DNA from: Galerina marginata
Taxonomy: Eukaryota > Basidiomycota > Agaricomycetes > Agaricales > Galerinaceae
Assembly (NCBI GenBank): GCA_023014335.1
Contig: JAECYW010000006.1
Location: forward strand, 2,294,001 to 2,358,000
DNA length: 64,000 bases
Direction of reading: 5' to 3'
Under the pieces are notes generated by a model. It saw only the letters and a list, made by a program, of their open reading frames with translations, searched no databases and was not told where the DNA came from. How positions within the stretch are numbered: position 1 is the first letter of the stretch; every line of letters starts with the position of its first letter. Below, piece after piece: positions 1 through 64,000 of this stretch. A program made the position numbers and the translations under genes.

Positions 1-883
1 AGTCAAGCGTGACTTCAAGTTTAAATATTGAGGTAAGAGTTCTGAATCGCTTCAATTGTAACTTTATCCATAAATTAGTGGCCTAAACTAGAGATATATC
101 TCCCTCGGAAAAAGAATTGTCGATGACTGGCAAAGGCACAAATTTTGTGAGCAAGGGAAACGCCAGATAGATTTGTCCTATGATTATAATTATAAATAAT
201 TGGCTCAAGCTCCAATTTTCTGGAGGCACGAGTAATGCACATTCTGACTACCTTGTATCGGGAACGACGAGTGAGGATCTTCAATAGAAAGGGAACAAAG
301 ATCCGAAGGCTTTTATCCGTGAAGTCAATTTAGGAGTTCCGAATCTCAGATGTTGGGCAGAAGCCATAGAAAATTGACAGTAATGTTGGATGAGGGAGAA
401 GAAACGAGAAAAGCAAAGCAACAGCTTGTGCCATCACCAGGAGCGACTCAGATATGATAGTACTGAGGGCCGATCGAAAACTGACTCGGAGCTGGTCAAC
501 GATCGCCGCATCGAGAAGAATTTACTTACAGCCTGAGCCAATGGGGTCAACTGCGCTCAACTGGTTAATGTTGGGAGTAGTAAGATCAAGCTACGGAGAC
601 TTCCCTATTTATACACAATGGCACTTCCCCTTTCCTCCTCAGAATATGCCCCGCAAAAATTGGCCTGTGGGGATGCCCACTGCACCTAAATAAAAGGACT
701 CCCCCACCCTCAGAGATCTTGGTAAAATTAAGATACTCTGTTGTGATGCTCCGAATTTTCAGGTCAATTTACATGAATATTATGATATTGCAAAAGTACT
801 GTGGTCGATTGAAGGACGGACGCCCTCATGTACAAAGAGATGCAAACTAGTTGCGAGCGCAGCGAGCAATCTTTGGCTAAGGG
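1..883. other. No recognisable gene
   Basis: Only short open frames with no family signal are seen. The segment is the flank of the retrotransposon, whose outer end begins at 884. No terminal repeat or RNA gene was recognised here. Confidence 0.6.
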
Positions 884-1015
884 CCAATGACGGTTTGAGG
901 AAGAGATCGCACAAACAAGATAGGAAATGAGAGAGGATCTTTGGGCGACGCTTAGGTCAGCCCTAAAGAATCCTCCTCCAAATTTTTATTTCGACGGATT
1001 AAGAGAGGTACAGCT
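884..1015 (-). repeat. Split direct repeat B, copy 2 (outer 3' end of the element)
   Basis: These 132 bp match 2508-2639 base for base as read. The copy lies 162 bp beyond the stop of the proline-rich ORF and forms the outer edge of the element. Confidence 0.9.
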
Positions 1016-1176
1016 GAGTCGGTAGTACGGTACAAATACAACGAAGTGAAATCGTGTGCCACAAAAGGAGGAGCAAAGCACCTCGTGGCTTTTGGAGAGG
1101 ATGAAAGAAAAGGCAGTGAAAGGAGTACAAAGAAGAGAAAGGAGACCGGAGAAAATAGGAAAGGAAGTTTAGGAAA

Positions 1177-2133
1177 CTAGTTGTCGACCCACGGAACACC
1201 CATGTAACGGTAAACTCGTTTCCCAGCACGAAGGAGACGCTTGTCGGTCTGGATCTTGCGGCGGATACGCTCACGGAGGATACGGTTATCGCAAGCGTTC
1301 ATTTTGGCTCGGAGATGACAGAGGTGGCGCATACCCATATCACTGATGAAGTGGGAGCCAAGACGAGAGGCGCGAGGGGGAATGAACGGATCAGAGTGAG
1401 AGTGTGATGGGCTTGGGCAGGTGGAAGGTGGGTTGGGGCTGCTCGAAGTACTGGAGGTTTGGAAAATAGGTGTAGGCTGTGGTGTAGGTGGTTTTCCGTG
1501 GTGGGACTCTCCAGGATGGAAAGGGGGTGCAGAAGCGTTGAGGCTGGGAGGTAAGTTGGTGGGAGCAAAAGGAGTGCCAAAGGGCAACTTCCGCTCAGCG
1601 AAATATCGGTCCCCACTGCGTAAAGTGTTGACAACAGGTGGGAGAGTGGGGACGACCGCCGGAGGTGGATAAAGGGCAGTCGGGAAAACGGCAAGTATTG
1701 CCAAGACGGCACGAAGGCAAGCGTCGAGAGAGGGAACCAGGTTGGTGTAAAGTGGTTGCGCAGGGCCAGCATGGCTGGGCAAGGTGAGATTCGGAATGGG
1801 GGGAATCTGCGCAGGGTTGATTGGCGAGAGGGCGGGAGCCTGAGGGGTTGGTGGAGCAAAAAGAGGCGGAATGTGAGGAGATATGAGCGGGGTGTCTGCG
1901 TGAGGAGACAGAGGGGGAAGAGGGCTCAAGGCAGGAAAGGTGTCGGGATGAGGCAAAGAGAGAGGTGGTACCGGTGGATTAGGCAGGTTAGGTCCCGCTG
2001 AAGGTGGTGTAGCAGTGTTGCCAGATGGCTGGGCAGCAATGGAGTTGTTTGTAGGCCTAGCTACGACACGACTGAAGAGAGGTCGTGGAGCGATAGGCGC
2101 GTTGGGTGGTTGGGTGGTAGTCACAAACGGCAT
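1177..2133 (-). CDS. Proline-rich ORF of unknown function inside the retrotransposon
   Basis: An uninterrupted frame runs between repeats A2 and B2. The frame is open back to a Met at 2271 inside repeat A, but the Met at 2133, 39 nt past the end of A2, mirrors the position of the gag start 33 nt past A1, so I prefer it (about 318 aa). Most of the protein is low-complexity Pro/Ser/Thr/Ala. The last 60 or so residues are different in character: strongly basic and probably helical, with RERIRRKIQTDKRLL and a Trp-containing end (MGVPWVDN). I do not recognise a domain. The basic tail could bind nucleic acid, as a gag-like or regulatory protein would, but that is inference. Sharing repeat A with gag suggests the same promoter drives both. 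Confidence 0.55.
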   Translation of the reverse strand: MPFVTTTQPPNAPIAPRPLFSRVVARPTNNSIAAQPSGNTATPPSAGPNLPNPPVPPLSLPHPDTFPALSPLPPLSPHADTPLISPHIPPLFAPPTPQAPALSPINPAQIPPIPNLTLPSHAGPAQPLYTNLVPSLDACLRAVLAILAVFPTALYPPPAVVPTLPPVVNTLRSGDRYFAERKLPFGTPFAPTNLPPSLNASAPPFHPGESHHGKPPTPQPTPIFQTSSTSSSPNPPSTCPSPSHSHSDPFIPPRASRLGSHFISDMGMRHLCHLRAKMNACDNRILRERIRRKIQTDKRLLRAGKRVYRYMGVPWVDN

Positions 2134-2171
2134 TGCGCAGTAAGTCTTGGTGGAAAGGCGAGGTGGGTGGG

Positions 2172-2457
2172 TGACTGAAAATCCTTGTGCGATTGTAAGT
2201 TGCACGAGGGAACCAAGGACTAAAGAATGCGGTTCCTCGAAGCCTCGACACCCTTTAAATCTTGGAAGCATGCTGTGGCAGTGTTCAACAATGACTCATT
2301 CCTGAGATATAGAGTCAGAAGTGAGACATAGGAAATGAATTGATCTCTGACTCGTGAAGTGCTGCCTCCGGGGGTCGGGCACCAAGACTGAGATCATTGG
2401 AGTATTCACGTTGGCGCCGAGGCCAGTGTGAACATGTTTGCAACGCTTTGCAGGTTC
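2172..2457 (-). repeat. Split direct repeat A, copy 2
   Basis: These 286 bp match 6963-7248 with no difference seen. The copy sits directly upstream of the proline-rich ORF, as A1 sits upstream of gag, so A probably carries the promoter and 5' leader. Confidence 0.9.
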
Positions 2458-2507
2458 CTCGTGCATCACCTTTCATTGGACTTGAGTAAATAAATCTTTA
2501 AACCCGA
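2458..2507. other. 50-bp spacer between B1 and A2
   Basis: This spacer separates the inner B and A repeats. Its last 27 bases (2481-2507) recur exactly at 10340-10366, outside the element. The other 23 bases have no second copy in the window. Confidence 0.7.
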
Positions 2508-2639
2508 CCAATGACGGTTTGAGGAAGAGATCGCACAAACAAGATAGGAAATGAGAGAGGATCTTTGGGCGACGCTTAGGTCAGCCCTAAAGAATCCTCC
2601 TCCAAATTTTTATTTCGACGGATTAAGAGAGGTACAGCT
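2508..2639 (-). repeat. Split direct repeat B, copy 1
   Basis: This is the inner copy of the 132-bp repeat, 112 bp beyond the recombinase stop codon. It may hold the 3' end of the element transcript. Confidence 0.9.
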
Positions 2640-2655
2640 ACTTGGAGAAATTCTC

Positions 2656-2673
2656 TTTTTTTTTTTTTTTTTT
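2656..2673. repeat. T18 homopolymer
   Basis: A run of 18 T on the plus strand (A-run on the coding strand of the element) lies between B1 and the recombinase ORF. It could mark an old polyadenylated cDNA end or be simple slippage. Confidence 0.7.
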
Positions 2674-2751
2674 AAGAAGAAAGGATTGATATGAGGAGCG
2701 AAGAAGACGGAAGAAAGAAAGGAAGAAAAGATGGGAGTGTGACGTCCCTTT

Positions 2752-3774
2752 TTAGATGTTAGCGCGTTGAGTGGAACGGGAGTAGAGGAGCGCTTGGATG
2801 AGGGCAGGGTTTTTGCGGATATAGATGAGAAAAGCGGGGGAAGACCAGCGGCCGAGGGGTTGGATCACAGATGGGGGAACACCGTGTTCGGCAAGTGAAG
2901 TGGCACCGCCAGCTCGCATGGACTGACCGCCGATTGAGGCGTTGAAGAAAGTACGGAGCCGGCGGACAAAGAAAGAGCGTGTGGGGACACGGCCTGTACT
3001 TGTCAGAAAAAGAGGGGAGGCAAGGGGGAAACGAGTGTCGCGAGAATTGAGGTAACGTTGGAAAAAGGTGAGGGGGTTGTGTTGGAATTGCTCTGCTCGA
3101 ATTATTATCCTGTTACCCTCGAAAAAGCGATCAGCTTTGTGGAAGGGAAGGAAAAATTCATAATGGGAAGGAGAAAGGCGAACGGATGCTCGCCGAATGA
3201 TCTTTCTCCAGTCCTGGATGGATTCATCATCTGGGAAGGCCATTTCGCCAAGGCGCATAAGGGCAAAGAATCCCGAAAGAAGCATGACAAGGAAAAGGAT
3301 GTCGTCATGATCCGACGAGGAACCGAGGCGATTGATGACAATCCCGAGATCATCGAGGGAAAGAGGTAATTTTCGTTGGGTTGGGCGATTACGCATTTTC
3401 ATACATCCACGAAGAGTGCGTTGTACGAGGGGGGAGGAGCGAGCTTGACGAACAGCAGGGAAAAAGGGTTCCAGCTGCTGCGAGATGCCAGAGAGGTAGG
3501 AGTTGACGGAACGGGGGAGGATATGATGGGACATGTAGACAGTATATAGGGAAAGTGTGTCATCTGTGGGTTCGACGGGGAGGTTGTGCATTCGGACAAA
3601 AGAGAGATAGGAGTTGAGAGCAGAAGAATAAGTTTTCGCGGTAGATTGATCAATTGAATGACCAAGGGCAATAGCGCGCTCATGGATCAAGCGTGCATGG
3701 GGCCAGGCCACCCGAACAGGTTGCCTGGCTGAGGAAGGTGGTGGGTTCATAGGGCGACTGCCCCCAGCGTCCAT
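2752..3774 (-). CDS. Tyrosine recombinase of the retrotransposon
   Basis: A 340-aa phage-integrase-fold recombinase expected to insert the circular DNA copy. An N-terminal SAM-like core-binding region (about residues 30-110, including STAKTYSSALNSYLSF) is followed by the catalytic part. The first catalytic Arg is in ALMRLGEM. Box II is GQSMRAGGATSLAEHG, then GRWSSPAFLIYIRKNP with the presumed nucleophile Tyr. At the usual His of H-x-x-R there is Gln (QSMR), a difference from the textbook R-H-R-Y set; I cannot tell whether it is normal for fungal copies. The start overlaps the end of RT-RNase H by 28 nt in another frame, so the ORF is probably reached by reinitiation or frameshift. Confidence 0.9.
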   Translation of the reverse strand: MDAGGSRPMNPPPSSARQPVRVAWPHARLIHERAIALGHSIDQSTAKTYSSALNSYLSFVRMHNLPVEPTDDTLSLYTVYMSHHILPRSVNSYLSGISQQLEPFFPAVRQARSSPLVQRTLRGCMKMRNRPTQRKLPLSLDDLGIVINRLGSSSDHDDILFLVMLLSGFFALMRLGEMAFPDDESIQDWRKIIRRASVRLSPSHYEFFLPFHKADRFFEGNRIIIRAEQFQHNPLTFFQRYLNSRDTRFPLASPLFLTSTGRVPTRSFFVRRLRTFFNASIGGQSMRAGGATSLAEHGVPPSVIQPLGRWSSPAFLIYIRKNPALIQALLYSRSTQRANI

Positions 3775-5627
3775 CGAGGGGGTTGGAAAGGGTGAATGGT
3801 AAGATCAGGAACAATGCTGAGAGCTGTCACAAGTTGGCATCGAGAGAGAGCATCTGCAACAACATTTTGTTCCCCTGGAATATGGAGTACACGTAGGTCG
3901 AGATCGAGATGGATGAGGATATCCACGGAAGCTTTGAGGAGGGGGTTGAAAGGGGGGGAACATTTCAAGGAGTTGAAAATTTGCACAGTGTTGAGGTTGT
4001 CGGTATAAAGAAGGATGCACTGGCCTTTGGCGCAGCGGCGGGAAATGTCCACCAGAGCGCAGTAAACACACAAAGCTTCAAAATAGAAGATGATGTCGAG
4101 GGCGGAGTCGGTGGGCGTAGGAGAATAAAAACCGAGTGAGAGAGAAGGGATCCAAAAACCTAAGCCTTCGGGGCAAGCATCGCAGAAAGCCGTCCAATCA
4201 GCATCAGTAACATCCCAGTTGGCTGCGCGAAGGAGATGGACGCCGTCGGAAGCTTCAATGTGGCGGATTGCCCAAGACAGATCTTCACGGATGGCGTTAT
4301 TGACCCAAACTTTGCGACGTGGGTCGAAGTTGCCGGAGATCTTGTGATAAAAGTTATTGAGGCACGGGCGAAGGAGAGGGAAAACATTGAAAGCCCAATT
4401 CGTCCAACCTGCGATGTGTTGCCAATGTTTCAACTGGTAACACGCGTGGGCGCCGTTGATAGGTTTCACACTCCAGGTGCGGAGGGCAGTGAGAAGATTG
4501 TCGCGGGCGTCGTTTGAAAGGGAAAGGGTTAAAGAATTAGGGTTAACGTTAATGCCGATTATGACTAAAGTTGATCCGAACAGTTGCTTGGAAGGTTTGT
4601 GGGGTATGGCGAGTTCATCCCAAAGTTGGAGGAGACGAGTTTGGTGGAATGGGAAGGGACGATTGTAAGGAGTATAAAAAAGGGTGTTGTCGGTTCGGTC
4701 AAAACCCGATGAGTCGTCGACATAAGTGGCAAGGTAGTCGAGGTCGAATTTGTGACGTGCAATCCATGCTACGAGGCTGTTGAAAGAAATGAAAATGGCG
4801 CCTGACGCTGAGCTGCCGAAAGCAAGGTTGCGGTCGATATAGCGGAGTCCGTCAACAGTGTTGACTTGCTTCAACTGCCATACAGGGTGGACAGGCATGA
4901 GACGATATGCTTCTGAAATGTCGGATTTCCACATAACAAGGTCGGAATGACCGTCGAAGGATTGGTGGAAATGAAGTAACATTTCACCGATATGGTGCAT
5001 GTTGTCCAAAGGGAATCCAGTGACGGAATCATGGTGGATCATGCTGTTGAGGGAAAAAGGGCCAGCACTGTGGTCTGTTACCATACGGAGGTCATCGGAG
5101 TGGGGTTTGGGAACAGCATGAACGGGCATAGAGTACATGCCAGGGAGGAGATCGGTGCCAAAGGGTTCGGAGAAACGACCTTTTGAAACTTCAATGTCTC
5201 TCTGTGAGCGAATAAAATCGGCTTGACGGGGATCGTGAGGAGGTGGTCTAGCGCCATCCCAGATTAGCGGATAACCGTCTAACTGTACGTCTGCCCATGG
5301 CCAGAAACCGTGACGGAGGCCATCGCAAACGGATTGGACAAACGGTTGGTTTGGGTGGTCAATGAGAAGGTTGTGGAAACGATCAACATTGATAGGTGTG
5401 ACGATGCGGAAGAGATGGGAGTGAGATCGCAAGGTTTCTTGAATGGTCGGGTGAATGAGATCGGGAAGAGGAGGAGGAGATAAAGGTGGGGCGAATTCGG
5501 ACCAATCTGCAGTGGTGAAAGGTATGCTGGAAGGGGAAGATGGCCAGATATTGTAACGAAGGTATTTAGGTCGACGGCCTAGGAGAGCTGAATAGGAATT
5601 ATGCGCGGGGGCAGGAGTCGCGGCCAT
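3747..5627 (-). CDS. Reverse transcriptase - RNase H of the retrotransposon
   Basis: A polyprotein of about 626 aa that copies the element RNA. The RT domain shows LPGMYSMPVHAVPKP and DDLRMVTDHSAG in the fingers, and the catalytic box YVDDSSGF. The RNase H domain follows, with its acidic residues in FCDACPEGLGFW, FYFEALCVYCAL and LLYTDNLNTV and a closing VVADALSR. These are the DIRS/Ngaro-type RT-RH signatures. I chose the Met at 5627 because it overlaps the end of gag by 29 nt, matching the 28-nt overlap with the recombinase. The frame itself stays open back to 6920 across gag. No methyltransferase or protease domain was seen, which fits Ngaro better than DIRS1. Confidence 0.92.
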   Translation of the reverse strand: MAATPAPAHNSYSALLGRRPKYLRYNIWPSSPSSIPFTTADWSEFAPPLSPPPLPDLIHPTIQETLRSHSHLFRIVTPINVDRFHNLLIDHPNQPFVQSVCDGLRHGFWPWADVQLDGYPLIWDGARPPPHDPRQADFIRSQRDIEVSKGRFSEPFGTDLLPGMYSMPVHAVPKPHSDDLRMVTDHSAGPFSLNSMIHHDSVTGFPLDNMHHIGEMLLHFHQSFDGHSDLVMWKSDISEAYRLMPVHPVWQLKQVNTVDGLRYIDRNLAFGSSASGAIFISFNSLVAWIARHKFDLDYLATYVDDSSGFDRTDNTLFYTPYNRPFPFHQTRLLQLWDELAIPHKPSKQLFGSTLVIIGINVNPNSLTLSLSNDARDNLLTALRTWSVKPINGAHACYQLKHWQHIAGWTNWAFNVFPLLRPCLNNFYHKISGNFDPRRKVWVNNAIREDLSWAIRHIEASDGVHLLRAANWDVTDADWTAFCDACPEGLGFWIPSLSLGFYSPTPTDSALDIIFYFEALCVYCALVDISRRCAKGQCILLYTDNLNTVQIFNSLKCSPPFNPLLKASVDILIHLDLDLRVLHIPGEQNVVADALSRCQLVTALSIVPDLTIHPFQPPRWTLGAVAL

Positions 5628-6930
5628 GGCCGCTTTTCCTGCAGTTTTTGCAGAGATGTCGATACCTGCATTCGGCGTCGTTGAAACGACATCCGGCTGG
5701 GGTGTTAAACCGATTACAGATTTCGACTTTGCCTCCACCGGATCGAGTCGCATTGCTTCGTCGTGACGTTGAGGAACCGACTGCGGACGAGTTTTCAATT
5801 CCGTCGGGCATGAGGATGGCAGAGGAGAGGCGGAGGAATTTGTGAGTATCGGTGAGGAGTGTTGTTTGTCCGCCTCCAACAATGTTGCGGACGGCAATGT
5901 CGAACATGATGACTCTAGGATGGGACGAGGAGAGTTTGGAGCAGAAAAGGCCTTCGATGTAGTCCCCGTAAGCATATAACTCTTCAGTCCGGTTGGAGAA
6001 GACGTAGGAGGTGGCTCGAGCAGTGAAGCGCCAAGCCGAGGACCAGTCTGAAGCCGTTTTGACTTGTCGCTTTGCATCAGGAACTTTAAGGCTGATTCTT
6101 GCGTCTCCAATGCGAGTCTCTGCCTCTTCATCAATTGAACAACGGTGGAGAGAGGAGATAACATGGTTGAGATCGACGGGTTCTCCTCTGAAAATATGTT
6201 CCCATTGCGATGAAGGGAAGCCGACGGGGGCACCTGGGGAAATTCTAACAAAGAACTTGACACTGGGGATGTCGTCTCTGAATTTTCGCAGAATCCTACA
6301 GGTTTCTTCGCAACTGGGGTGGCGAGTACAGGTGGAAGATGATTCTCTGTTGAACCAAGGCATATCGGATTCGGTGACTCTTCGTTTCTTGGTTGAATGT
6401 TCATCGGAGTCTTCATCGTCTTCGCCGAATTCGGATGATTCAGGGTTGACAGTCGAAACGTGGTCGAGGAATCTGTCGACGCCGTTGTTGACATCTTGGT
6501 TTGCTGGTTCTTGGATTTCACGAGGTTTTTCTTTACCTTTCCGTCCGTTTCGAGAAGTGGCAATGGAATTGATTTCGGCGAGATATAACGCGAAAGCCGC
6601 CTCCGCTTCATCACCCTCGACAAGAGAGTTTCCCTTGATGGTTCGGAGCACTTCAGCGACCGCTTCTGAGTGTGTGACGTCACCACGACGGAATCTTTCG
6701 ACTGCCAAATCGAGTTGTTTGTTGACGGATTGGAATTCGTGATCAGAGGAAGGCACGGATGATGCAATTCGGACGGGGTCGGTCGAAGATTGGGAAGCAT
6801 CCGTTGAGAGTGTGTTAGAGGATCCACTCGAGTAGTTTCCGAGTGATTCATTTCGAGAGGACGTGTGAAACGAGGGTTCGGCTGCAGGAGAATGTTCGGT
6901 CCTTGGTGCACAAGTTCCATTCTGGCTCAT
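5599..6930 (-). CDS. Gag-like nucleocapsid protein of the retrotransposon
   Basis: This 443-aa protein starts 33 nt past repeat A1. The first third is acidic and Ser-rich with a basic patch (STKKRRVTE). The middle (about residues 190-370) looks like a globular capsid-type domain. The C-terminus carries a CCCH zinc finger (C-x8-C-x6-C-x3-H) directly followed by a retroviral-type zinc knuckle C-x2-C-x4-H-x4-C. This is the expected RNA-binding end of Gag. The frame is intact and overlaps the RT start by 29 nt. Confidence 0.85.
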   Translation of the reverse strand: MSQNGTCAPRTEHSPAAEPSFHTSSRNESLGNYSSGSSNTLSTDASQSSTDPVRIASSVPSSDHEFQSVNKQLDLAVERFRRGDVTHSEAVAEVLRTIKGNSLVEGDEAEAAFALYLAEINSIATSRNGRKGKEKPREIQEPANQDVNNGVDRFLDHVSTVNPESSEFGEDDEDSDEHSTKKRRVTESDMPWFNRESSSTCTRHPSCEETCRILRKFRDDIPSVKFFVRISPGAPVGFPSSQWEHIFRGEPVDLNHVISSLHRCSIDEEAETRIGDARISLKVPDAKRQVKTASDWSSAWRFTARATSYVFSNRTEELYAYGDYIEGLFCSKLSSSHPRVIMFDIAVRNIVGGGQTTLLTDTHKFLRLSSAILMPDGIENSSAVGSSTSRRSNATRSGGGKVEICNRFNTPAGCRFNDAECRYRHLCKNCRKSGHGRDSCPRA

Positions 6931-6962
6931 TACTTAGAGGATACGATCTTAGAATGAAAATT

Positions 6963-7248
6963 TGACTGAAAATCCTTGTGCGATTGTAAGTTGCACGAGG
7001 GAACCAAGGACTAAAGAATGCGGTTCCTCGAAGCCTCGACACCCTTTAAATCTTGGAAGCATGCTGTGGCAGTGTTCAACAATGACTCATTCCTGAGATA
7101 TAGAGTCAGAAGTGAGACATAGGAAATGAATTGATCTCTGACTCGTGAAGTGCTGCCTCCGGGGGTCGGGCACCAAGACTGAGATCATTGGAGTATTCAC
7201 GTTGGCGCCGAGGCCAGTGTGAACATGTTTGCAACGCTTTGCAGGTTC
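6963..7248 (-). repeat. Split direct repeat A, copy 1 (outer 5' end of the element)
   Basis: These 286 bp are identical to 2172-2457 and form the 5' end of the element on the coding strand. After 7248 the two copies diverge at once, which fixes the boundary. Confidence 0.9.
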
Positions 7249-7484
7249 TCGGAGCAGGGTCGCGCGTGGTTTCTGCCATGTTAGATGAGATTGGTGGTAC
7301 GGCAGACAGGGGTCGACGCGGGTAGAGGCAAGATGTTGAAGCCGACTCAGATGGGAATTACTTAGGAATATGTACATGACGTCATCACGGGGCCGAAATC
7401 AAAAACGGTCAGACAATGTTGTCACTCACTCACTCTTTCGTCTTTGGTTTGGCTTCTCTTTGAAAATTGTGCATTGCTTTCAAG

Positions 7485-9648
7485 GTGAGTACTTACTTGA
7501 GAACTTAGCTGGCCCTTTGTACGTCCCAAAGCCCCTGCTCACTTTCTATACTAGTTCCTAATCCCACTCCCTGCCGCATCCTTGCATCCCTGTATGCTGA
7601 CTCTTCCTCCCAACCCGACCTGGCCCGCGATGGACCGAGAACACCCACCTCGACGAATCGACGCGCGGGCTATGTTGGCACGCCTTCACTCCCCTTCACT
7701 TCCTGTCGTCATTCGAACTTCGCGATCCTGGCCCTCGGGTTCTTCACCGCCACGCACGACTCTGCCCCGCACGCGTTAGCTCGCCATCCCAGCCGATAAC
7801 TACTTCCAAATACACCCAGGACGCCTTGCAGGCTTTTTGATAGGAACAGGTAAGCAAAACATCATATCTTCGTCATATCTTTACTCACCTTGTTTCAAGC
7901 TCGGGACTTCTGTGTTCCAACATCAACGACCAGCCTCCGCCCTCGCTCGCCCACCTACCGCCACCTCCTCGACTCCCGATTCACGAACATCGCCTCCTAT
8001 TCCTCTCAAGCCTCAGCATACTTCCATGCTTCCCAGGAGTCAATCAAATAAGCCGGAACGTAATCAGAGTACTTGCCAGAAGCTCACCACAAATCGAGCA
8101 GCAAGCTGGTGTTGTCAACCCCACTACACCTTCCGCGGCGAGTACCAAGCCCGCACATCTCTCGTGCCTCCACCAAAGTCGACAAATTCCTTCCCGCGGC
8201 GGTTCCCTGCACCCATGCCTCCGCAGTCTCATCTGTTCGCATTTGTCGGCGCGATATTGACTTGAAGGGTGTGCGAATGCCATCGACGGCGCTGTGCGGG
8301 CAGACCGAGGGGTTGAAGCTGCCATAAACATTTCAGGTGAGTATCGCTTTCTTTCAAAGCTCAAATTCGCTGACCTTGTGTATAGGACCCTTCTCCCTCT
8401 ACATGCCGATTTGTGAATCCGAGATGTCCATGATCGTGCATCCCGCTGAGGCTTCCGTCAGGTTGATAGGACGTTTAGGCAGCCTTTAAGACGAACAAGG
8501 TGGGTAATTCATCATGCCTGGTTGAATTTTTACTCACCTCTTTGTCCAGCCTACATTTAAGCTCGAGACTTTAACGTTCAATGTCAATTTTTAGCCTCCC
8601 GGCCTCGCCCGCCCGCCCACCTCTTCCTGGACTCCCAATCCGCAATCAGCACCCTCTCCACCCTCCCAGCCCCGGCGTGCTTCCACGCTGCACAAAGATT
8701 AGTCGAAAACTCTATCAGTCAAGCGAGCAACTCACCGCGAAGAGAGCAGCTAGGATGCCTCCTCAACGACACCACAAACCCCTGCCCGCGGCGGTTGGAA
8801 GCACCCGCAAAAATGCCAGTCACGCCCCCGCAGCTTCATCCGTTCTCGTCTATCAGCATGATATTGACTTGAAGGGTGCGCGAATGTCATCGACGACAAT
8901 GTGCAGGCAAACCAAGGGGTAGAGGCTGCGCATCCCCCCGGCATGTAGAATGACTCCACACCATTTCGACCCTCCACAATTCCCTTCCGGAGCGGTTGGA
9001 CACACCCGCAACAAAGCCAGTTGGACTCCCCGCAGCCCCATCCGTTTACGTTCGTTGGCGCAATATCAACGAAGCGTACGAAATGTCTTCAAGGCTTCAC
9101 GCGGGACAGCAAGGTCTTAAGCTACCCTAGGTAAGCTCAATATTTGTTTTGAAGCTCAAAGACTGCTCACCCCGTATCTAGAACATTCCTCCACACACCA
9201 ACCTCGAATCCGACTCGGAGACGTCAACTTTCGTGCATTCCGCTGGCGCTGCCGTTAAGTTGATAAGATGGGTAGCCTTTCGAAGTAAATAGGTAAGTCT
9301 TCATTCATATCACTATTGAAAGTTACTCACCTTGTTTTCAGCCACCCACAAACTCGGGACTTCAACGCGCCATCGATTTTCCGTCAATGTGCACTTCTCG
9401 ACTGCCCAACTCGCAATCGCCCATACCTACATCACATGTACACCCTTGCTGCGCCAAAGTTAGCTAAAACCCGAGCAAGAAGTCGAGCAAGCGACTTACC
9501 GCGAAACAAGGTAAGTACCCCGCCCCGTCAACGCACCCCTCCTGCTCTCGCTCGCAGCACCACCTGTTGTCCCAGGGTCTCTACTATCTTCGTCATTGTC
9601 GCTGATCGTCGTTACTACCACCCCTACATTCGTTTGTTTGATTGACAG
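7485..9648 (+). repeat. Tandem array of diverged intron-exon cassettes; no clear protein
   Basis: At least seven spliceosomal-intron look-alikes occur in order: 7485-7554, 7850-7899, 8337-8385, 8500-8549, 9131-9181, 9293-9341 and a longer one 9511-9648. Each has GTRAG or similar, a CTCAC/CTGAC branch site and a TAG, CAG or AAG end. They alternate between two types. Type I is followed by an exon starting near 'ctcgggactt'; type II by an exon starting 'acattcctcc' or 'acccttctcc'. The exons are also related: 'atattgacttgaagggtg' recurs near 8250 and 8860, and a partial third copy follows near 9050. The period is about 650-790 bp. Frames break in most copies. It may be a spliced non-coding RNA or a decayed gene with repeated exons. 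Confidence 0.6.
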
Positions 9649-10862
9649 ATGGAGCGGCAAATGCGGGGTGTCACGGGTGTGTGGTTTGCAGGTTGTAGGT
9701 CGCGGTTCGAAGATTGGCGCCAAGCCGGCGGGCGTCAGCTATGCGGCTACATCGAGGAAGGTGTTGAAAAAGGTCAAGGAGGACTTTCCAATGCATACAT
9801 AACCCCCAGGCGACGCGGACAGCAACCTTGGCGACCCAATCATTATTGGTAAATGAACTTGAACATGTCTAGAATCGTCATAGAACAAATAAATTATGTA
9901 CACGGTCAGGAAAAAATTAGATCATTAGAATCAAAATGATAAGGAGATTGTGTTGAGAAGAAAAAGGTGAGGGGACAGACAAAATGAAGATGATATGACG
10001 GGCAAAAGGAGAGCGAAGTAGGGAAATCTATTTTTATCACAGGAATAAGCACATCCGGATACGCAAAGGCGCATCCATCGCATTGCAGAATAAATTGAGG
10101 AAAATTTTTACATCGTTGTGTTCGCAGGAAGAAGGGGATTAAGATTATGTACAAGGGATAACATTCTGTGCAAAGAAAAAAATGGAATAGCGAATAAAAG
10201 GTGCTGAGGATGGAATTTTGATGGCATCATTAAGAGAAGCGCTCACGGGGTTTGCCGGCTCGTATAGCGTTGCAAAAGCCGCACAACCGCCCACAGGACC
10301 TCAGGATAAAAGAACGAGCCCTATAAATAGGACTCGTAACTTGAGTAAATAAATCTTTAAACCCGATGAAAGCCCCGGACAAACAAACACAAACTTTAAG
10401 CGCGCAAATTCTATCAGTAACTTCCTTGAATGCCCTATATCTCTCCATGCTTTCCTCCATTCCTCTTGAAAGTGTGGCATCAGATAGAAAACCATACATT
10501 GTACAATATTCTGCAAAAACAACTGGAAATTTTTGTTCTTATTGTGGCTTTTATGCTTTAAGAAAGATCCCGCATCGACCCGACTCGGACTCCGAGTCGT
10601 CCGAGTCTCCTCCGACATCCTGATCACCCCCGTCCCGTAGACAGGCTAGGGCCGCTAGGCAATGGTATTTTTCTTCCCGATAACTGTTTTACTTATGTAC
10701 AATTGCCACACGCCTCGTATGGCGAAGCGAGCGCCCCCGCAGATTGCGGATACGTAATTATCTAATCTAATCTCATGTGTGAGTGACGCGCGTCTCGCCA
10801 TGCACACTTGTTTTGCACGACTTGCTTCCTGCCACTATCTCGATACAATATAGACTACCACA
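9649..10862. other. No recognisable gene; holds one copy of a 27-bp dispersed repeat
   Basis: This may include the last exon of the cassette array (open frame to about 9852, with 'aaataaat' near 9888). The rest is AT-rich and lacks supported ORFs. The stretch just upstream of 10863 is the promoter side of the p47 gene. Confidence 0.5.
10340..10366. repeat. 27-bp exact match to the retrotransposon spacer
   Basis: The bases 'cttgagtaaataaatctt' and the nine that follow are identical to 2481-2507. Flanks differ on both sides. Chance identity over 27 bp is very unlikely, so this is a dispersed repeat fragment or a trace of an earlier element. Confidence 0.85.
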
Positions 10863-12383
10863 ATGTCTGACAACGACAACAACTCAACAGGTCGCACTCT
10901 CGGTGGCGATCCAGCAGAACCTCTGCCGTCCAACTGGGCACGCCCAGCGGCTGCACCAAGAGTTGGTAGGATTGGCGATTGGTCGGGTTCATCGTCATCG
11001 GGGTACGGTGTCCTCTTCTTAAACAGTTTTTCAGTTGGTTTACGTTATTATTTAGGGGTGGCGGTAGTGGACGCGATGGCCGATTTGGGACTATTTCCAG
11101 TCTAGGTGCTAGTTCTGGTGGAGGAGGAGGAAGACCCCCTGCTCGCGATGAAGATGATGATGATGACGACGACGACGAGAACAAGGAGGCGGAAAGTTGG
11201 TTTGCTGGAGGAGAGAGAAGGTGAGTTCCTGCTTACAGTCTAAAGACCAGGGAGCTCAAATTACCTATAGTGGCCTTTCAATCGAAAATCCTGATCGTCA
11301 GCGCTCTGTACCTGGTGGCCGTATGGTGCAAGACCTTCTGAGGCGTGCTGCCCAGTCAGTATGTTCAACATTACCATCGACATTGAAACTGATCACTCTT
11401 CGGTCGCTGCAGGGCTGGCCCAGCTCCCGAGGCACCATCGAGGCCTAGCGCTTTCTTCGGCGGTGGCCACACTTTAGGAAGCGACGAAGTCGACAGCTCA
11501 TATATTCCTGACCCTTCTGCCGAAGGTGGCGAGCAGCGTTTGTTTTTTTCCGAATATCTATTCGTTCTCTTTCCTAACTTGCCCATAAACTCTACAGAGA
11601 CCGCTATTCGTCGCTTAACGTTTTGGCGCGACGGATTCCAAGTCGAGGATGGCGAGCTGATGCGATACGATGATCCAGCGCAAGCCCAAATTTTAGCTGA
11701 GATTAATGCAGGGTATGTCGTTTCTTCATGACAAGCAGCCTCCATGTAACATTGTGTTCTAGTCATGCTCCTCTTTCCATCCTTAACATCGAGCAGGGTC
11801 AGCACGTCGAATTGCGGGTAGCCAAACGAACCAATGAGGACTATGTTCCACCGAAAGGCGCCAAAGCTTTCTCAGGATCTGGCAATCGACTGGGGGCAGT
11901 TGTGCCGGATGTTGCTGCTCTGAGTGGTAGTACCACGTCGATGCCCGGGTCGTTCCCTCCCACTTTGACTGCTTCTGCGCCAAGTCCATCGGTGGAACGA
12001 TCAGAAATATCGACCAAATTCGAAGTGGATCAGAGCAAGCCTACGACGAGTATTCAAATTCGATTAGCTGATGGGACAAGGTTTGTTTCTTCTCGACGGT
12101 CCTGGCATGGTCACTGATACATACGCCTCTAGAATGGTTTGCCGAATGAATTTGACACATACTGTCGGAGACATTAGAAACTTCATCAATGCGTGAGTAT
12201 TGCAGCGCATATGGTCGTGAAGTTATCTTTCTCATACCGTCTTTCAATAGATCTCGACCCGAAAACCTCACTCGTCCCTACACAATTGGTACTACGTTCC
12301 CGAACCGCACCCTCGATGATGACACCGCTACAATACAAGGCGCCGGGTTGGTGAACAGCGTTGTGGTGCAACGATGGGTATGA
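10863..12383 (+). CDS. shp1: p47/Shp1-type Cdc48 (p97) cofactor with SEP and UBX domains
   Basis: An adaptor that would dock on the AAA ATPase Cdc48/p97, acting in membrane fusion, protein degradation and PP1 regulation. Eight exons fit well: 10863-~10998, ~11057-11220, 11271-11354, 11413-11537, 11598-11712, 11763-12080, 12133-12192 and 12251-12383. The N-terminal part has a Gly-rich stretch, an Asp/Glu run and the p47 motif [11 protein letters not shown]. The SEP domain reads [21 protein letters not shown]. The C-terminal UBX domain begins near [12 protein letters not shown] and ends with [20 protein letters not shown]. In place of the canonical FPR loop it has TTFPNRTL. There is no clear N-terminal UBA domain, which p47 and Shp1 usually have, so the start or family subtype could differ. 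Confidence 0.9.
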
Positions 12384-12712
12384 ATGGGTGCAAAATGGAC
12401 ATAGATGCAGAATCGATGTCTGCCTGGTTTAGATAACGAGGGGAGTTGCGGCAATGCTCAGGTGTACAATATCTTGACGTGTTTTCTTGTCACTGCATGC
12501 GAAATACAAACGTCGAAATACTTTCCAAGTTTCCGCCTTCAAGACGCCTGAGGCTCTGCTATTTCGTAAGTCACGAGGTCGGTGGGTTACAGTTGCATCA
12601 CGAGCGGCTATGCTTCTGGTTATCATGTCGATGTCGTCGGCTCCGCGCAGTACACTCCTTCATATAGGTTCTCTTTCCTTCGCCCTCAAGCCTGCATTCA
12701 AGTCGTTGCATA

Positions 12713-14568
12713 ATGGCCGAATCTCAGGAGTCCCATTTGCTTGCGTTGGCACCCGAGCTGACCCAAATAATCAGTGATGAGGTCAGTGCTGTCTCCCCTT
12801 ATAACTTGAAATCAGGTTTAACAACAACCTATCTCAACAGCTCGACCTTGCTTGCGTGGGGCATCTTCGTTTGGCCTGCAAACACCTAGCAGAATTGCTC
12901 AACAGTCGAGTCTTTCGCGCACTTACAATCGACATCACGAAAAACACGATCGAGAGAAGCCTGGCTAAGATTGTAACATTGGCAACATCGGACCATGCTG
13001 CGCGTCAGGCAACCCGAGACCTTTCTATTCTTTCGCTATCACCAGCCTTTAGTCCAGAGTATCGAGGCCCGCAATGGAACCACGTCGATGGGCAATGGAT
13101 CGCTGAACCGGAACCTGAGGCCCCTCCTGAAGTTGCTTTAGCAGAAGAGGAGATGAAGCTTCATTTATTCCAGGCCATTGCCTCCCTGAAGGGTGTTCAG
13201 AGTGTCCAGTAAGTCTCATTTTACCGTGTCCTGCACACTTCTAAACCTATAAACTAGCTGGATGCCTCGTTCAATGGACAACGAATGGACGCATTCTACA
13301 GTCATGGACGCCTTGAAGAGCTTCCCAAATCTTCGGGAATTCTGGGTTAGCCTTCCCTCTATAAAAACCCCTGTTGCATGGGAACACCTCAAGGGCCTAC
13401 GTCAAATACATATCGAAGGGACCTGCGACGAGCACGAGGATGAGACGTTCGACAGCTTAGCGAAAGCCGTAGCACAGTCCCCGCAGCTCACTTCCATCGA
13501 TATCGCCAGCGGTTGGCGTTACAGACTTCCGACCAACAAGAAGCAGAGTTTGCATCAGATTTTCAAGTATTACCCTCGCGATGCTACTCCCCTTCGCCTA
13601 CGTCATCTCCGGTTAATGACCTGGCTCGTCCGTTTGGACGAGGTCACCCTGCCGCATCTCAAGCACCTGACGTCTCTTGAGCTGGTCAATATCGAAGATC
13701 CGTACGCTCGTTCTCCTTATACTTTGGCTGAATCGGACGACGAAAGTGAGGTAAAGCACGAGAACAGGCGCTACGGTTCCAGCGTGGAAGAGATCTGGAA
13801 AACCATGAGGAGTGCTAGGATACGTTTGGAAGAACTCACCGTTGACGTGGTGACACCTTCTTTCCTAGACTACCTTTCATCCTACTCTGGGCTCAAGATG
13901 TTGCACATAACGCCTGGTGGTTTCCACGAAGGCACATCCTCAGATGCACTCGCCAAAAAGTTCTTCGCTGATCCACTCCAGAAACACTCCCGATCCTTAG
14001 GGGACCTTAATATAGCAGCGCGGTATGAAGGTCTGTGGTGTTTCAGCGACCACAATTTGCCAGCAATCGCGAAGTGTACAAACCTGAAGAGTCTTCGTAT
14101 TTCTATCATATCTTCTCAACTTTGGAACGACGATGATCACGCTAAAGCCGCCCCGAACTCGGATGTCATCGTAAGTGACTGTCTGACCAACCACGCGACT
14201 TGTTATTTAGCTGAATATTGGCTTAGAAACTTCTCATCGACACCGCCCTACTCCACCTACCCCATCTTAAGGAGTTCCAAATCGCCGCTGCCAACCTCGA
14301 AACACTACGCCATGCTAGATGTGGCAACCCCGCGATGTCGCACTTCTCTCGTGCTGGGATAATGATGGTTCGTAGCGTGCTTAATTACAGCGCGCCACCA
14401 TCTTGTCGTCGTCTTCCGACGTTGAAACTCGGCACTGGAAGGTCATTCCGAGGTCGCTCGAGCCAGGTGTTCACAGCTGGTTCCGACGGCCATGATTTAG
14501 AGGGAGGGGGGTTGAGATACGTTGATTCTAATCCACCCACCGAAGGCAGAGATGAATTCTATTGGTGA
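12713..14568 (+). CDS. F-box-like protein with a leucine-rich C-terminal region
   Basis: A probable substrate-recognition subunit of an SCF ubiquitin ligase. Four exons join in frame: 12713-12781, 12841-13208, 13258-14170 and 14227-14568. The N-terminus has F-box character (LALAPELTQIISDE, then LRLACKHLAELLNSRVFRAL). It is followed by repeated Leu-rich segments such as FPNLREFWVSLPSIKTP, LRHLRLMTWLVRLDEV and LKHLTSLELVNIED, as in the F-box/LRR families expanded in Agaricomycetes. The last exon is less convincing and rich in Ser, Arg and Gly, so the true 3' end could be different. The substrate is unknown. Confidence 0.7.
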
Positions 14569-15813
14569 TTACACCGCACCTCACGGTTAGTCTCGCAAAC
14601 GCAGACTGCGATATTCTTGATGATGAATTGATCGCTTCATACATACCTCGCTGTTGTCCTCTGGTACGGTTTGATTTCTTTCTCTTTCTGAAATTCGTAG
14701 TCAGTCGAGCTGTGTACTTGTACTTTGAGTTCTAGGTTGTAGGTCTATATGTAAGTTCTAGTCTGTTGTATTCGTGCTCTTTTGTTCTCGGAAGGTTTTT
14801 CGTAAGAGGCAAGAGAGTTGCTTGATCATTCGATCAACAAAGTTGAACAAACCAAAAGCTTCTTGGTTCTTGCCACGATGCTCTTACTGCTATTTATGTT
14901 GTCTACTCCTGGTGCTTATGCATTGGTTTGCTCTTGAAATGATTTCCTTCATCGAGTTCACCCAAAGACGTTACAAACTGCTCGATTCCCTTTGGGGGGT
15001 GGGGTCGCAATTCAACTTTTGCTAGCACCAAAACCACCAAATTGAATGTTGAGGTATGTCCTTTCGAACCAAATCTCTAGACTTTGCGTTGGATAACGAC
15101 ATATTTCACAGATGATTTTTACAGCCTGAAGCAGCTTCGTCTGGTCGCCGCTGACAGTGACAGAATCGGTCAATGATCACCTGCAAAGCTCACCAGTTAT
15201 TTGTCTGGTGGCGAACTCAGACTGTTCCAACGACTTGGCACTGTTGTCTCCCTATAGTTCCCGTCAACAAAACTCTTGAAGGTACTCTGGGTCAATTTTC
15301 TTGGTTTCTCCTGGAAGAGCGACATGGATACTACGATGAACTTCTTCGGCGCAGATAAAAGGAAGAAAACACGATGGTCAATTTCAGCTTCACTATAATG
15401 TACTACCAAGGACTGTTGGAAACTCTGTGGTCTCGACTCGGAGCTCCGCTTATGTGGAATAGAAAATCCACTGAGTGGCTTTGTCCAGACTGGGAGGATG
15501 AATTCTATGCCAGTTGTACATTCACCTCCTCATCGATTCCGAGTCATCAATAATTCCAGTTCCCTGACCGTAATCAACCCACTCTGATGCAACCTCCTCC
15601 TCTTCTCCCGGCCTACAGCTGTTCTATCTCTGTTCTTTGGAGGGTTTCTTCTAGTTTCCCAAATTGTTGTGTGCAAGTTGTGTCGAGTTTATTATCTGTA
15701 TGTCACGCAGGCGCTTTGACAAATGTGACCCTGAAAGTATCCTATTGAGGACTCTCACAAGCCCCCTTGAAGCCCCCTTCGTTTACTACACTTCCCGCCT
15801 TTGTTCAAAGAAG
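14569..15813. other. No recognisable gene
   Basis: Short frames only. A T-rich segment (14640-15010) probably contains the 3' untranslated region of the F-box gene. Confidence 0.55.
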
Positions 15814-16912
15814 ATGCAAAGTCCGAGCGTTGAGATTCATGCTGTGATAAAACTCGTTCACTCCTCTATATCGCCCGACATACAAAAGGCTGCTGTCAAC
15901 AAATACTTCGCAGCGGACACTGCCTTCCGCCATCCCTTGTACAGGGTTGAACCTGGTCCACTTTCACGGGAACGCTTGCTTGGGATCTATCAGTAAGTGG
16001 CAGAGTCTTAGACAACTTGATAAATTTTCTTGAAATGAATACGTAGGTGGTATCGAATAATATCACCCAAAATCGAGGTTGACATCCGAGATGTTTGTGA
16101 GTTCGAGCCTGTTATGTCTGTTCAGAACGCTAAAAGAATTGCCTCAAAGTCTACGACCGCCTTCATGATATAGTTTTTGTGGACCTCGTCCAAACCTTGC
16201 ATGTTCGATTTTCACCTTTCAATCCAATTACCTGCCCGTATGTTGCAGCCAATTATCCCGACTGTAAAAGTCGTTAATTATCCTAGCTCCCTGTCCCGTT
16301 TTACCCTTCGCAAATGTGATGGTGTTCACTATATATGCTTGCAAGAAGACTTCCTTCATCCAGATGTAAGATGCTATCTGTTTAGTTGAAATAACATTGC
16401 TGAGTTCATCACAGGACCTTGCTGCACTCCTTTTCCCGCCTCTCATCCCAATTGTCAGGACGATTTTGTTTGCCATTGTGATTGCCTCGAACATTTTGGC
16501 GAAGTGGGCACGATTTTTTGGTATTTGGCGAGCTTCGAATTCAGACGTGGTCCAGGACCATGTCAATGCCGAGGACGTCGCGGCCAAACCGGTTAAGCCC
16601 CGCCTGGGAGAAGGAAAGCTGAGGCAGAAGAATCGCCGAGAAGTATTAAGGGCAATCAAACGGTCCCTGCAGTCTCCAGAACAGGACGATAACGATTTGG
16701 AGAACTTCACTAGGGATTTGGACATCTTCGAAGAGGAGGAGTTCAGCATCCTCGATTCGCACGACGGAAGCAACTGGAGCAAAATAAAAACTCTACCCAA
16801 GAAAGTCGACCATGGCAACAGGACCAATGGAAAGAGGTTTAATAACATAGTAAGGGAAACCCCGTATGCAAAACTTGCAGTGCCGCCCACCTGTACACCG
16901 ACATTAAATTAA
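15814..16912 (+). CDS. SigF-like NTF2-domain membrane protein
   Basis: A fungal family with an NTF2-like fold and a C-terminal membrane segment; its function is not established. Exons: 15814-15992, 16047-16096, 16150-16365 and 16415-16912. Family landmarks are EIHAVIKLVHSSISPDIQ, KYFAADTAFRHPLYRV, LLGIYQWYRIISPKIEVD, VFVDLVQTLHVRFSPF, and YICLQEDFLHPDDLAALL. A hydrophobic helix (LIPIVRTILFAIVIASNIL) follows, then a basic and acidic cytosolic tail. Between 16215 and 16260 the family match moves from one frame to another (PFNPIT to ARMLQPIIPTVKV) with no usable intron, so either a 1-nt frameshift or an error is present. If real, the gene is broken at about residue 110. Confidence 0.7.
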
Positions 16913-17067
16913 TATCGTCGCGACTTCAATCTCTGTACGTCTCCAACATCGGTAATTTTAGGTCTTAGATACTTTGCACCTTCTAAACCCAACATTCTTT
17001 TCGATCCATTTTCCTGCAGCCAGCTTCCGGCGACAGAACGAAGCAGGAAATGTTGCGTATAATGATT

Positions 17068-18879
17068 TCATGTGAGATCCCAGATTTTGACTGTAGAATC
17101 AAAGGTCACAGGCTGGGGTTGCCTTTTGCTTGGACGTTTCTTCGGATTCGGAGAGTCTGTGAAGCTGCTATCCTTCGATCGACTCGAGTCTGAACTGGAA
17201 TCAGAGTCAGGATGATAATCTTCATCCGTGAAGTGACGAGACCCAGAGGCAGATAATAAACAAGATCGCAATGGGTGAAAAGCCACGGACCCTACAGCAT
17301 CTAGGTTTCGTCGTTGTCAGTGTTGGATAAATTCATAAAAGTGAGTAAGTCCGTTAAACTTGCCGTCATGCGCCTTGAATTGAAGGTTCGGTTGTAAAAA
17401 TTTGGTGTCAAACATCCCCTCTGATGACGGGTCGTATAAACTACTATTCGTTTCTCCACCGTTTGACTTGGGGTTATCGAGGTCAAATACGGAAATATTT
17501 CCTCGCTAGGAAAGCGGTTGTTAGCCAAATATAAAAGATCAAGAGGAAGGACAAACTTGGTCGCCAATGCTGAGGAACCGACCCGCGAGATCGACGTCAA
17601 ATCGTATTTTCTGATTCGTCTTTGAATCATTACCGACGGGAGAGGACTGGAAGACCTCTAATGGGACGTCGACATTAGAACGGATGTCCCAACTGTAAAC
17701 AAATCCGCTTGCTTTCCCGCGATACGTTGCATATAATATGTGCGGTTTGGCTGGGTTAAATTGCAGCTGGAAAAGACCACGGAAATAAATACGGCATTCG
17801 GGCATACCACGAAGAAATTACCTGAGTGACCCCCGCTGAAGGCCCTCCACCAACGAACATGAGTGGTTCTTGTCCGGCGTCACTAAACATCGCAATATTT
17901 CCACTTATCGGAGAGAAGCTTCCAGCAGCGTAGAAGCATTCATCAGGGCTGTATGCGGGAGAAAATGCGATCGATGATATAATTCCTGGAAGGTCCGTCA
18001 TCACACCACCCCAAACTTTTCATCGCATAGTATTACCTTTCAGTCCATCTTTGCTCTTTTTGGATGGGGTGGTAGGCATCCTGCTTCCCTCTCCTGGACG
18101 TGATAGGTCAAATATCTCTATGGCATCTTCGAAGCCACAGTAAAGCCTTGCGACGATCCTTAAAAACGAAGTAAAAAAAGCAATGGCAGGTGATGTACCT
18201 TTGAGCTGTCAGGTTGAATGCCAGGCTGTGAGGGGCTATCTGTCTTTCTCTGTGGTCGACTATTCTGTAAGATGCACGAAGCTATACTTGAACAATGATA
18301 TATCCGATGCGTATGAGAGACAGATATCTTACCCTGCCATCAGAGGCGTCCAGAAGTTTCACAGGACATTCACGGATCGACGCTACGAAGCAAAATGCGG
18401 CAGGATTGTGAGGCGTTGCCGTTGGGTACCAGACAAAATCCAGAATAGGTGCTGCTTGAGGAAATGCTCGAATGGGTGCAACGCTATCGCCTCGTTTGAG
18501 AAGGTTAGTAAATAGATTGTAATAGTAAATGATATAAGAGGTTTACCTATACCTCCCTGCGAAGTTCTTGATCGGGGTTATGATTTTTTACTTAGAAATA
18601 ATGGAAGGACCATCGCTTACGCGTCAAAGAATTGAAAGGTCCTATTCTCGCACTGCGCGAGGACTACAGACCCATCAGGAGACCTAGATTAAATAGGAAT
18701 AATGGTTCTTTCTAAGGGGACATCTTCCAGTACAAACGTTGGGTTACTTACCATTTCGCAACTCGCGGAAAATTCTCCACAAGCCCAGTGTCAGGACCAG
18801 TATTCAGAGTAGATGCGAGCGATGGGGTTTTGGATATGTCATATTGTGGCGGTAACCAGGTCTGGTCTGATGATTCCAT
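17068..18879 (-). CDS. WRAP53/TCAB1-type WD40 protein
   Basis: Homologue of the WD-repeat protein that in animals binds CAB-box RNAs (scaRNAs, telomerase RNA) and delivers them to Cajal bodies. Blades can be followed across about eight exons: SPDGSVVLAQCENRTFQFFD; a DFVWYPTATPHNPAAF segment with VASVRECPVKLLDASDG; APHSLAFNLTAQ; ARLYCGFEDAIEIFDLSRPG; IISSIAFSPAYSPDECFYAAG; TNQKIRFDVDLAGRFLSIGDQ; and SVAFHPLRSCLLSASGSRHF. The last is followed by the acidic Ser-rich insert typical near the C-terminus and ends in VKIWDLT. The start at 18879 (MESSDQTWLPPQYD) is the first Met in frame with the first blade. Expected role is RNA trafficking for small nuclear or telomerase RNP; no target RNA is visible here. 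Confidence 0.82.
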
Positions 18880-19266
18880 TCAAGACTGTGGATCGTCTGC
18901 TGGAGGAACGCAGTTTGGCCTTTGCCTGAGAGTTGACACCAAGGTCTTTCAATAAATGCGATATGTAGGCTGGAAAACGAAGCTATCTTCGATCTATGAT
19001 ATGATGCACTGATGGATGGGCAGGTAAGGCGCTGAGGTGCGCATCCCGAAGTGATCGGTGTCGATAACAGTGACGGTTGGGATAGAGTGGACCGTGGACG
19101 TCGGGACCTGAGCGCATCAACACAGCCACCCGCCGTTCCAAATGAGTCCGTCTGATTCGCTTGCCTGTCGCCTGCCCTGTTCCTTGCGCTCTCCGCACTT
19201 GACTCGACCTACTTTCCGTCCTATATAACCACCTTTCTTGTTCCGTATTCTACAAGATCGCCAAGT
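18880..19266. other. Divergent intergenic region
   Basis: It separates the WRAP53-like gene (minus) from an F-box gene (plus) and probably holds both promoters. I see no clear TATA box or operator-like repeat. Confidence 0.5.
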
Positions 19267-20486
19267 ATGCCGCCAAAGAAGTCTTCTAAGCGTGCCAAAC
19301 TTGCTGACAATGCCCAAACATTTGCAGATGGTTCCCACTCAGCTTCAAAATCCACGACAGCAATCGGTTTCTCCAATAGCAAATCCGTGGTTCTGGAACT
19401 ACCTCTTGAACTATTGATGGAAATATTGTCACACTTCAAGGCTCTTCCTGTTCCAATGACTCAAAGTGACCTACTTGTATACAGTCATTTTCTGCCGAGT
19501 GACTATCTTGAGAGAACCGACACTCTTCGTGCTCTTTCACAAACCTGCAGACTCTGGCGGAATACCTTCTTTCCACTTTTATGGCAACGCCTTGAGACTT
19601 GTGCAACCCATTCACAGTCTGGGGCATGGTACCAAGTCTTTGGCGAATCCCTCATTAGGAAGAGTTTCCTGGTTACCGAAAACCCAGAGATCGCTGCCCA
19701 TGTCCGGTACGACGGGCGTTTTACCATATGAATCAGTAATCTGAACGATTCTTTAGGAGCATGAGCGTCATTCTTTCGCGCTACTCCACGTCGACCGTTC
19801 TTCCGGCCTTTATTCGAGCCATCGAAGCGCTACCAAACTTGACTACCCTACAAATTCTTAGTGCACATCACAAGATGACTACGAGTCTCAAGACAGCATT
19901 CGAAGGCCACGTTTTTCCTCAAGTCAAGACAATCGTTGTCCCTTCGTATGCCCACAATATCCTCAGGTCCTGTCCTGAGGTTAAGAAAGTCGTATGCGTT
20001 GATTATGATGCGAGTAAGCTTGTAAGCGCAATCGCCAAGGAATGCAAGAAGGTAGAAGAACTCGAAGGGTTTTATGGAAACGAAAATTCGATGAAAAGTA
20101 AGTGAACTACACTGCTCCGTCCGTTCGCTTCTAAACAAGCAATTCAACAGGATTGGCGAAAGCGACACCCAACCTTCGTTCCATCAAATTTACCGTCTTC
20201 ATGCCTGCCGTAGGTTCCTTTATGTTTAGTTTGTTGATATGTCTCTTACCGTGCATCTCCATCGCAGGCACATCTTCAACCCCTCACAACCTTAAAGCAC
20301 GTCTCCCATATCACATTGATTAGCAATTGCGAACTTGAAGACGTTGCCCTCAAGCATCCGCAGAATTCGGCCTCCATCAAATTGGCGAAAGACATTATAC
20401 GAAAGTCCGAAGGACGGAAATCTCTTGTCCTTGAATATAAAGCGTCATATGTACAATGGTCGAGAAATATCAGCATCGACCCTTAA
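19267..20486 (+). CDS. F-box domain protein
   Basis: A probable SCF ubiquitin-ligase adaptor. Exons 19267-19706, 19757-20097, 20151-20209 and 20268-20486 join in frame, giving about 353 aa. After a basic Ser-rich N-terminus comes a standard F-box: VVLELPLELLMEILSHF, then LRALSQTCRLWRNTFFPLLW. The remainder has weak Leu-rich repeats (FIRAIEALPNLTTLQIL, LAKATPNLRSIKF, LTTLKHVSHITLISN), the usual architecture of the many Agaricomycete F-box proteins. It is distinct from the F-box gene at 12.7-14.6 kb. The substrate is unknown. Confidence 0.8.
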
Positions 20487-21334
20487 TTTTTTGGTAGCTT
20501 TTGTTTCAGTACCTTTCGTGGATTTCTTGGACTTTAGGCATTCGATTTGATGTGGACTTTATGTATCCCCTAGTTGTGTAAGTAAGTACATTGAAATGAA
20601 TCAAAATAAGCTTGCCTTGTGAGCCCAAACGGCATCCGTTAACCTTTAGAAAGGTCGTGGGACTGGCTGATGTTACATGATTAAGACTAAGAGTCTCTAA
20701 GACGTCAACGACGAGAAAAATCATCCTCGAGTCTATAGATCAGAGCCTCCCTCGCCTTGGCCTCGCTCAGCCTCAGCAACCTGTTTGCTACCCAGCCGGT
20801 AACATAGTTTCTGACCCTTGGGCCTTCCTCGAAGTCGTCATCCGGAGCGACCGGTCATTCAATCCTTCGGAGTTTAGCAGGGTCTGGAGTGCCTCACCCT
20901 GATTCAATTCATTGCTCCAATTTCTTTCCCATGGTAGCTCATCATCGCGTGAGCGTTCAGCCCAATGAATACTTATTGACCTGCTGATAAGCTTTCGGAA
21001 TGTCAAATAGCCCCCTTGGAAAGGGAAAATCCAAGCCAGCAGAACGGGTCCCATGGAAAACGAACTTCAATTTGAGGACCGCTAACAGCTTGCTCCTCTT
21101 TCCGCTTCACATTTGTTGCTTGTTTCCCTCCTTTTTTTTCTTGAGAGGAACGCAGGTCTGTCAACTTTCTAGCTCAATTCTTTTGGCGTGTCATCGAGTG
21201 CGTTTACATCCAGATGTTCGACGCGCAAAGCTGCAAGTTCTCCGTAAAGCTCGTTCCGAGATATTGACCGTCAACCTTTCGGACGTCCCCATCCCATCCC
21301 CCTTTATTTCAAGCCTCGCAAAGCTCCTGCAGAA
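20487..21334. other. No recognisable gene
   Basis: Contains short frames on both strands without family signal. The last part (21060-21330) is pyrimidine-rich and likely the leader of the DUF6533 gene that follows. Confidence 0.5.
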
Positions 21335-22926
21335 ATGCCTCCACCTGGAATTAGCCTCGTTGCAGTGTCCGTCAATATGTCCGTTTGGTTTGCGAGCTAC
21401 ACGATAGTGGTAAGTACGCAACTCTGACCATGATGAGAAACATATTAACCTCCGTAATTTGCTAGTTGTACGACTACATTTGCACTTTTGAAACTGAGGT
21501 ATGTTTTGTTGCCGTTTTCCTCGTCCTGGTGTTAATCGGACATGTTTCGCGTTCCACAGGTAAAACATGCTTGGTCGTGCCAGTGGTCGATTGGTTTGGC
21601 CTTGTTCTACCTTAACCGATATCTACCTTTCGTTGATATCATTCTCTACCTTCGTGGTATGTCACTTCAAGCACTTCAAAGAAATCCTCGTTCTTACTCT
21701 TCTCGCAGCGACACTCTCCCCACTGGCATCACCGACGGTAGGATTTCTAGTTCAGCTCGTGCTGGGAGACTGACATTGTTTCTCCATTGTAGGACTGTCT
21801 CTGGATGTTTCCACTGACAACATGTAGGCCTGCTCCTGTTTATATTGCGAAATGTGGCTAGTTAGCTGAGTTATTTTACCCTAGGGTTTGCCGTCGTCGG
21901 ACTGTTAATCTCAGAAAGTGAGCAATCGCGTTTCCTATGGACATCAGAGCTGATATAATCAAAATAGCCATCATAGTTCTTCGTACCTATGCAATTTGGG
22001 GACGTCGTAGGCTGATATACTGGATTTTATTGTTCGTTGTCGTTGTATGTCAGATTTGGTCCTGCAGTCACAGGTCGGTTATTCATGCAGAATTTTCGTA
22101 GGGGATTTTTGGCACAATGCTCTCGCTCATGTCGTGGAAGACCGTCATCGACTTCAGGACAAGCACCTCCTCATTAGACGATCTTCCACCAGAACAATTT
22201 AGTTGTCGCATACCGGCATTTTCGTTCAACAACCAGGGTACCCTCTGTTTGTTGATGTTTTATTTGTTGGTTTTCGTGAGCGAGGCTAGTGAGTTTTTCT
22301 CTACAGTTCCAAGCTATGTGAATCTGACCATACTATTGTTAAAAAGTAATTATGACTTTGACGATTATAAAAGCCAAAGAACATGGTAACTTTCTATCCT
22401 ATCTTCCATTGTTTTACTGTTACTTGACTTGCATTTCCCCTCGGGTTTTCCCTCAGTGCCTAGAGCATCATCTTTATGGATCAGTCAGTTGTATAAGAAC
22501 GGGATTATTTATTGTGCCTGCATGCTCGGTGAGGGGTTTATCCAATGCGACGTGATTTTGCAACTCATCTCGAACTAGCGCTAAGCCTGCTCAATTCCGC
22601 GATGATATTTTTTGCTCCAGTAAGCGGTTGTACAGCCTTACGCAAATGCATTCGTACTAATTTGCGCGAAGGCACCATACAAACCGGTATTCCTGCCTTT
22701 GGAACGCGCTCTACACTCAGTTTTCTGCAACCGGGTTGTTTTTCTTGTCCTTAAAAACCGGAAGTCACACCTCGCCGGAGATACAGAAAGCAATAGACCA
22801 GGCACCTATGCGGGAAGCACTATGGACGTGTTCACTTCTATTTTCCCAGATTCTAACGACGGTGATTTAGAATTAACCGCAGGCTCGTCTTGGCAGGAAA
22901 GGGCAGACAGGGAATGGGTTCGTTAA
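21335..22926 (+). CDS. DUF6533 multi-pass membrane protein, first of a tandem pair
   Basis: A member of a large Agaricomycete family of seven-helix-like membrane proteins with no assigned function. The start MPPPGISLVAVSVN is followed by WFASYTIV, then LYDYICTFETE and FYLNRYLPFVDIILYLR, the defining DUF6533 block. Later exons give the helix IIVLRTYAIWGRRRLIYW, a soluble loop (PPEQFSCRIPAFSFNNQG), LCLLMFYLLVFVSEA, and the C-terminal ERALHSVFCNRVVFLVLKNR with an acidic tail. Exons include 21335-21409, 21466-21498 and 21560-21656; later borders are approximate because introns are frequent. The gene 2.6 kb downstream is a close paralogue with the same intron layout, so they arose by tandem duplication. 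Confidence 0.78.
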
Positions 22927-23994
22927 ACCTGCATTCGCTGTACATGCGGCTCTGTACCTGCTCCGATTTCACAGAGCAACAGTGATCGTTAGAGTGCAAA
23001 TCTATCTCGTCATGTAAACCAAATTTGATCTTGTGGTCTTGTGGTCTCCATCTCACCCAGCCCCCCTCTCAGAGCCTTCTTGTCTGCTAACTTGCTTCCA
23101 AGCTTTGGACGATCTCCAGGTAAAAACTAATCAGAATTGAACGAAGATATGGTTCATAGACTGGGAGTTGCGCAGCTATGGTCCAGTGGTCTTAGGACAT
23201 AAGTTACTTCAAGCTTCTGGCGACTGTTTCCTGGTTGACTGGCCTACTTGAATAATTACCCCAATGAGCTACAACGATGCAACTTCATGCAAGCAAGGAT
23301 AACCAAGACGGGTCTATACAAGGCCTATAAGTGGTAGCTGTCTGGTTTTTGGTTAACAATAAAAAAGTGGTGCTTGCACAAAAACCGTGTTCAGAATTTT
23401 GCAACATTTGAGCCTTGGAGTGTATAAACTACAGACTGAGTCCCCCTTTTCGAGCCCATTCCTCTGTCGTTTAGACGACAGACATGCCGATTGCAGAGTA
23501 CGGCATTCGGAAGTGTCCGACATAGTCCCTCGCAGGCTGCCGATTGGTGACCCAAGTATTTGGCGCTTGGATTCGAACCCTGTTTGCATTCCTACGAAAC
23601 CATTTCCCAAGCCGAGATCTCGCTTGGACCTTTCTGGATCTTGCGATAGAGTTTCAAAAAGAGTTTACACCATGGGTAATCCGGGAGGAACCATCCAAAG
23701 CCGTAAGCCAGGGCCAACGGTGAGGGTCCATATTAAATTGAAGTCGAACTCAAAGCAAAACGGTTCTCTCTTTTTCTGCTACGCAGTTCTGGTCTTTTCG
23801 TTTGGTTCCTCAGAGGATCGTAGGTTTTTTCTTCTCTGTTATTTCCGATTGCAACCTACCGCGTTTGTTTTATCAGTCGTTTGACGTGCAAACTGCTATT
23901 CTACATAAAGACCGTTGCGGGACATTGGCCATTAGCGTCTCATACATACGCAGCGCGTCCTGGTCGCTTTCAGTCACACAAAATTTAAGCAGCG
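22927..23994. other. Spacer between the two DUF6533 paralogues
   Basis: A 165-codon open frame (23387-23884) has no family character and I do not support it. A sequence resembling a tRNA B box on the minus strand (near 23571) lacks matching stems. Confidence 0.5.
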
Positions 23995-25562
23995 ATGCCT
24001 ATCTATGGAATAAACCTCAATGCACTTACTATCAACATATATATATGGTTTGTGAGCTATACCATAGTGGTACGTATTGAATTCCTAATCGTTGGCGACA
24101 ACCGCGTTGATTCCCATTCCACAGTTATACGACTACATATGCACTTTTCGAACAGAAGTAAGGACCTCTCGCTGGCGGCTGCGCTCTCCTCGATTCCAGT
24201 GCTAAGTCAGGCATTTTTCATTCCACAGGTTGCCTATGCCTGGCCATGCCCGTGGTCGCCTGGGCTAGTTTTATTCTATCTCAACCGATATCTCCCTTTC
24301 GTTGACATTATTATATTTATGCGTAGTAAGTGTAGTTGTTTTACGAAGTGTCGTCGTGCTGATACTCGCCCTCAGCGACACTGTTTCCATTCGCGTCGCC
24401 TTTGGTAGGAATTTGCAACCAAACCATATCACGAGACTCATATTATTTCTCTGCTAAGGCTTGTCTGTGGACGCTTCCACTGATGACATGTAGACCAGCT
24501 TCTTTCAATCAGAAACAAGTAACAATTTACTGAATGAATCTGCCTTCCAGGGGTTGCTGTCTTCGGATTGTTCGTCTCTGAAAGTACGCAACGCTATTTT
24601 GTAGAGGTACCAAGAACTAACGCGATATTAAAATAGCCATCATACTTCTTCGAACATATGCAATGTGGGGAGGCCGGAAATCGATACACTGGATTTTTTT
24701 AGTCGTTGTGCTTGTAAGTCGGCTGATCGCGCATACGAAGGACATACGACTCATGGACAGTGACTTCTGCAGGGTATTTTCAGCACCATGATTGCGCTCC
24801 TGGCATGGAAAACTGCCCTTGATTACAAGAAAAGCGTCTCGTTAGTAGGCGAGGTTCCACCCGACCAATTTAGTTGCCAAGTATCAGCATTCTCGTTCGA
24901 GAACCAGAGCACCGTCTGCTTGTTAATTTTTTATCTATTAGCCTTTGTGAGCGAGGCCAGTAAGCGAATCTCCACAGGACCTCCATTCTGTACAACTAAT
25001 CGTTGTCCTACCACATAGTAATCGTGACTTTAACCGCCATAAAAGCTAAACAACACGGTGAGTGTTTATTTTAGGATCATTGTCTGCCGTCCTTCTCATG
25101 TGTCCTCCAGTTCCTAAAGTGTCAACATTGTGGATTAGTGAGCTATATAGGACCGGGATCATTTATTGTTGCTGCATGCTCAGTGGGTAGCTCGACCAAA
25201 TCGGCTTGTTGTGCGACTCATTTCCATCTGCCATCTAGCACTAAGCTTAATCAATTCCATCATGATATTTTTCGGACCTGTAAGTCCCAAGCCCCTCAAC
25301 GTCACGCAATGAATATGAGAACTAAGCTCTTGTCAAGGTGGCGTACAAGCCGATTTTCATCACTCCAGAGCGTGCGCTACACTCCGTGTTCTGCAACCGA
25401 GTCGTCTTTCTCGTCCTCAAGAATCGGATGCCGCATCGTGGTGAGGATATAGAAACCAATCGCCGACCCACCTACCGAGGCAGCACCACAGACGTGTTTA
25501 CTTCCTTTTTCTCGGATACCAACGTTGATGCTCAGGAGGTATCCTCTGACACAATACCGTAG
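23995..25562 (+). CDS. DUF6533 multi-pass membrane protein, second of a tandem pair
   Basis: Paralogue of the gene at 21.3-22.9 kb. The start is MPIYGINLNALTIN, followed by IYIWFVSYTIV, LYDYICTFRTEV, WPCPWSPGLVLFYLNRYLPF and VDIIIFMR. Further on come RTYAMWGGRKSIHWIFLVV, an extracellular-type loop PPDQFSCQVSAFSFENQS, VCLLIFYLLAFVSEA, and the C-terminal ERALHSVFCNRVVFLVLKNR, which is identical over 20 residues to its neighbour. The N-terminal exons and the loop have diverged. Function is not known for the family. Confidence 0.78.
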
Positions 25563-26561
25563 GAAAGAAAGAAAGGCTGGGACTGTATGACGAACCTATT
25601 GAATGTCCCTGTGGCTGTATGCCCTTGCTGCGATTTATGGAGCAGTTCTTTGTTGAAGCGCAAAAATTGATGTGCATATTATCGGAATATTGTCCTAATA
25701 GCCCCTCTTCCTCTACCCATCTCCACACGGACTCTTGCATTGTCTAAATTGTGAACCCTGCAACAATTGTACATAGCCATATCCCTTCTTCCTCCCTGAT
25801 CCTTGATTCAATAAAAATGATAGTCCCAAAAAATCGAGCGCCACCGCCTGACTTCTCCTAACCTGTTGATTCAGTCTGAACAGCAAAAGATTTATCCATC
25901 AGACGACGCTCATGCACTGCAGCCGCTCACCTCAGTTCTGATGCTTTTGACGTATACACGACACAGGAGCCTATTTCGCTGAGTTGAGCAATGGAGGTCT
26001 AAAAATAGCACTTCCTAATTGAGCGCCTAATAGCCTCGTGAATCGTGTTACATCAAGATGACTCACAAAACTCTGTAATTGTCCGAGAAGCCCACTTTCC
26101 TTTGTCCTTGAAAGGACCAGATACAGCCTTTGCGAGTCCTTCCGAGCCACAGCCGGATACCGCCCAAATTCACCTCGCACGGAGTTGTATATTTAGGGGT
26201 GGGCAACCCACATCAAAATCTTTGACGGCCAAAAATAATAATACAACACCGCATTAATTGAGCAGGTATGGCTACTTATGTTATGAAGCGAACGTAGAAG
26301 AGCAAACGCACAAAAGCATACAAGCGGCGGATATGAAGTTAAAAATTCAGGCAAAAACTTGCACTGAAAACGGGTAAAATAATTGGGAATGTCGAATAAA
26401 GAAAATAAACGAAGTGCGGGTAAATATAACAATTGCGTCAAAGGAAGTGTGGTTGTGTCGGTGCTGTCCATGAGAGAGGCAAATGGAATAAGTCGAAAGT
26501 TGTCCAGATCCAGAGGCCCTCAAGGTCATACAATAAGTCGTTCACGTCGAAACCATTGACC
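25563..26561. other. No recognisable gene
   Basis: It holds the 3' side of the DUF6533 gene (an 'aataaa' near 25810) and the 3' side of the converging Ser/Pro-rich gene. Nothing else is supported. Confidence 0.55.
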
Positions 26562-28061
26562 TCAAAGCCTCAGTACAGGAGGCCGGTGCCCGAGCGACCC
26601 AGCTTTCCCGGGAGTATCATAGCTTGCCCTGCTCCGTGTTCGTGGACCAGCAGGACCACCAAGAGGAGAGCGAACAGACACCGGACGCGGGCCTATCGCC
26701 TGTCCCTGGGGTTGCTGAGCAGCGGGTACAGGTGACGCACGCCGTGGTGGGGGAACGACGCGCTGCAGCGGTTTGGGCGGAGTCTCGCTTCGGCTCGGGC
26801 ACGGGGCCTGAGCTTGCACAGGGAGCTGGGGTAAGGGCTGAGGCGGGGACTGGCTGCGGGTTCGAGTTTGGGTCTGCACAGGAGGTTGAGGCAGGGGTTG
26901 CGGAGGCGTGGAGGGTCGCGAAGTGCTGGATTCCCGAGGAATGGACGGCAGGCGGCGGATTGGCTGATCGCCGGTCAGACCTCGCACAGGCGTGGGCCCT
27001 CTTGGACGGTTGCTCGCACTCGAATTGGAACGCACAGGTGGTGCAGGTGACGGTTCTCGTGATGGCAGAGGCGCTGTCATGCGCAACGCCCGTCCTCGCT
27101 CGCTTGATTGCTGCTGAATTGGTGTTGATTCGGCATCGCCTGCCTTGACAGGTGAAGGTGAATCGGTAAATCGAGGAGGAGATGCTGTCCGTGATTCTTC
27201 TTTAGCAGGCTTGATGAGCAAAAGATCAGAAGCTGGAGGGGTACTGAGCAGTGGCGAGGGCTGTACTGGATGCCTCGGTGATGGCACTTGCACCTGCAAA
27301 AGTGGTGTTCTTAGGCGTGCAGACTTTGTTGCCCGCCTACTGATATCCAGCCTCGGGGAGTCCGGGTAAATCCCATACCATTCCAGGAAGCTCAGGGTGG
27401 CGGAGGCTGAGTAAATGTTGACAGGTGACGGGGAAATCTCGCCGCTGCTGGTCCCGAGGATCGAAGTTTGCAGATGCAAAGGAGTGTCGAGGGTGCTGCT
27501 GGTTCCGCTTGTTGAAGGGGGAGAAAGAGCAGACGAATGTGGAGGTCGAATGTGGTGAGGAATACCGCCTGACTCGAGAATTTTGGAAAGCTGTTGCTGG
27601 ATCTCGTGAGAGAAGTCTTCATTGGAGTTGAAGAGCGCGGCGAGAGAGATGGGCCGTACTCGCGAGCTTCCTCTCTTAACGCGCTTGATGGCACCAGCCC
27701 TTTGGGGTACGGCAGATGTGGGAGTAGCAGCGGAGGTGGGAGTTGTGACGAGATTGGCGGCCTTGTCCGTTGGCGTCGACGGTGATTCGGACGACGAGTC
27801 ACTGTGCGCAACGTCGGTGTCGATCCCCGCCCGGAACTTCTCGATCTCCTCTGTAAGCCACTCGAGCGGGTCAACCCCGTCTATGTCGTCTGGGATGTCA
27901 CTGTCGTCGGCATCGGTGTCCTCCCAGGACTCTGGATCGTTGAATATCCTTTCTGCGAGGGCGCTCCCCGGGACGCTGAACCTAAATGAGTTCGGCGTCG
28001 GCGAAATCATGGGTGACTCGAGGACATCGAGGTCGGGGTAGTTGAATCTTCGACTTAGCAT
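26562..28061 (-). CDS. Ser/Pro-rich protein of unknown function
   Basis: A single open frame of 499 codons. The first 130 residues contain an acidic segment (ESWEDTDADDSDIPDDIDGV) followed by a predicted helix DPLEWLTEEIEKFRAG. A short ordered-looking segment follows (RPISLAALFNSNEDFSHE, then IQQQLSKILESGGIPHHI), and another near LSFLEWYGIYPDSPRL. The remaining half is disordered, with Pro-rich repeats such as PPQPLPQPPVQTQTRTRSQS and PPQPLPQLPVQAQ. These suggest SH3 or WW binding sites, but that is inference. No catalytic domain was recognised. Similar scaffold-like proteins are common in basidiomycetes. Confidence 0.7.
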   Translation of the reverse strand: MLSRRFNYPDLDVLESPMISPTPNSFRFSVPGSALAERIFNDPESWEDTDADDSDIPDDIDGVDPLEWLTEEIEKFRAGIDTDVAHSDSSSESPSTPTDKAANLVTTPTSAATPTSAVPQRAGAIKRVKRGSSRVRPISLAALFNSNEDFSHEIQQQLSKILESGGIPHHIRPPHSSALSPPSTSGTSSTLDTPLHLQTSILGTSSGEISPSPVNIYSASATLSFLEWYGIYPDSPRLDISRRATKSARLRTPLLQVQVPSPRHPVQPSPLLSTPPASDLLLIKPAKEESRTASPPRFTDSPSPVKAGDAESTPIQQQSSERGRALRMTAPLPSREPSPAPPVRSNSSASNRPRGPTPVRGLTGDQPIRRLPSIPRESSTSRPSTPPQPLPQPPVQTQTRTRSQSPPQPLPQLPVQAQAPCPSRSETPPKPLQRVVPPPRRASPVPAAQQPQGQAIGPRPVSVRSPLGGPAGPRTRSRASYDTPGKAGSLGHRPPVLRL

Positions 28062-30016
28062 GATTGAATAGATAAGAATGATAAGGTTCTACAGTTCCGG
28101 ACTGTTGATGCAGAATTAACCAGTAAGCCAAGTTGCGGTGAACGGCGACAACGAGGAGAACACGACGAGAAAGCGAAAGAGCGGATATTTAGGTCGGGCA
28201 GTTGGGTGGGTATATTATAAGCAATGTTTGTTTGGTAACCAGGTTCTTTGCACTGCCGCAATGATCCCGATGAAACGCTTTCCATTTATGGTCTGATCTT
28301 GCCCGTTTTGGGATCCCCTTCCGCAGGCACTCGGAAAGGTATCATGACGGTTCTTCTTCAAACTAGGGATGCGTAATGTTTTCAAATGACATACGAACAC
28401 ATCCACATCGTACGCTACCAACAGCGCATATCAGAACTCGAACGCCAAGCCTCTATTTCATTCTCGGAACGCCTCACGGAGAGAGCTCCAACAATTAAGT
28501 GTTACAGCGTCTCCATACTACAACCCCACATATGCAACCTGAGAATAACTTTTCCCTCCCTCCGCTCTTCACGTTTCCCCACGTTTGTCAGTCGATGATA
28601 ATGATGTCCCGTTCCGTTTCATTCGCCACACCTTCACCGTCACAAGCACTGAAGTCTTGCGCTGTCAGGCGATTGACGCAAACACCTCCTGCTGTCGCTG
28701 TCTTTCTTGCTCCTGCTATGCCCCAGACGCCTGTCATGCGAGAGAGACATCTACATGACCACGTTTGAAACTTAGGGTGGAACTGCTGCTTTCAATCTTT
28801 GCAACTTCCGCTCCACTCGGGTCCTGCACTTCCAACTTCCAACAGGGCAACCGCAAACATTTTGTTGTTCGCGAAACTTCGTATTTTCAAAATCTCGACG
28901 TGTTGGTGCTTCTATACTGATGATATCACAGAGCGCGGTACATTGGGCGCACCATTATCTCGCAGAAGCGCCAAGCTGGTACCCCATCACCAATCAATGA
29001 TTAATGATTGCTAGCTTCGACAAACTCTATATTTAAGCTTAGTGAAGTTATTAGGCTGATTTCATTACCAAAGAAACCTACGTTGTGAACGGCATTGCTT
29101 CGTCATCATACTGTTACTTGGCTTACTCCATCCGTGAGCCTCTGTTGAGGTCCGTTGTTAATTTTTAATTGAGAAACCGCTAATTTAATTATCCCCTCAG
29201 GGATGCCGGAAAGCGTCGACTCGGATAATTTAAATCCGAACATCTAATCCGGAAGAAACACAAAGGTTGTAGACTTATTGTGACCAGTTGCCCAACAGTT
29301 GCCCGTCTTAAGCGCCTCGGGAAGCGTTGATCCGGAGAACATTTGATGCTGGCGTCCGACAGCTCACAGTCGCCAAAAAATGGGAAGAAGCTGAGACCAT
29401 TTAACATTGACCGGAGTCCTTTAACCTTCCAGGCGACGTCAACGGCTCAAACGTATTCACGAAACGTGAGGCTCTCGCGGCGTCACGAGCAGTCGTTGTC
29501 AATGCCATAAGTAACGGAGCAGCTATCTCCCGGTCTCCTGCCCCGAATCTCCGCTCGCATCCCGGCTATTCAGATGTCGAGGGCGAGGAACAGATGCTGT
29601 CGCCCGTGTGGGGGACCTAGTAACTTTGATTTCTGGTAACTGATAAATATTTAAATAGGAAGGCATATTCGGTTGTTGCCTATGCTAGCGCTATCACACT
29701 CTATTGCTACAAGCAATCAGTACACTATTTGAAGTGGTGAGTTCAAGGTGATTTAAATTTACACACATAGTGATACCGACTGATCGTGTCCCGTCGTTGT
29801 TCACCCACACGCCCTTACCAATACTAGTATGCCATGGATATGAACATCACAGTATGGGCTACTATGTCAAACTTTAATAGTACTACAATGGTTCATTGTG
29901 TGGTCAGTGTCATCTTTGATTAACCATATATCTTTCTCAGTTCGTCGCTTCGTGTTCTGTCCACGCTCCCACCGAGATCGCGTACTACCTTTCCCGGGCC
30001 GACACCAGTTTCAGTT
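28062..30016. other. Gene-poor 2-kb stretch
   Basis: I find only short unsupported frames on both strands. The part after 29030 is AT-rich with several TTTAAAT-type stretches. No terminal repeats or RNA genes were recognised. Confidence 0.55.
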
Positions 30017-30794
30017 TCAGAGAGAAGCAAGGACCGATTCAGCGCTGGTAACAGTAACATTGGGAGGTGCTTCCTCGACGGCCACAGAAACGACCTCGTT
30101 ACCGTTGGTGACGATGGCGAATCGCTAAATATTCCGTTAGTCTGAATCATGTGGGTATCTCTGGAAAATAAAATAGGTACCTTTGACCTTGGTCCCCCGA
30201 GCAAAGGAGAAGCATCGAAGATTAGGCCGATTGAAGACACGAAGGCAGCTTTATCATCAGCGATGAAGTGGATGGCTTTTATCAAAATATTAGCACCGTA
30301 AACAAATAAAAGAAGTCGATTTAAGCGTACGGGTTCCATTAGGGGCTAGTTTCTCCTTCCAGGCCCTGTCGACAATGTCATCACGAAGACGGACGGCAGA
30401 TTCTAGTCTACTCACTTCATCACGAATACATCATTGACACCAAACACATAGATCGCTTCGACCCCTTTCGCCTTGAATTTGTCGTAGCTCTCGATATACG
30501 GCGGAAGGTGCCCGTTGCACGGCGTCGTGAAGGCGCCAGGTACACCGATCTAGACGCCGATCACTCTTTAGCGCTCGTCCGCTTGCGCCACACAAATAAC
30601 TGGGATTGGGGCTGCAGAAGATATGGTTTTTTACATACGATTACGTTCTTGCCGGTAAGAGTCAGGGGTGTGGCGCTGTCGGGTGCGTTTTCCTTAACTT
30701 CTGAAGCGGGGATGCTGGCACCAGGTTGGATCTGGCTAGGAGCGAGGAGGGAAGCAGCGATGCTGTGAGCTGCGTGAGCGAGCACGGATGTCAT
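30017..30794 (-). CDS. Prx5-type (PMP20/AHP1-like) peroxiredoxin
   Basis: A thiol peroxidase reducing hydrogen and alkyl peroxides. Five exons join cleanly: 30794-30639, 30549-30416, about 30364-30331, then one covering IHFIADDKAAF to GGPRSK, and the last exon RFAIVTNGNEVVSV to the stop. Motifs: IPASEVKENAPDSATP near the N-terminus; the active-site loop VPGAFTTPCNGHLPPYI with the peroxidatic Cys (the usual order is PGAFTPTC, so Thr and Pro are swapped next to the Cys); YVFGVNDVFVMKAWKEKL; and the C-terminal strand. Length (about 175 aa) fits the family. It is probably cytosolic or peroxisomal; the C-terminus LASL is only loosely like a PTS1 signal. Confidence 0.9.
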
Positions 30795-31083
30795 GGTTTT
30801 CTGGAGGTTGGGAAGGATGAAATCAAGAACTTATGTTGGTTTTCCACAGGAGTGGGAGCTATGTCTCTAATCTTGTTCCAAATATGCTTCGGTGATTGCC
30901 ATTTGCAGCTGGTTCATTATGAATGGTGATGTCGAAGTGCGTTAACTGATCGAAGGTGCCCTACTGTACTTAGGTTTATAGCAAATAATTAGAGAAATTC
31001 AAAGGTTTCTACTCCATACTGTACGTCCAGGGGAGAAATAATTATTAAAGCATGAATCCGAAAGGACTGTTGGCTGGATTGCG

Positions 31084-31796
31084 TCAGTTTCGACCAATGG
31101 GATCCTCGAGTCCTATCGATTTTTTCACGCAGTCAAAAAAATAGGTACTGATGATCGCTGGCGTGGGCGACGCAATACCAGACGTGTCAAAGAGGTCCGG
31201 GCCATGGGCAAGCCGTGTTATTCTTGCCTTCCAAAAATAGGGGCGTATTGAAAGCACTCCGGAAGAAAGGGGCGTGTTCTGCGAAGGAGTCACGGTAGAA
31301 GGCGCATGTGATCTATCCAAGGCTTGACTGAACATCGGCGCTAAAGAAGATAGCCGGGTGCAGTTGGGAAGAGAATCCCAGGCGAATTGGAAGGCCCCCA
31401 ACTGATTGCCGTAAATCTGGGCTCTGCCTCCTTGCTGCGCTTCCGAGATTCTGCAAAAGGGCAACCCTTCATTATGAATTTCTGACGTACCTTGGCCAAA
31501 AGGTGTTGCATTTGCGGTTTAAGCATTGGTGGCAATGGACGTAACTTTTTTGGGACATAGAAATTCGTTCCTGTATGATTTGCCTTTCCGTTGACTCTGG
31601 ATCTTCTCCGCCGACGATTCCATCCGCGGGATCCATTGGGCTGCTTAGCGTCGACAGTCAACTTGAGGCAACAAGCAGCGTTTTCCTTGAAGCGTTCCAT
31701 AACAGACGAAGCTCTGTAAGGAAACGTAGCAATGAACTGTGCACTTGCTTGAGCGGTAAGACTTATTAGGGATTGCCTCAAGAAAAATGCTCCCAA
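31084..31796 (-). CDS. Hypothetical protein, probably two exons
   Basis: An open frame starts MGAFFLRQSLISLTAQ with an amphipathic, Arg-containing N-terminus that could be a mitochondrial presequence. It then becomes very basic (GWNRRRRRSRVNGKANH) and contains FYVPKKLRPLPPMLKPQMQHLL. A plausible intron follows (GTACGTCAG... ending TTTTGCAG near 31455), and open sequence continues to 31084 in a frame the splice does not clearly reach. Such a basic, presequence-like N-terminus would suit a mitochondrial ribosomal protein, but I do not recognise one. The gene model is uncertain. Confidence 0.35.
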
Positions 31797-32533
31797 GCAG
31801 AATCCAGATGCTGAATTTGCGTTTAGAAAGGTCCCGAGAACCTGGGTTGCGGGATAACGCGATTGGATCTTGGTATCAGCGCCGTCAGAGGCTAAAGGTT
31901 GTCCTCAGACTTCATGGAATATGCAATATCCCGCCTAAAGAGATTCCAATCAGAATGGGTATGAACGGCGAGGAATTGAGTGACAAACATTGGTCATAGG
32001 GTCGGTAGCAGGCGCCAGGGACATCTCTCCGTCTCACGCCAAATAAGTTCTTTCAGAGAACCGAACACCTATTTCCAACAACTCAGGTGGTTCCAGGCTA
32101 TCCGATGCCGTGAGTCACCAGGACGGAGGTAACCTAGGCGCTGGAAGGTTCACATTAAAACCTCCTAGCTGCCGCACCCGTACAAGGGTTGGGTGCCATA
32201 ACTGACGCCAACCAACCCCGAAAGTAGCGTCCAAGTCCGATCCAGAGTTCATCTGTCTGCTATGCAACCCTCTTGAATATTCAGATGAAAAGGGCAATGA
32301 ACATGCTTCGAGATGACATGTTTGTTCATAGGTTTTGCGGTCAGCTGGCCGCTCGCAAGGTAATGGATGAACAGAACAATGCTGTCGTCCACGTTAAATA
32401 ACAACCTGCGATGTTCGATTCAGCCGATGTCGACCAACAGATGGGAGTGTTGAGATATGCGCCGTGAATAAGTATGCATAATTATCAGCTCAAGGTCGAT
32501 TATATGGAAATTTTACAAATGGAAGATGCGAAG
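31797..32533. other. No recognisable gene
   Basis: No supported frame on either strand. It lies downstream of the MRG15 gene and upstream of the hypothetical gene. Confidence 0.55.
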
Positions 32534-33925
32534 TTAAGACCTAGCGACATTCTGGTAGTCCAGTGGCGCACTTTCATACTGTCGTTGAAATATTCTGTCC
32601 TTTTCCTTCACCATGTATCTGAACAAACACAAGGTTAGCCCGTGGAAGAACCAGGAGGACAGAAGGACACATACGCCATGAGTTCGCTCACATAATCCCG
32701 TAAAAGAACGACAGAATCCGAATCGAGTGAGGTGGCAGCGATCATCTGAGGAAGGCTCACTGGAGGAAAACATATTGCATGAGAGTATAAGGAGGCACCA
32801 GGCAACACTGGGTACTCACCGAGCATTCGTAGGAAGTGCTCCGCTCCATAGATATGGCTCATCTCCTTCTCTTGCCCAATGATAACCTTAGGTCCTGTCC
32901 AGTATTGTTTTCTGATGTCCGCGTACTGCGGCCTTTCAAAACGATATAACAGATTGGTACCCAGGGCACGATCGAAGTAGACCTGGAGTCCATCAACGAC
33001 GGTTTGGATGACGAGTGCTGGCTCTTTCAGGCTATCGAAGTTGATCAGAAACACGATACGAGAATACAGAAAGTGTGGAAGCTGACTGAGCTGGTTTGGT
33101 CGCCTTGATGTATTCAGCAAATTCGGAGAGCAGCTCAATAACGGTTGGCTTCCGTGGGAGTGTTACGAGCTGGGTTATGCGTTGGCAATCCAATTTCACT
33201 GTGTTCAGAGTAAAATGGCGATCGTACCTGGTTGTTTTTGGTTACAGCCTCCCAATCGTCTACTAAGATGGCTTTCAGAACCTCTGGAACACTGAGTTTC
33301 AGTTCAGGTTTCTTGCTGCTTTCATCCTTGCGAAGAGTAGGGTAAACTTGAATGCAGACCATAGACCGACCATAAAAGAGTGAAAAACACACCTCTTCTC
33401 GAGCTCTCTTCGTGCCACGTGTCCCATCCTTCCTTGCGCCGGCCCTCGTACTGACACTGTCCTTGTTGGCCCCAGCCACCGACTTGTTTTGTGCTTTGGA
33501 GGACACTGAACCACCCTGACCGGGTGCGGCACTTTGTTGGAGACTCTTCTGCGTGGCCAAGTTCGCTTCTGTGAGCTTCAGCAGGCGAGCGGCAGGCACC
33601 CATTCGTCCCATCTACAACGAAGAGAGAAAAGAGGCAGAGATTAGCATGCGGACGCGACATGAAAAGCACCGTATGTTGAAGACGCGACTGGTTCGTTGG
33701 GGCATTCCAACCACGTCGGGCAGTGTATAGAAAGACGTAGACATACGTTTGCTTCCAGCCCTTGTAGTGAACGAGGTAGTGTGGACCGGCTACGCCAGTG
33801 GTTGTCGATGGTTGATCATAGGTTTTCGTCTTCAATACCTTAGCCTCGTATATCAAGGGCCCATGAAAGCATAGGACGCGTTCTTGGCTATTGTATACCG
33901 GTGGTGGGGCAGATGCAGTAGACAT
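32534..33925 (-). CDS. eaf3: MRG15/Eaf3-type chromodomain and MRG-domain protein
   Basis: A shared subunit of NuA4 histone acetyltransferase and Rpd3S-type deacetylase complexes that reads H3K36 methylation. The N-terminal chromo-barrel domain shows RVLCFHGPLIYEAKVL and GPHYLVHYKGWKQT, then WDEWVPAARLLKL across an intron. A basic linker (SKAQNKSV, GTKRAREE) follows. The MRG domain contains LKLSVPEVLKAILVDDWEAV, PHFLYSRIVFLINFDS, YADIRKQYW, IYGAEHFLRML and LPQMIAATSLDSDSVVLLRD. It ends with the expected EKDRIFQRQYESAP. About six exons; start at 33925 gives a normal N-terminus. Length is typical. Confidence 0.92.
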
Positions 33926-34938
33926 CTTGTCTTATAAGACGACAGAATGCAATGTGAGGGCCGTATATGGGCTGGTGCTTCGACCAGTGATTATGTTTTC
34001 ACCTAAGCCACAAAGGTCTGTCCAAGCATAGCCATGTCAGAAAATGCAATGAATCAAGGTTCATGCGTGTTCTCTACGTACCAAGATGGAAAATGAAAGG
34101 GTCAAACTGAGAATGAACTCGTATGTGGAAGTAGTGGAAGCTGTGATGGTGGTGCGAAGTCAAAAAGAGAGGCGTCGGAGTTATTTTGGCGCTGTTGTTG
34201 ACGTTCATTGGACCAATAGGATGCCCGTAGGACATAGATATCTGATACATACAATACATATAACATACATGAGGGCATAGCTTTAGCCCGTAAGATAGCT
34301 AGAGACACAACACGGTCATATCCCAATAGGCATAGGTACTTCATAAAGATACAAAAAACTTATTCATATTACGACGCCCAAAGAAAGAATGGACAAAGGA
34401 AAAGCAATCAGCAAAGCACGACGATAGCAAAACGAAAGCAGAATAGCAATTCCCTGTACGCGAGGAACAGTAGCCCAGGGAAAATACAGCCTTCTGAAAA
34501 ATAGACACGTCAGAGATTTGATTAGGAAACTAGAAAGGAAGAAAAGGCTCACAGTAAGAAAGAAAGTTGGAGGCTGGGCGGAACGGGGCATCTTGGGTGT
34601 TGTCGTTGGGACAGATTGTCTAGTGAGAACCGAAGCCGCGTTCCAGGATGAAGATGTCCCAATAAAAGGTGGGAACAAGAAAGGGACCAATCCTATTCAG
34701 GATGTCGGTCCTGAATTATACTGGGCTGGATGGTCTTGATGGGTAAATAACGGGCCCAAGGAATGGGACCTGTCGTGCCACAGCATGTCGTGCAAGGTCG
34801 TAACCGCAAGATGGCAAGAAAGAGGAGCATAAGCATGGCGGCTAAAAGTAAAATGAGGACAACGACTTTTGCGACAGATCAAGAAAGTCACTTACAAGCT
34901 CTTCCTGTCTTCATTTACGGCATATTCGTGGCATGTTC
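33926..34938. other. No recognisable gene
   Basis: A 108-codon frame (34364-34690, minus) is hydrophobic but lacks support. The stretch is mainly the promoter side of the MRG15 gene and the 3' side of the casein kinase gene. Confidence 0.5.
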
Positions 34939-36202
34939 CTACATCCTCCGGGCATTACAGGCTTCGCAGTACCTCCTTCCACCGCTCCCACTCCCCTCAC
35001 TGTTAGTACGGCGACCATGACCTCCAATATGGCCGTTGATTTTAGGTGGGATAGTCCAATCGTAGACGCCGTCATACTCAATTCCAACACGTTCGGCCAA
35101 GCCTTTAAAGAGATTCCTCAGGCCTTCGTAATCCGGAAGGTCGTCGAATTCGAGTGTTCGAGCATAACGATATAGCACGTCGAATTCCGGAGGAAGCCCA
35201 AGGGTAAGCAGCTCCTCGTTGGCAATTTTTGCGTCGCGTATGAGGTCCCATGTCGCAGAGACAGGATTATAGTGTTGTCTGATGTGATCTTGTTCAGAAG
35301 GTGAGGCGTCAGTAACTTCAGGCGGATCTTGAGGAGCTCGCATTTTCCGCCAGGGAAGCGTCCCACGTAGGAAATAGATCAGCATGTAAGCTAATGACTC
35401 TAAATCATCACGACGAGATGATTCTGTGGTGCGCAAACTTTGCGTCAGACAGCGGAACTGATGAATGGACCTGATGATATACTCACCGACTCCAAGGTGG
35501 GTATTGATTGCAGCAAACAAAGATGTTCCTACGCCGTGAAAGTCGTCTTGCTTGTAAGGGATATGTGTCGACGTCCGAACATCGCGAAACTTTTTGGCAA
35601 GGCCGAAGTCAATGACATTGACCATATGCGCAGCCTTCCCAGTGCCCATTACAAAATTAGCTGGCTTGATGTCGCGGTGAACGATCGAGTTGGAATGAAT
35701 GAACTCGATACGCGATATCTGATATGAAAAGAACTCTGATCAGTATGATTGAACCTAGCTGACATCATGCAACGTGTTATGCGTTTCATGGGGAATGTGC
35801 CACATACCAGTTGATCTGCCAATAGCAACACCGTTTTCAGTGAGAAGTGACGATTGCATCTCTTGAAAAGATCTTCTAGTGAAGGGCCAAGAAGGTCGAT
35901 GATCATCACATTATAGTCCCCTTGTCGTCCCGACCACATTATCCAGGGCACCCCAGTGCCGCCCATGAGCGTTTTGTATATTTTAGATTCCTGCTTTAGC
36001 GGACTGTGCTTGGCCATTGCTGGTTCCAGTTTAATGGCGACTTCCTTGCCAGCCACAGTGTGCACGCCCAAAAACACGGTGCCTGTGGCAGATTGACGCC
36101 TCAGATAACCACCAGACGGTATGAAAGAAAAGACTGACCGCATCCTCCATTGGCTATTTCTTCCTCCAAACGGTATTTTCCAGCGAAAGTTGTATAGTCC
36201 AT
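34939..36202 (-). CDS. Casein kinase 1 family protein kinase
   Basis: A Ser/Thr kinase of the CK1 group. The start [16 protein letters not shown] leads into the Gly loop NGGCGSVFLG and the beta-3 Lys in [10 protein letters not shown]. The C-lobe has [10 protein letters not shown], the catalytic loop [22 protein letters not shown], and after an intron [20 protein letters not shown]. The substrate-recognition segment reads [13 protein letters not shown] instead of the usual GT-x-RYASINTHLG, placing it in a divergent fungal subgroup rather than the Yck/Hrr25 core. The tail is short and ends [12 protein letters not shown], with two Cys that might be lipidated (inference). Five or six exons. Confidence 0.9.
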
Positions 36203-37148
36203 GGTGTGCACAGGACAACACAATACACGTCGGTGATGGTGATGGGGAGAGAATAAAGGGGAGTAAAAAGACAGAAACAAAATCAACCACGACCCTTCAA
36301 CGAAACGCGTGTCTTATGTAAGCACCGGCTTCTCGGCTTTGATGACACCCTTCCGGTTATGCTTGCTTGTCTCCTGCTGACGTCGAAATTAGGTCGCCTT
36401 TCTGCCAGCTTTTCTGCCCAACTCTGTCTCCAACTTCTTTCTAAAGTTCTGGGTTTTCTTACTGGTAAACCTAGCGGCCCTTGTTCCTGGGAGGAGGCAC
36501 TAGGAAGGGAATACTTAATTCAAGTTCACCGGATTGATCCTGGAAACAAGACATTCATGGTAGACAAGGGGATTCCATACCTGTTCATACTTGCTTTACG
36601 TTCCCTGTCATTCATGCCAAAAGTAGGCTATCTGCCTCCAGTCTCACCTAATTTTCTTTGCCCACGGGATCACTGCAGACGTACCCTGGATCCTCAAATG
36701 TCTCACTAAAAAATAATCAACCGTCAAGCTGATGAACCATCTTGGATTCCTGGTCTGCTCAGATACGGTGTAGAGGAGGCAAGCCTGCGGTCCGAAGATC
36801 GACCCAGTGCCAGTGCTGCTGGTTTTTCCAAGTCGAAGTGTTCTGCGTATCAAAAGTTCAACCACCAAAGTGGCCGAACAGGTATCAACCGAATGAGCGA
36901 TAGGGAACCAAACTGGTTATAAAATCAATCAAGAGGCATGAACCTCAAAAACCTTTCCTATAGGTGTGTTTCTTGGTCTGGGATAAGTTACATGGTGGAT
37001 GCTAATTCAACTCGTAGACTACTTACCAACGATTTGACCATGGTGTATAATTGCGAACAGAGAAGGCTGATTCCATGGCGATGAATCGATCTAGTAATAA
37101 TTTTACAACACTTGCAAGTACGATGGGAAGGAAATCGTAATGGCGGGA
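36203..37148. other. No recognisable gene
   Basis: Promoter side of the casein kinase gene and 3' side of the RasGEF gene. A 116-codon frame at 36359-36709 (plus) has no recognised character. Confidence 0.5.
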
Positions 37149-39831
37149 CTACTCTGACGTCACCGACTCTCGCGAAAGTGCCCAACGAGTGTAGTATAAG
37201 CCATAATCGGTTGACTCTGTCCTCGACGACGCGACTGAGTGCTCTGTTACTATGGACACTGCCTGCTCTGACTGCTGGTCGTCGTTTTGCTCCTCAGCCC
37301 GCCTTTGGCCCGTTTTTTTTCGAGAACTACCAATATGATGGTCCAGAGTTTCCTGAGGATCCAAACTTTGACTTTGTACCACTAGCTGGTCGTCCGATGT
37401 ATCTAACACCTTCAAGTTTTGAAGCTGACTTTCAACAAAGTCGAGTTGGTCCTGCTGTCGATAGTGCTCCAAGTCTGGCGGACTGTAGGCCATCACCTCC
37501 TTGACACAGTCCGTGAATTCCCAGTATCGTTGGAAATTAATCAACAACTGCCCATCTACTTCTTCCGTCCTTGGATACCGTTGGAGAATTCGGTTCAAAT
37601 CCTTCAGATGGACAGCTGAGGAACGGAGTTCAGATCTTATCCATACAGTTACTGCCACTCCTCAAGCCATGAAGGCATAAGTAAATAAGGACTGACCTAA
37701 CCAAGGGACGCAACAACGCCTCTCTGAGCTGCCCGCTTTGTTCAGAGCCTGTCGGTACCCACGATGATCGGAGAACGGATCAACAATGTCCTGCAAAGTA
37801 TTCAGTTTGCTCTGCAACCGGTGAGGTAAGGCGGAATTTATGAGCCATAGCTCAATTGGAACAGAATACAAAGCGGTGACGATGGCAGCTAATGACGAAA
37901 AATTTCGTAGCTTCAGGCACTCCTAATAGAATGTTATTGATTTTTCGAATTCGTGTACATGGTGTTGAAAGACTCACCTGGGCTGTATCGATATACAATT
38001 TGAGAGCATGTTCCACCGAATCACAACGCATCAGGTCATCTTTGACATACAGCATTATCTTGTCGTTTATCCTGAGGACAACTTCAACATTATTGCTGCG
38101 ATCACAATGTCCCCCTAGGTGTGCAATATAATCTGCTGGAACAGGAAGTTTGTAGTTATCCGCCTCAAGAAGAGTGAAAGCAACCGCCAAATCAAAGGGT
38201 TTAATCCCTGATCTCAGAAGTGGATTTCTGCTAGGAGCAAGGCCTGCACGGGACAGATTGTCTTGCTGGGCCTGCAAGTGCAGCGCGAGTGAGCATCAAG
38301 TAATTAATGTTTTAAGTAAAATGAAACAACCCTGATCTCGATCAGCTGAAGCAAGTCCCTCGCTTTATCCATCATCGTTGTAGAGGACATTATGCGAACG
38401 GCTGATTCACAGAAGTCCTTCATCTGCCCAAGTAACTCTCGGTCGACTTGTAGATACCGATGTGATAGCCAGTACTTGACGACCATGAAGATACTAGATG
38501 GCAGGTGTGTCAGAGGCACAACATGAACATTACGAATGGTATACTTGTACTGCAATGCAACACTGTCCTTAGGGTCTTTCTCTGTCTCCGCTTCATGGAA
38601 CCAGTGGGTTACGACGGCGAAGAGATCCACTGGCGTCGAGAAATCTGTACAAGTCGATAATAGCACATCTTGATACTCGATGGTACTGTGTGAGTCTGTG
38701 AGGGAGTATATTTTGAATAACAGCTGTGCTTCTCGATTGGCCAAGCACTCACTAAAGTTCGTAATAAGGTGGTAGACCAAACCCTCCAGTGTCCCAGTCG
38801 ACACTTTACCATTGATGACATTGACGATCACCGGCGTGTCAAAGGCAGTTACCTTGAAACTGGATAGATCGGTTATAGAGTTCGACACCTGTACACCAAT
38901 TCCTGAGGACGCCTTAGAATTCTTGATTTCTTGATGGAGTATCTTGACTGCCGCCTTGAAAAGCTCCTTCTCACTGGGTAGTAAAGAACGTTCTATTAAT
39001 TTCTAGACAAATTTAGTGCCATATCCCAGTCATTACAAAAATGTGCTCACTTTTTGTAGGCCATCTATCATCCTTTCTACAGCAGGCAAATCGTAGGACG
39101 ACAGCACATTCTGGATGGTTTTCACCTCGTCCATATTGTTGACGACTTTAAGCAGAAATCCTCTGATTTCGGCCTTAGTACGACATAGATTTGAGATTCT
39201 TTTGGATGTGGGTTCCGTAAAAGCCAATGCCATGTTTTGCTAAATCGGAGATTGTGTAAATTTCAAGGAATATAGAATAGTCACAACTTCGGTGCTTGAT
39301 GCTTGCCTTAAGCCTGGTCATCGCGGTTTCTATGTCTCTGTACAGCCGGTCAACCCCACCTATGTGTTTATCTTGATGCATGAAGCTCCTGATTAAATTC
39401 CAAGAAGCCCTCTCCCGAACGTTATGGTGAATTCGCACGACGATGCTGGACGATTTTTTAGGAAAGAATGCTAGCAGACAAAGCAGATAGTTACTGTTCA
39501 ATTTCTCCGGTAATCTCTCCAAAGCGAATTTCCTCCAGGCCTACCAAACTATTTGCGGAATACACCCTTACTTTTTCTAAGCGTTCATTCATGTCTTTGC
39601 ATTGTTGCTGCATGAGAAATCAGAGAATGTTGCAAGGTAGGAGCCACGCTCACTTTATGAACTTCGAGGTTCTGAATTCCCTTGTATGTCAACTCCACTG
39701 CAAGATGTCACCGTAAGATTTCTAGCGGACCTTATTGAAATAATGAGGCTCATACCCAACTTTATGCTAGCACTTATAACGCCATCTGATTCACGCTGAC
39801 CAGGCTGGGCGATAAGGTCCGGTAGGTTCAT
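37149..39831 (-). CDS. RasGEF with an MLKL-like N-terminal helical domain and a shared C-terminal tail motif
   Basis: A predicted Ras guanine-nucleotide exchange factor with an unusual front end. The first 230 or so residues are helical and match the TKL kinase at 44.9-47.4 kb: MNLPDLIAQPG, QQCKDMNERLEKVRVYS, HNVRERASWNLIRSF, GGVDRLYRDIETAMTRLK, and the linker SLLPSEKELFKA. This arrangement resembles the fungal MLKL/MCA-type four-helix domain. Next comes a RasGEF_N region (TGTLEGLVYHLITNFSE; VDLFAVVTHWFHEAE; FMVVKYWLSHRYLQV). The catalytic domain follows: KPFDLAVAFTLLEADNY, NFSSLAAIVTALYSVPIELW, CVPWLG, and LLINFQRYWEFTDCVKEV. The tail ends ASSRTESTDYGLYYTRWALS, a motif seen in two other proteins here. 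Introns are many; one (after TRLK, about 39310) seems to use a GC donor. The start at 39831 parallels the kinase start. Confidence 0.78.
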
Positions 39832-40601
39832 CGACGAGGTAAGGAGGCAATGAACTGTAGGCTGGTAAGAAGAGCGATGTTGTGATATTTTGAACGTTGT
39901 ATGAGTCCTGTGCTGCAAAATTCGCCTATATCGTCTGAGCCATGTTAAAAATCTGGCTAAGCGCCAGGGATCATCTCCATGGAGGAGGAGAAGGAGTGGT
40001 CCCCATACGGAAAATAGTGGAAACTAGTAGTATTATGTAAGCGCCTTTATTGGCTTCGAGGCTCAGAACCATCCTCTTTCATTATCTGAGGTCTTCGCAA
40101 CCCGAAAGAACAGGTAGGTCTAGATTCATCTGAATTTTTCCTCGTCCATTTCTCATGGACTAGGATATAGTAGGTGACTAGATCGCGTGCAATTGCGGTC
40201 CAGGCATCGTGAAATGTCCATTTAGATCGTTGAATTGTTGCTGGACTATAAATAAAAAAATCCAAAATTGTTGTGCTTATTACTTTATAAACTTCGACTT
40301 TCCGAATGCGCTAAAACAACTTGAAGACTTTAGAAGCACATACCAAGAAACGGGAAGAAGACCAGACATACCTGGGCGAGGGCGATAAATCCACGACCCA
40401 GCGCCTTGACGTCGAGGTTATTCGTTATGAGTACAAAAACATGAGGGAGAGGGTGGAGAACAAACCGAGGCAGCGATTCACAGTCAAGACATTCATCATC
40501 GTCGACAACCAGCCGATAAATAACGATCGTAGAGAGCCGAGACGAAGTCGGGGGAACAAACAAAGCGTGGAGGTTCGCTTAAGAGCTATACATCAAGATT
40601 G
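39832..40601. other. No recognisable gene
   Basis: Upstream side of the RasGEF gene. Overlapping short frames near 40321-40608 on both strands are unsupported. Confidence 0.5.
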
Positions 40602-41560
40602 TCAGTGACCAGGCATGAAAGGATAAGCAAAAAGGACAAACTTCCGCAGCGAGCCAACTGTCAAAATAAGCATCTGAACCAACGACCAATGAAAAAACTG
40701 TCGAAAAAAACAACGGGGAACGGAAGAAAGACGGATGTGTTCGCGTTCAGGTAGGGAAGAAGGTCGTACAATCAAAATCGGCATGCTCGTAGTGGCATTT
40801 GAGCTGGTCAACCACCAGGCAGAGGTTTTGCTGTAGTTGTAAACCGCAACTTCGATAGACTCTTTACCGAATTCGTCGCAGAGGTAGGCTCCCAGTCCGG
40901 CATAGCGACCCACTGTAAAATCAGTCGTGCTGCCGTCCTTGCCGACGATGTAAACTGGGTCGCCACTCTCGTCATAACAGTCGGGATTGGCCCGTCGTAT
41001 CAGCGCAAAGGACACGCTTGTTGCTGACGGCGAGGACCCTGGCACTAAGATCGCCATCCTTGTCCCTGCTCTTTTGGGGAAAAAAGGACACACTGCCCTG
41101 GGCATCCACCCCTCCCTCTCCCTCGTAGCAATGGGCCTTCCCAGCGCCGCTGTCAATGCGCGACGGACATGGTAGGATGGGTTAGATTTGTGGGCGACAC
41201 GCATTAGAGCCGGACCCGACAGCTTTTCCACAAAGCCCTCGTACCACTCTATAACAGCACCCTTGACTTGGTGTTCCTCGAGAATGCGGGTAATGAACGG
41301 TGAAGCATCACGGGCATTCTCCGCGCTGGTGGTGGGATGCGTGGCGATCCAAACCACGATCGGACCTAGAGTCTTCTTCCCCTCCTCCTCATCGTAGGTA
41401 GAGAAACGAGCAACATTCTGCCAGACTGGGTTGAGCGACGTCCCAAACACTCCTTCTGCGGTCTTGACAGGGAGTGCAGACCATCTGGCCCCAATCTGAA
41501 GAATCAGGAAGGAATTGGACTCGACATCGGAGCGGTACAGAAGCTCAGGAGGGTCAGGAG
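40602..41560 (-). pseudogene. Shortened member of an expanded basidiomycete family of unknown function
   Basis: The frame is open from about 41560 (PDPPELLYRSDVESN) through LNPVWQNVARFSTYDEEEG, TLGPIVVWIATHPTTSAENA, GAVIEWYEGFVEKLSGPALM and SNPSYHVRRALTAALGRPIA. Family members I recall continue into a long middle section with a peptidase-like fold. Here the text jumps from the TRERE region to late-family segments (GDPVYIVGKDGSTTDFTVGR, CDEFGKESIEVAVYNYSKTS) and then runs into unrelated sequence. I read this as an internal deletion and a lost C-terminal GDSG-type motif. Start codon is not clear. A divergent complete gene remains possible. Confidence 0.5.
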
Positions 41561-41908
41561 AGATCCCGTGATAGTAGTGAGTACTGGGACAAGCTGTGGG
41601 GCGATGACCGAAGTGATGGTAAACTGAGAGAGTGCCTCGGCATCGTTAAAGGACTTGTTGAATGGTGTTCACGCGAGCTCGTAGTTGGGGAGGAGATGAG
41701 GAATCGCAAAGAGCAACGTTATAAGCAGTCTGGCCTAAAAACAGCCGGCGCTGTCGCGTCCAGACGCGTGTCTTTGTCATGTTTATGTGATTGATTCTGT
41801 CACAGATTCTATACTCCGCCCGCCGGACATGTCGAAACAAGCGCTCACTCTCGGTTGGATCACCTCCAATTGTGCCCAGGTCTTTATACTGTTCTAATAA
41901 TTTCTGCA
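41561..41908. other. Intergenic; promoter side of the Crinkler-kinase gene
   Basis: It lies between the shortened family member (minus) and the Crinkler gene (plus). The minus frame may continue into it, but family signal stops. No element boundary is visible. Confidence 0.45.
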
Positions 41909-44032
41909 ATGCCCGGCGACGATATAAGGCTAACGTGCCTTGTTTTGCCCGATGACAAGCCAAATGATCACTTGTTCGAGGTCAAAATCAACGACGACGA
42001 GTCTGTCATGTCTCTCAAGAAAATGGTCAAAGATGAGTGTGCACATAGGCTTCATAACGTCAACGTAGGCGACCTTGTCCTCTGGAAGTGCTCAATTCCC
42101 GACGATCCCAATTTAAAAGAAACATTGAACACTATTCATTTTGATGGCACCCATCCTTCCGTTAAACGCATGCTACCTCTCACATGGCCGCTTTCCCAGC
42201 ATTTCCCGGAAATTTTACCCCGTACAACCATCCATATTCTCGTTGAAGTGCCCGCCAAGGGTGAGTAACGGTCACCTTATCGTTCTGTTTATGCTGATGG
42301 GCCTTATATTGGGTCAGATGCTCACCTAGCGCACACCGAAGCGAGCGATGTAATTGCCAACCCTGCCGAGAATACTGGTGCGTCAGACCGGTACATCGAT
42401 CTCTCCATTCATCTTTGCATTCGTCGATACAAACTGCTCCTAACCTATTGTATTGCATTCATAGCTTTCAGCAGGAAACGACACCGAGGTGAGCCAATAG
42501 GTCTTTTTAAGTCCAAACTATGAATCCTCACCTAGTATTCAGTCGATCACAGTCATGTTGTACAAAGTTGGCAGTCCAAGCGACTCAAGAAACAACTTCC
42601 TTCTATCGAAGAGCTTATCGGGGTACTCAAAGAGCCCCTACTCGACTCGGAGAAGATCCCAATCACAGAGGACATGTATACCAGTTTCATTAGCCTGCTT
42701 CCGCCCGACAAGTGTGACGAGGATACCATCGGAACTTTGTTCACCATTGGGGACTTTGACACGCAACTCATCATTTTTCTCAACGCTGTTGCTCTATCAC
42801 CGCCTGTAGGAGGTACAAAGGCTTCTTTTCATTCGTTCTGGGATGATAATATTCGTAAACCCATTGAGCACCTGATACCCACCGGGAAAACCATCCGCAA
42901 CCGGAATGACGATACGGAGACACGTAAACTGCGCCCAGATTATGCTTTCCTTCTCCAGAAAATTTGCCCATTTCGCGGTGAGGAGAAAGGGTCTTGGACT
43001 CCTGGGGATCCTAAGGCCGAACTTGCGTATAACCTTAACTGGGTCTATGAGCCTGCCCCTTATATGCTCGGTGAGCGATCTTATATTTTGGTCGCGTTTG
43101 TCATCTCAACTATTTTCGTAGGCTATTACTGCCGGGGGTCTGAGATGACCCTCGCCGCCATTACCCCACCGGATTCTCAAGGAGGCAAACCAAAAGTCCA
43201 TGACTTGATAAGCCTCGATTTGAGGTGGAGAAAGGACCGCATTGCCAATATACGCCACCTCATCAATCTCTCAGCTATTCTCCCACAGCTGACCGAGCTC
43301 GTTCGATTTCCCGTTGATGATTTCGAGCTCTTTGAAAGGTAAGCTCCTTGATTTGAATATGAGTACTTGGAATGATATGAGCTAGGCAAAATTGCACTGT
43401 TGAAATCTCGAGTACCCTCGTCATAAAGACCTACACATGCGAGAATGCTGAAGCAAAGGTTGGGCTCCTCCGACGAATTTATGAAGTGATCGCGAGATCG
43501 CGTATTCCCAATACGGATGCGCTGGTCTTTGCACACAAAAATGTCGCACACCTCAGCCCTCGTGGATTTGCTGGGCAGCCGATGGTCGAGAAAGAGCTCC
43601 GAGAATGTGTTACTTGCATTCTGGAATCACTTATTGTGCAGCACCTTTTATATTTTATCAATTGAAGCTTATCTGGTCTAGGTTGCTCATCGAGTGCCAA
43701 TATATCACCGCGATATTCGATGGAGTAATGTTATTCGCAGGATCGAAGACCACTCGAAATGGTTCCTTATCGACTGGGAAGACGCCGCCCAACCTCCTAC
43801 AACGGCCCAACCAGTCTTTTCCAGATCAAGCCATTCACCGGCCATTTTTGAGGATGGCCATGGGGCCGATGTTGATATTTGGGGTGTTGGGTATTTGATC
43901 AAAACCTGCCAGGCTGCAGATGTCTCGATGGAGTTAAGGGCGCTTGGGACTCGCCTTTGCGATGAATCTCAGAGCTTGAGTGCAGAGGCAGCTTTAATAC
44001 TTGTCAACTCCACTCAAACTTATTCCGTTTGA
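41909..44032 (+). CDS. Crinkler-type protein with a FunK1-like kinase domain
   Basis: The N-terminus is the ubiquitin-like Crinkler header: IRLTCLVLPDDKPNDHLFEV, then VMSLKKMVKDECAHRL and LVLWKCSIPDD. A middle region (RLKKQLPSIEELIGVLKEPL) leads to a FunK1/APH-like kinase: LRPDYAFLLQKICPFRGEEK, ELAYNLNWVYEPAPYMLG, and after introns YHRDIRWSNVIRR (catalytic Asp) and WFLIDWEDAAQP (DWE in place of DFG, usual in this family). About seven exons; the stop at 44032 follows SQSLSAEAALILVN. Crinkler-RHS proteins are hypervariable and thought to act in conflict or host interaction. This one lies between two genes with a matching MLKL-like front end. Kinase activity is plausible, unproven. Confidence 0.82.
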
Positions 44033-44874
44033 TATTTTGCCTCATCCTTTCACTTCGGTGATCCTGATCCCAAGCGCCTTTTGCATCGTAAAGGGTTATA
44101 CTCTTCAATGTTCAACGAACCCCAAAAATAATGTAGGCCCTGATTAACATACCCTCAATACAAGTACAATAAGTACATACGGCTGGCGAATGGCCATAAT
44201 TGAATTCCCGAGAAACCACAATTAAGTCAGGTGAACATAGACCAGGACCAATGTAAGTAACTGTAAGAGAAGGATCAAGGGTGCAAAGTCCATTCGATCC
44301 CTCCACGCTGAAGGGACAGGTAGGGTGACAATCAAGATCAAAACGTGCCATACCACACCGTACATCCAGCTAAGATTGCACCTTACATAGATTTATTGAC
44401 TTGTTTCGGTGGGGTGTAAGTTAGTAACTGAAAACAAATATTTCCGAGTCGTAGCCGGTTTTGGTTGAGGAGCGTTCGTTTCTTCCTCTCAGAAATATAG
44501 TGTACGGACATTGTTTCTGCGTGTATTATTGTATACTAGTATACGCAATCGAAGTTCAAATGTCGTTCCATGATATTCTGAGCATTGTATTGGAAGGCCG
44601 AAGCTGTGCCACCAATTGCGAATGGAGGACAGGGATGCAGGAACATCGAAGCCTGAGGGTTCCAGCGCCATCGTTGGAACCTTCATGATCAAACAATACT
44701 CTCGAGAGTCTCGACTTGCTGTTCTCTTGGAAGGACAAGTGTAGTATCCACCAGCTCTTCGAATGTGCGTGTTGCTTTCTGTCACTACATAGCAATTATT
44801 AACAGATTAACAGATTAACATAGAATCGGGGCTGGCATTGGCCATGGAGTGCCGGGAAGAAAATATGGAGGACT
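44033..44874. other. Convergent intergenic region
   Basis: It separates the Crinkler-kinase gene (plus) from the TKL kinase gene (minus), so it should hold both 3' ends. A short 'agattaac' tandem repeat occurs near 44804. Frames here are unsupported. Confidence 0.5.
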
Positions 44875-47382
44875 CTACTCCCCATCCTCTGGTATCATTG
44901 ACTCTTGGGAAATAGCTCGACGTGTGTAGTAAAGACCATAATCAGTTGACGTTGTGCGAGACGACGCAAAGGAATAGGCGGTCACTGTAGACCCGGCTTC
45001 TTCTGAACGATTAGAAGAACTTCGGGGCAGTGAGCTTGGAATCGTTGAGATGGCGCTCACATCGCCTTCTGAACCTGGGGGTGCGGTGAACAATTGCTTG
45101 TGTGACAATTTCGGCACGGTTCGACGCCTCGGAATGATTGTCAGTTTAGCAGTGGTTGGCAATTGCGGTGCAGATGATGGTTTACTGTCTTTGCGCGAGG
45201 TGAAACTGGTCCAGGTAGGGGTATCTAAACAGAAGCGAATTGGCAAACTATAAATTTACAAGAAGTTAATGTACCTCTCATTTCTAATATTGCAGCTTTG
45301 ATATCTGACATCGAGGGCCGCGATGCTGGCTCTGTTTGCCAGCACTTCTCCATCAAATCCCACATATCATCAGTCAGTCCTTGAGAAGTCTCAATGCGTC
45401 CCGGGCGCTCTGGGAGTTTGCTATTGACAAGCTCGCGGAGTACAGCGATGTCGCGTGTGATGTTCTTATACGGTAGTTCACCGCTGAGTATTTCGAGACA
45501 CACCATCCCGTAACTCCACACATCCGAGTGTGTTGATACGGATGCAGAGTGCAGTAGCTCTGGTATAATCCAACTTGGATTTTCGTTATGGGTAACTGCC
45601 TTCCCGCACTGAAGACGATCGTTAACACAACAACATGGGTTAGAAGAGGTCTTACATTTTCTAGAAACTTGGACAGGCCAAAATCGGCAAGGCGTGCGAT
45701 CCCATTCTTCGAGATCAAAACATTTGCCTTAAATGAGTGGATCAGCTAAACCAACATTCCATAAACAAATCATGATAAGGCTTACGCCTCGAAGATCGCC
45801 GTGCACAATACCTCTGGTGTGTAGATATTCAAGGCCTAGCCGACTTCCCGTTAGTGCAGTTCGCTGATGGAACGAGTTCTACTCGCCAGATGCAGCATCT
45901 GCCAGGATTTTCAAGCGATCGGCGGATGGGAATTTTTTCACGTATGCAACTGCAGTACCATAGTCCATCCAGGGGCTGACCTTTATTTTTGCGTGAGATT
46001 GGATGAAGATATATATATAAAACATCACACACAGAATACAAATCCTCGTTTATATAGGTGACACCGAACAAGGGTACGACATTAGGGTGGTCAAGTTCTC
46101 TCCAAATGGATGCCTGCCTTCGGAAATGCTGTGGGCTGTAAGGGATGATATCTGATAAAGTTTTTTGAACGTACATCCTGAAGCTCTGAATCATTTGCCA
46201 GAGTTCTTGGCAGCCGTAGAGCAACCTGGTAGGCCACAGTTTAGATACTACTTAAGTCGGGGTCCTCAAACTCACAGGTTCCTTATCCAACCATTGGCCT
46301 AAAATCTTGAGCCGCAAACGACAAGAAACTGTGACCGAACACACCAAGATATAGGTCACTGAAGGGGCCTTTTGCGATTGTGGTCTGGGAGTTCAAAGTT
46401 ACTTGGCCCGTTACTTCACATGCCACCTAATCATCTATGACTCCATGGAGGACAGAAAGGGAAGGTGCCTCACAATCTGTCAAGGGCGGAAATTTCGAGG
46501 TTTCCTCATGAAGCATCCAGAGGCCAGCTTTGAAATCCTCTTTTTCGCTTGGTTGCAAAGACGGGTCCATTAATTCCTGGAATACTTAGGCCTCTTGTCC
46601 AAATCATTATAAAAGTGGGCCTTACCATTTGGAGGCTCTCCATCACCTCTTCAACAGGCTGCGAATCAATCGAGGGTTGCATAGTCAGCAGGGCCTTCAT
46701 GCAGTCCGTACTTTTAACGATTATGTGCAAAACCTCCCTGATTTCGACCTTATCGCGTCCACGAATGGCTTCAGATTCGAGGTAACCGCGGGCCATTTCC
46801 ATATTCATTTGAATCTAATAAGCAAAGCATCAAGGGTACGGAAAGCGGAAAATAGTGCTAAGGGAGTACCCACAGTGAAGTTCATCGACGCTGCATCGAT
46901 CTCACGATGAAGTCGGTCTATACCTTCTTTGATCTCCTTCTTCTGGACAAAGCTCTTGAGCTGACTCCAACAAGACCACTCCCGGATCTTTCGATCAATG
47001 TGGTCAATAATACTGAATGGTAATGTGAGGACAGAAAGACGGCAGAATTGTTGGGACTGACACCCCGATTTCATGGGCAACCTCTATAGCTTTGGTTCCC
47101 TCCAAGCCTTTCGAACTCTCTCGGAGAGCGACCATTGACTTTACGCAACGAGCGCAGATGTCTTTGCATTGTTGCTGAGAAAGAAATGAGAGACAGATAT
47201 GGTAATAGTTAACAACCGTACAGACTTTGTAAAGCTTGACATTCTCGATGGCAATGTAGGTAGACTCCACTGGAAACGAAGGTCAGACATATCCCACCCA
47301 AGCTGCGAGTCTTCGTACGGGTTTTCACGCCGGCGCTCAGACCCGGTACACTAGACAAGGCGAGCAGGTCCAACAGGCTCAT
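44875..47382 (-). CDS. TKL-type kinase or pseudokinase with MLKL-like N-terminal domain and shared tail motif
   Basis: The start MSLLDLLALSSVPGLSAGVK (47382) opens a helical domain also present in the RasGEF at 37.1-39.8 kb: STYIAIENVKLYK, QQCKDICARCVKSMVAL, IDHIDRKIREWSCWSQLKSF, GIDRLHREIDAASMNFT, and the linker SLQPSEKEDFKA. A kinase fold of the Agaricomycete TKL type follows. LTGQVTL precedes a weak Gly loop (KGPFSDLYLG). Beta-3 reads VALRLPRTL, with Arg where the ATP-binding Lys belongs. The rest looks normal: IWRELDHPNVVPLFGV, HGDLRGANVLISKNG, LADFGLSKF, HSDVWSYGMVCLEILSGELP. The order four-helix domain then kinase recalls animal MLKL, whose kinase part is inactive. The last exon ends ASSRTTSTDYGLYYTRRAIS. 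About ten introns, some with weak donors; N-lobe borders are the least certain. Confidence 0.78.
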
Positions 47383-47577
47383 CAAGCAATTATGAAAGGA
47401 AAGTCCACTGCGAAGTGGTGAAGAGAAAGAGCATAGTAGGCTTCGAGGTCCAGGTGATGTTGATCAACATTCAGCAGTCGATTGCTAATACATGATTGCT
47501 ATTAATATAACTTAGTCTAGTCGCGAATCCATCTGTTTTCGGAGCGTCGGGAAGTGTCTGTCAGGCGGGTCGTGACC

Positions 47578-48021
47578 CTATGGACCAACAGTAGCACGGT
47601 CAACGGATGAAAAGAAGTGGGAAGAAGAACTAAACTCACTATCGCCTGGTCTCTCCAAGTTCCGTACATCAGCTCGTTGCGTTGGTATCCACCAATTGTC
47701 GATAGAGAGATGCTTTTTGTGCCGATGCTCCAGTTCGGCGACCCGTTCGTTTATCTGGACTAGCCAAGCGTCAACTTCTTCGAGAAAGGACGCCGATGAG
47801 TCTAGATTTGAGGGTGGAGAAGCGGTCGGTGTCGCGGGCGGCGTCTGTAGCATTGGCTTCATGGGTTCGTCCGACGTCTTGGTGATTTGGAACCTGTCCG
47901 AGTGTGCTAACTCTGGCATGAATGTTGGTATGGAGGTCGTTAAGAAAACAAGAGAAATGGCCGATTTGTCGGAAGAGAGTTGACAAAATAGTGAGAGACG
48001 AATGAGGCCAGGTATGGCCAA
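47578..48021 (-). CDS. Hypothetical protein with a helical segment
   Basis: A 147-codon frame. A hydrophobic N-terminus (LIRLSLFCQLSSDKSAIS) could be a membrane anchor or an out-of-frame artefact. The later part has coherent protein character: SFLEEVDAWLVQINERVAEL, probably a coiled coil, then HRHKKHLSIDNWWIP. The true start may be the Met before PELAHSDRF. I do not recognise a family. It lies 196 bp upstream of the TKL kinase start on the same strand. Confidence 0.35.
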   Translation of the reverse strand: MAIPGLIRLSLFCQLSSDKSAISLVFLTTSIPTFMPELAHSDRFQITKTSDEPMKPMLQTPPATPTASPPSNLDSSASFLEEVDAWLVQINERVAELEHRHKKHLSIDNWWIPTQRADVRNLERPGDSEFSSSSHFFSSVDRATVGP

Positions 48022-48790
48022 AGTATTATGCCGTCTTGCGTCAGAAAACTACAGCATATATATAAGCGAGGGGTTGTAGGTCGTCGAGGGGAAATGTCAC
48101 GTTGATAGATCCGGAAATAGGATCACCCTCAGTAGGTGATCGGAATGGGGTAACCATAGCAGTCCCGGGCTTCGTGAATATTTGCGAAAAGGCACGCCCA
48201 TGTGCCATCGGCCAGTCTACGCCAGCCAGGTGCGTGACACCACCAATGGGCACGACGGAAGTCGCCCGACGTCCCGAAGTTCTCGACTGCAAGTCATACA
48301 GTACGGATGCGGCAGTAACAACGAGAAACGGGGGAATTACAATTCCCCCTATGGCAGTGGTCAACAGTCAGCTGAAAGTTAGGCAATAGAAACACTGGTA
48401 ACGGAGCAACGTTGTAGGTCTTTGAATTAAAATTAATAATGCGCAAAGGTTTAGATCGGCACCCTAAAGGTTACAAAAAAGGAATTTGATTTGATTGTAG
48501 TATACTGCGCATCGATCGTTAATGACTTGCAACATGAACTGTATCTAGACTAGATCTCACCTGCAATAAAACATGTAGGCTTTCTTGAAGAGGGAACTTG
48601 ATGGCTGGGGCTCTACTATACGGAATGTAAAAAGTAAGTCAAGCTGTCCAGAGGACAAATTTAGGGAAAGGAAAACTCACGGAGTGAATAATTTTACATC
48701 GCCAGTCCGCTCGTCTTACAAACATTCCAAGAAGCACCTTTTGCCCACCAGCCATTGCCATACATTTTGGGGTGATTTTGAAGTATGCGA
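48022..48790. other. No recognisable gene
   Basis: An open frame at 48041-48364 (minus) lacks recognisable character. The rest is AT-rich and lies at the 3' side of the mago nashi gene. Confidence 0.5.
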
Positions 48791-49573
48791 TTAAATTGGT
48801 TTGATCTTGAAATGGAGAGAGATCAAAGAAAAGATCAAGCACTACAATACGATCATAAAAATTGTGCACAAGTCGGATATGAATACGCAGTCAAACCTTC
48901 AGATCTTGAACCAGATAGTAGAAAACACGGAGGCCTTCGGGGTCCTCACTATCCTGGATGTCCACTAAGGAGCCGATTTTGGCGGTCTGCGAAAATGGAG
49001 CAAAACAGAATGAGTTGAGTGACAACAACTTAGAGAGATTGCAGCGCACCTCGAATGCAATGTGGTCGTTACCAACACGGATTTCAAGCTCCTGCTTTCC
49101 AACGATGTTCTTTTTTGGCCAGTTGGTGTCGTCTTCTCTGAGCGTTGACATGTTGGTGAGATGCAGACAGTCGGAGGACGTAAAAAGCCTACTTGGTAAT
49201 CTCACTTGCTTCTACTATGCGCTTGAGCTCCTTCACCACGAGTGGACCGACCCACACTGAGAAAACAAATAAGTTGGTAAGTGCCAAATCCACGCGTCAG
49301 ATCCGGAATCCACTTACTTTCTTTCCTGATGAGACTATCGTTCCGGTAGTTGGAGTTATTCGCATAACGAAGACGACCATGCGAGTACTCGAACTCCAAA
49401 AACTCGTGGCCATGCTTGCCAGAGTGTCCTGTGCTAAAATCGATGTTGGCTTGGGCTCGCCGTCAAATAACGACGAAACTTACTAGTATCTAAAGACTTG
49501 TCAACATTTCAGTCGCAAAAAAACAGATACCAACATACCTGAGGTAGAATGGGTCGCTGTCGACGGAAGACAT
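48791..49573 (-). CDS. mago: Mago nashi (MAGOH), exon junction complex subunit
   Basis: A core exon-junction-complex protein that binds Y14 and marks spliced mRNAs. Exons reconstruct a full protein: [12 protein letters not shown] (49573 to about 49539), a 6-nt exon at 49489-49484 completing the first Tyr and giving all but the last base of the second, then [18 protein letters not shown] with [18 protein letters not shown] (from 49433), [40 protein letters not shown] with [28 protein letters not shown] with [10 protein letters not shown], and a last exon [16 protein letters not shown] ending at 48791. The match to the near-invariant eukaryotic sequence is strong and all introns have GT-AG ends. 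The length (about 150 aa) is normal. Confidence 0.93.
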
Positions 49574-50072
49574 TTGTGCTTGTCGTTGCAGGTTGAAAGA
49601 AGGCTGGCAATGCCAACGTGTGCATGAGGATTAAGTCTCACGCTCAAGCCGCCTTCGGCCTCGGCGTCATAACCCTTAACGCGCTTCTTCATCATCCAGT
49701 GCCACAGCAAGTCTGGCTGGGCGCTAGACAAGTGTTACAGGGGGATACTCGGGTCAGTCTTTCAATGCTATCAAAATATCATCTAATTGACTGGATTCAA
49801 GGTTTCCCGACTGGACGACACGAGGAATTATCCTCGAAGTCAGCGAGATGTAAGATAGCCTCCATGCATTTACTTTCAGTCGCTAATAATTAATTTTTTC
49901 TGCAGTTCAGACCCGCTATGCCTCATGTAGATGTCAATGCACTGTACGTCCAAGTTCGTCGTCGGCTTGTTGAAAGTGGAGAGTGGGAGCAGTGAGAATA
50001 CTTCTGCTCTCAGACACCTACCGCGTTTAAGATGACGAAACAGGATACGTGCTGTCATGAACGCGAAGCTTA
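49574..50072. other. Promoter side of mago nashi; no supported gene
   Basis: Overlapping frames occur on both strands (for example 49618-49893 plus and 49876-50058 minus) without family signal. Confidence 0.45.
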
Positions 50073-50361
50073 ATGAAAGTGGATGGTGCGACGAGGTCCA
50101 TCACAAGAGTAAAGGTAGAATTTTATTTCTGGTTGATACGACTTTCAGACGAACGACAATTCTTAGAGCTAGCAAGAAACATGGACCCGCTTTCTTTCAA
50201 GGCGCTTCACGCAGAATTCGCCCGGGCTGACAGTACGTCTCCTTTTGTAACACTTCATCTACATATCCATTAAATACCCTTCTTTAGCCGCTATTCCTCT
50301 TGCAGTGAAGCGCGAAATTTCTGGCCTGATTAAGCAACAGCTTGAAAAGCAGTTCGAATAA
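50073..50361 (+). CDS. Possible small protein, two exons
   Basis: A frame containing LELARNMDPLSFKALHAEF continues across an intron (50233-50287, GTACGT to TTTAG) into AIPLAVKREISGLIKQQLEK and a stop at 50361. The second exon is helical and coherent, which favours a real gene. The start is uncertain: Met at 50073 or at the internal Met before DPLSF. I do not recognise it; a small mitochondrial or assembly factor is one possibility. Confidence 0.35.
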
Positions 50362-50633
50362 CATGTTACTACTGGTCGCCAAACGTCGATGTGCGAGTCG
50401 CAACTGATCCGATTCAAAGACACGCAGGACAAGGACGTAGCTTAAATTCCTGATCCTTGACCGGAAGAATGGCTTTTGTATTTAGACCCTTCCTGTACGA
50501 ATTGACTCGCACAACAACGGAAAGCATACTTAATCTGACAAAAATAGGTTGAACAGCCTTCATATTGAGTAGCCGACACCTCAGCTCAGGGAAGTTACAG
50601 TTTTGGATGATTTAGAAGGCGTGGCTTTCCTTG

Positions 50634-51655
50634 CTACGTGTAAACAACAACAGCATTGGCACAGATCGCGTCTTCTCGATAAACAACGGCTTCGTGATAA
50701 TTAACTTTACCACCTTCGGGATAAGTCGCTGCCGTCACCTCATGAATAAGTTGAAGTCAGCCAAGAAACGCTACAGCAAATTGAGCGGAACTGACTGAAT
50801 TGTAGAGATGGGGAGCATGTTGCATATCATGCGAAGCTTCATACATCGTTTTCGATCTCCCAAGGACAACGTGGTTGATGATCATGACACGCGTACGCAG
50901 AGTGGCATCTACGTTGGTGGAATAATCGTCAGCTTTGGATGATACCGCAGTCGAATAGATTCCCGGTCCAAACATCCGTGCTAAAAAATAATTGAGAAGA
51001 TATAAGAGATCGAGCAGCGGGCTAGTCCTTACCTCCTTTAGCTCTCTCCATATTGTATGATCCCCTTAGGATGCAACATAGATTGCAATCAGTCCGAGTG
51101 CATGAAGTGACGCTTTGACGGTTTTCGGCGATTCTACACCCTCGTCGTGTCCCATGAAAAAGCATTTGGGTGTTCCCCACTTTATTGCTGCATAATCTTG
51201 ATCAACTTCATCGCCACTCCACAAGAAACATAGTTATACCTGTAATCGCTGAATCTACCCAAATGAGTTAGTCCATTAGACGAATAGGCGACGTAAAATA
51301 TGCTCTTGATTGTTGGCCGCGCCTTGTGTGGATGCTTCCATCCATCAAGGAATTTTCGAGATACTTTCCTCCGAGTGAGCGGGGGAACTATAAAACAAAC
51401 AGAGCTTCTTACTGAGTTGATACTCTGCATCATCCGGGGGAACATGAATGAGATTCTGTTGGTCGAAGATGATCAACCCTCGTCGCAGGATCAGAAGGAC
51501 TGGACATCATACCACGGCTGAATCGTAACACGAATGAAGGTGAACGTGTCCTGATGCGTCGAGAGCGGCGTGTAACATGGCAAATCTGATTCAACTTCTG
51601 ATGAAAGAGTTTTCTGTATTGCAAGACGAAGGTGGTGGTTCGAGGTGATTTCAAT
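50634..51655 (-). CDS. PARP-type ADP-ribosyltransferase
   Basis: Carries a PARP catalytic domain that would transfer ADP-ribose from NAD+. The order is VSRKFLDGWKHPHKARPTIK, YVAYSSNGLTHLGRFSDYRY, GNTQMLFHGTRRGC (the NAD-binding His), a Cys-rich insert CTRTDCNLCCILRGSYNM typical of a fungal subgroup, then MFGPGIYSTAVSSKADDYST (Tyr) and, after an intron, EGGKVNYHEAVVYREDAI with the catalytic Glu. The H-Y-E triad is therefore complete. The stop is at 50634. The N-terminal part (51450-51655) is not clear and the start is a guess; I see no WWE, BRCT or zinc-finger domain inside the window portion. Confidence 0.75.
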
Positions 51656-52166
51656 CATGCAGCTCTGCTCAAGTTGTCCTATATTTGGCAGCTAGCATAG
51701 CCTATTCCCTGGGCATGGGCAAATGCAAGTACGATGTCTAGAACATCAATGCTGTGTCTGACTAGGCTGAGGGCTAATTTAAGAGAATCAGATCGTCAGA
51801 CACCGCGTTCTACCGCGTTGAAAAGAGGACATCCGGACATTACCTTTTTTTCTGGCTTGAAAGTGAAAAAGCTGCAGGGCACTGCTTCAGCACATGCTTG
51901 TGACTCTTACGAGATAATAAAAGCCGCTGAAGAACGATTCTGGAACGTGTAACGTCTGGTGCGTTTTCCGCAACAAAGGAAGGAAATGAAAGTGTCGCTT
52001 TTCAACGGGGCTGCTAAACCGTGTGAAACTCGGCGCGTATTTTTGCTTTACGACCACGACCATGCTGGGACTCTCCACGGCTCGGTCGACCCGCAGATGT
52101 ATTCCAACAACTGTGAGGTGTAGAAGGCACGAAAGTACTGTTTCAAAGTAAGCTCGTTCTCTTTAT
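51656..52166. other. Divergent intergenic region
   Basis: It lies between the PARP gene (minus) and the uS10m gene (plus). A 72-codon frame at 51734 is unsupported. A first exon of uS10m could be hidden here. Confidence 0.45.
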
Positions 52167-52805
52167 ATGCCACGATCGAGGTCCTTATTCTTTGTCGTCA
52201 GAAATACACCAGGATTGAAGTATGATCCTTCAAAACTTCCTCTTACTAAACCTCTAGACCCCACCAAGGACGTATTCACGGAGGAAGAATACGCCGCCAC
52301 TCTTATCCATGGGCGCAGTGTTCACGAACCGTTCTTCCATCCACGGACACACGACATCCCCGTCGCGAACATCCATTTCCGGTCGCACCACGTCCAACTC
52401 CTCAACCTTTTCACACACTTTGCTGTCCATGCCGCATCTTCGTTGGGTATTCCGACATCGAAAGTCGTGCCTCTACCCACACAGCGTACGCTATGGACCG
52501 TACTACGGAGTCCCTTCGTCCACAAGAAGTCTCAGGAAAATTTTGAACGAAAAGTGCACAAGCGGGCTGTTAAGGCATGGGATGCCGATCCTGAGGTTGT
52601 CGGACGCTGGGTCACATATCTCCGAGCACACGCTATGGCTGGCGTCGGAATGAAGGTCACAACATGGGATAGGTTGCCTCTGGGCGTAGGTTCGCGTGTG
52701 GCAGTTGGTGATAACAGCATGGAGAACCCGTCACTTTCTGCGCCAAAGAAGATTCAAGAATTAGGGAAGAAGATTATCGAGGAACAACGGCCTCACCAAG
52801 TATGA
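52167..52805 (+). CDS. rsm10: Mitochondrial ribosomal protein uS10m
   Basis: Small-subunit mitochondrial ribosomal protein. A single 212-aa frame carries the S10 fold: [60 protein letters not shown] and [19 protein letters not shown]. The C-terminal extension ([20 protein letters not shown]) occurs in fungal members. The N-terminal 70 residues include [16 protein letters not shown], a plausible but short targeting peptide, so an extra upstream exon cannot be excluded. Confidence 0.88.
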
Positions 52806-53623
52806 AACGCCATCTTTCCTGGACACATTCATTTTTTTCTCGAGTTACTTAAGATCAATATTAATTATAGACCGGTGCTTTTTTGCAACTACGTACATGA
52901 AGTTCGTCGACTTGCCTCATCAACCATACATGTGCGCGCATTGAGACTCCATTTCAGAGTGAACTCAACGGTGAATACGATTGTGTAAAGGACTGCGAAG
53001 AGCTGCGAACATTAAAGCCAGCTTGCATAGCCGACTGTGCTATGACAACACCGGTTATCGTGGACATCAGGGACATGAGCCACCGTTGGCGCACACACTG
53101 GATAGATCTGCGTCCTGGTTTCCATCCAGTTCTTCAACAACCCTCTCTAATTGATCACCATCGTGATCAAACTTTCCTCATAACAGCATCTATATCTGTC
53201 TGCCATTGGCTAACGGCGACAGACGGACAGTGTTTTGAACGGCCATTGGCTGATGCCTCTGTCACTGTCTCATGCAGCTGTTTTGGATTGAAAGAATCCC
53301 CGTTTTGATTTTGATGGCATTTATGTTCACAGGCCTCATTCCATCCGAATCTGTTTGTAGAAACACATTTCTGTTCTTCCCACTCACCTTCTAGTGCTAA
53401 GGCTGGCACCTAAGCTATTTTCATTAGGTGAGTGTTGCGATAATCCTTGGAATAGCGGGTTTAAACTGACGCATACTACTCTCAAGGCCTCCCGCCTGAA
53501 AGGAGCTTTGTGCTCCTCGGTTTATTTCTTCGTTTCAGTATTTAGGCATTGCGGTCGTGCTGGACACCGGTCTCCTTCTCTACACTCCTTTAATCAGACC
53601 CTCATTTCATCGTGACGTCCAAT
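52806..53623. other. No recognisable gene
   Basis: Short frames only. The last 150 bp are pyrimidine-rich and likely the leader of the membrane protein gene that follows. Confidence 0.5.
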
Positions 53624-55411
53624 ATGACAATCCCTTCTTCGTCTTTGCTTGCCCTCTGGATTCTCGCTGGCCTCGCAGGGTCGTCCCTGGCACAAACGAA
53701 CAAGTTGTTCCAATGGCAATTTGCAAATGCAGTCCGTGGTTCCTATTTCTATCTTCATTCATTCCTTTGATTTTTCTCCGGAATACAGGCGCTGTCAAGT
53801 TTATTACCGACATGCACCCCACTCCAGATAGTTGTCAAATCCTTTGACCCGACAACAAATGCCACCAATGGCACTCCCCCGTACTATATGATATCGTTTG
53901 CGGTGGGTGGAACTCCAGTAACGACGTTCATTGGGACAGACGAGAACAATCTCAGCTGGACAATCACTCAACCTGTTGGTGAGTATGTTTTCGTTCTTTT
54001 CGGGCCGTCAACTCACCCAGCGACAGATTCTCAATTGATGCTCAGTGTGGTTGATGCAAACGGCAGTGCTGGTGGTATACCACCCCAGCTTTCCACTGTC
54101 ATTGGTGGGTTTATTTCTTGCGCCGTTTTCATTATGAAATCTGATGTCGGCGAACTTGAAGCTGGTCAATCAACACGTTGTGTTACGCCTCCGTCGACAC
54201 CTTCATTTACTGTCACCGCAAATGTCACGGATGAATTGACCACTTGCCAGCCGTGGGGGCTAACAGTCAAGGGTGGTGTGCCCCCATATAACGTGACGCT
54301 AGCTGCTGTCAACTCGCCTATCGTGACGAATGTCACCATGCCCTTTGGCCTCGACGTTTTCACATTCATCGACCGCGCCGACCCAAATACCCAGCTTCTT
54401 GGTGTGTGACTATCTAATTCGTCCTTCTTGACGCGTTGGCTGACCTGTTGTGATGATCTTTGATATTTTCTAATAATATCATTAGCCGCAATCAGTGACT
54501 TGTAAGAATATGTCAGAACCTTGTTATATGGTTTCGCCTTATCTTTATTAACAGCACGGGACAATGGGCCACCGGAACTCCGATTGTGAAAACTAGAGGT
54601 GTCTAGTGGTTCTCATCTGCTGGCCTTGTTAAATTTGCTCACCAAGTTTCTGTGTCGCCTAGGGCAAACCGATGTGTCATGTGTAGGACTTGTCAGTTCA
54701 TCCGGCAATTCAACGCAGATTAAGCAGCAACAAGACGCTGCCAACGCAGCTGCCCAATCTGCGAAGCGAAAACACTCAGCCGTTGTCGGTGTAGCGGTCA
54801 CTTTGGTGCTTCTGGTGGTGTTTGGATTAGCCGGCGCTGCTTTCTTTCAGCTGCGGAAACGAAAGCGAGAGGCCGAAGAAGAGCTTGCTCAGACTCGCCC
54901 AACTCAATTTGTTGAACCCGAACCACAAATGGAGCCCAACAACAGTTATCCAGAACGCCCTTCAGTGTCCGGAAAAGCAGCGTTGGCGATGAGAGAAGCC
55001 CAGAATTCGTATTCAAATGCTGTATCTGTGCTCCATCGTCCTTCGCCTTCCCAGTCCTCATCCGGACTTCTATCTTCTCAGGATAACTTGGGTAGGAGCA
55101 CAAGTGCAACAGCGTCGGGGTCCACCGATGTCCGACCGCAACGCCCAGGCAGCCAGTTGTCCATTCCTGGGTTCGCAAATTTTCCCACTACTTCAATACG
55201 CCGTTCAGCAAAGGCAACTGAGGCCAGTGGGACCACTACCCGCCCATCGGACTCGGAACATCCAGAAAGTCCTTTCAATGATCGTAGATCCCCTTTGGCG
55301 ACGAGGGTAAATGAAGGGTTGGTCTTCCAGCATCAGGATGCGGATAGGGTTCAGGAACTACCCCCTCCGTATGCTGATCGGGCTCGAAGGTCCCGCCCGT
55401 CTTCTTCATAA
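53624..55411 (+). CDS. Single-pass membrane glycoprotein of unknown function
   Basis: The first exon encodes a signal peptide (MTIPSSSLLALWILAGLAGS, then LAQT). The ectodomain has many N-glycosylation sites (NATN, NVTD, NVTL, NVTM) and two repeats of a C-x-P-x-x-L/W type start (CTPLQIVVKSFDPTT; CQPWGLTVKGGVPPYNVTL). A helix AVVGVAVTLVLLVVFGLAGA then spans the membrane, followed by KRKREAEEEL and a long Ser/Pro-rich cytosolic tail ending with PPPYADRARRSRPSS, a PPxY-like motif. The layout is common in basidiomycete surface proteins with no known ligand. About six exons; the tail is encoded in one long exon from about 54685. Confidence 0.72.
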
Positions 55412-55957
55412 TCTTTGCCTTTTGTATATGTTTTATGCTAGCTTTTTTCTTCTTTCTCTTGGTGTATTTGGTCGATCAGTCGAGTTAGGTCAGTTGTATT
55501 GTACTGGTATCTCAGATCTCAAATGTCATTTTTCCGTGTAGCACCTGAATCACTGAACTGTCGAGTGCTGGGAACTGGTTCACCTCTTACTATTACTATT
55601 ATCATACCTGTGGCAGCCAGCAGAATTGACTTGGTGGTATTTTCCGTCAACCGCGTAACCAAGACTTTGGTCAGAGTCCCATTTTGAGATGTCAAGATCA
55701 TGCAAGCCGAAAATGGGAGCACAGGGTTTTTTTTCGACTTTCCAAAGCGTCAGCGGCTGCCATTCGGTCTGGTCCTTCATTTTACAAATTAAAATATTTT
55801 GATGGAGCATTTCATTCAAATTCATTGATCTTGTTGTGTACGCCGTATAATTACAAACCTGTTCAGAACTACATTAATCGAAAACAAATAGGGTACATGG
55901 ACAACATGGAGGCAAATTTAAGAATAAGAATAGCAATAATGGAAGTGAGAAATTCGT
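55412..55957. other. Convergent intergenic region
   Basis: It holds the 3' ends of the membrane glycoprotein gene (plus) and the Rua1-type gene (minus). No supported frame. Confidence 0.55.
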
Positions 55958-58141
55958 TCAAGCAGGTTCGGGTTTTAAAGATGAAATCTTCGCTAGGATG
56001 TTATCTTCCTCGTAATAGTCGCCTTCTCCTTCTAGAGTGGTGCCGTGATGGCAAGCAGCCGCGTGTTTCCACCTGAAATACAACGGGTTCGACGTGAACA
56101 ATGCCCGAGAAATTAAATAGCTGAAAATACACACCAATGTAACTCCTTGACCTGATCCACAAATCAGCACCGATACAAGAAGATAGACAAAGAAATATTG
56201 ACCTTGCTCTCCATGTCTTTAATACCTTCGACCGCGACCCATTTCGCACATTTGTGGCATTTACCCTGCTGGATGCTAAGTTTCTCATTCTTTCCAGGAC
56301 TAGGCCTGACCAGAGTTCGGAAAGCCGTTGGTGGCGAAAAGGGTTGCCCCGTCGAAGCCGATATGCCTAAAGAATATAAGACTAAGATCTCGCCATCGAA
56401 AGACCAAATGAATCTTACCATGCGCGTATTGCATATGATAGCTAGGATATGAGTGAAGGATGTGAGCTACATGACCGGGATAAAGACAAGATAACCCTGG
56501 ACGTTTGACGATTAGATCAGAAGGAGATCAGGCAATAAAAACATACCACTTGAAAGCCGAAAACTTCATCGCAAACCAAATTTTCTTGTTTTGCCCGCCT
56601 CGGGCTTGAGGCTCGACGCAGATAGGGCACAATCCCACCTTCTCTACACCTTTACCTTTAACGAATCTAGGAGTATAGAGGTCTAGAGCACTTCGAGGGG
56701 CATTGTATATTCCACCTGGGTGGGCAACGCCAAAAAGCGTGCAAGGCGAACTTCATATGGGGAATCGAAGAGTTAGTGGGAGAAATTACAACGGCGGAAA
56801 GAAAACTCACTCAAGATGCCCAGGCTGATAATAAGAGCTCGCCGGAAAGCGTCTGTAGAACAGCGAAAAGTTGGCAGCTATTTCTAGGCTGGCCGGCAGA
56901 GTTCGGACTGTAAACGACGGCCCAAGGGAAAGGCCATCGTCGGGCGAGCTTTTCTCAGGAGAGGATTCAGCCGAAGAAAGCGGACTACTGAGAGAGACAG
57001 GTGACTCGACGGCGGTGGTTAACCGTGGTCTCTTGCTCAACCCAACAGGAGTCGAGAAGCTACCAAATTTTCTCTTCAGTTTCAGAACAATTCTTGGTGG
57101 AAGTGGAGAGTCCGCAGAGCTTGAAAGGGGCGTCAAAGGGCTTAATGGCGAAAGGATATCGGTAACCTGCGATGCAGAACCAGTGTTGACAAGTTCGGGC
57201 CCAATGGTGATCGAGCTGTTGGCGTCTTGTGAGGAGTTGTCCATGGTAACCACTTGAGAAGTATCCTGGATGGAACCAGGAGATTCATTCGATACAAAAT
57301 GGCAAGGAGATAAAAGAACAGCTGGAGGAAAGCCATTATCTTCCGTCGAGCCGGAATGCAGTCCAAGCAAGGGTTTCACAGCGGTACGACTAGAACTAGG
57401 TGTCGACGGAGGCTTGCTTGACGATGGAGTGGCACGGAGCCGTTCGACAAACGAGGAAGGTCGAGGAAGATTTCTTGTTCGCTTGTTCTTCTTTTTTCTT
57501 CTAGGTTTGATATCAGGTATTAATTCATCGTCAGGAGGAACCATTTCTTGGAGCTTGTCCCCGCGGACAACAGGCGAGATATCGGATATAGGGTCAGCCA
57601 AGAGATATGGAGCCGTTAAGTCATGGTAGTAGTTTCCGAAAGAAGTGTGATAAAGTTCTTGCATAAACTTGGTCGGAGAGAACCGAGTTTCGTTATGATC
57701 GACGATGGTCCCGGACGGCGAGAACGTAGCAAGATGGCGCGGTGATGGTGTGTTGATAACGGTTTCGCTCGTAGAGTCTAACGAGAGCATACGATGATGA
57801 TGACTGAATATTATTGGTGAAACTGAGGACGGGATGAAGTCGGTTCCAGTCCCGGAGCTTGCATTGTTCTCGATATCGAAAAAATCGGGCAGATCATAGA
57901 GATAATTCAACCCAAAACCGTCGCATTGGGGTAGATTGACCCTCGAAGATGAGGAGACATCTCTGAAAGGCGGCGAAGATGACTGAGGCTGAGAGGTTGG
58001 CTGAGTATCCGGTGAGTCCGTTGTCGGCGAGATACGAAGCCAGTCAGTAAAATCCGGAGAAGCAGAGGTTGGAGCCGGAGAGCTGGTGCATGCAGCATCA
58101 ACAGAAAGCAGCCAGGCGAGTGCAGCGTCAGTAGAAGACAT
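55958..58141 (-). CDS. Rua1-type transcription regulator
   Basis: The first exon (58141-56807) encodes 440 disordered Ser/Pro-rich residues with a basic stretch KPRRKKKNKRTRNLPRP and SPLSPLTPLSSS-type repeats, and opens with MSSTDAALAWLLSVDAACTS. Later exons encode the conserved Rua1 C-terminal domain: PYEVRLARFLALPTQVEYTM, DLYTPRFVKGKGVEKVGLCP, CPICVEPQARGGQNKKIWF, FSAFKWY-x-HMR, ISASTGQPFSPPTAFRTLVR, GKCHKCAKWVAVEGIKDM and WWKHAAACHHG. The Cys/His pairs probably bind zinc. In Ustilago, Rua1 activates glycolipid (ustilagic acid) genes; the target here is unknown and no such cluster is adjacent. Start and stop (55958) are well supported. Confidence 0.85.
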
Positions 58142-59957
58142 TAGAGGGTGAGGAAAGCAGCTTTGTCGCTATTAATATTCTTGAGACGGTATTTGTTGCT
58201 GTGTACAGGGCACGGACCATGCGGCCACTTGTACTGCTCAGACTTTAGTATAGACGACTGCAAAGACGTCCTGGATGGCAAATTCACGGGTAACCCCTCG
58301 TCCAGCGCTCCGGGAAGCTGTTGACCGCCACAAGGCAAGGGCGAGGAGGAGAGAGCGAGCGGCAGGTACGTGGCCACTCACCACCCAAACACACCCCTAA
58401 CCACCCATGCCTTCTCCCCCGCAGCAACAATTGGCACTGGTATAGTACCCGCCTCACCTCATTCACGCCCTGCCATGTGGAACGACGTTTGACGTTGGGC
58501 ACGCCGCGTCTCCCTCCCCTCGCTCCGCCACGTCGAACGACGTTTAGCGTCAAGTATGCTGCTGCCGCTCCTGCAACGGAAACCGCCCCGAAACGCCTAG
58601 AGAGGCCGATGGAAATGATGAATCGAGCCCCACCCTAAGCCCCGCCACCCGGTGCAATCTGTTCGAACGGCGAGAGCACGCGAATGCTGGAGGAAAGGCC
58701 CAACACCAACTAAAGGAAGGGAACAAGGGCTCCAGACCACCAGGTAAGTCATTCCCGCCCTCCCGTCTCCTGTACTCATCGTTGAACCAGTAAATGGGCC
58801 GCAATAGGCTGAAGAACTGCCACAGCGGTATACCTCGCCCTCAATGCCCAGACTGTATGTCTCCCTTCCCTCCCTCATTGTTACTAAAAAAGCTAACATA
58901 AAATCTTGTTTTTAGTTTTCTACTGCGAGCGCCCGTTCAAACTGAGCCGCAACGCATCCCCCACCCCCTCCCGCTGTGCCACGTAGGGCAGGCCCTGCGG
59001 CCTCAGCGACCTCAAGAGCAAAAGCTCCCCGAGCCACTAGCCTCAGCCGCAGCCTGCGTATGAGCTAGCCTAAGCCCGAGCCCAAGCCCGAGCGAGTGCA
59101 ATGCAATGACGGCAATGGCATAGGCGTGCATGAGTGCGAAAGCTGGCACTAGCGCCAGCCTGAGCGAGAGCGACACGATGACGGCATGCCCGCGGGTGGG
59201 ATACCAGTGAGTGAGAGCGATGTGATACCACCCAGCGCACCCATGACCCGCTCTGCCACATCAACTGATACATATCCACATTTGATTTTAGCCTTTTAGC
59301 CTTTCTACAGATCCACAGTGGGATCGAGTGGCGGCACGAGCACGGGCATGCCTCTTCGACCATCAGCAGCGCGCTCTGCTGCTAGTGGATTGACTGCACT
59401 TATAATTAATAAGTGAAGTAGTTAGTACTCGAGTAGTCGAGGAAATTTAATGCAAGGTTAATTTTTAACTTGAGATACTCTGAGTCTTTGGCTAGTATGG
59501 GTAAAATATAATCTAAATTTGTAATCTTGCTTGGATTTTGCCTCAGGGAAATAGTAGAATATTGAATGAATTTTTGCCCCCCCCATCAAGACTCAAAATA
59601 GTCCAGCCGCAGCAGTGTCAGGCAAGTTTTGTTTTGTACAAACGGCATTTTGCAGGGGCACAAGCACTGGAGCCCACGCATCCTTGTCCCTTGGTTTAAC
59701 AAAATCGCTGTTCTAAGATCAGGCCACCTTCACTACCACAGGAAAGGAGGGCTTACTTGTAACCAATGGTTTCAAATACAAGGTCAGTATCATCCAGGCA
59801 AGCACAATCAATACTTCCTCTGCCAAACATGTTTTCCAAAAACGCTGCAGGAAAAAAAATGTCCATAGAAAGGGGAAACCTTTCTCTTAAGATTGCGACT
59901 GGAGTAATAATATTATCACTGATGATGGATTTGTGCTTTGTTCCTATCGTAAAAAGG
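58142..59957. other. Gene-poor 1.8-kb stretch with low-complexity repeats
   Basis: 58300-58900 is GC-rich with an imperfect inverted motif ('ggaacgacgtttgacgtt' near 58478 and 'cgaacgacgtttagcgt' near 58535). 59060-59180 has a run of 'agcccgagccc'-type short repeats. 59390-59600 is AT-rich. No coding frame is supported. Confidence 0.5.
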
Positions 59958-62154
59958 TTAGCTCATTGAAATGTCATATGCAGTAATTGATAAGTACCGG
60001 TAGGCCATCGAATCTGTTTTGCCAATCTTCCAAATTTGTCCACTTGGACCAATCGCAGTTCTGCTCGAAGACGGCCGCATGCCATGATAATAACCAGGTA
60101 CATTGAGCCTTAACGGATACAGCTTCATGAGAATTAAATAGCTGTGACAGTAAGACACAAACCAGCAGCTGCCAACTGACAGCATTTCTGACCATCCTCA
60201 AAAAATCGGCCCAATGTTTTGTAAGAAACTTTCTTTTGCAGGGCAGGGTCGTCAGCCAATTCACGGAAAAGCGGAGTTTTTTTTTTTTTGGTGCTCCTGA
60301 GTTCACTAGTTTCCAGCGATATTAAATGATCAATTAAGGTAGGAGTGAACGCTCTTACCATTGCACTTCACATGCAAACTGCATGACATTAATGTAGTAC
60401 GAAAGCTGAGCAATGGCTTCTGTTACTTCTGAATTGTTGCAAAGTTTTGCAAGACGAACAAGGCATTCCATGGAAGGGCCTTTTCTCAATCCAGAGGCGC
60501 CTGAACCTGAAGGAGTGCTGGGCGGTTGGATTGATATCCATGAGGCAGACGGTGCCTTGTTCTCTGCAAGGGAGAGGAGAGTTTCAAGGACTTTGAATGG
60601 GTTTGAAGATAAGTTGGAGGATGCAGAAGATGAGGATGCCAGGCGAATATCTTCTCCTATGGTTGTAAGGGCTGCAAGGAAAAGGCGCGCATTCAAACCC
60701 AAGGCTTGATCTTCTGGTATTGGATGGCTGCTGGCTCCAGAATACATAGGGTTCTGTTGGCCCAAAGCTTGGCTTTCGCCATTCTCTTCTTCAGATTCCT
60801 CTTCTTCACTCAGTCCTTCTCCATCTTCTTCATCGGAATTGGCTGCAGGACCAAGCCCTTCAGGACCAAATCTTCTTTGTTGCAGGCGTTTGGCTCGATC
60901 CTGCTTGGCTCGCAGAGCGGCGGCAGCTGCCTTTTTAGCTCCTCGAGGACAGTCTTTCCTGCCAGCAACATTTCCACCGCCACCACCACCGCCTCCGTTG
61001 CCGCCACTGCTGCCGGCATTTATCTGTCTCTGTTGCCTTTCTCGCCTTCCTTTGGTGGACTTGGCCTCTCCTTTTCCACCCCGTCCACTACTCCCCACCC
61101 CCTTACGGCTACTCTTTCCGCCTTGCCCATCATTCTGGTTGTGTGCAGCTCTTCTGTTACTGGTAACAGCAGCTTCAACCCCGTTCGCCGATGTGCCTGC
61201 GCTTTGGATTTTTGATGATTGAATTTGCTGAGCAGTTGTTTCTAGCCTGTTAACGGGGTCCATTCCATCAACGTCCATATCCACACCTGCATTCTGAAAA
61301 TCGGCCTGTTTGAGCATACCCACTGGGCTTAGGCCAGTACCTTCTGTTTGTGGCAACAAAGGCAGCGTCAAGAAAGGAGTCATACAGACATTTGGGTTCA
61401 GACAGGAGTTATTGATATTTTGCTGTGAGAGGCTGCAGGGTGGATTTATGAAGCTAGATTTCTGCGACACATCAAGGTCTCCAGTGAAGAAGCTTTCATC
61501 GGGTACATGCAAAAGGTCGCCTAAGCAGGTTTCGATCCAGGGTGTTTCAGGCAGGTTCCCTTGGCTCTCCTGGAGCGACTGCCAACTGTAGAGTAAATTT
61601 CCAGAGCTGAACAGTGTCATATCTCCTGGGTAAAGGGTTTGAAAACAACTCAATGTGTCAGTTGCTGTTTCTGAGTCTGTTGCTGTTTCTGAGTCTGGAG
61701 GCGGGGACCGCGGGGTAGGGTTGATGCTTGCAAGATTAGAGCCAGCCATTTCTTGCCCAGGTTTCTCCCTCTCTGAAGCTGTAGGCTGCTGCTGGCCATG
61801 GTAAGGGCCACCAGAATCCAGGGGAGGTGGCCATGCAAAAGGATCGTTAGCCCCATGCACAGAGCCGGGAGCATGGCCTTGACTCGTTGAAAGGGAAGTC
61901 TGCCAACAGGTTGGTTAGAGGAATGAACACTATACACAGCCAAAAGACAGCTTTACCTGCAGAGATGGAACCGACAGAAGATACTCTGGGGGTTCTGAGC
62001 TGGAGGCCAGCAAGCAGCTTAACTTTGAGGGTAGGGTGCAAAGTATTTCTGGAAGCTGGTTCGAACTGGCTTCTAAAAATGCCAGCAATGATCGGCACTC
62101 AGAGGGCAAGAGGGTGATGGTGTTGGGAGATGTTGCACCTTGAAAAGGGCCCAT
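59958..62154 (-). pseudogene. Front part of a large repetitive-family protein; 3' part missing
   Basis: The start MGPFQGATSPNTITLLPSEC (62154) joins across an intron (about 61962-61906) to a long exon that continues to 60355: PFAWPPPLDSGG, a disordered region, a poly-Gly run, a basic block (KKAAAAALRAKQDRAKRLQQ) and an acidic block (EEDGEGLSEEEESEEE). It then becomes ordered: FLAALTTIGEDIRLASSSS, SMECLVRLAKLCNNSEVTEA, IAQLSYYINVMQFACEVQW. Further exons add KVSYKTLGRFFEDGQKCCQL and WTNLEDWQNRFDGLP, then coding sequence stops in AT-rich DNA. Large, multicopy Agaricomycete proteins with this kind of middle region exist and, from memory, some carry TET/JBP oxygenase ends linked to KDZ transposons. 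That assignment is uncertain. With no conserved end visible, I treat this copy as truncated. Confidence 0.5.
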
Positions 62155-62860
62155 AAGAGTCCACCTGGAACAACACTAGCAGTCGCAAGTCGCTACACAG
62201 CAGCCGCCAGAGGAATGCACAGACTTAACCGGATCAGCGGGGCAATCTCCGGGACAAGGACAAGAACGCCTGCCTTTGTCCCGGATATTTGCGGCATTTG
62301 CAGCTTGCAAATTCTTGAGCCAAAGGCGATATTCTAAGGAGTTGGCGCTGCTCTCGTTCCATACATCTTCGAGCCCACTCTTCTGAGATGGCATGTTTGT
62401 CGCGCGTCTGTTCACAGAGTGTATCCTGTAGTCACCGTGCCATGCGAGACAACGACAAAAATTGTGTGGGTATGTGGCCAATGATCTCCTCGCTGTCGTT
62501 GTCAAACTGTATGAATTTGTCCGTTCATTCATGAGGGTCCAGTGGAATAGTCAGGAAAGCATTTGCTACTGAATCCAATGGCACAAGCATGTGCCCAATG
62601 AAGTTGGAGGGTCCAATGAGAATATCGCCTTGCCCCACTTGGATCGTACGGGTGCGTGAGGTCGAACAACCGTGGGTCCGTGGCTGGTTTTTAGACTCCG
62701 ACGTACGTTCTTGCAAGAGCCAGGTTGGAGCCAGGTTGGATGGATAGATGGATGGACCAGGAGTCTAGGAAGAAAATAAAAGATCAGTAGTACGAGCAGG
62801 GTATTACTTGGATGTTAGTCGAATAATATTGAGACGTTGCCTCGTGTTAGGTACTACCTA
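62155..62860. other. No recognisable gene
   Basis: A 118-codon Cys-containing frame (62176-62532, minus) has no recognised family. The rest is the 3' side of the CNH gene. Confidence 0.5.
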
Positions 62861-64000
62861 CTACTCGTACTCTCGTATAGATGATTCTACAGACATCCTG
62901 GATATGTGAAATACACCATATTCCGTGGAAACTGTGCGAGAGGAAGCCGCAGATACAACAGTAGAGTATGATCTTCGAGGCAGTGGTGAAGAGCTCGGCG
63001 TTTGTGCTTGCACAAGCATACCCACTACCTGGGTCATGCCAGTGTGCAAGTCATGATTATTTGGAGCCTCGTCCATCATCACGAAATAAATTGGTTTCGT
63101 GTCTGGGCTTTGGTCGTTTGATCCATCGGTATGCGGATGTAGCTCTCGGCCGTCAGAAATACAACGTGCATAGAACCCTCGAACAACCTGCTCAAGTACA
63201 CCTGATTGGAGGTGTCGGATCTCAATAAAGAAATCGTTGAAAAGCAAAAAATAGGGCCAGCACATTGCAGCACTCCTTGCGCTCCATTCCCACTTGATAG
63301 GTTCTCCTGATCCACATGGATCCCCGTGCATGTTAAAAAAGAGGCCGAATTCTGGGGAATTGTTGTCAGCTCGCGAAATTGTGGATGACTGGACATCCAG
63401 CACCTTCATAACATAAAAGGAATTCGTCAACTCCTGAACGAAACATTCCTAATGCTCTTGAGGGTTTCCAGTTTTTTTGCTGGTGGAGGTAGGCGAAGTT
63501 TTCTGGTGGAGGAAATGGGGCCGGCTTCGAATCACTTAGTCGTAAAGATCAGCACTTATAGAGGTTATACAGTAACAGAGGTCTGGCACATACTCGTGAA
63601 CCCTGATGGAAAGAAAGTGTCCATCACAGGTGAGGAGAATGTCCCATGGGCTGAGGAAAGCGATGTCGTGATATTCAGCAATAGGGAGGAGGAAATCCCG
63701 AAATTGTTTGAACCAGTCCGTCCGGGGCGATAGGAAGCTCAACCGAGAGCTAATGACACCGGGAACGTTGGAACTTTCGTCGAGTGGAGCTTGCTTTACT
63801 TCAAGCAAACGCAGTACACAGTCAGTCTGTCGAAGTTAAACAGATTCGAGTGGTATGGCATTGAATTCATTCGGAAGGTTACTTACTGGTCTCTTGTATA
63901 TAAGAGCAATGACGGTACGATGGTCACAGGTGCCAACCTGAAAGCATATGATGTTTTTGGCCTTGCTAACAATTCTGGGACTCTCTCGCGACAACTGAGT
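62861..64000 (-). CDS. CNH-domain protein (C-terminal part), with the shared tail motif
   Basis: The gene enters from the right edge, so its N-terminus is unseen. The visible part is a CNH (citron homology) domain of the kind found after RhoGEF-PH in fungal Rom1/Rom2. Landmarks are KNIICFQVGTCDHRTVIALI, LFRD-type text SPRTDWFKQFRDFLLPIAEY, DILLTCDGHFLSIRV, FGLFFNMHGDPCGSGEPIKW, YFLLFNDFFIEIRHLQSG and LEQVVRGFYARC. Several introns break it. After the domain comes a Ser-rich linker and the end AASSRTVSTEYGVFHISR with VESSIREYE. This tail matches the RasGEF and TKL kinase tails in this window. A Rho exchange or scaffold role is expected but depends on the unseen front part. Confidence 0.78.

Follow-up and report, generated by a model that had tools for sequence, protein, structure and literature searches.

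A conserved C-terminal tail shared by proteins of many architectures in Galerina marginata and related mushrooms

Why should a RasGEF, a TKL kinase and a CNH protein, all encoded within a single 64-kb stretch of the Galerina marginata genome (the window), end alike? A sequence-only reading of this DNA had proposed that the three proteins, with unrelated catalytic or scaffold domains, share a C-terminal tail. The tails do lie where that reading put them, on the minus strand, in frame and each followed by a stop (Table 1), and the domain names it gave hold, with a weak RasGEF_N match in the RasGEF gene. Two of its descriptions need amending. The CNH protein does possess a CNH domain but, judged by its annotated relative P0009, is a RhoGEF-CNH protein; and whilst the catalytic and scaffold domains differ as proposed, the RasGEF and TKL genes have an N-terminal stretch in common.

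Table 1. Features of the three tail-bearing genes in the window
Feature	Position	Strand	Remarks
RasGEF gene, last open frame	37149..37661	-	tail at its end; 170 aa + stop
RasGEF tail	37149..37256	-	16-residue core 37185-37232, begins 37232; 11 codons, then stop
RasGEF catalytic domain (exon matches)	37527..38012	-	E 5.2e-13; E 2.5e-12 for 37662-37922
RasGEF gene, weak RasGEF_N match	38304..39002	-	E 0.0021, below cut-off; 84% identity to P0008
RasGEF gene, open frames with most of the N-terminal stretch common to RasGEF and TKL	39033..39540 (limits approximate)	-	
TKL kinase gene, last open frame	44875..45255	-	tail at its end; 126 aa + stop
TKL kinase tail	44875..44991	-	16-residue core 44920-44967, begins 44967; 14 codons, then stop
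TKL-type kinase domain, C-lobe	45225..45728	-	best match PK_Tyr_Ser-Thr, E 4e-19
Open frames upstream of TKL kinase with the N-terminal stretch shared with RasGEF	46506..47282 (limits approximate, splice sites unverified)	-	
RhoGEF-CNH gene, last open frame	62861..63448	-	end of CNH domain (63158-63352, CNH E 3.2e-9) and tail
RhoGEF-CNH tail	62861..62965	-	16-residue core 62900-62947, begins 62947; 12 codons, then stop

In the RasGEF gene the last open frame is 87.7% identical to residues 570-724 of the annotated G. marginata RasGEF P0008; in the RhoGEF-CNH gene, whose tail is the most divergent of the three, it is 93% identical to residues 1119-1279 of P0009. Because both of these relatives (724 and 1279 aa, respectively) end in the same tail, the last exons of the two genes have not been mis-assigned. 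The TKL exon lacks this support: there is no TKL orthologue among the 18 public carriers described below.

The N-terminal stretches of the RasGEF and TKL genes are 30% identical (pairwise E 5e-16, the TKL side having been joined by eye from window frames). Pfam and PDB sequence searches gave no name for this stretch, the PDB search returning no MLKL match; it is perhaps reminiscent of the HeLo/MLKL_NTD-like domains of Agaricomycetes. The name of P0013 begins 'Fungal N-terminal', which our own Pfam scan did not confirm.

How widespread is the tail? The TKL tail alone, used as a query, finds 33 places in the host genome at E < 1e-3, and pooling this search with two others gives 39 different matches; reading 38 of them yielded 35 clear tails. 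Since a stop comes soon after the core (9-43 codons) at 34 of the 35, these are C-terminal; L025, the one ambiguous case, continues into a kinase-like frame. Two additional tails, L089 and L090, are degraded. Among public proteins, 18 annotated entries from the genera Galerina, Gymnopilus and Psilocybe have the tail near the C-terminus, all of them matched by a profile of 34 genome tails with E <= 4.6e-6 (for 5.77e9 sequences), among them a Gymnopilus dilepis SH3 protein (4.2e-11) and a Psilocybe cyanescens polo-box kinase (2.9e-10). The known range of the tail so far is one mushroom suborder, the Agaricineae, with at least three named genera. Chance similarity was rejected on the E-values of the genome and public-protein searches. 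A short DNA pattern gave 679 matches against 724 for its reversed control, so no enrichment, and a protein search with the three-tail alignment gave no match, full-length proteins falling outside the range of its length filter.

The carriers supported by Pfam have 11 architectures. Eight are found in the host genome (BTB at 14 places, RasGEF, CNH, two kinds of kinase, Kelch, PH_10 and ubiquitin hydrolase) and three are added by the public proteins (SH3, FYVE and polo-box kinase). With this many architectures carrying the tail, recent duplication of one gene is rejected as its source. The proposal of a shared C-terminal module has thus survived both checks set for it: the tail is not confined to duplicates of one gene, and annotated relatives bear out the last exons of the RasGEF and CNH genes. 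The original observation is correct and larger in extent than first noted. Only one of the 10 RasGEF places in the host genome lies near a tail. The domain exons of the TKL, Kelch, PH_10 and UCH carriers are tied to their tails by order and strand, not by an annotated relative. L010 is labelled PH solely because its G. marginata relative bears that name (the Pfam scan gave no family) and L012 SH3-like from its similarity to L017, whilst for L011 the sole PH match (E 0.21) is below threshold and lies in an upstream frame possibly belonging to another gene. No domain was found for L026, L030, L032, L037, L086/L087 and L088, several of which had 0.4-1.5 kb to inspect.

To gauge conservation we aligned 32 of the 35 tails, omitting L086, L087 and L088. 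Seven positions of the 26-residue aligned stretch are invariant and their codons vary, all six Arg codons being used, for example, at one Arg. The majority core reads Y-S-x-A-S-S-R-T-x-S-T-D-Y-G-L-Y-Y-T-R-[RW]-A-[IL]-S. Amongst pairs of labelled carriers of different architecture (four carriers without a label were left out), pN is below pS in 272 of 272, with medians of 0.18 and 0.77: synonymous sites are near saturation and the protein is conserved. In view of these fixed positions, varying codons and uniformly low pN, the tail is a selected, portable module.

At 12 of the 35 places another tail is found less than 30 kb away (5000 random draws, with the genome treated as one line, gave a mean of 1.06 and at most 8), so local duplication occurs. 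This, along with the two degraded tails, is what might be expected of a functionless neutral by-product, spread either through recombination or in the form of a recent 3'-end copy. Such a by-product is hard to reconcile with near-saturated synonymous sites in a conserved protein, or with the retention of the tail in a related species by RasGEF, CNH, FYVE and one kinase; the explanation is barely credible, and neutral spread was rejected as contradicted by the codon pattern.

Clues to the origin of the tail come from longer homology with BTB tails, seen in five of the 17 other genome carriers (18.9-47.7 bits, the best of 4800 scored shuffles reaching 12.9) and consistent with fusion from BTB genes. 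Such upstream homology is absent in 12 of the 17, including the three window genes, and in all eight public non-BTB carriers tested. The tail was perhaps a feature of the BTB family first, and single members of other families may then have acquired it by 3'-end gene fusions. The tail tree, with 12 starred branches among its 42 inner ones, has too little resolution to settle either the BTB origin or the number of transfers.

The core is rich in tyrosine (12%), arginine (9%) and serine plus threonine (32%), with 19% ILVFM and a GRAVY of -0.39. Among 896 residues there are one Lys and two Pro, where the composition of the bodies of the 18 public carriers would predict approximately 35 and 52; the comparison is descriptive only since the tails are related. 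AlphaFold, given a 10-sequence alignment, returned tail block means of 25-33 pLDDT, predicting a tail without a fold of its own; the helix drawn over residues 574-609 in the same model is not to be trusted at that confidence, and a model of P0008 from its single sequence (mean pLDDT 38) was unusable. The sequence-only reading knew of no description of the motif, and our literature searches turned up none; nor does any Pfam family match the tails of the three window genes at E <= 10. PDB profile searches likewise gave no match of note. Precomputed annotation lists PF26017 for the BTB carrier P0007, location not given, which our own scan of P0007 lacks; the other 17 proteins have no such listing.

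What might such a module do? Our preferred explanation, to which we give a little short of an even chance, is that it is a docking tag, likely bringing many unrelated proteins onto one shared putative partner. This partner protein would read the core, and the consensus suggests that binding could be switched by phosphate on the invariant R-T-x-[S/T] and on a second site, R-x-x-x-S. The tail resembles 14-3-3 and PDZ peptide ligands in being terminal and predicted to be disordered, in its basic-directed phospho-acceptor consensus and in its many unrelated carriers. It differs from them in being longer, with seven invariant positions, in its common descent and in being found so far in one suborder. 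PDZ ligands are conserved in their last four residues, whereas here another 9-43 codons, variable ones, separate the core from the stop at 34 of the 35 places; since its last residues vary, the tail is no PDZ-type terminus. Counting against a docking tag of any kind, invariance over some 16 residues exceeds what most docking peptides need, and low predicted confidence is equally expected of a self-assembling segment.

14-3-3 sites take the form R-x-x-[pS/pT], with Pro preferred at +2, and are often tandem. The tail might do no more than offer one kinase two phosphorylation sites, to be read by 14-3-3 or a similar protein, the rest providing spacing: all 32 tails have R-T-x-[S/T]-T (the acceptor changing from S to T in three) and 30 have R-x3-[S/T], and farther on 13 have R-x(1,2)-S with W, F, Y, H or C as the next residue. 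However, Pro at +2 is absent from these nearly proline-free tails, and phospho-peptide readers leave the conserved T-D-Y-G-L-Y-Y-T between the sites unexplained. We regard this explanation as highly improbable.

RasGEF, RhoGEF-CNH, PH_10, Kelch, FYVE and SH3 proteins are kinds tied to polarity and membranes, and their presence amongst the carriers would suit a localisation signal directing polarity and signalling proteins to one site, the hyphal tip, septum or a membrane patch, its reader being a lipid or scaffold. It is less easily squared with BTB proteins, a polo-box kinase and a ubiquitin hydrolase, which have no obvious common site, or with a core that is nearly without lysine and in which inspection by eye revealed neither an amphipathic nor a lipidation signal. 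A localisation signal also overlaps with the docking explanation; as a separate account we judge it distinctly unlikely.

A further proposal was that the tails bind one another, as a homotypic or amyloid-type motif gathering its carriers into a signalosome or condensate at high local concentration. This needs one motif on many proteins, as the tail shows; the Y/R/S/T-rich core with almost no Lys or Pro speaks for it, as does the combination of N-terminal domain and tail in the RasGEF and TKL proteins. There are also precedents. Passages of two accounts (PMC5485727; PMC9815663) describe amyloid motifs of fungi as C-terminal tags common to several proteins, and the HRAM, PP/RHIM-like and sigma motifs, like the tail, are short modules of different proteins in one genome, C-terminal on the effector side and outside the folded domain. 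The same motif at the C-terminus of two or more different proteins marks the HRAM/PP class, and the tail has this property if its carriers are assumed to be effectors. HeLo/MLKL_NTD-like domains are frequent in Agaricomycetes, according to PMC9815663.

Other features set the tail apart from these systems. By eye, its consensus is without the sequence signs that passages of these accounts give for the HRAM/PP class (GxQxG, terminal G[DN] and a hydrophobic triplet); ILVFM residues make up just 19% of the core and GRAVY is negative; and its carriers are BTB proteins, GEFs, kinases and others, several of them (the GEFs and kinases) not of known cell-death executor kinds. Nor was an NLR-side copy found. 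The search on that side covered NACHT exons; no scored one lies within 42 kb of any tail, the nearest of the 87 scored (from 228 candidates) being 42.8 kb away. Copies beside NACHT genes were rejected on this result, and it follows that an amyloid relay from an N-terminal NLR copy is not supported, 34 of the 35 tails being C-terminal. PMC9815663 places the Agaricomycete NLR05/08/22/29/44 amyloid-like motifs at NLR N-termini; these and BaMLKL occur, as the tail does, in the same class of fungi and in dozens of copies per strain, but the tail sits at the C-termini of non-NLR proteins. Its 35 places in one genome are on the would-be effector side, the reverse of the ratio shown by basidiomycetes in the same account. 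Homotypic assembly is unlikely, in our estimation, though it is an explanation to be taken seriously.

The docking tag can be carried a step further, to a proposal that we make tentatively and rate clearly below an even chance: that a universal plug evolved within the Agaricineae, a C-terminal module fused to GEFs, kinases, BTB adaptors, a Kelch protein and a ubiquitin hydrolase, with some 34 loci wired into one assembly with one socket, an undescribed signalling hub. If the tail is such a common plug, the list of its carriers is a parts list of one signalling assembly in mushrooms, which would join Ras and Rho activators, kinases and BTB-type proteins. The tail would then be a natural case of a portable docking module spreading across many gene families of one lineage.

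The RasGEF, the TKL kinase and the CNH protein of the window had been read as ending in one C-terminal motif, and all three tails lie where the sequence-only reading had placed them: they read in frame on the minus strand and run straight into stop codons (see the table). No Pfam model matched any of the three at E ≤ 10. The RasGEF and CNH frames are 84–93% identical to G. marginata proteins, which places the host close to that species, and both relatives are listed on contigs of equal length, which suggests, short of proof, that they share synteny with the window. The interval from the RasGEF to the TKL gene contains, on the opposite strand to both, open frames that resemble putative fungal FunK1-type kinases.

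The genome containing the window comprises 69.3 Mb in 43 contigs. With the TKL tail (42 residues) as query it yielded 35 places, of which 33 reach E < 1e-3; a longer second query gave 38 and the CNH tail 10, making 39 different places in all, and a Psilocybe tail used later gave 34 places, none of them new. Inspection of 38 of these (a weak match, L078, E 4.5, was left out) gave 35 clear tails, two degraded ones (L089 and L090) and one chance-like match (L091), extending a tail first seen on three proteins more than tenfold. One clear tail, L088, has its core reduced to the second half. A stop codon follows 9–43 codons after the tail at 34 of the 35 clear places (counted by eye for L088); at L025 the frame instead continues into a kinase-like stretch, the order being BTB exon, tail and 213 further in-frame codons that match a kinase weakly (E 5e-4). 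Either two genes have fused here or the boundary between them has been missed. Two of the 35 tails, on contigs C7 and C14, belong to a single copied segment, which brings the number of loci to about 34. The sole pair of NACHT places on these two contigs has an offset about 14 kb off that of the tail gene. On contigs C17 and C27 five NACHT places recur with offsets equal within about 25 bases, and the assembly therefore appears to include some regions from both haplotypes. Tails are clustered: 12 of the 35 places have another tail within 30 kb, where 5000 random draws gave 1.06 on average and never more than 8. Some of this clustering comes from tandem BTB duplication; the cluster in the window brings different architectures together.

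Tail carriers and associated features (L, tail places or segments; C, contigs of the host genome)
Feature	Place	Strand	Core	Codons, core to stop	Evidence
RasGEF carrier	window, core start 37232	minus	ASSRTESTDYGLYYTR	11	Pfam RasGEF, E 2.5e-12
TKL kinase carrier	window, core start 44967	minus	ASSRTTSTDYGLYYTR	14	Pfam PK_Tyr_Ser-Thr type, E 4e-19
CNH carrier	window, core start 62947	minus	ASSRTVSTEYGVFHIS	12	Pfam CNH, E 3.2e-9
Another kinase carrier	L033/L082				Pfam
PH_10 carrier	L028				Pfam
Kelch carrier	L029/L081				Pfam
Ubiquitin hydrolase end	L065				28.4 bits, cut-off 23.9 (sequence pieces joined manually)
Shared N-terminal stretch, TKL	window 46506-47282
Shared N-terminal stretch, RasGEF	window 39033-39540
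Open frames between RasGEF and TKL genes	window 42536-44032	plus
BTB exon, tail and run-on	L025:1216-2220 (C7:1511566)	plus
Receptor-like exons	L027 with L085 (C2:2368000-2371800)	plus			by eye

The commonest partner is a BTB domain, found within 2.5 kb of 14 of the 35 tails; L023 counts as a fifteenth by similarity, since it nearly duplicates L022, one of the BTB loci. Eight architectures have Pfam support in this genome, and public carriers (BTB, RasGEF, RhoGEF-CNH, kinase, FYVE, SH3 and kinase-polo-box) add FYVE, SH3 and kinase-polo-box to give 11; a further SH3-like carrier, L017/L080, falls under the Pfam cut-off (E 0.014). The join of domain and tail was checked in one gene, L019, where a 53-base phase-0 intron separates the BTB exon from the tail exon. 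Annotated public relatives with the tail are known for BTB, RasGEF, CNH, FYVE and one kinase, while for the TKL, Kelch, PH_10 and UCH carriers the link between domain and tail is one of order and strand. Of ten RasGEF places genome-wide, just one has a tail beside it. At L027 with L085, exons heading towards the tail resemble by eye part of a seven-helix receptor, a Pfam scan of the two segments gave no match above the cut-off, and an in-frame stop codon separates the core from the upstream patch; the locus is perhaps a relic. The L011/L079 frame resembles G. marginata P0013, by eye, in the tail and for a short way upstream of it; the two pair in the tail tree and their N-terminal parts differ.

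Searches of 5.77 billion public proteins with tail regions gave first six carriers among 250 candidates, all from Galerina marginata, and then 17 among 972, of which 14 were from that species and one each from Gymnopilus dilepis, Psilocybe cyanescens and Gymnopilus junonius. By phmmer alone these last three matches are not significant (E 0.066, 0.46 and 8.9); with a profile built from 34 genome tails they reach 4.2e-11, 2.9e-10 and 6.8e-8 at a database size of 5.77 billion, and all 18 different public proteins match at E ≤ 4.6e-6, with the core starting no more than about 52 residues from the C-terminus. Psilocybe is classed in Agrocybaceae and the other two genera in Galerinaceae, all in the suborder Agaricineae, and occurrence may be wider, as the search depends on shared five-residue words and a restricted length range. 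A precomputed database entry lists PF26017, with no position, for the BTB carrier P0007 and for none of the other 17; when we scanned P0007 against Pfam, this family was absent from the results.

Codon alignment of 32 of the 35 tails (omitting L086 and L087, which have one residue inserted, and L088, where half the tail is missing) shows seven invariant positions out of 26 (S, A, R, T, T, Y, G), at which the codons vary, all six being in use at one Arg. In 272 pairs of tails from different architectures (some labels provisional, including L010, L011, L012, L027 and L035; four unlabelled carriers omitted) the median pS is 0.77 and the median pN 0.18, with pN below pS in every pair; the pairs are non-independent, yet the trend is clear. 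The tail is a selected, portable, C-terminal module shared across many architectures, which supports the shared module proposed in the sequence-only reading.

BTB tails have in common a second patch upstream of the core. A profile of this patch from 15 BTB tails, core excluded, scored 18.9–47.7 bits in five of the 17 non-BTB carriers of the genome (L011, L012, L017, L029 and L037), against a maximum of 12.9 bits over 4800 scored shuffles; the other 12, the window RasGEF, TKL and CNH genes among them, and all eight public non-BTB carriers fell under that maximum, and the L027 segment was too short for scoring. The module is therefore of common descent and was perhaps once longer, the window genes retaining its core. 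A tree of 45 tails (32 from the genome and 13 of the 18 public ones) is poorly resolved. It places the BTB tails in several groups, with nine changes against a shuffled mean of 15 (2 of 500 shuffles as low), and a single BTB-tail origin is possible, being compatible with the well-supported branches. Two-species pairs are supported for RasGEF, CNH, FYVE and one kinase; a PH pair sits in an unresolved fork.

In an AlphaFold model from a 10-sequence alignment of BTB carriers, pLDDT is moderate in parts of the body, under 50 over residues 507–610 and 25–33 in the tail, so that a helix over 574–609 has little meaning; the tail is predicted to have no fold of its own. Its 28-residue stretch, 896 residues over 32 tails, contains just 1 Lys and 2 Pro, where the composition of the 18 public proteins outside the tail would predict about 35 and 52; it is 12% Tyr and 32% Ser plus Thr. 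Two carriers also share an N-terminal stretch: the RasGEF relative P0008 and the window TKL kinase (joined by eye) are 30% identical over 160 columns (E 5e-16). This stretch is perhaps akin to the MLKL-like N-termini of basidiomycetes, an identity that neither Pfam (TKL side) nor a PDB sequence search confirmed.

The literature searched, to which most subscription journals do not belong, contains no description of the tail or of any C-terminal motif common to different proteins of these genera, nor the exact core string STDYGLYYTR, and within that literature the tail is apparently undescribed. For fungal amyloid motifs we drew on PMC9815663, PMC5485727 and PMC12261475. These motifs are shared C-terminal tags with a copy on the NLR side too, copies in basidiomycetes reportedly being commoner there than on the effector side (PMC9815663). 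The Galerina tail shows the reverse ratio and, by eye, lacks their described sequence signs. Of 228 NACHT candidates in the host genome 87 were scored, which sets a minimum of 87 NACHT exons; contig C34 carries ten of these at 0.58–0.68 Mb. None of the 87 scored exons lies within 42.8 kb of a tail, which lends no support to the suggested amyloid relay with NLRs. Homotypic assembly of the tails themselves is a serious rival to docking. We prefer docking because the invariant core positions are scattered and mostly polar, because the core is weakly hydrophobic (GRAVY –0.39) and because no NLR-side copy was found among the NACHT exons searched. R-T-x-[S/T]-T occurs in all 32 tails and R-x3-[S/T] in 30, a consensus that suggests a possible phosphorylation switch at these sites, and a docking tail of this kind would be recognised by one reader common to all its carriers.
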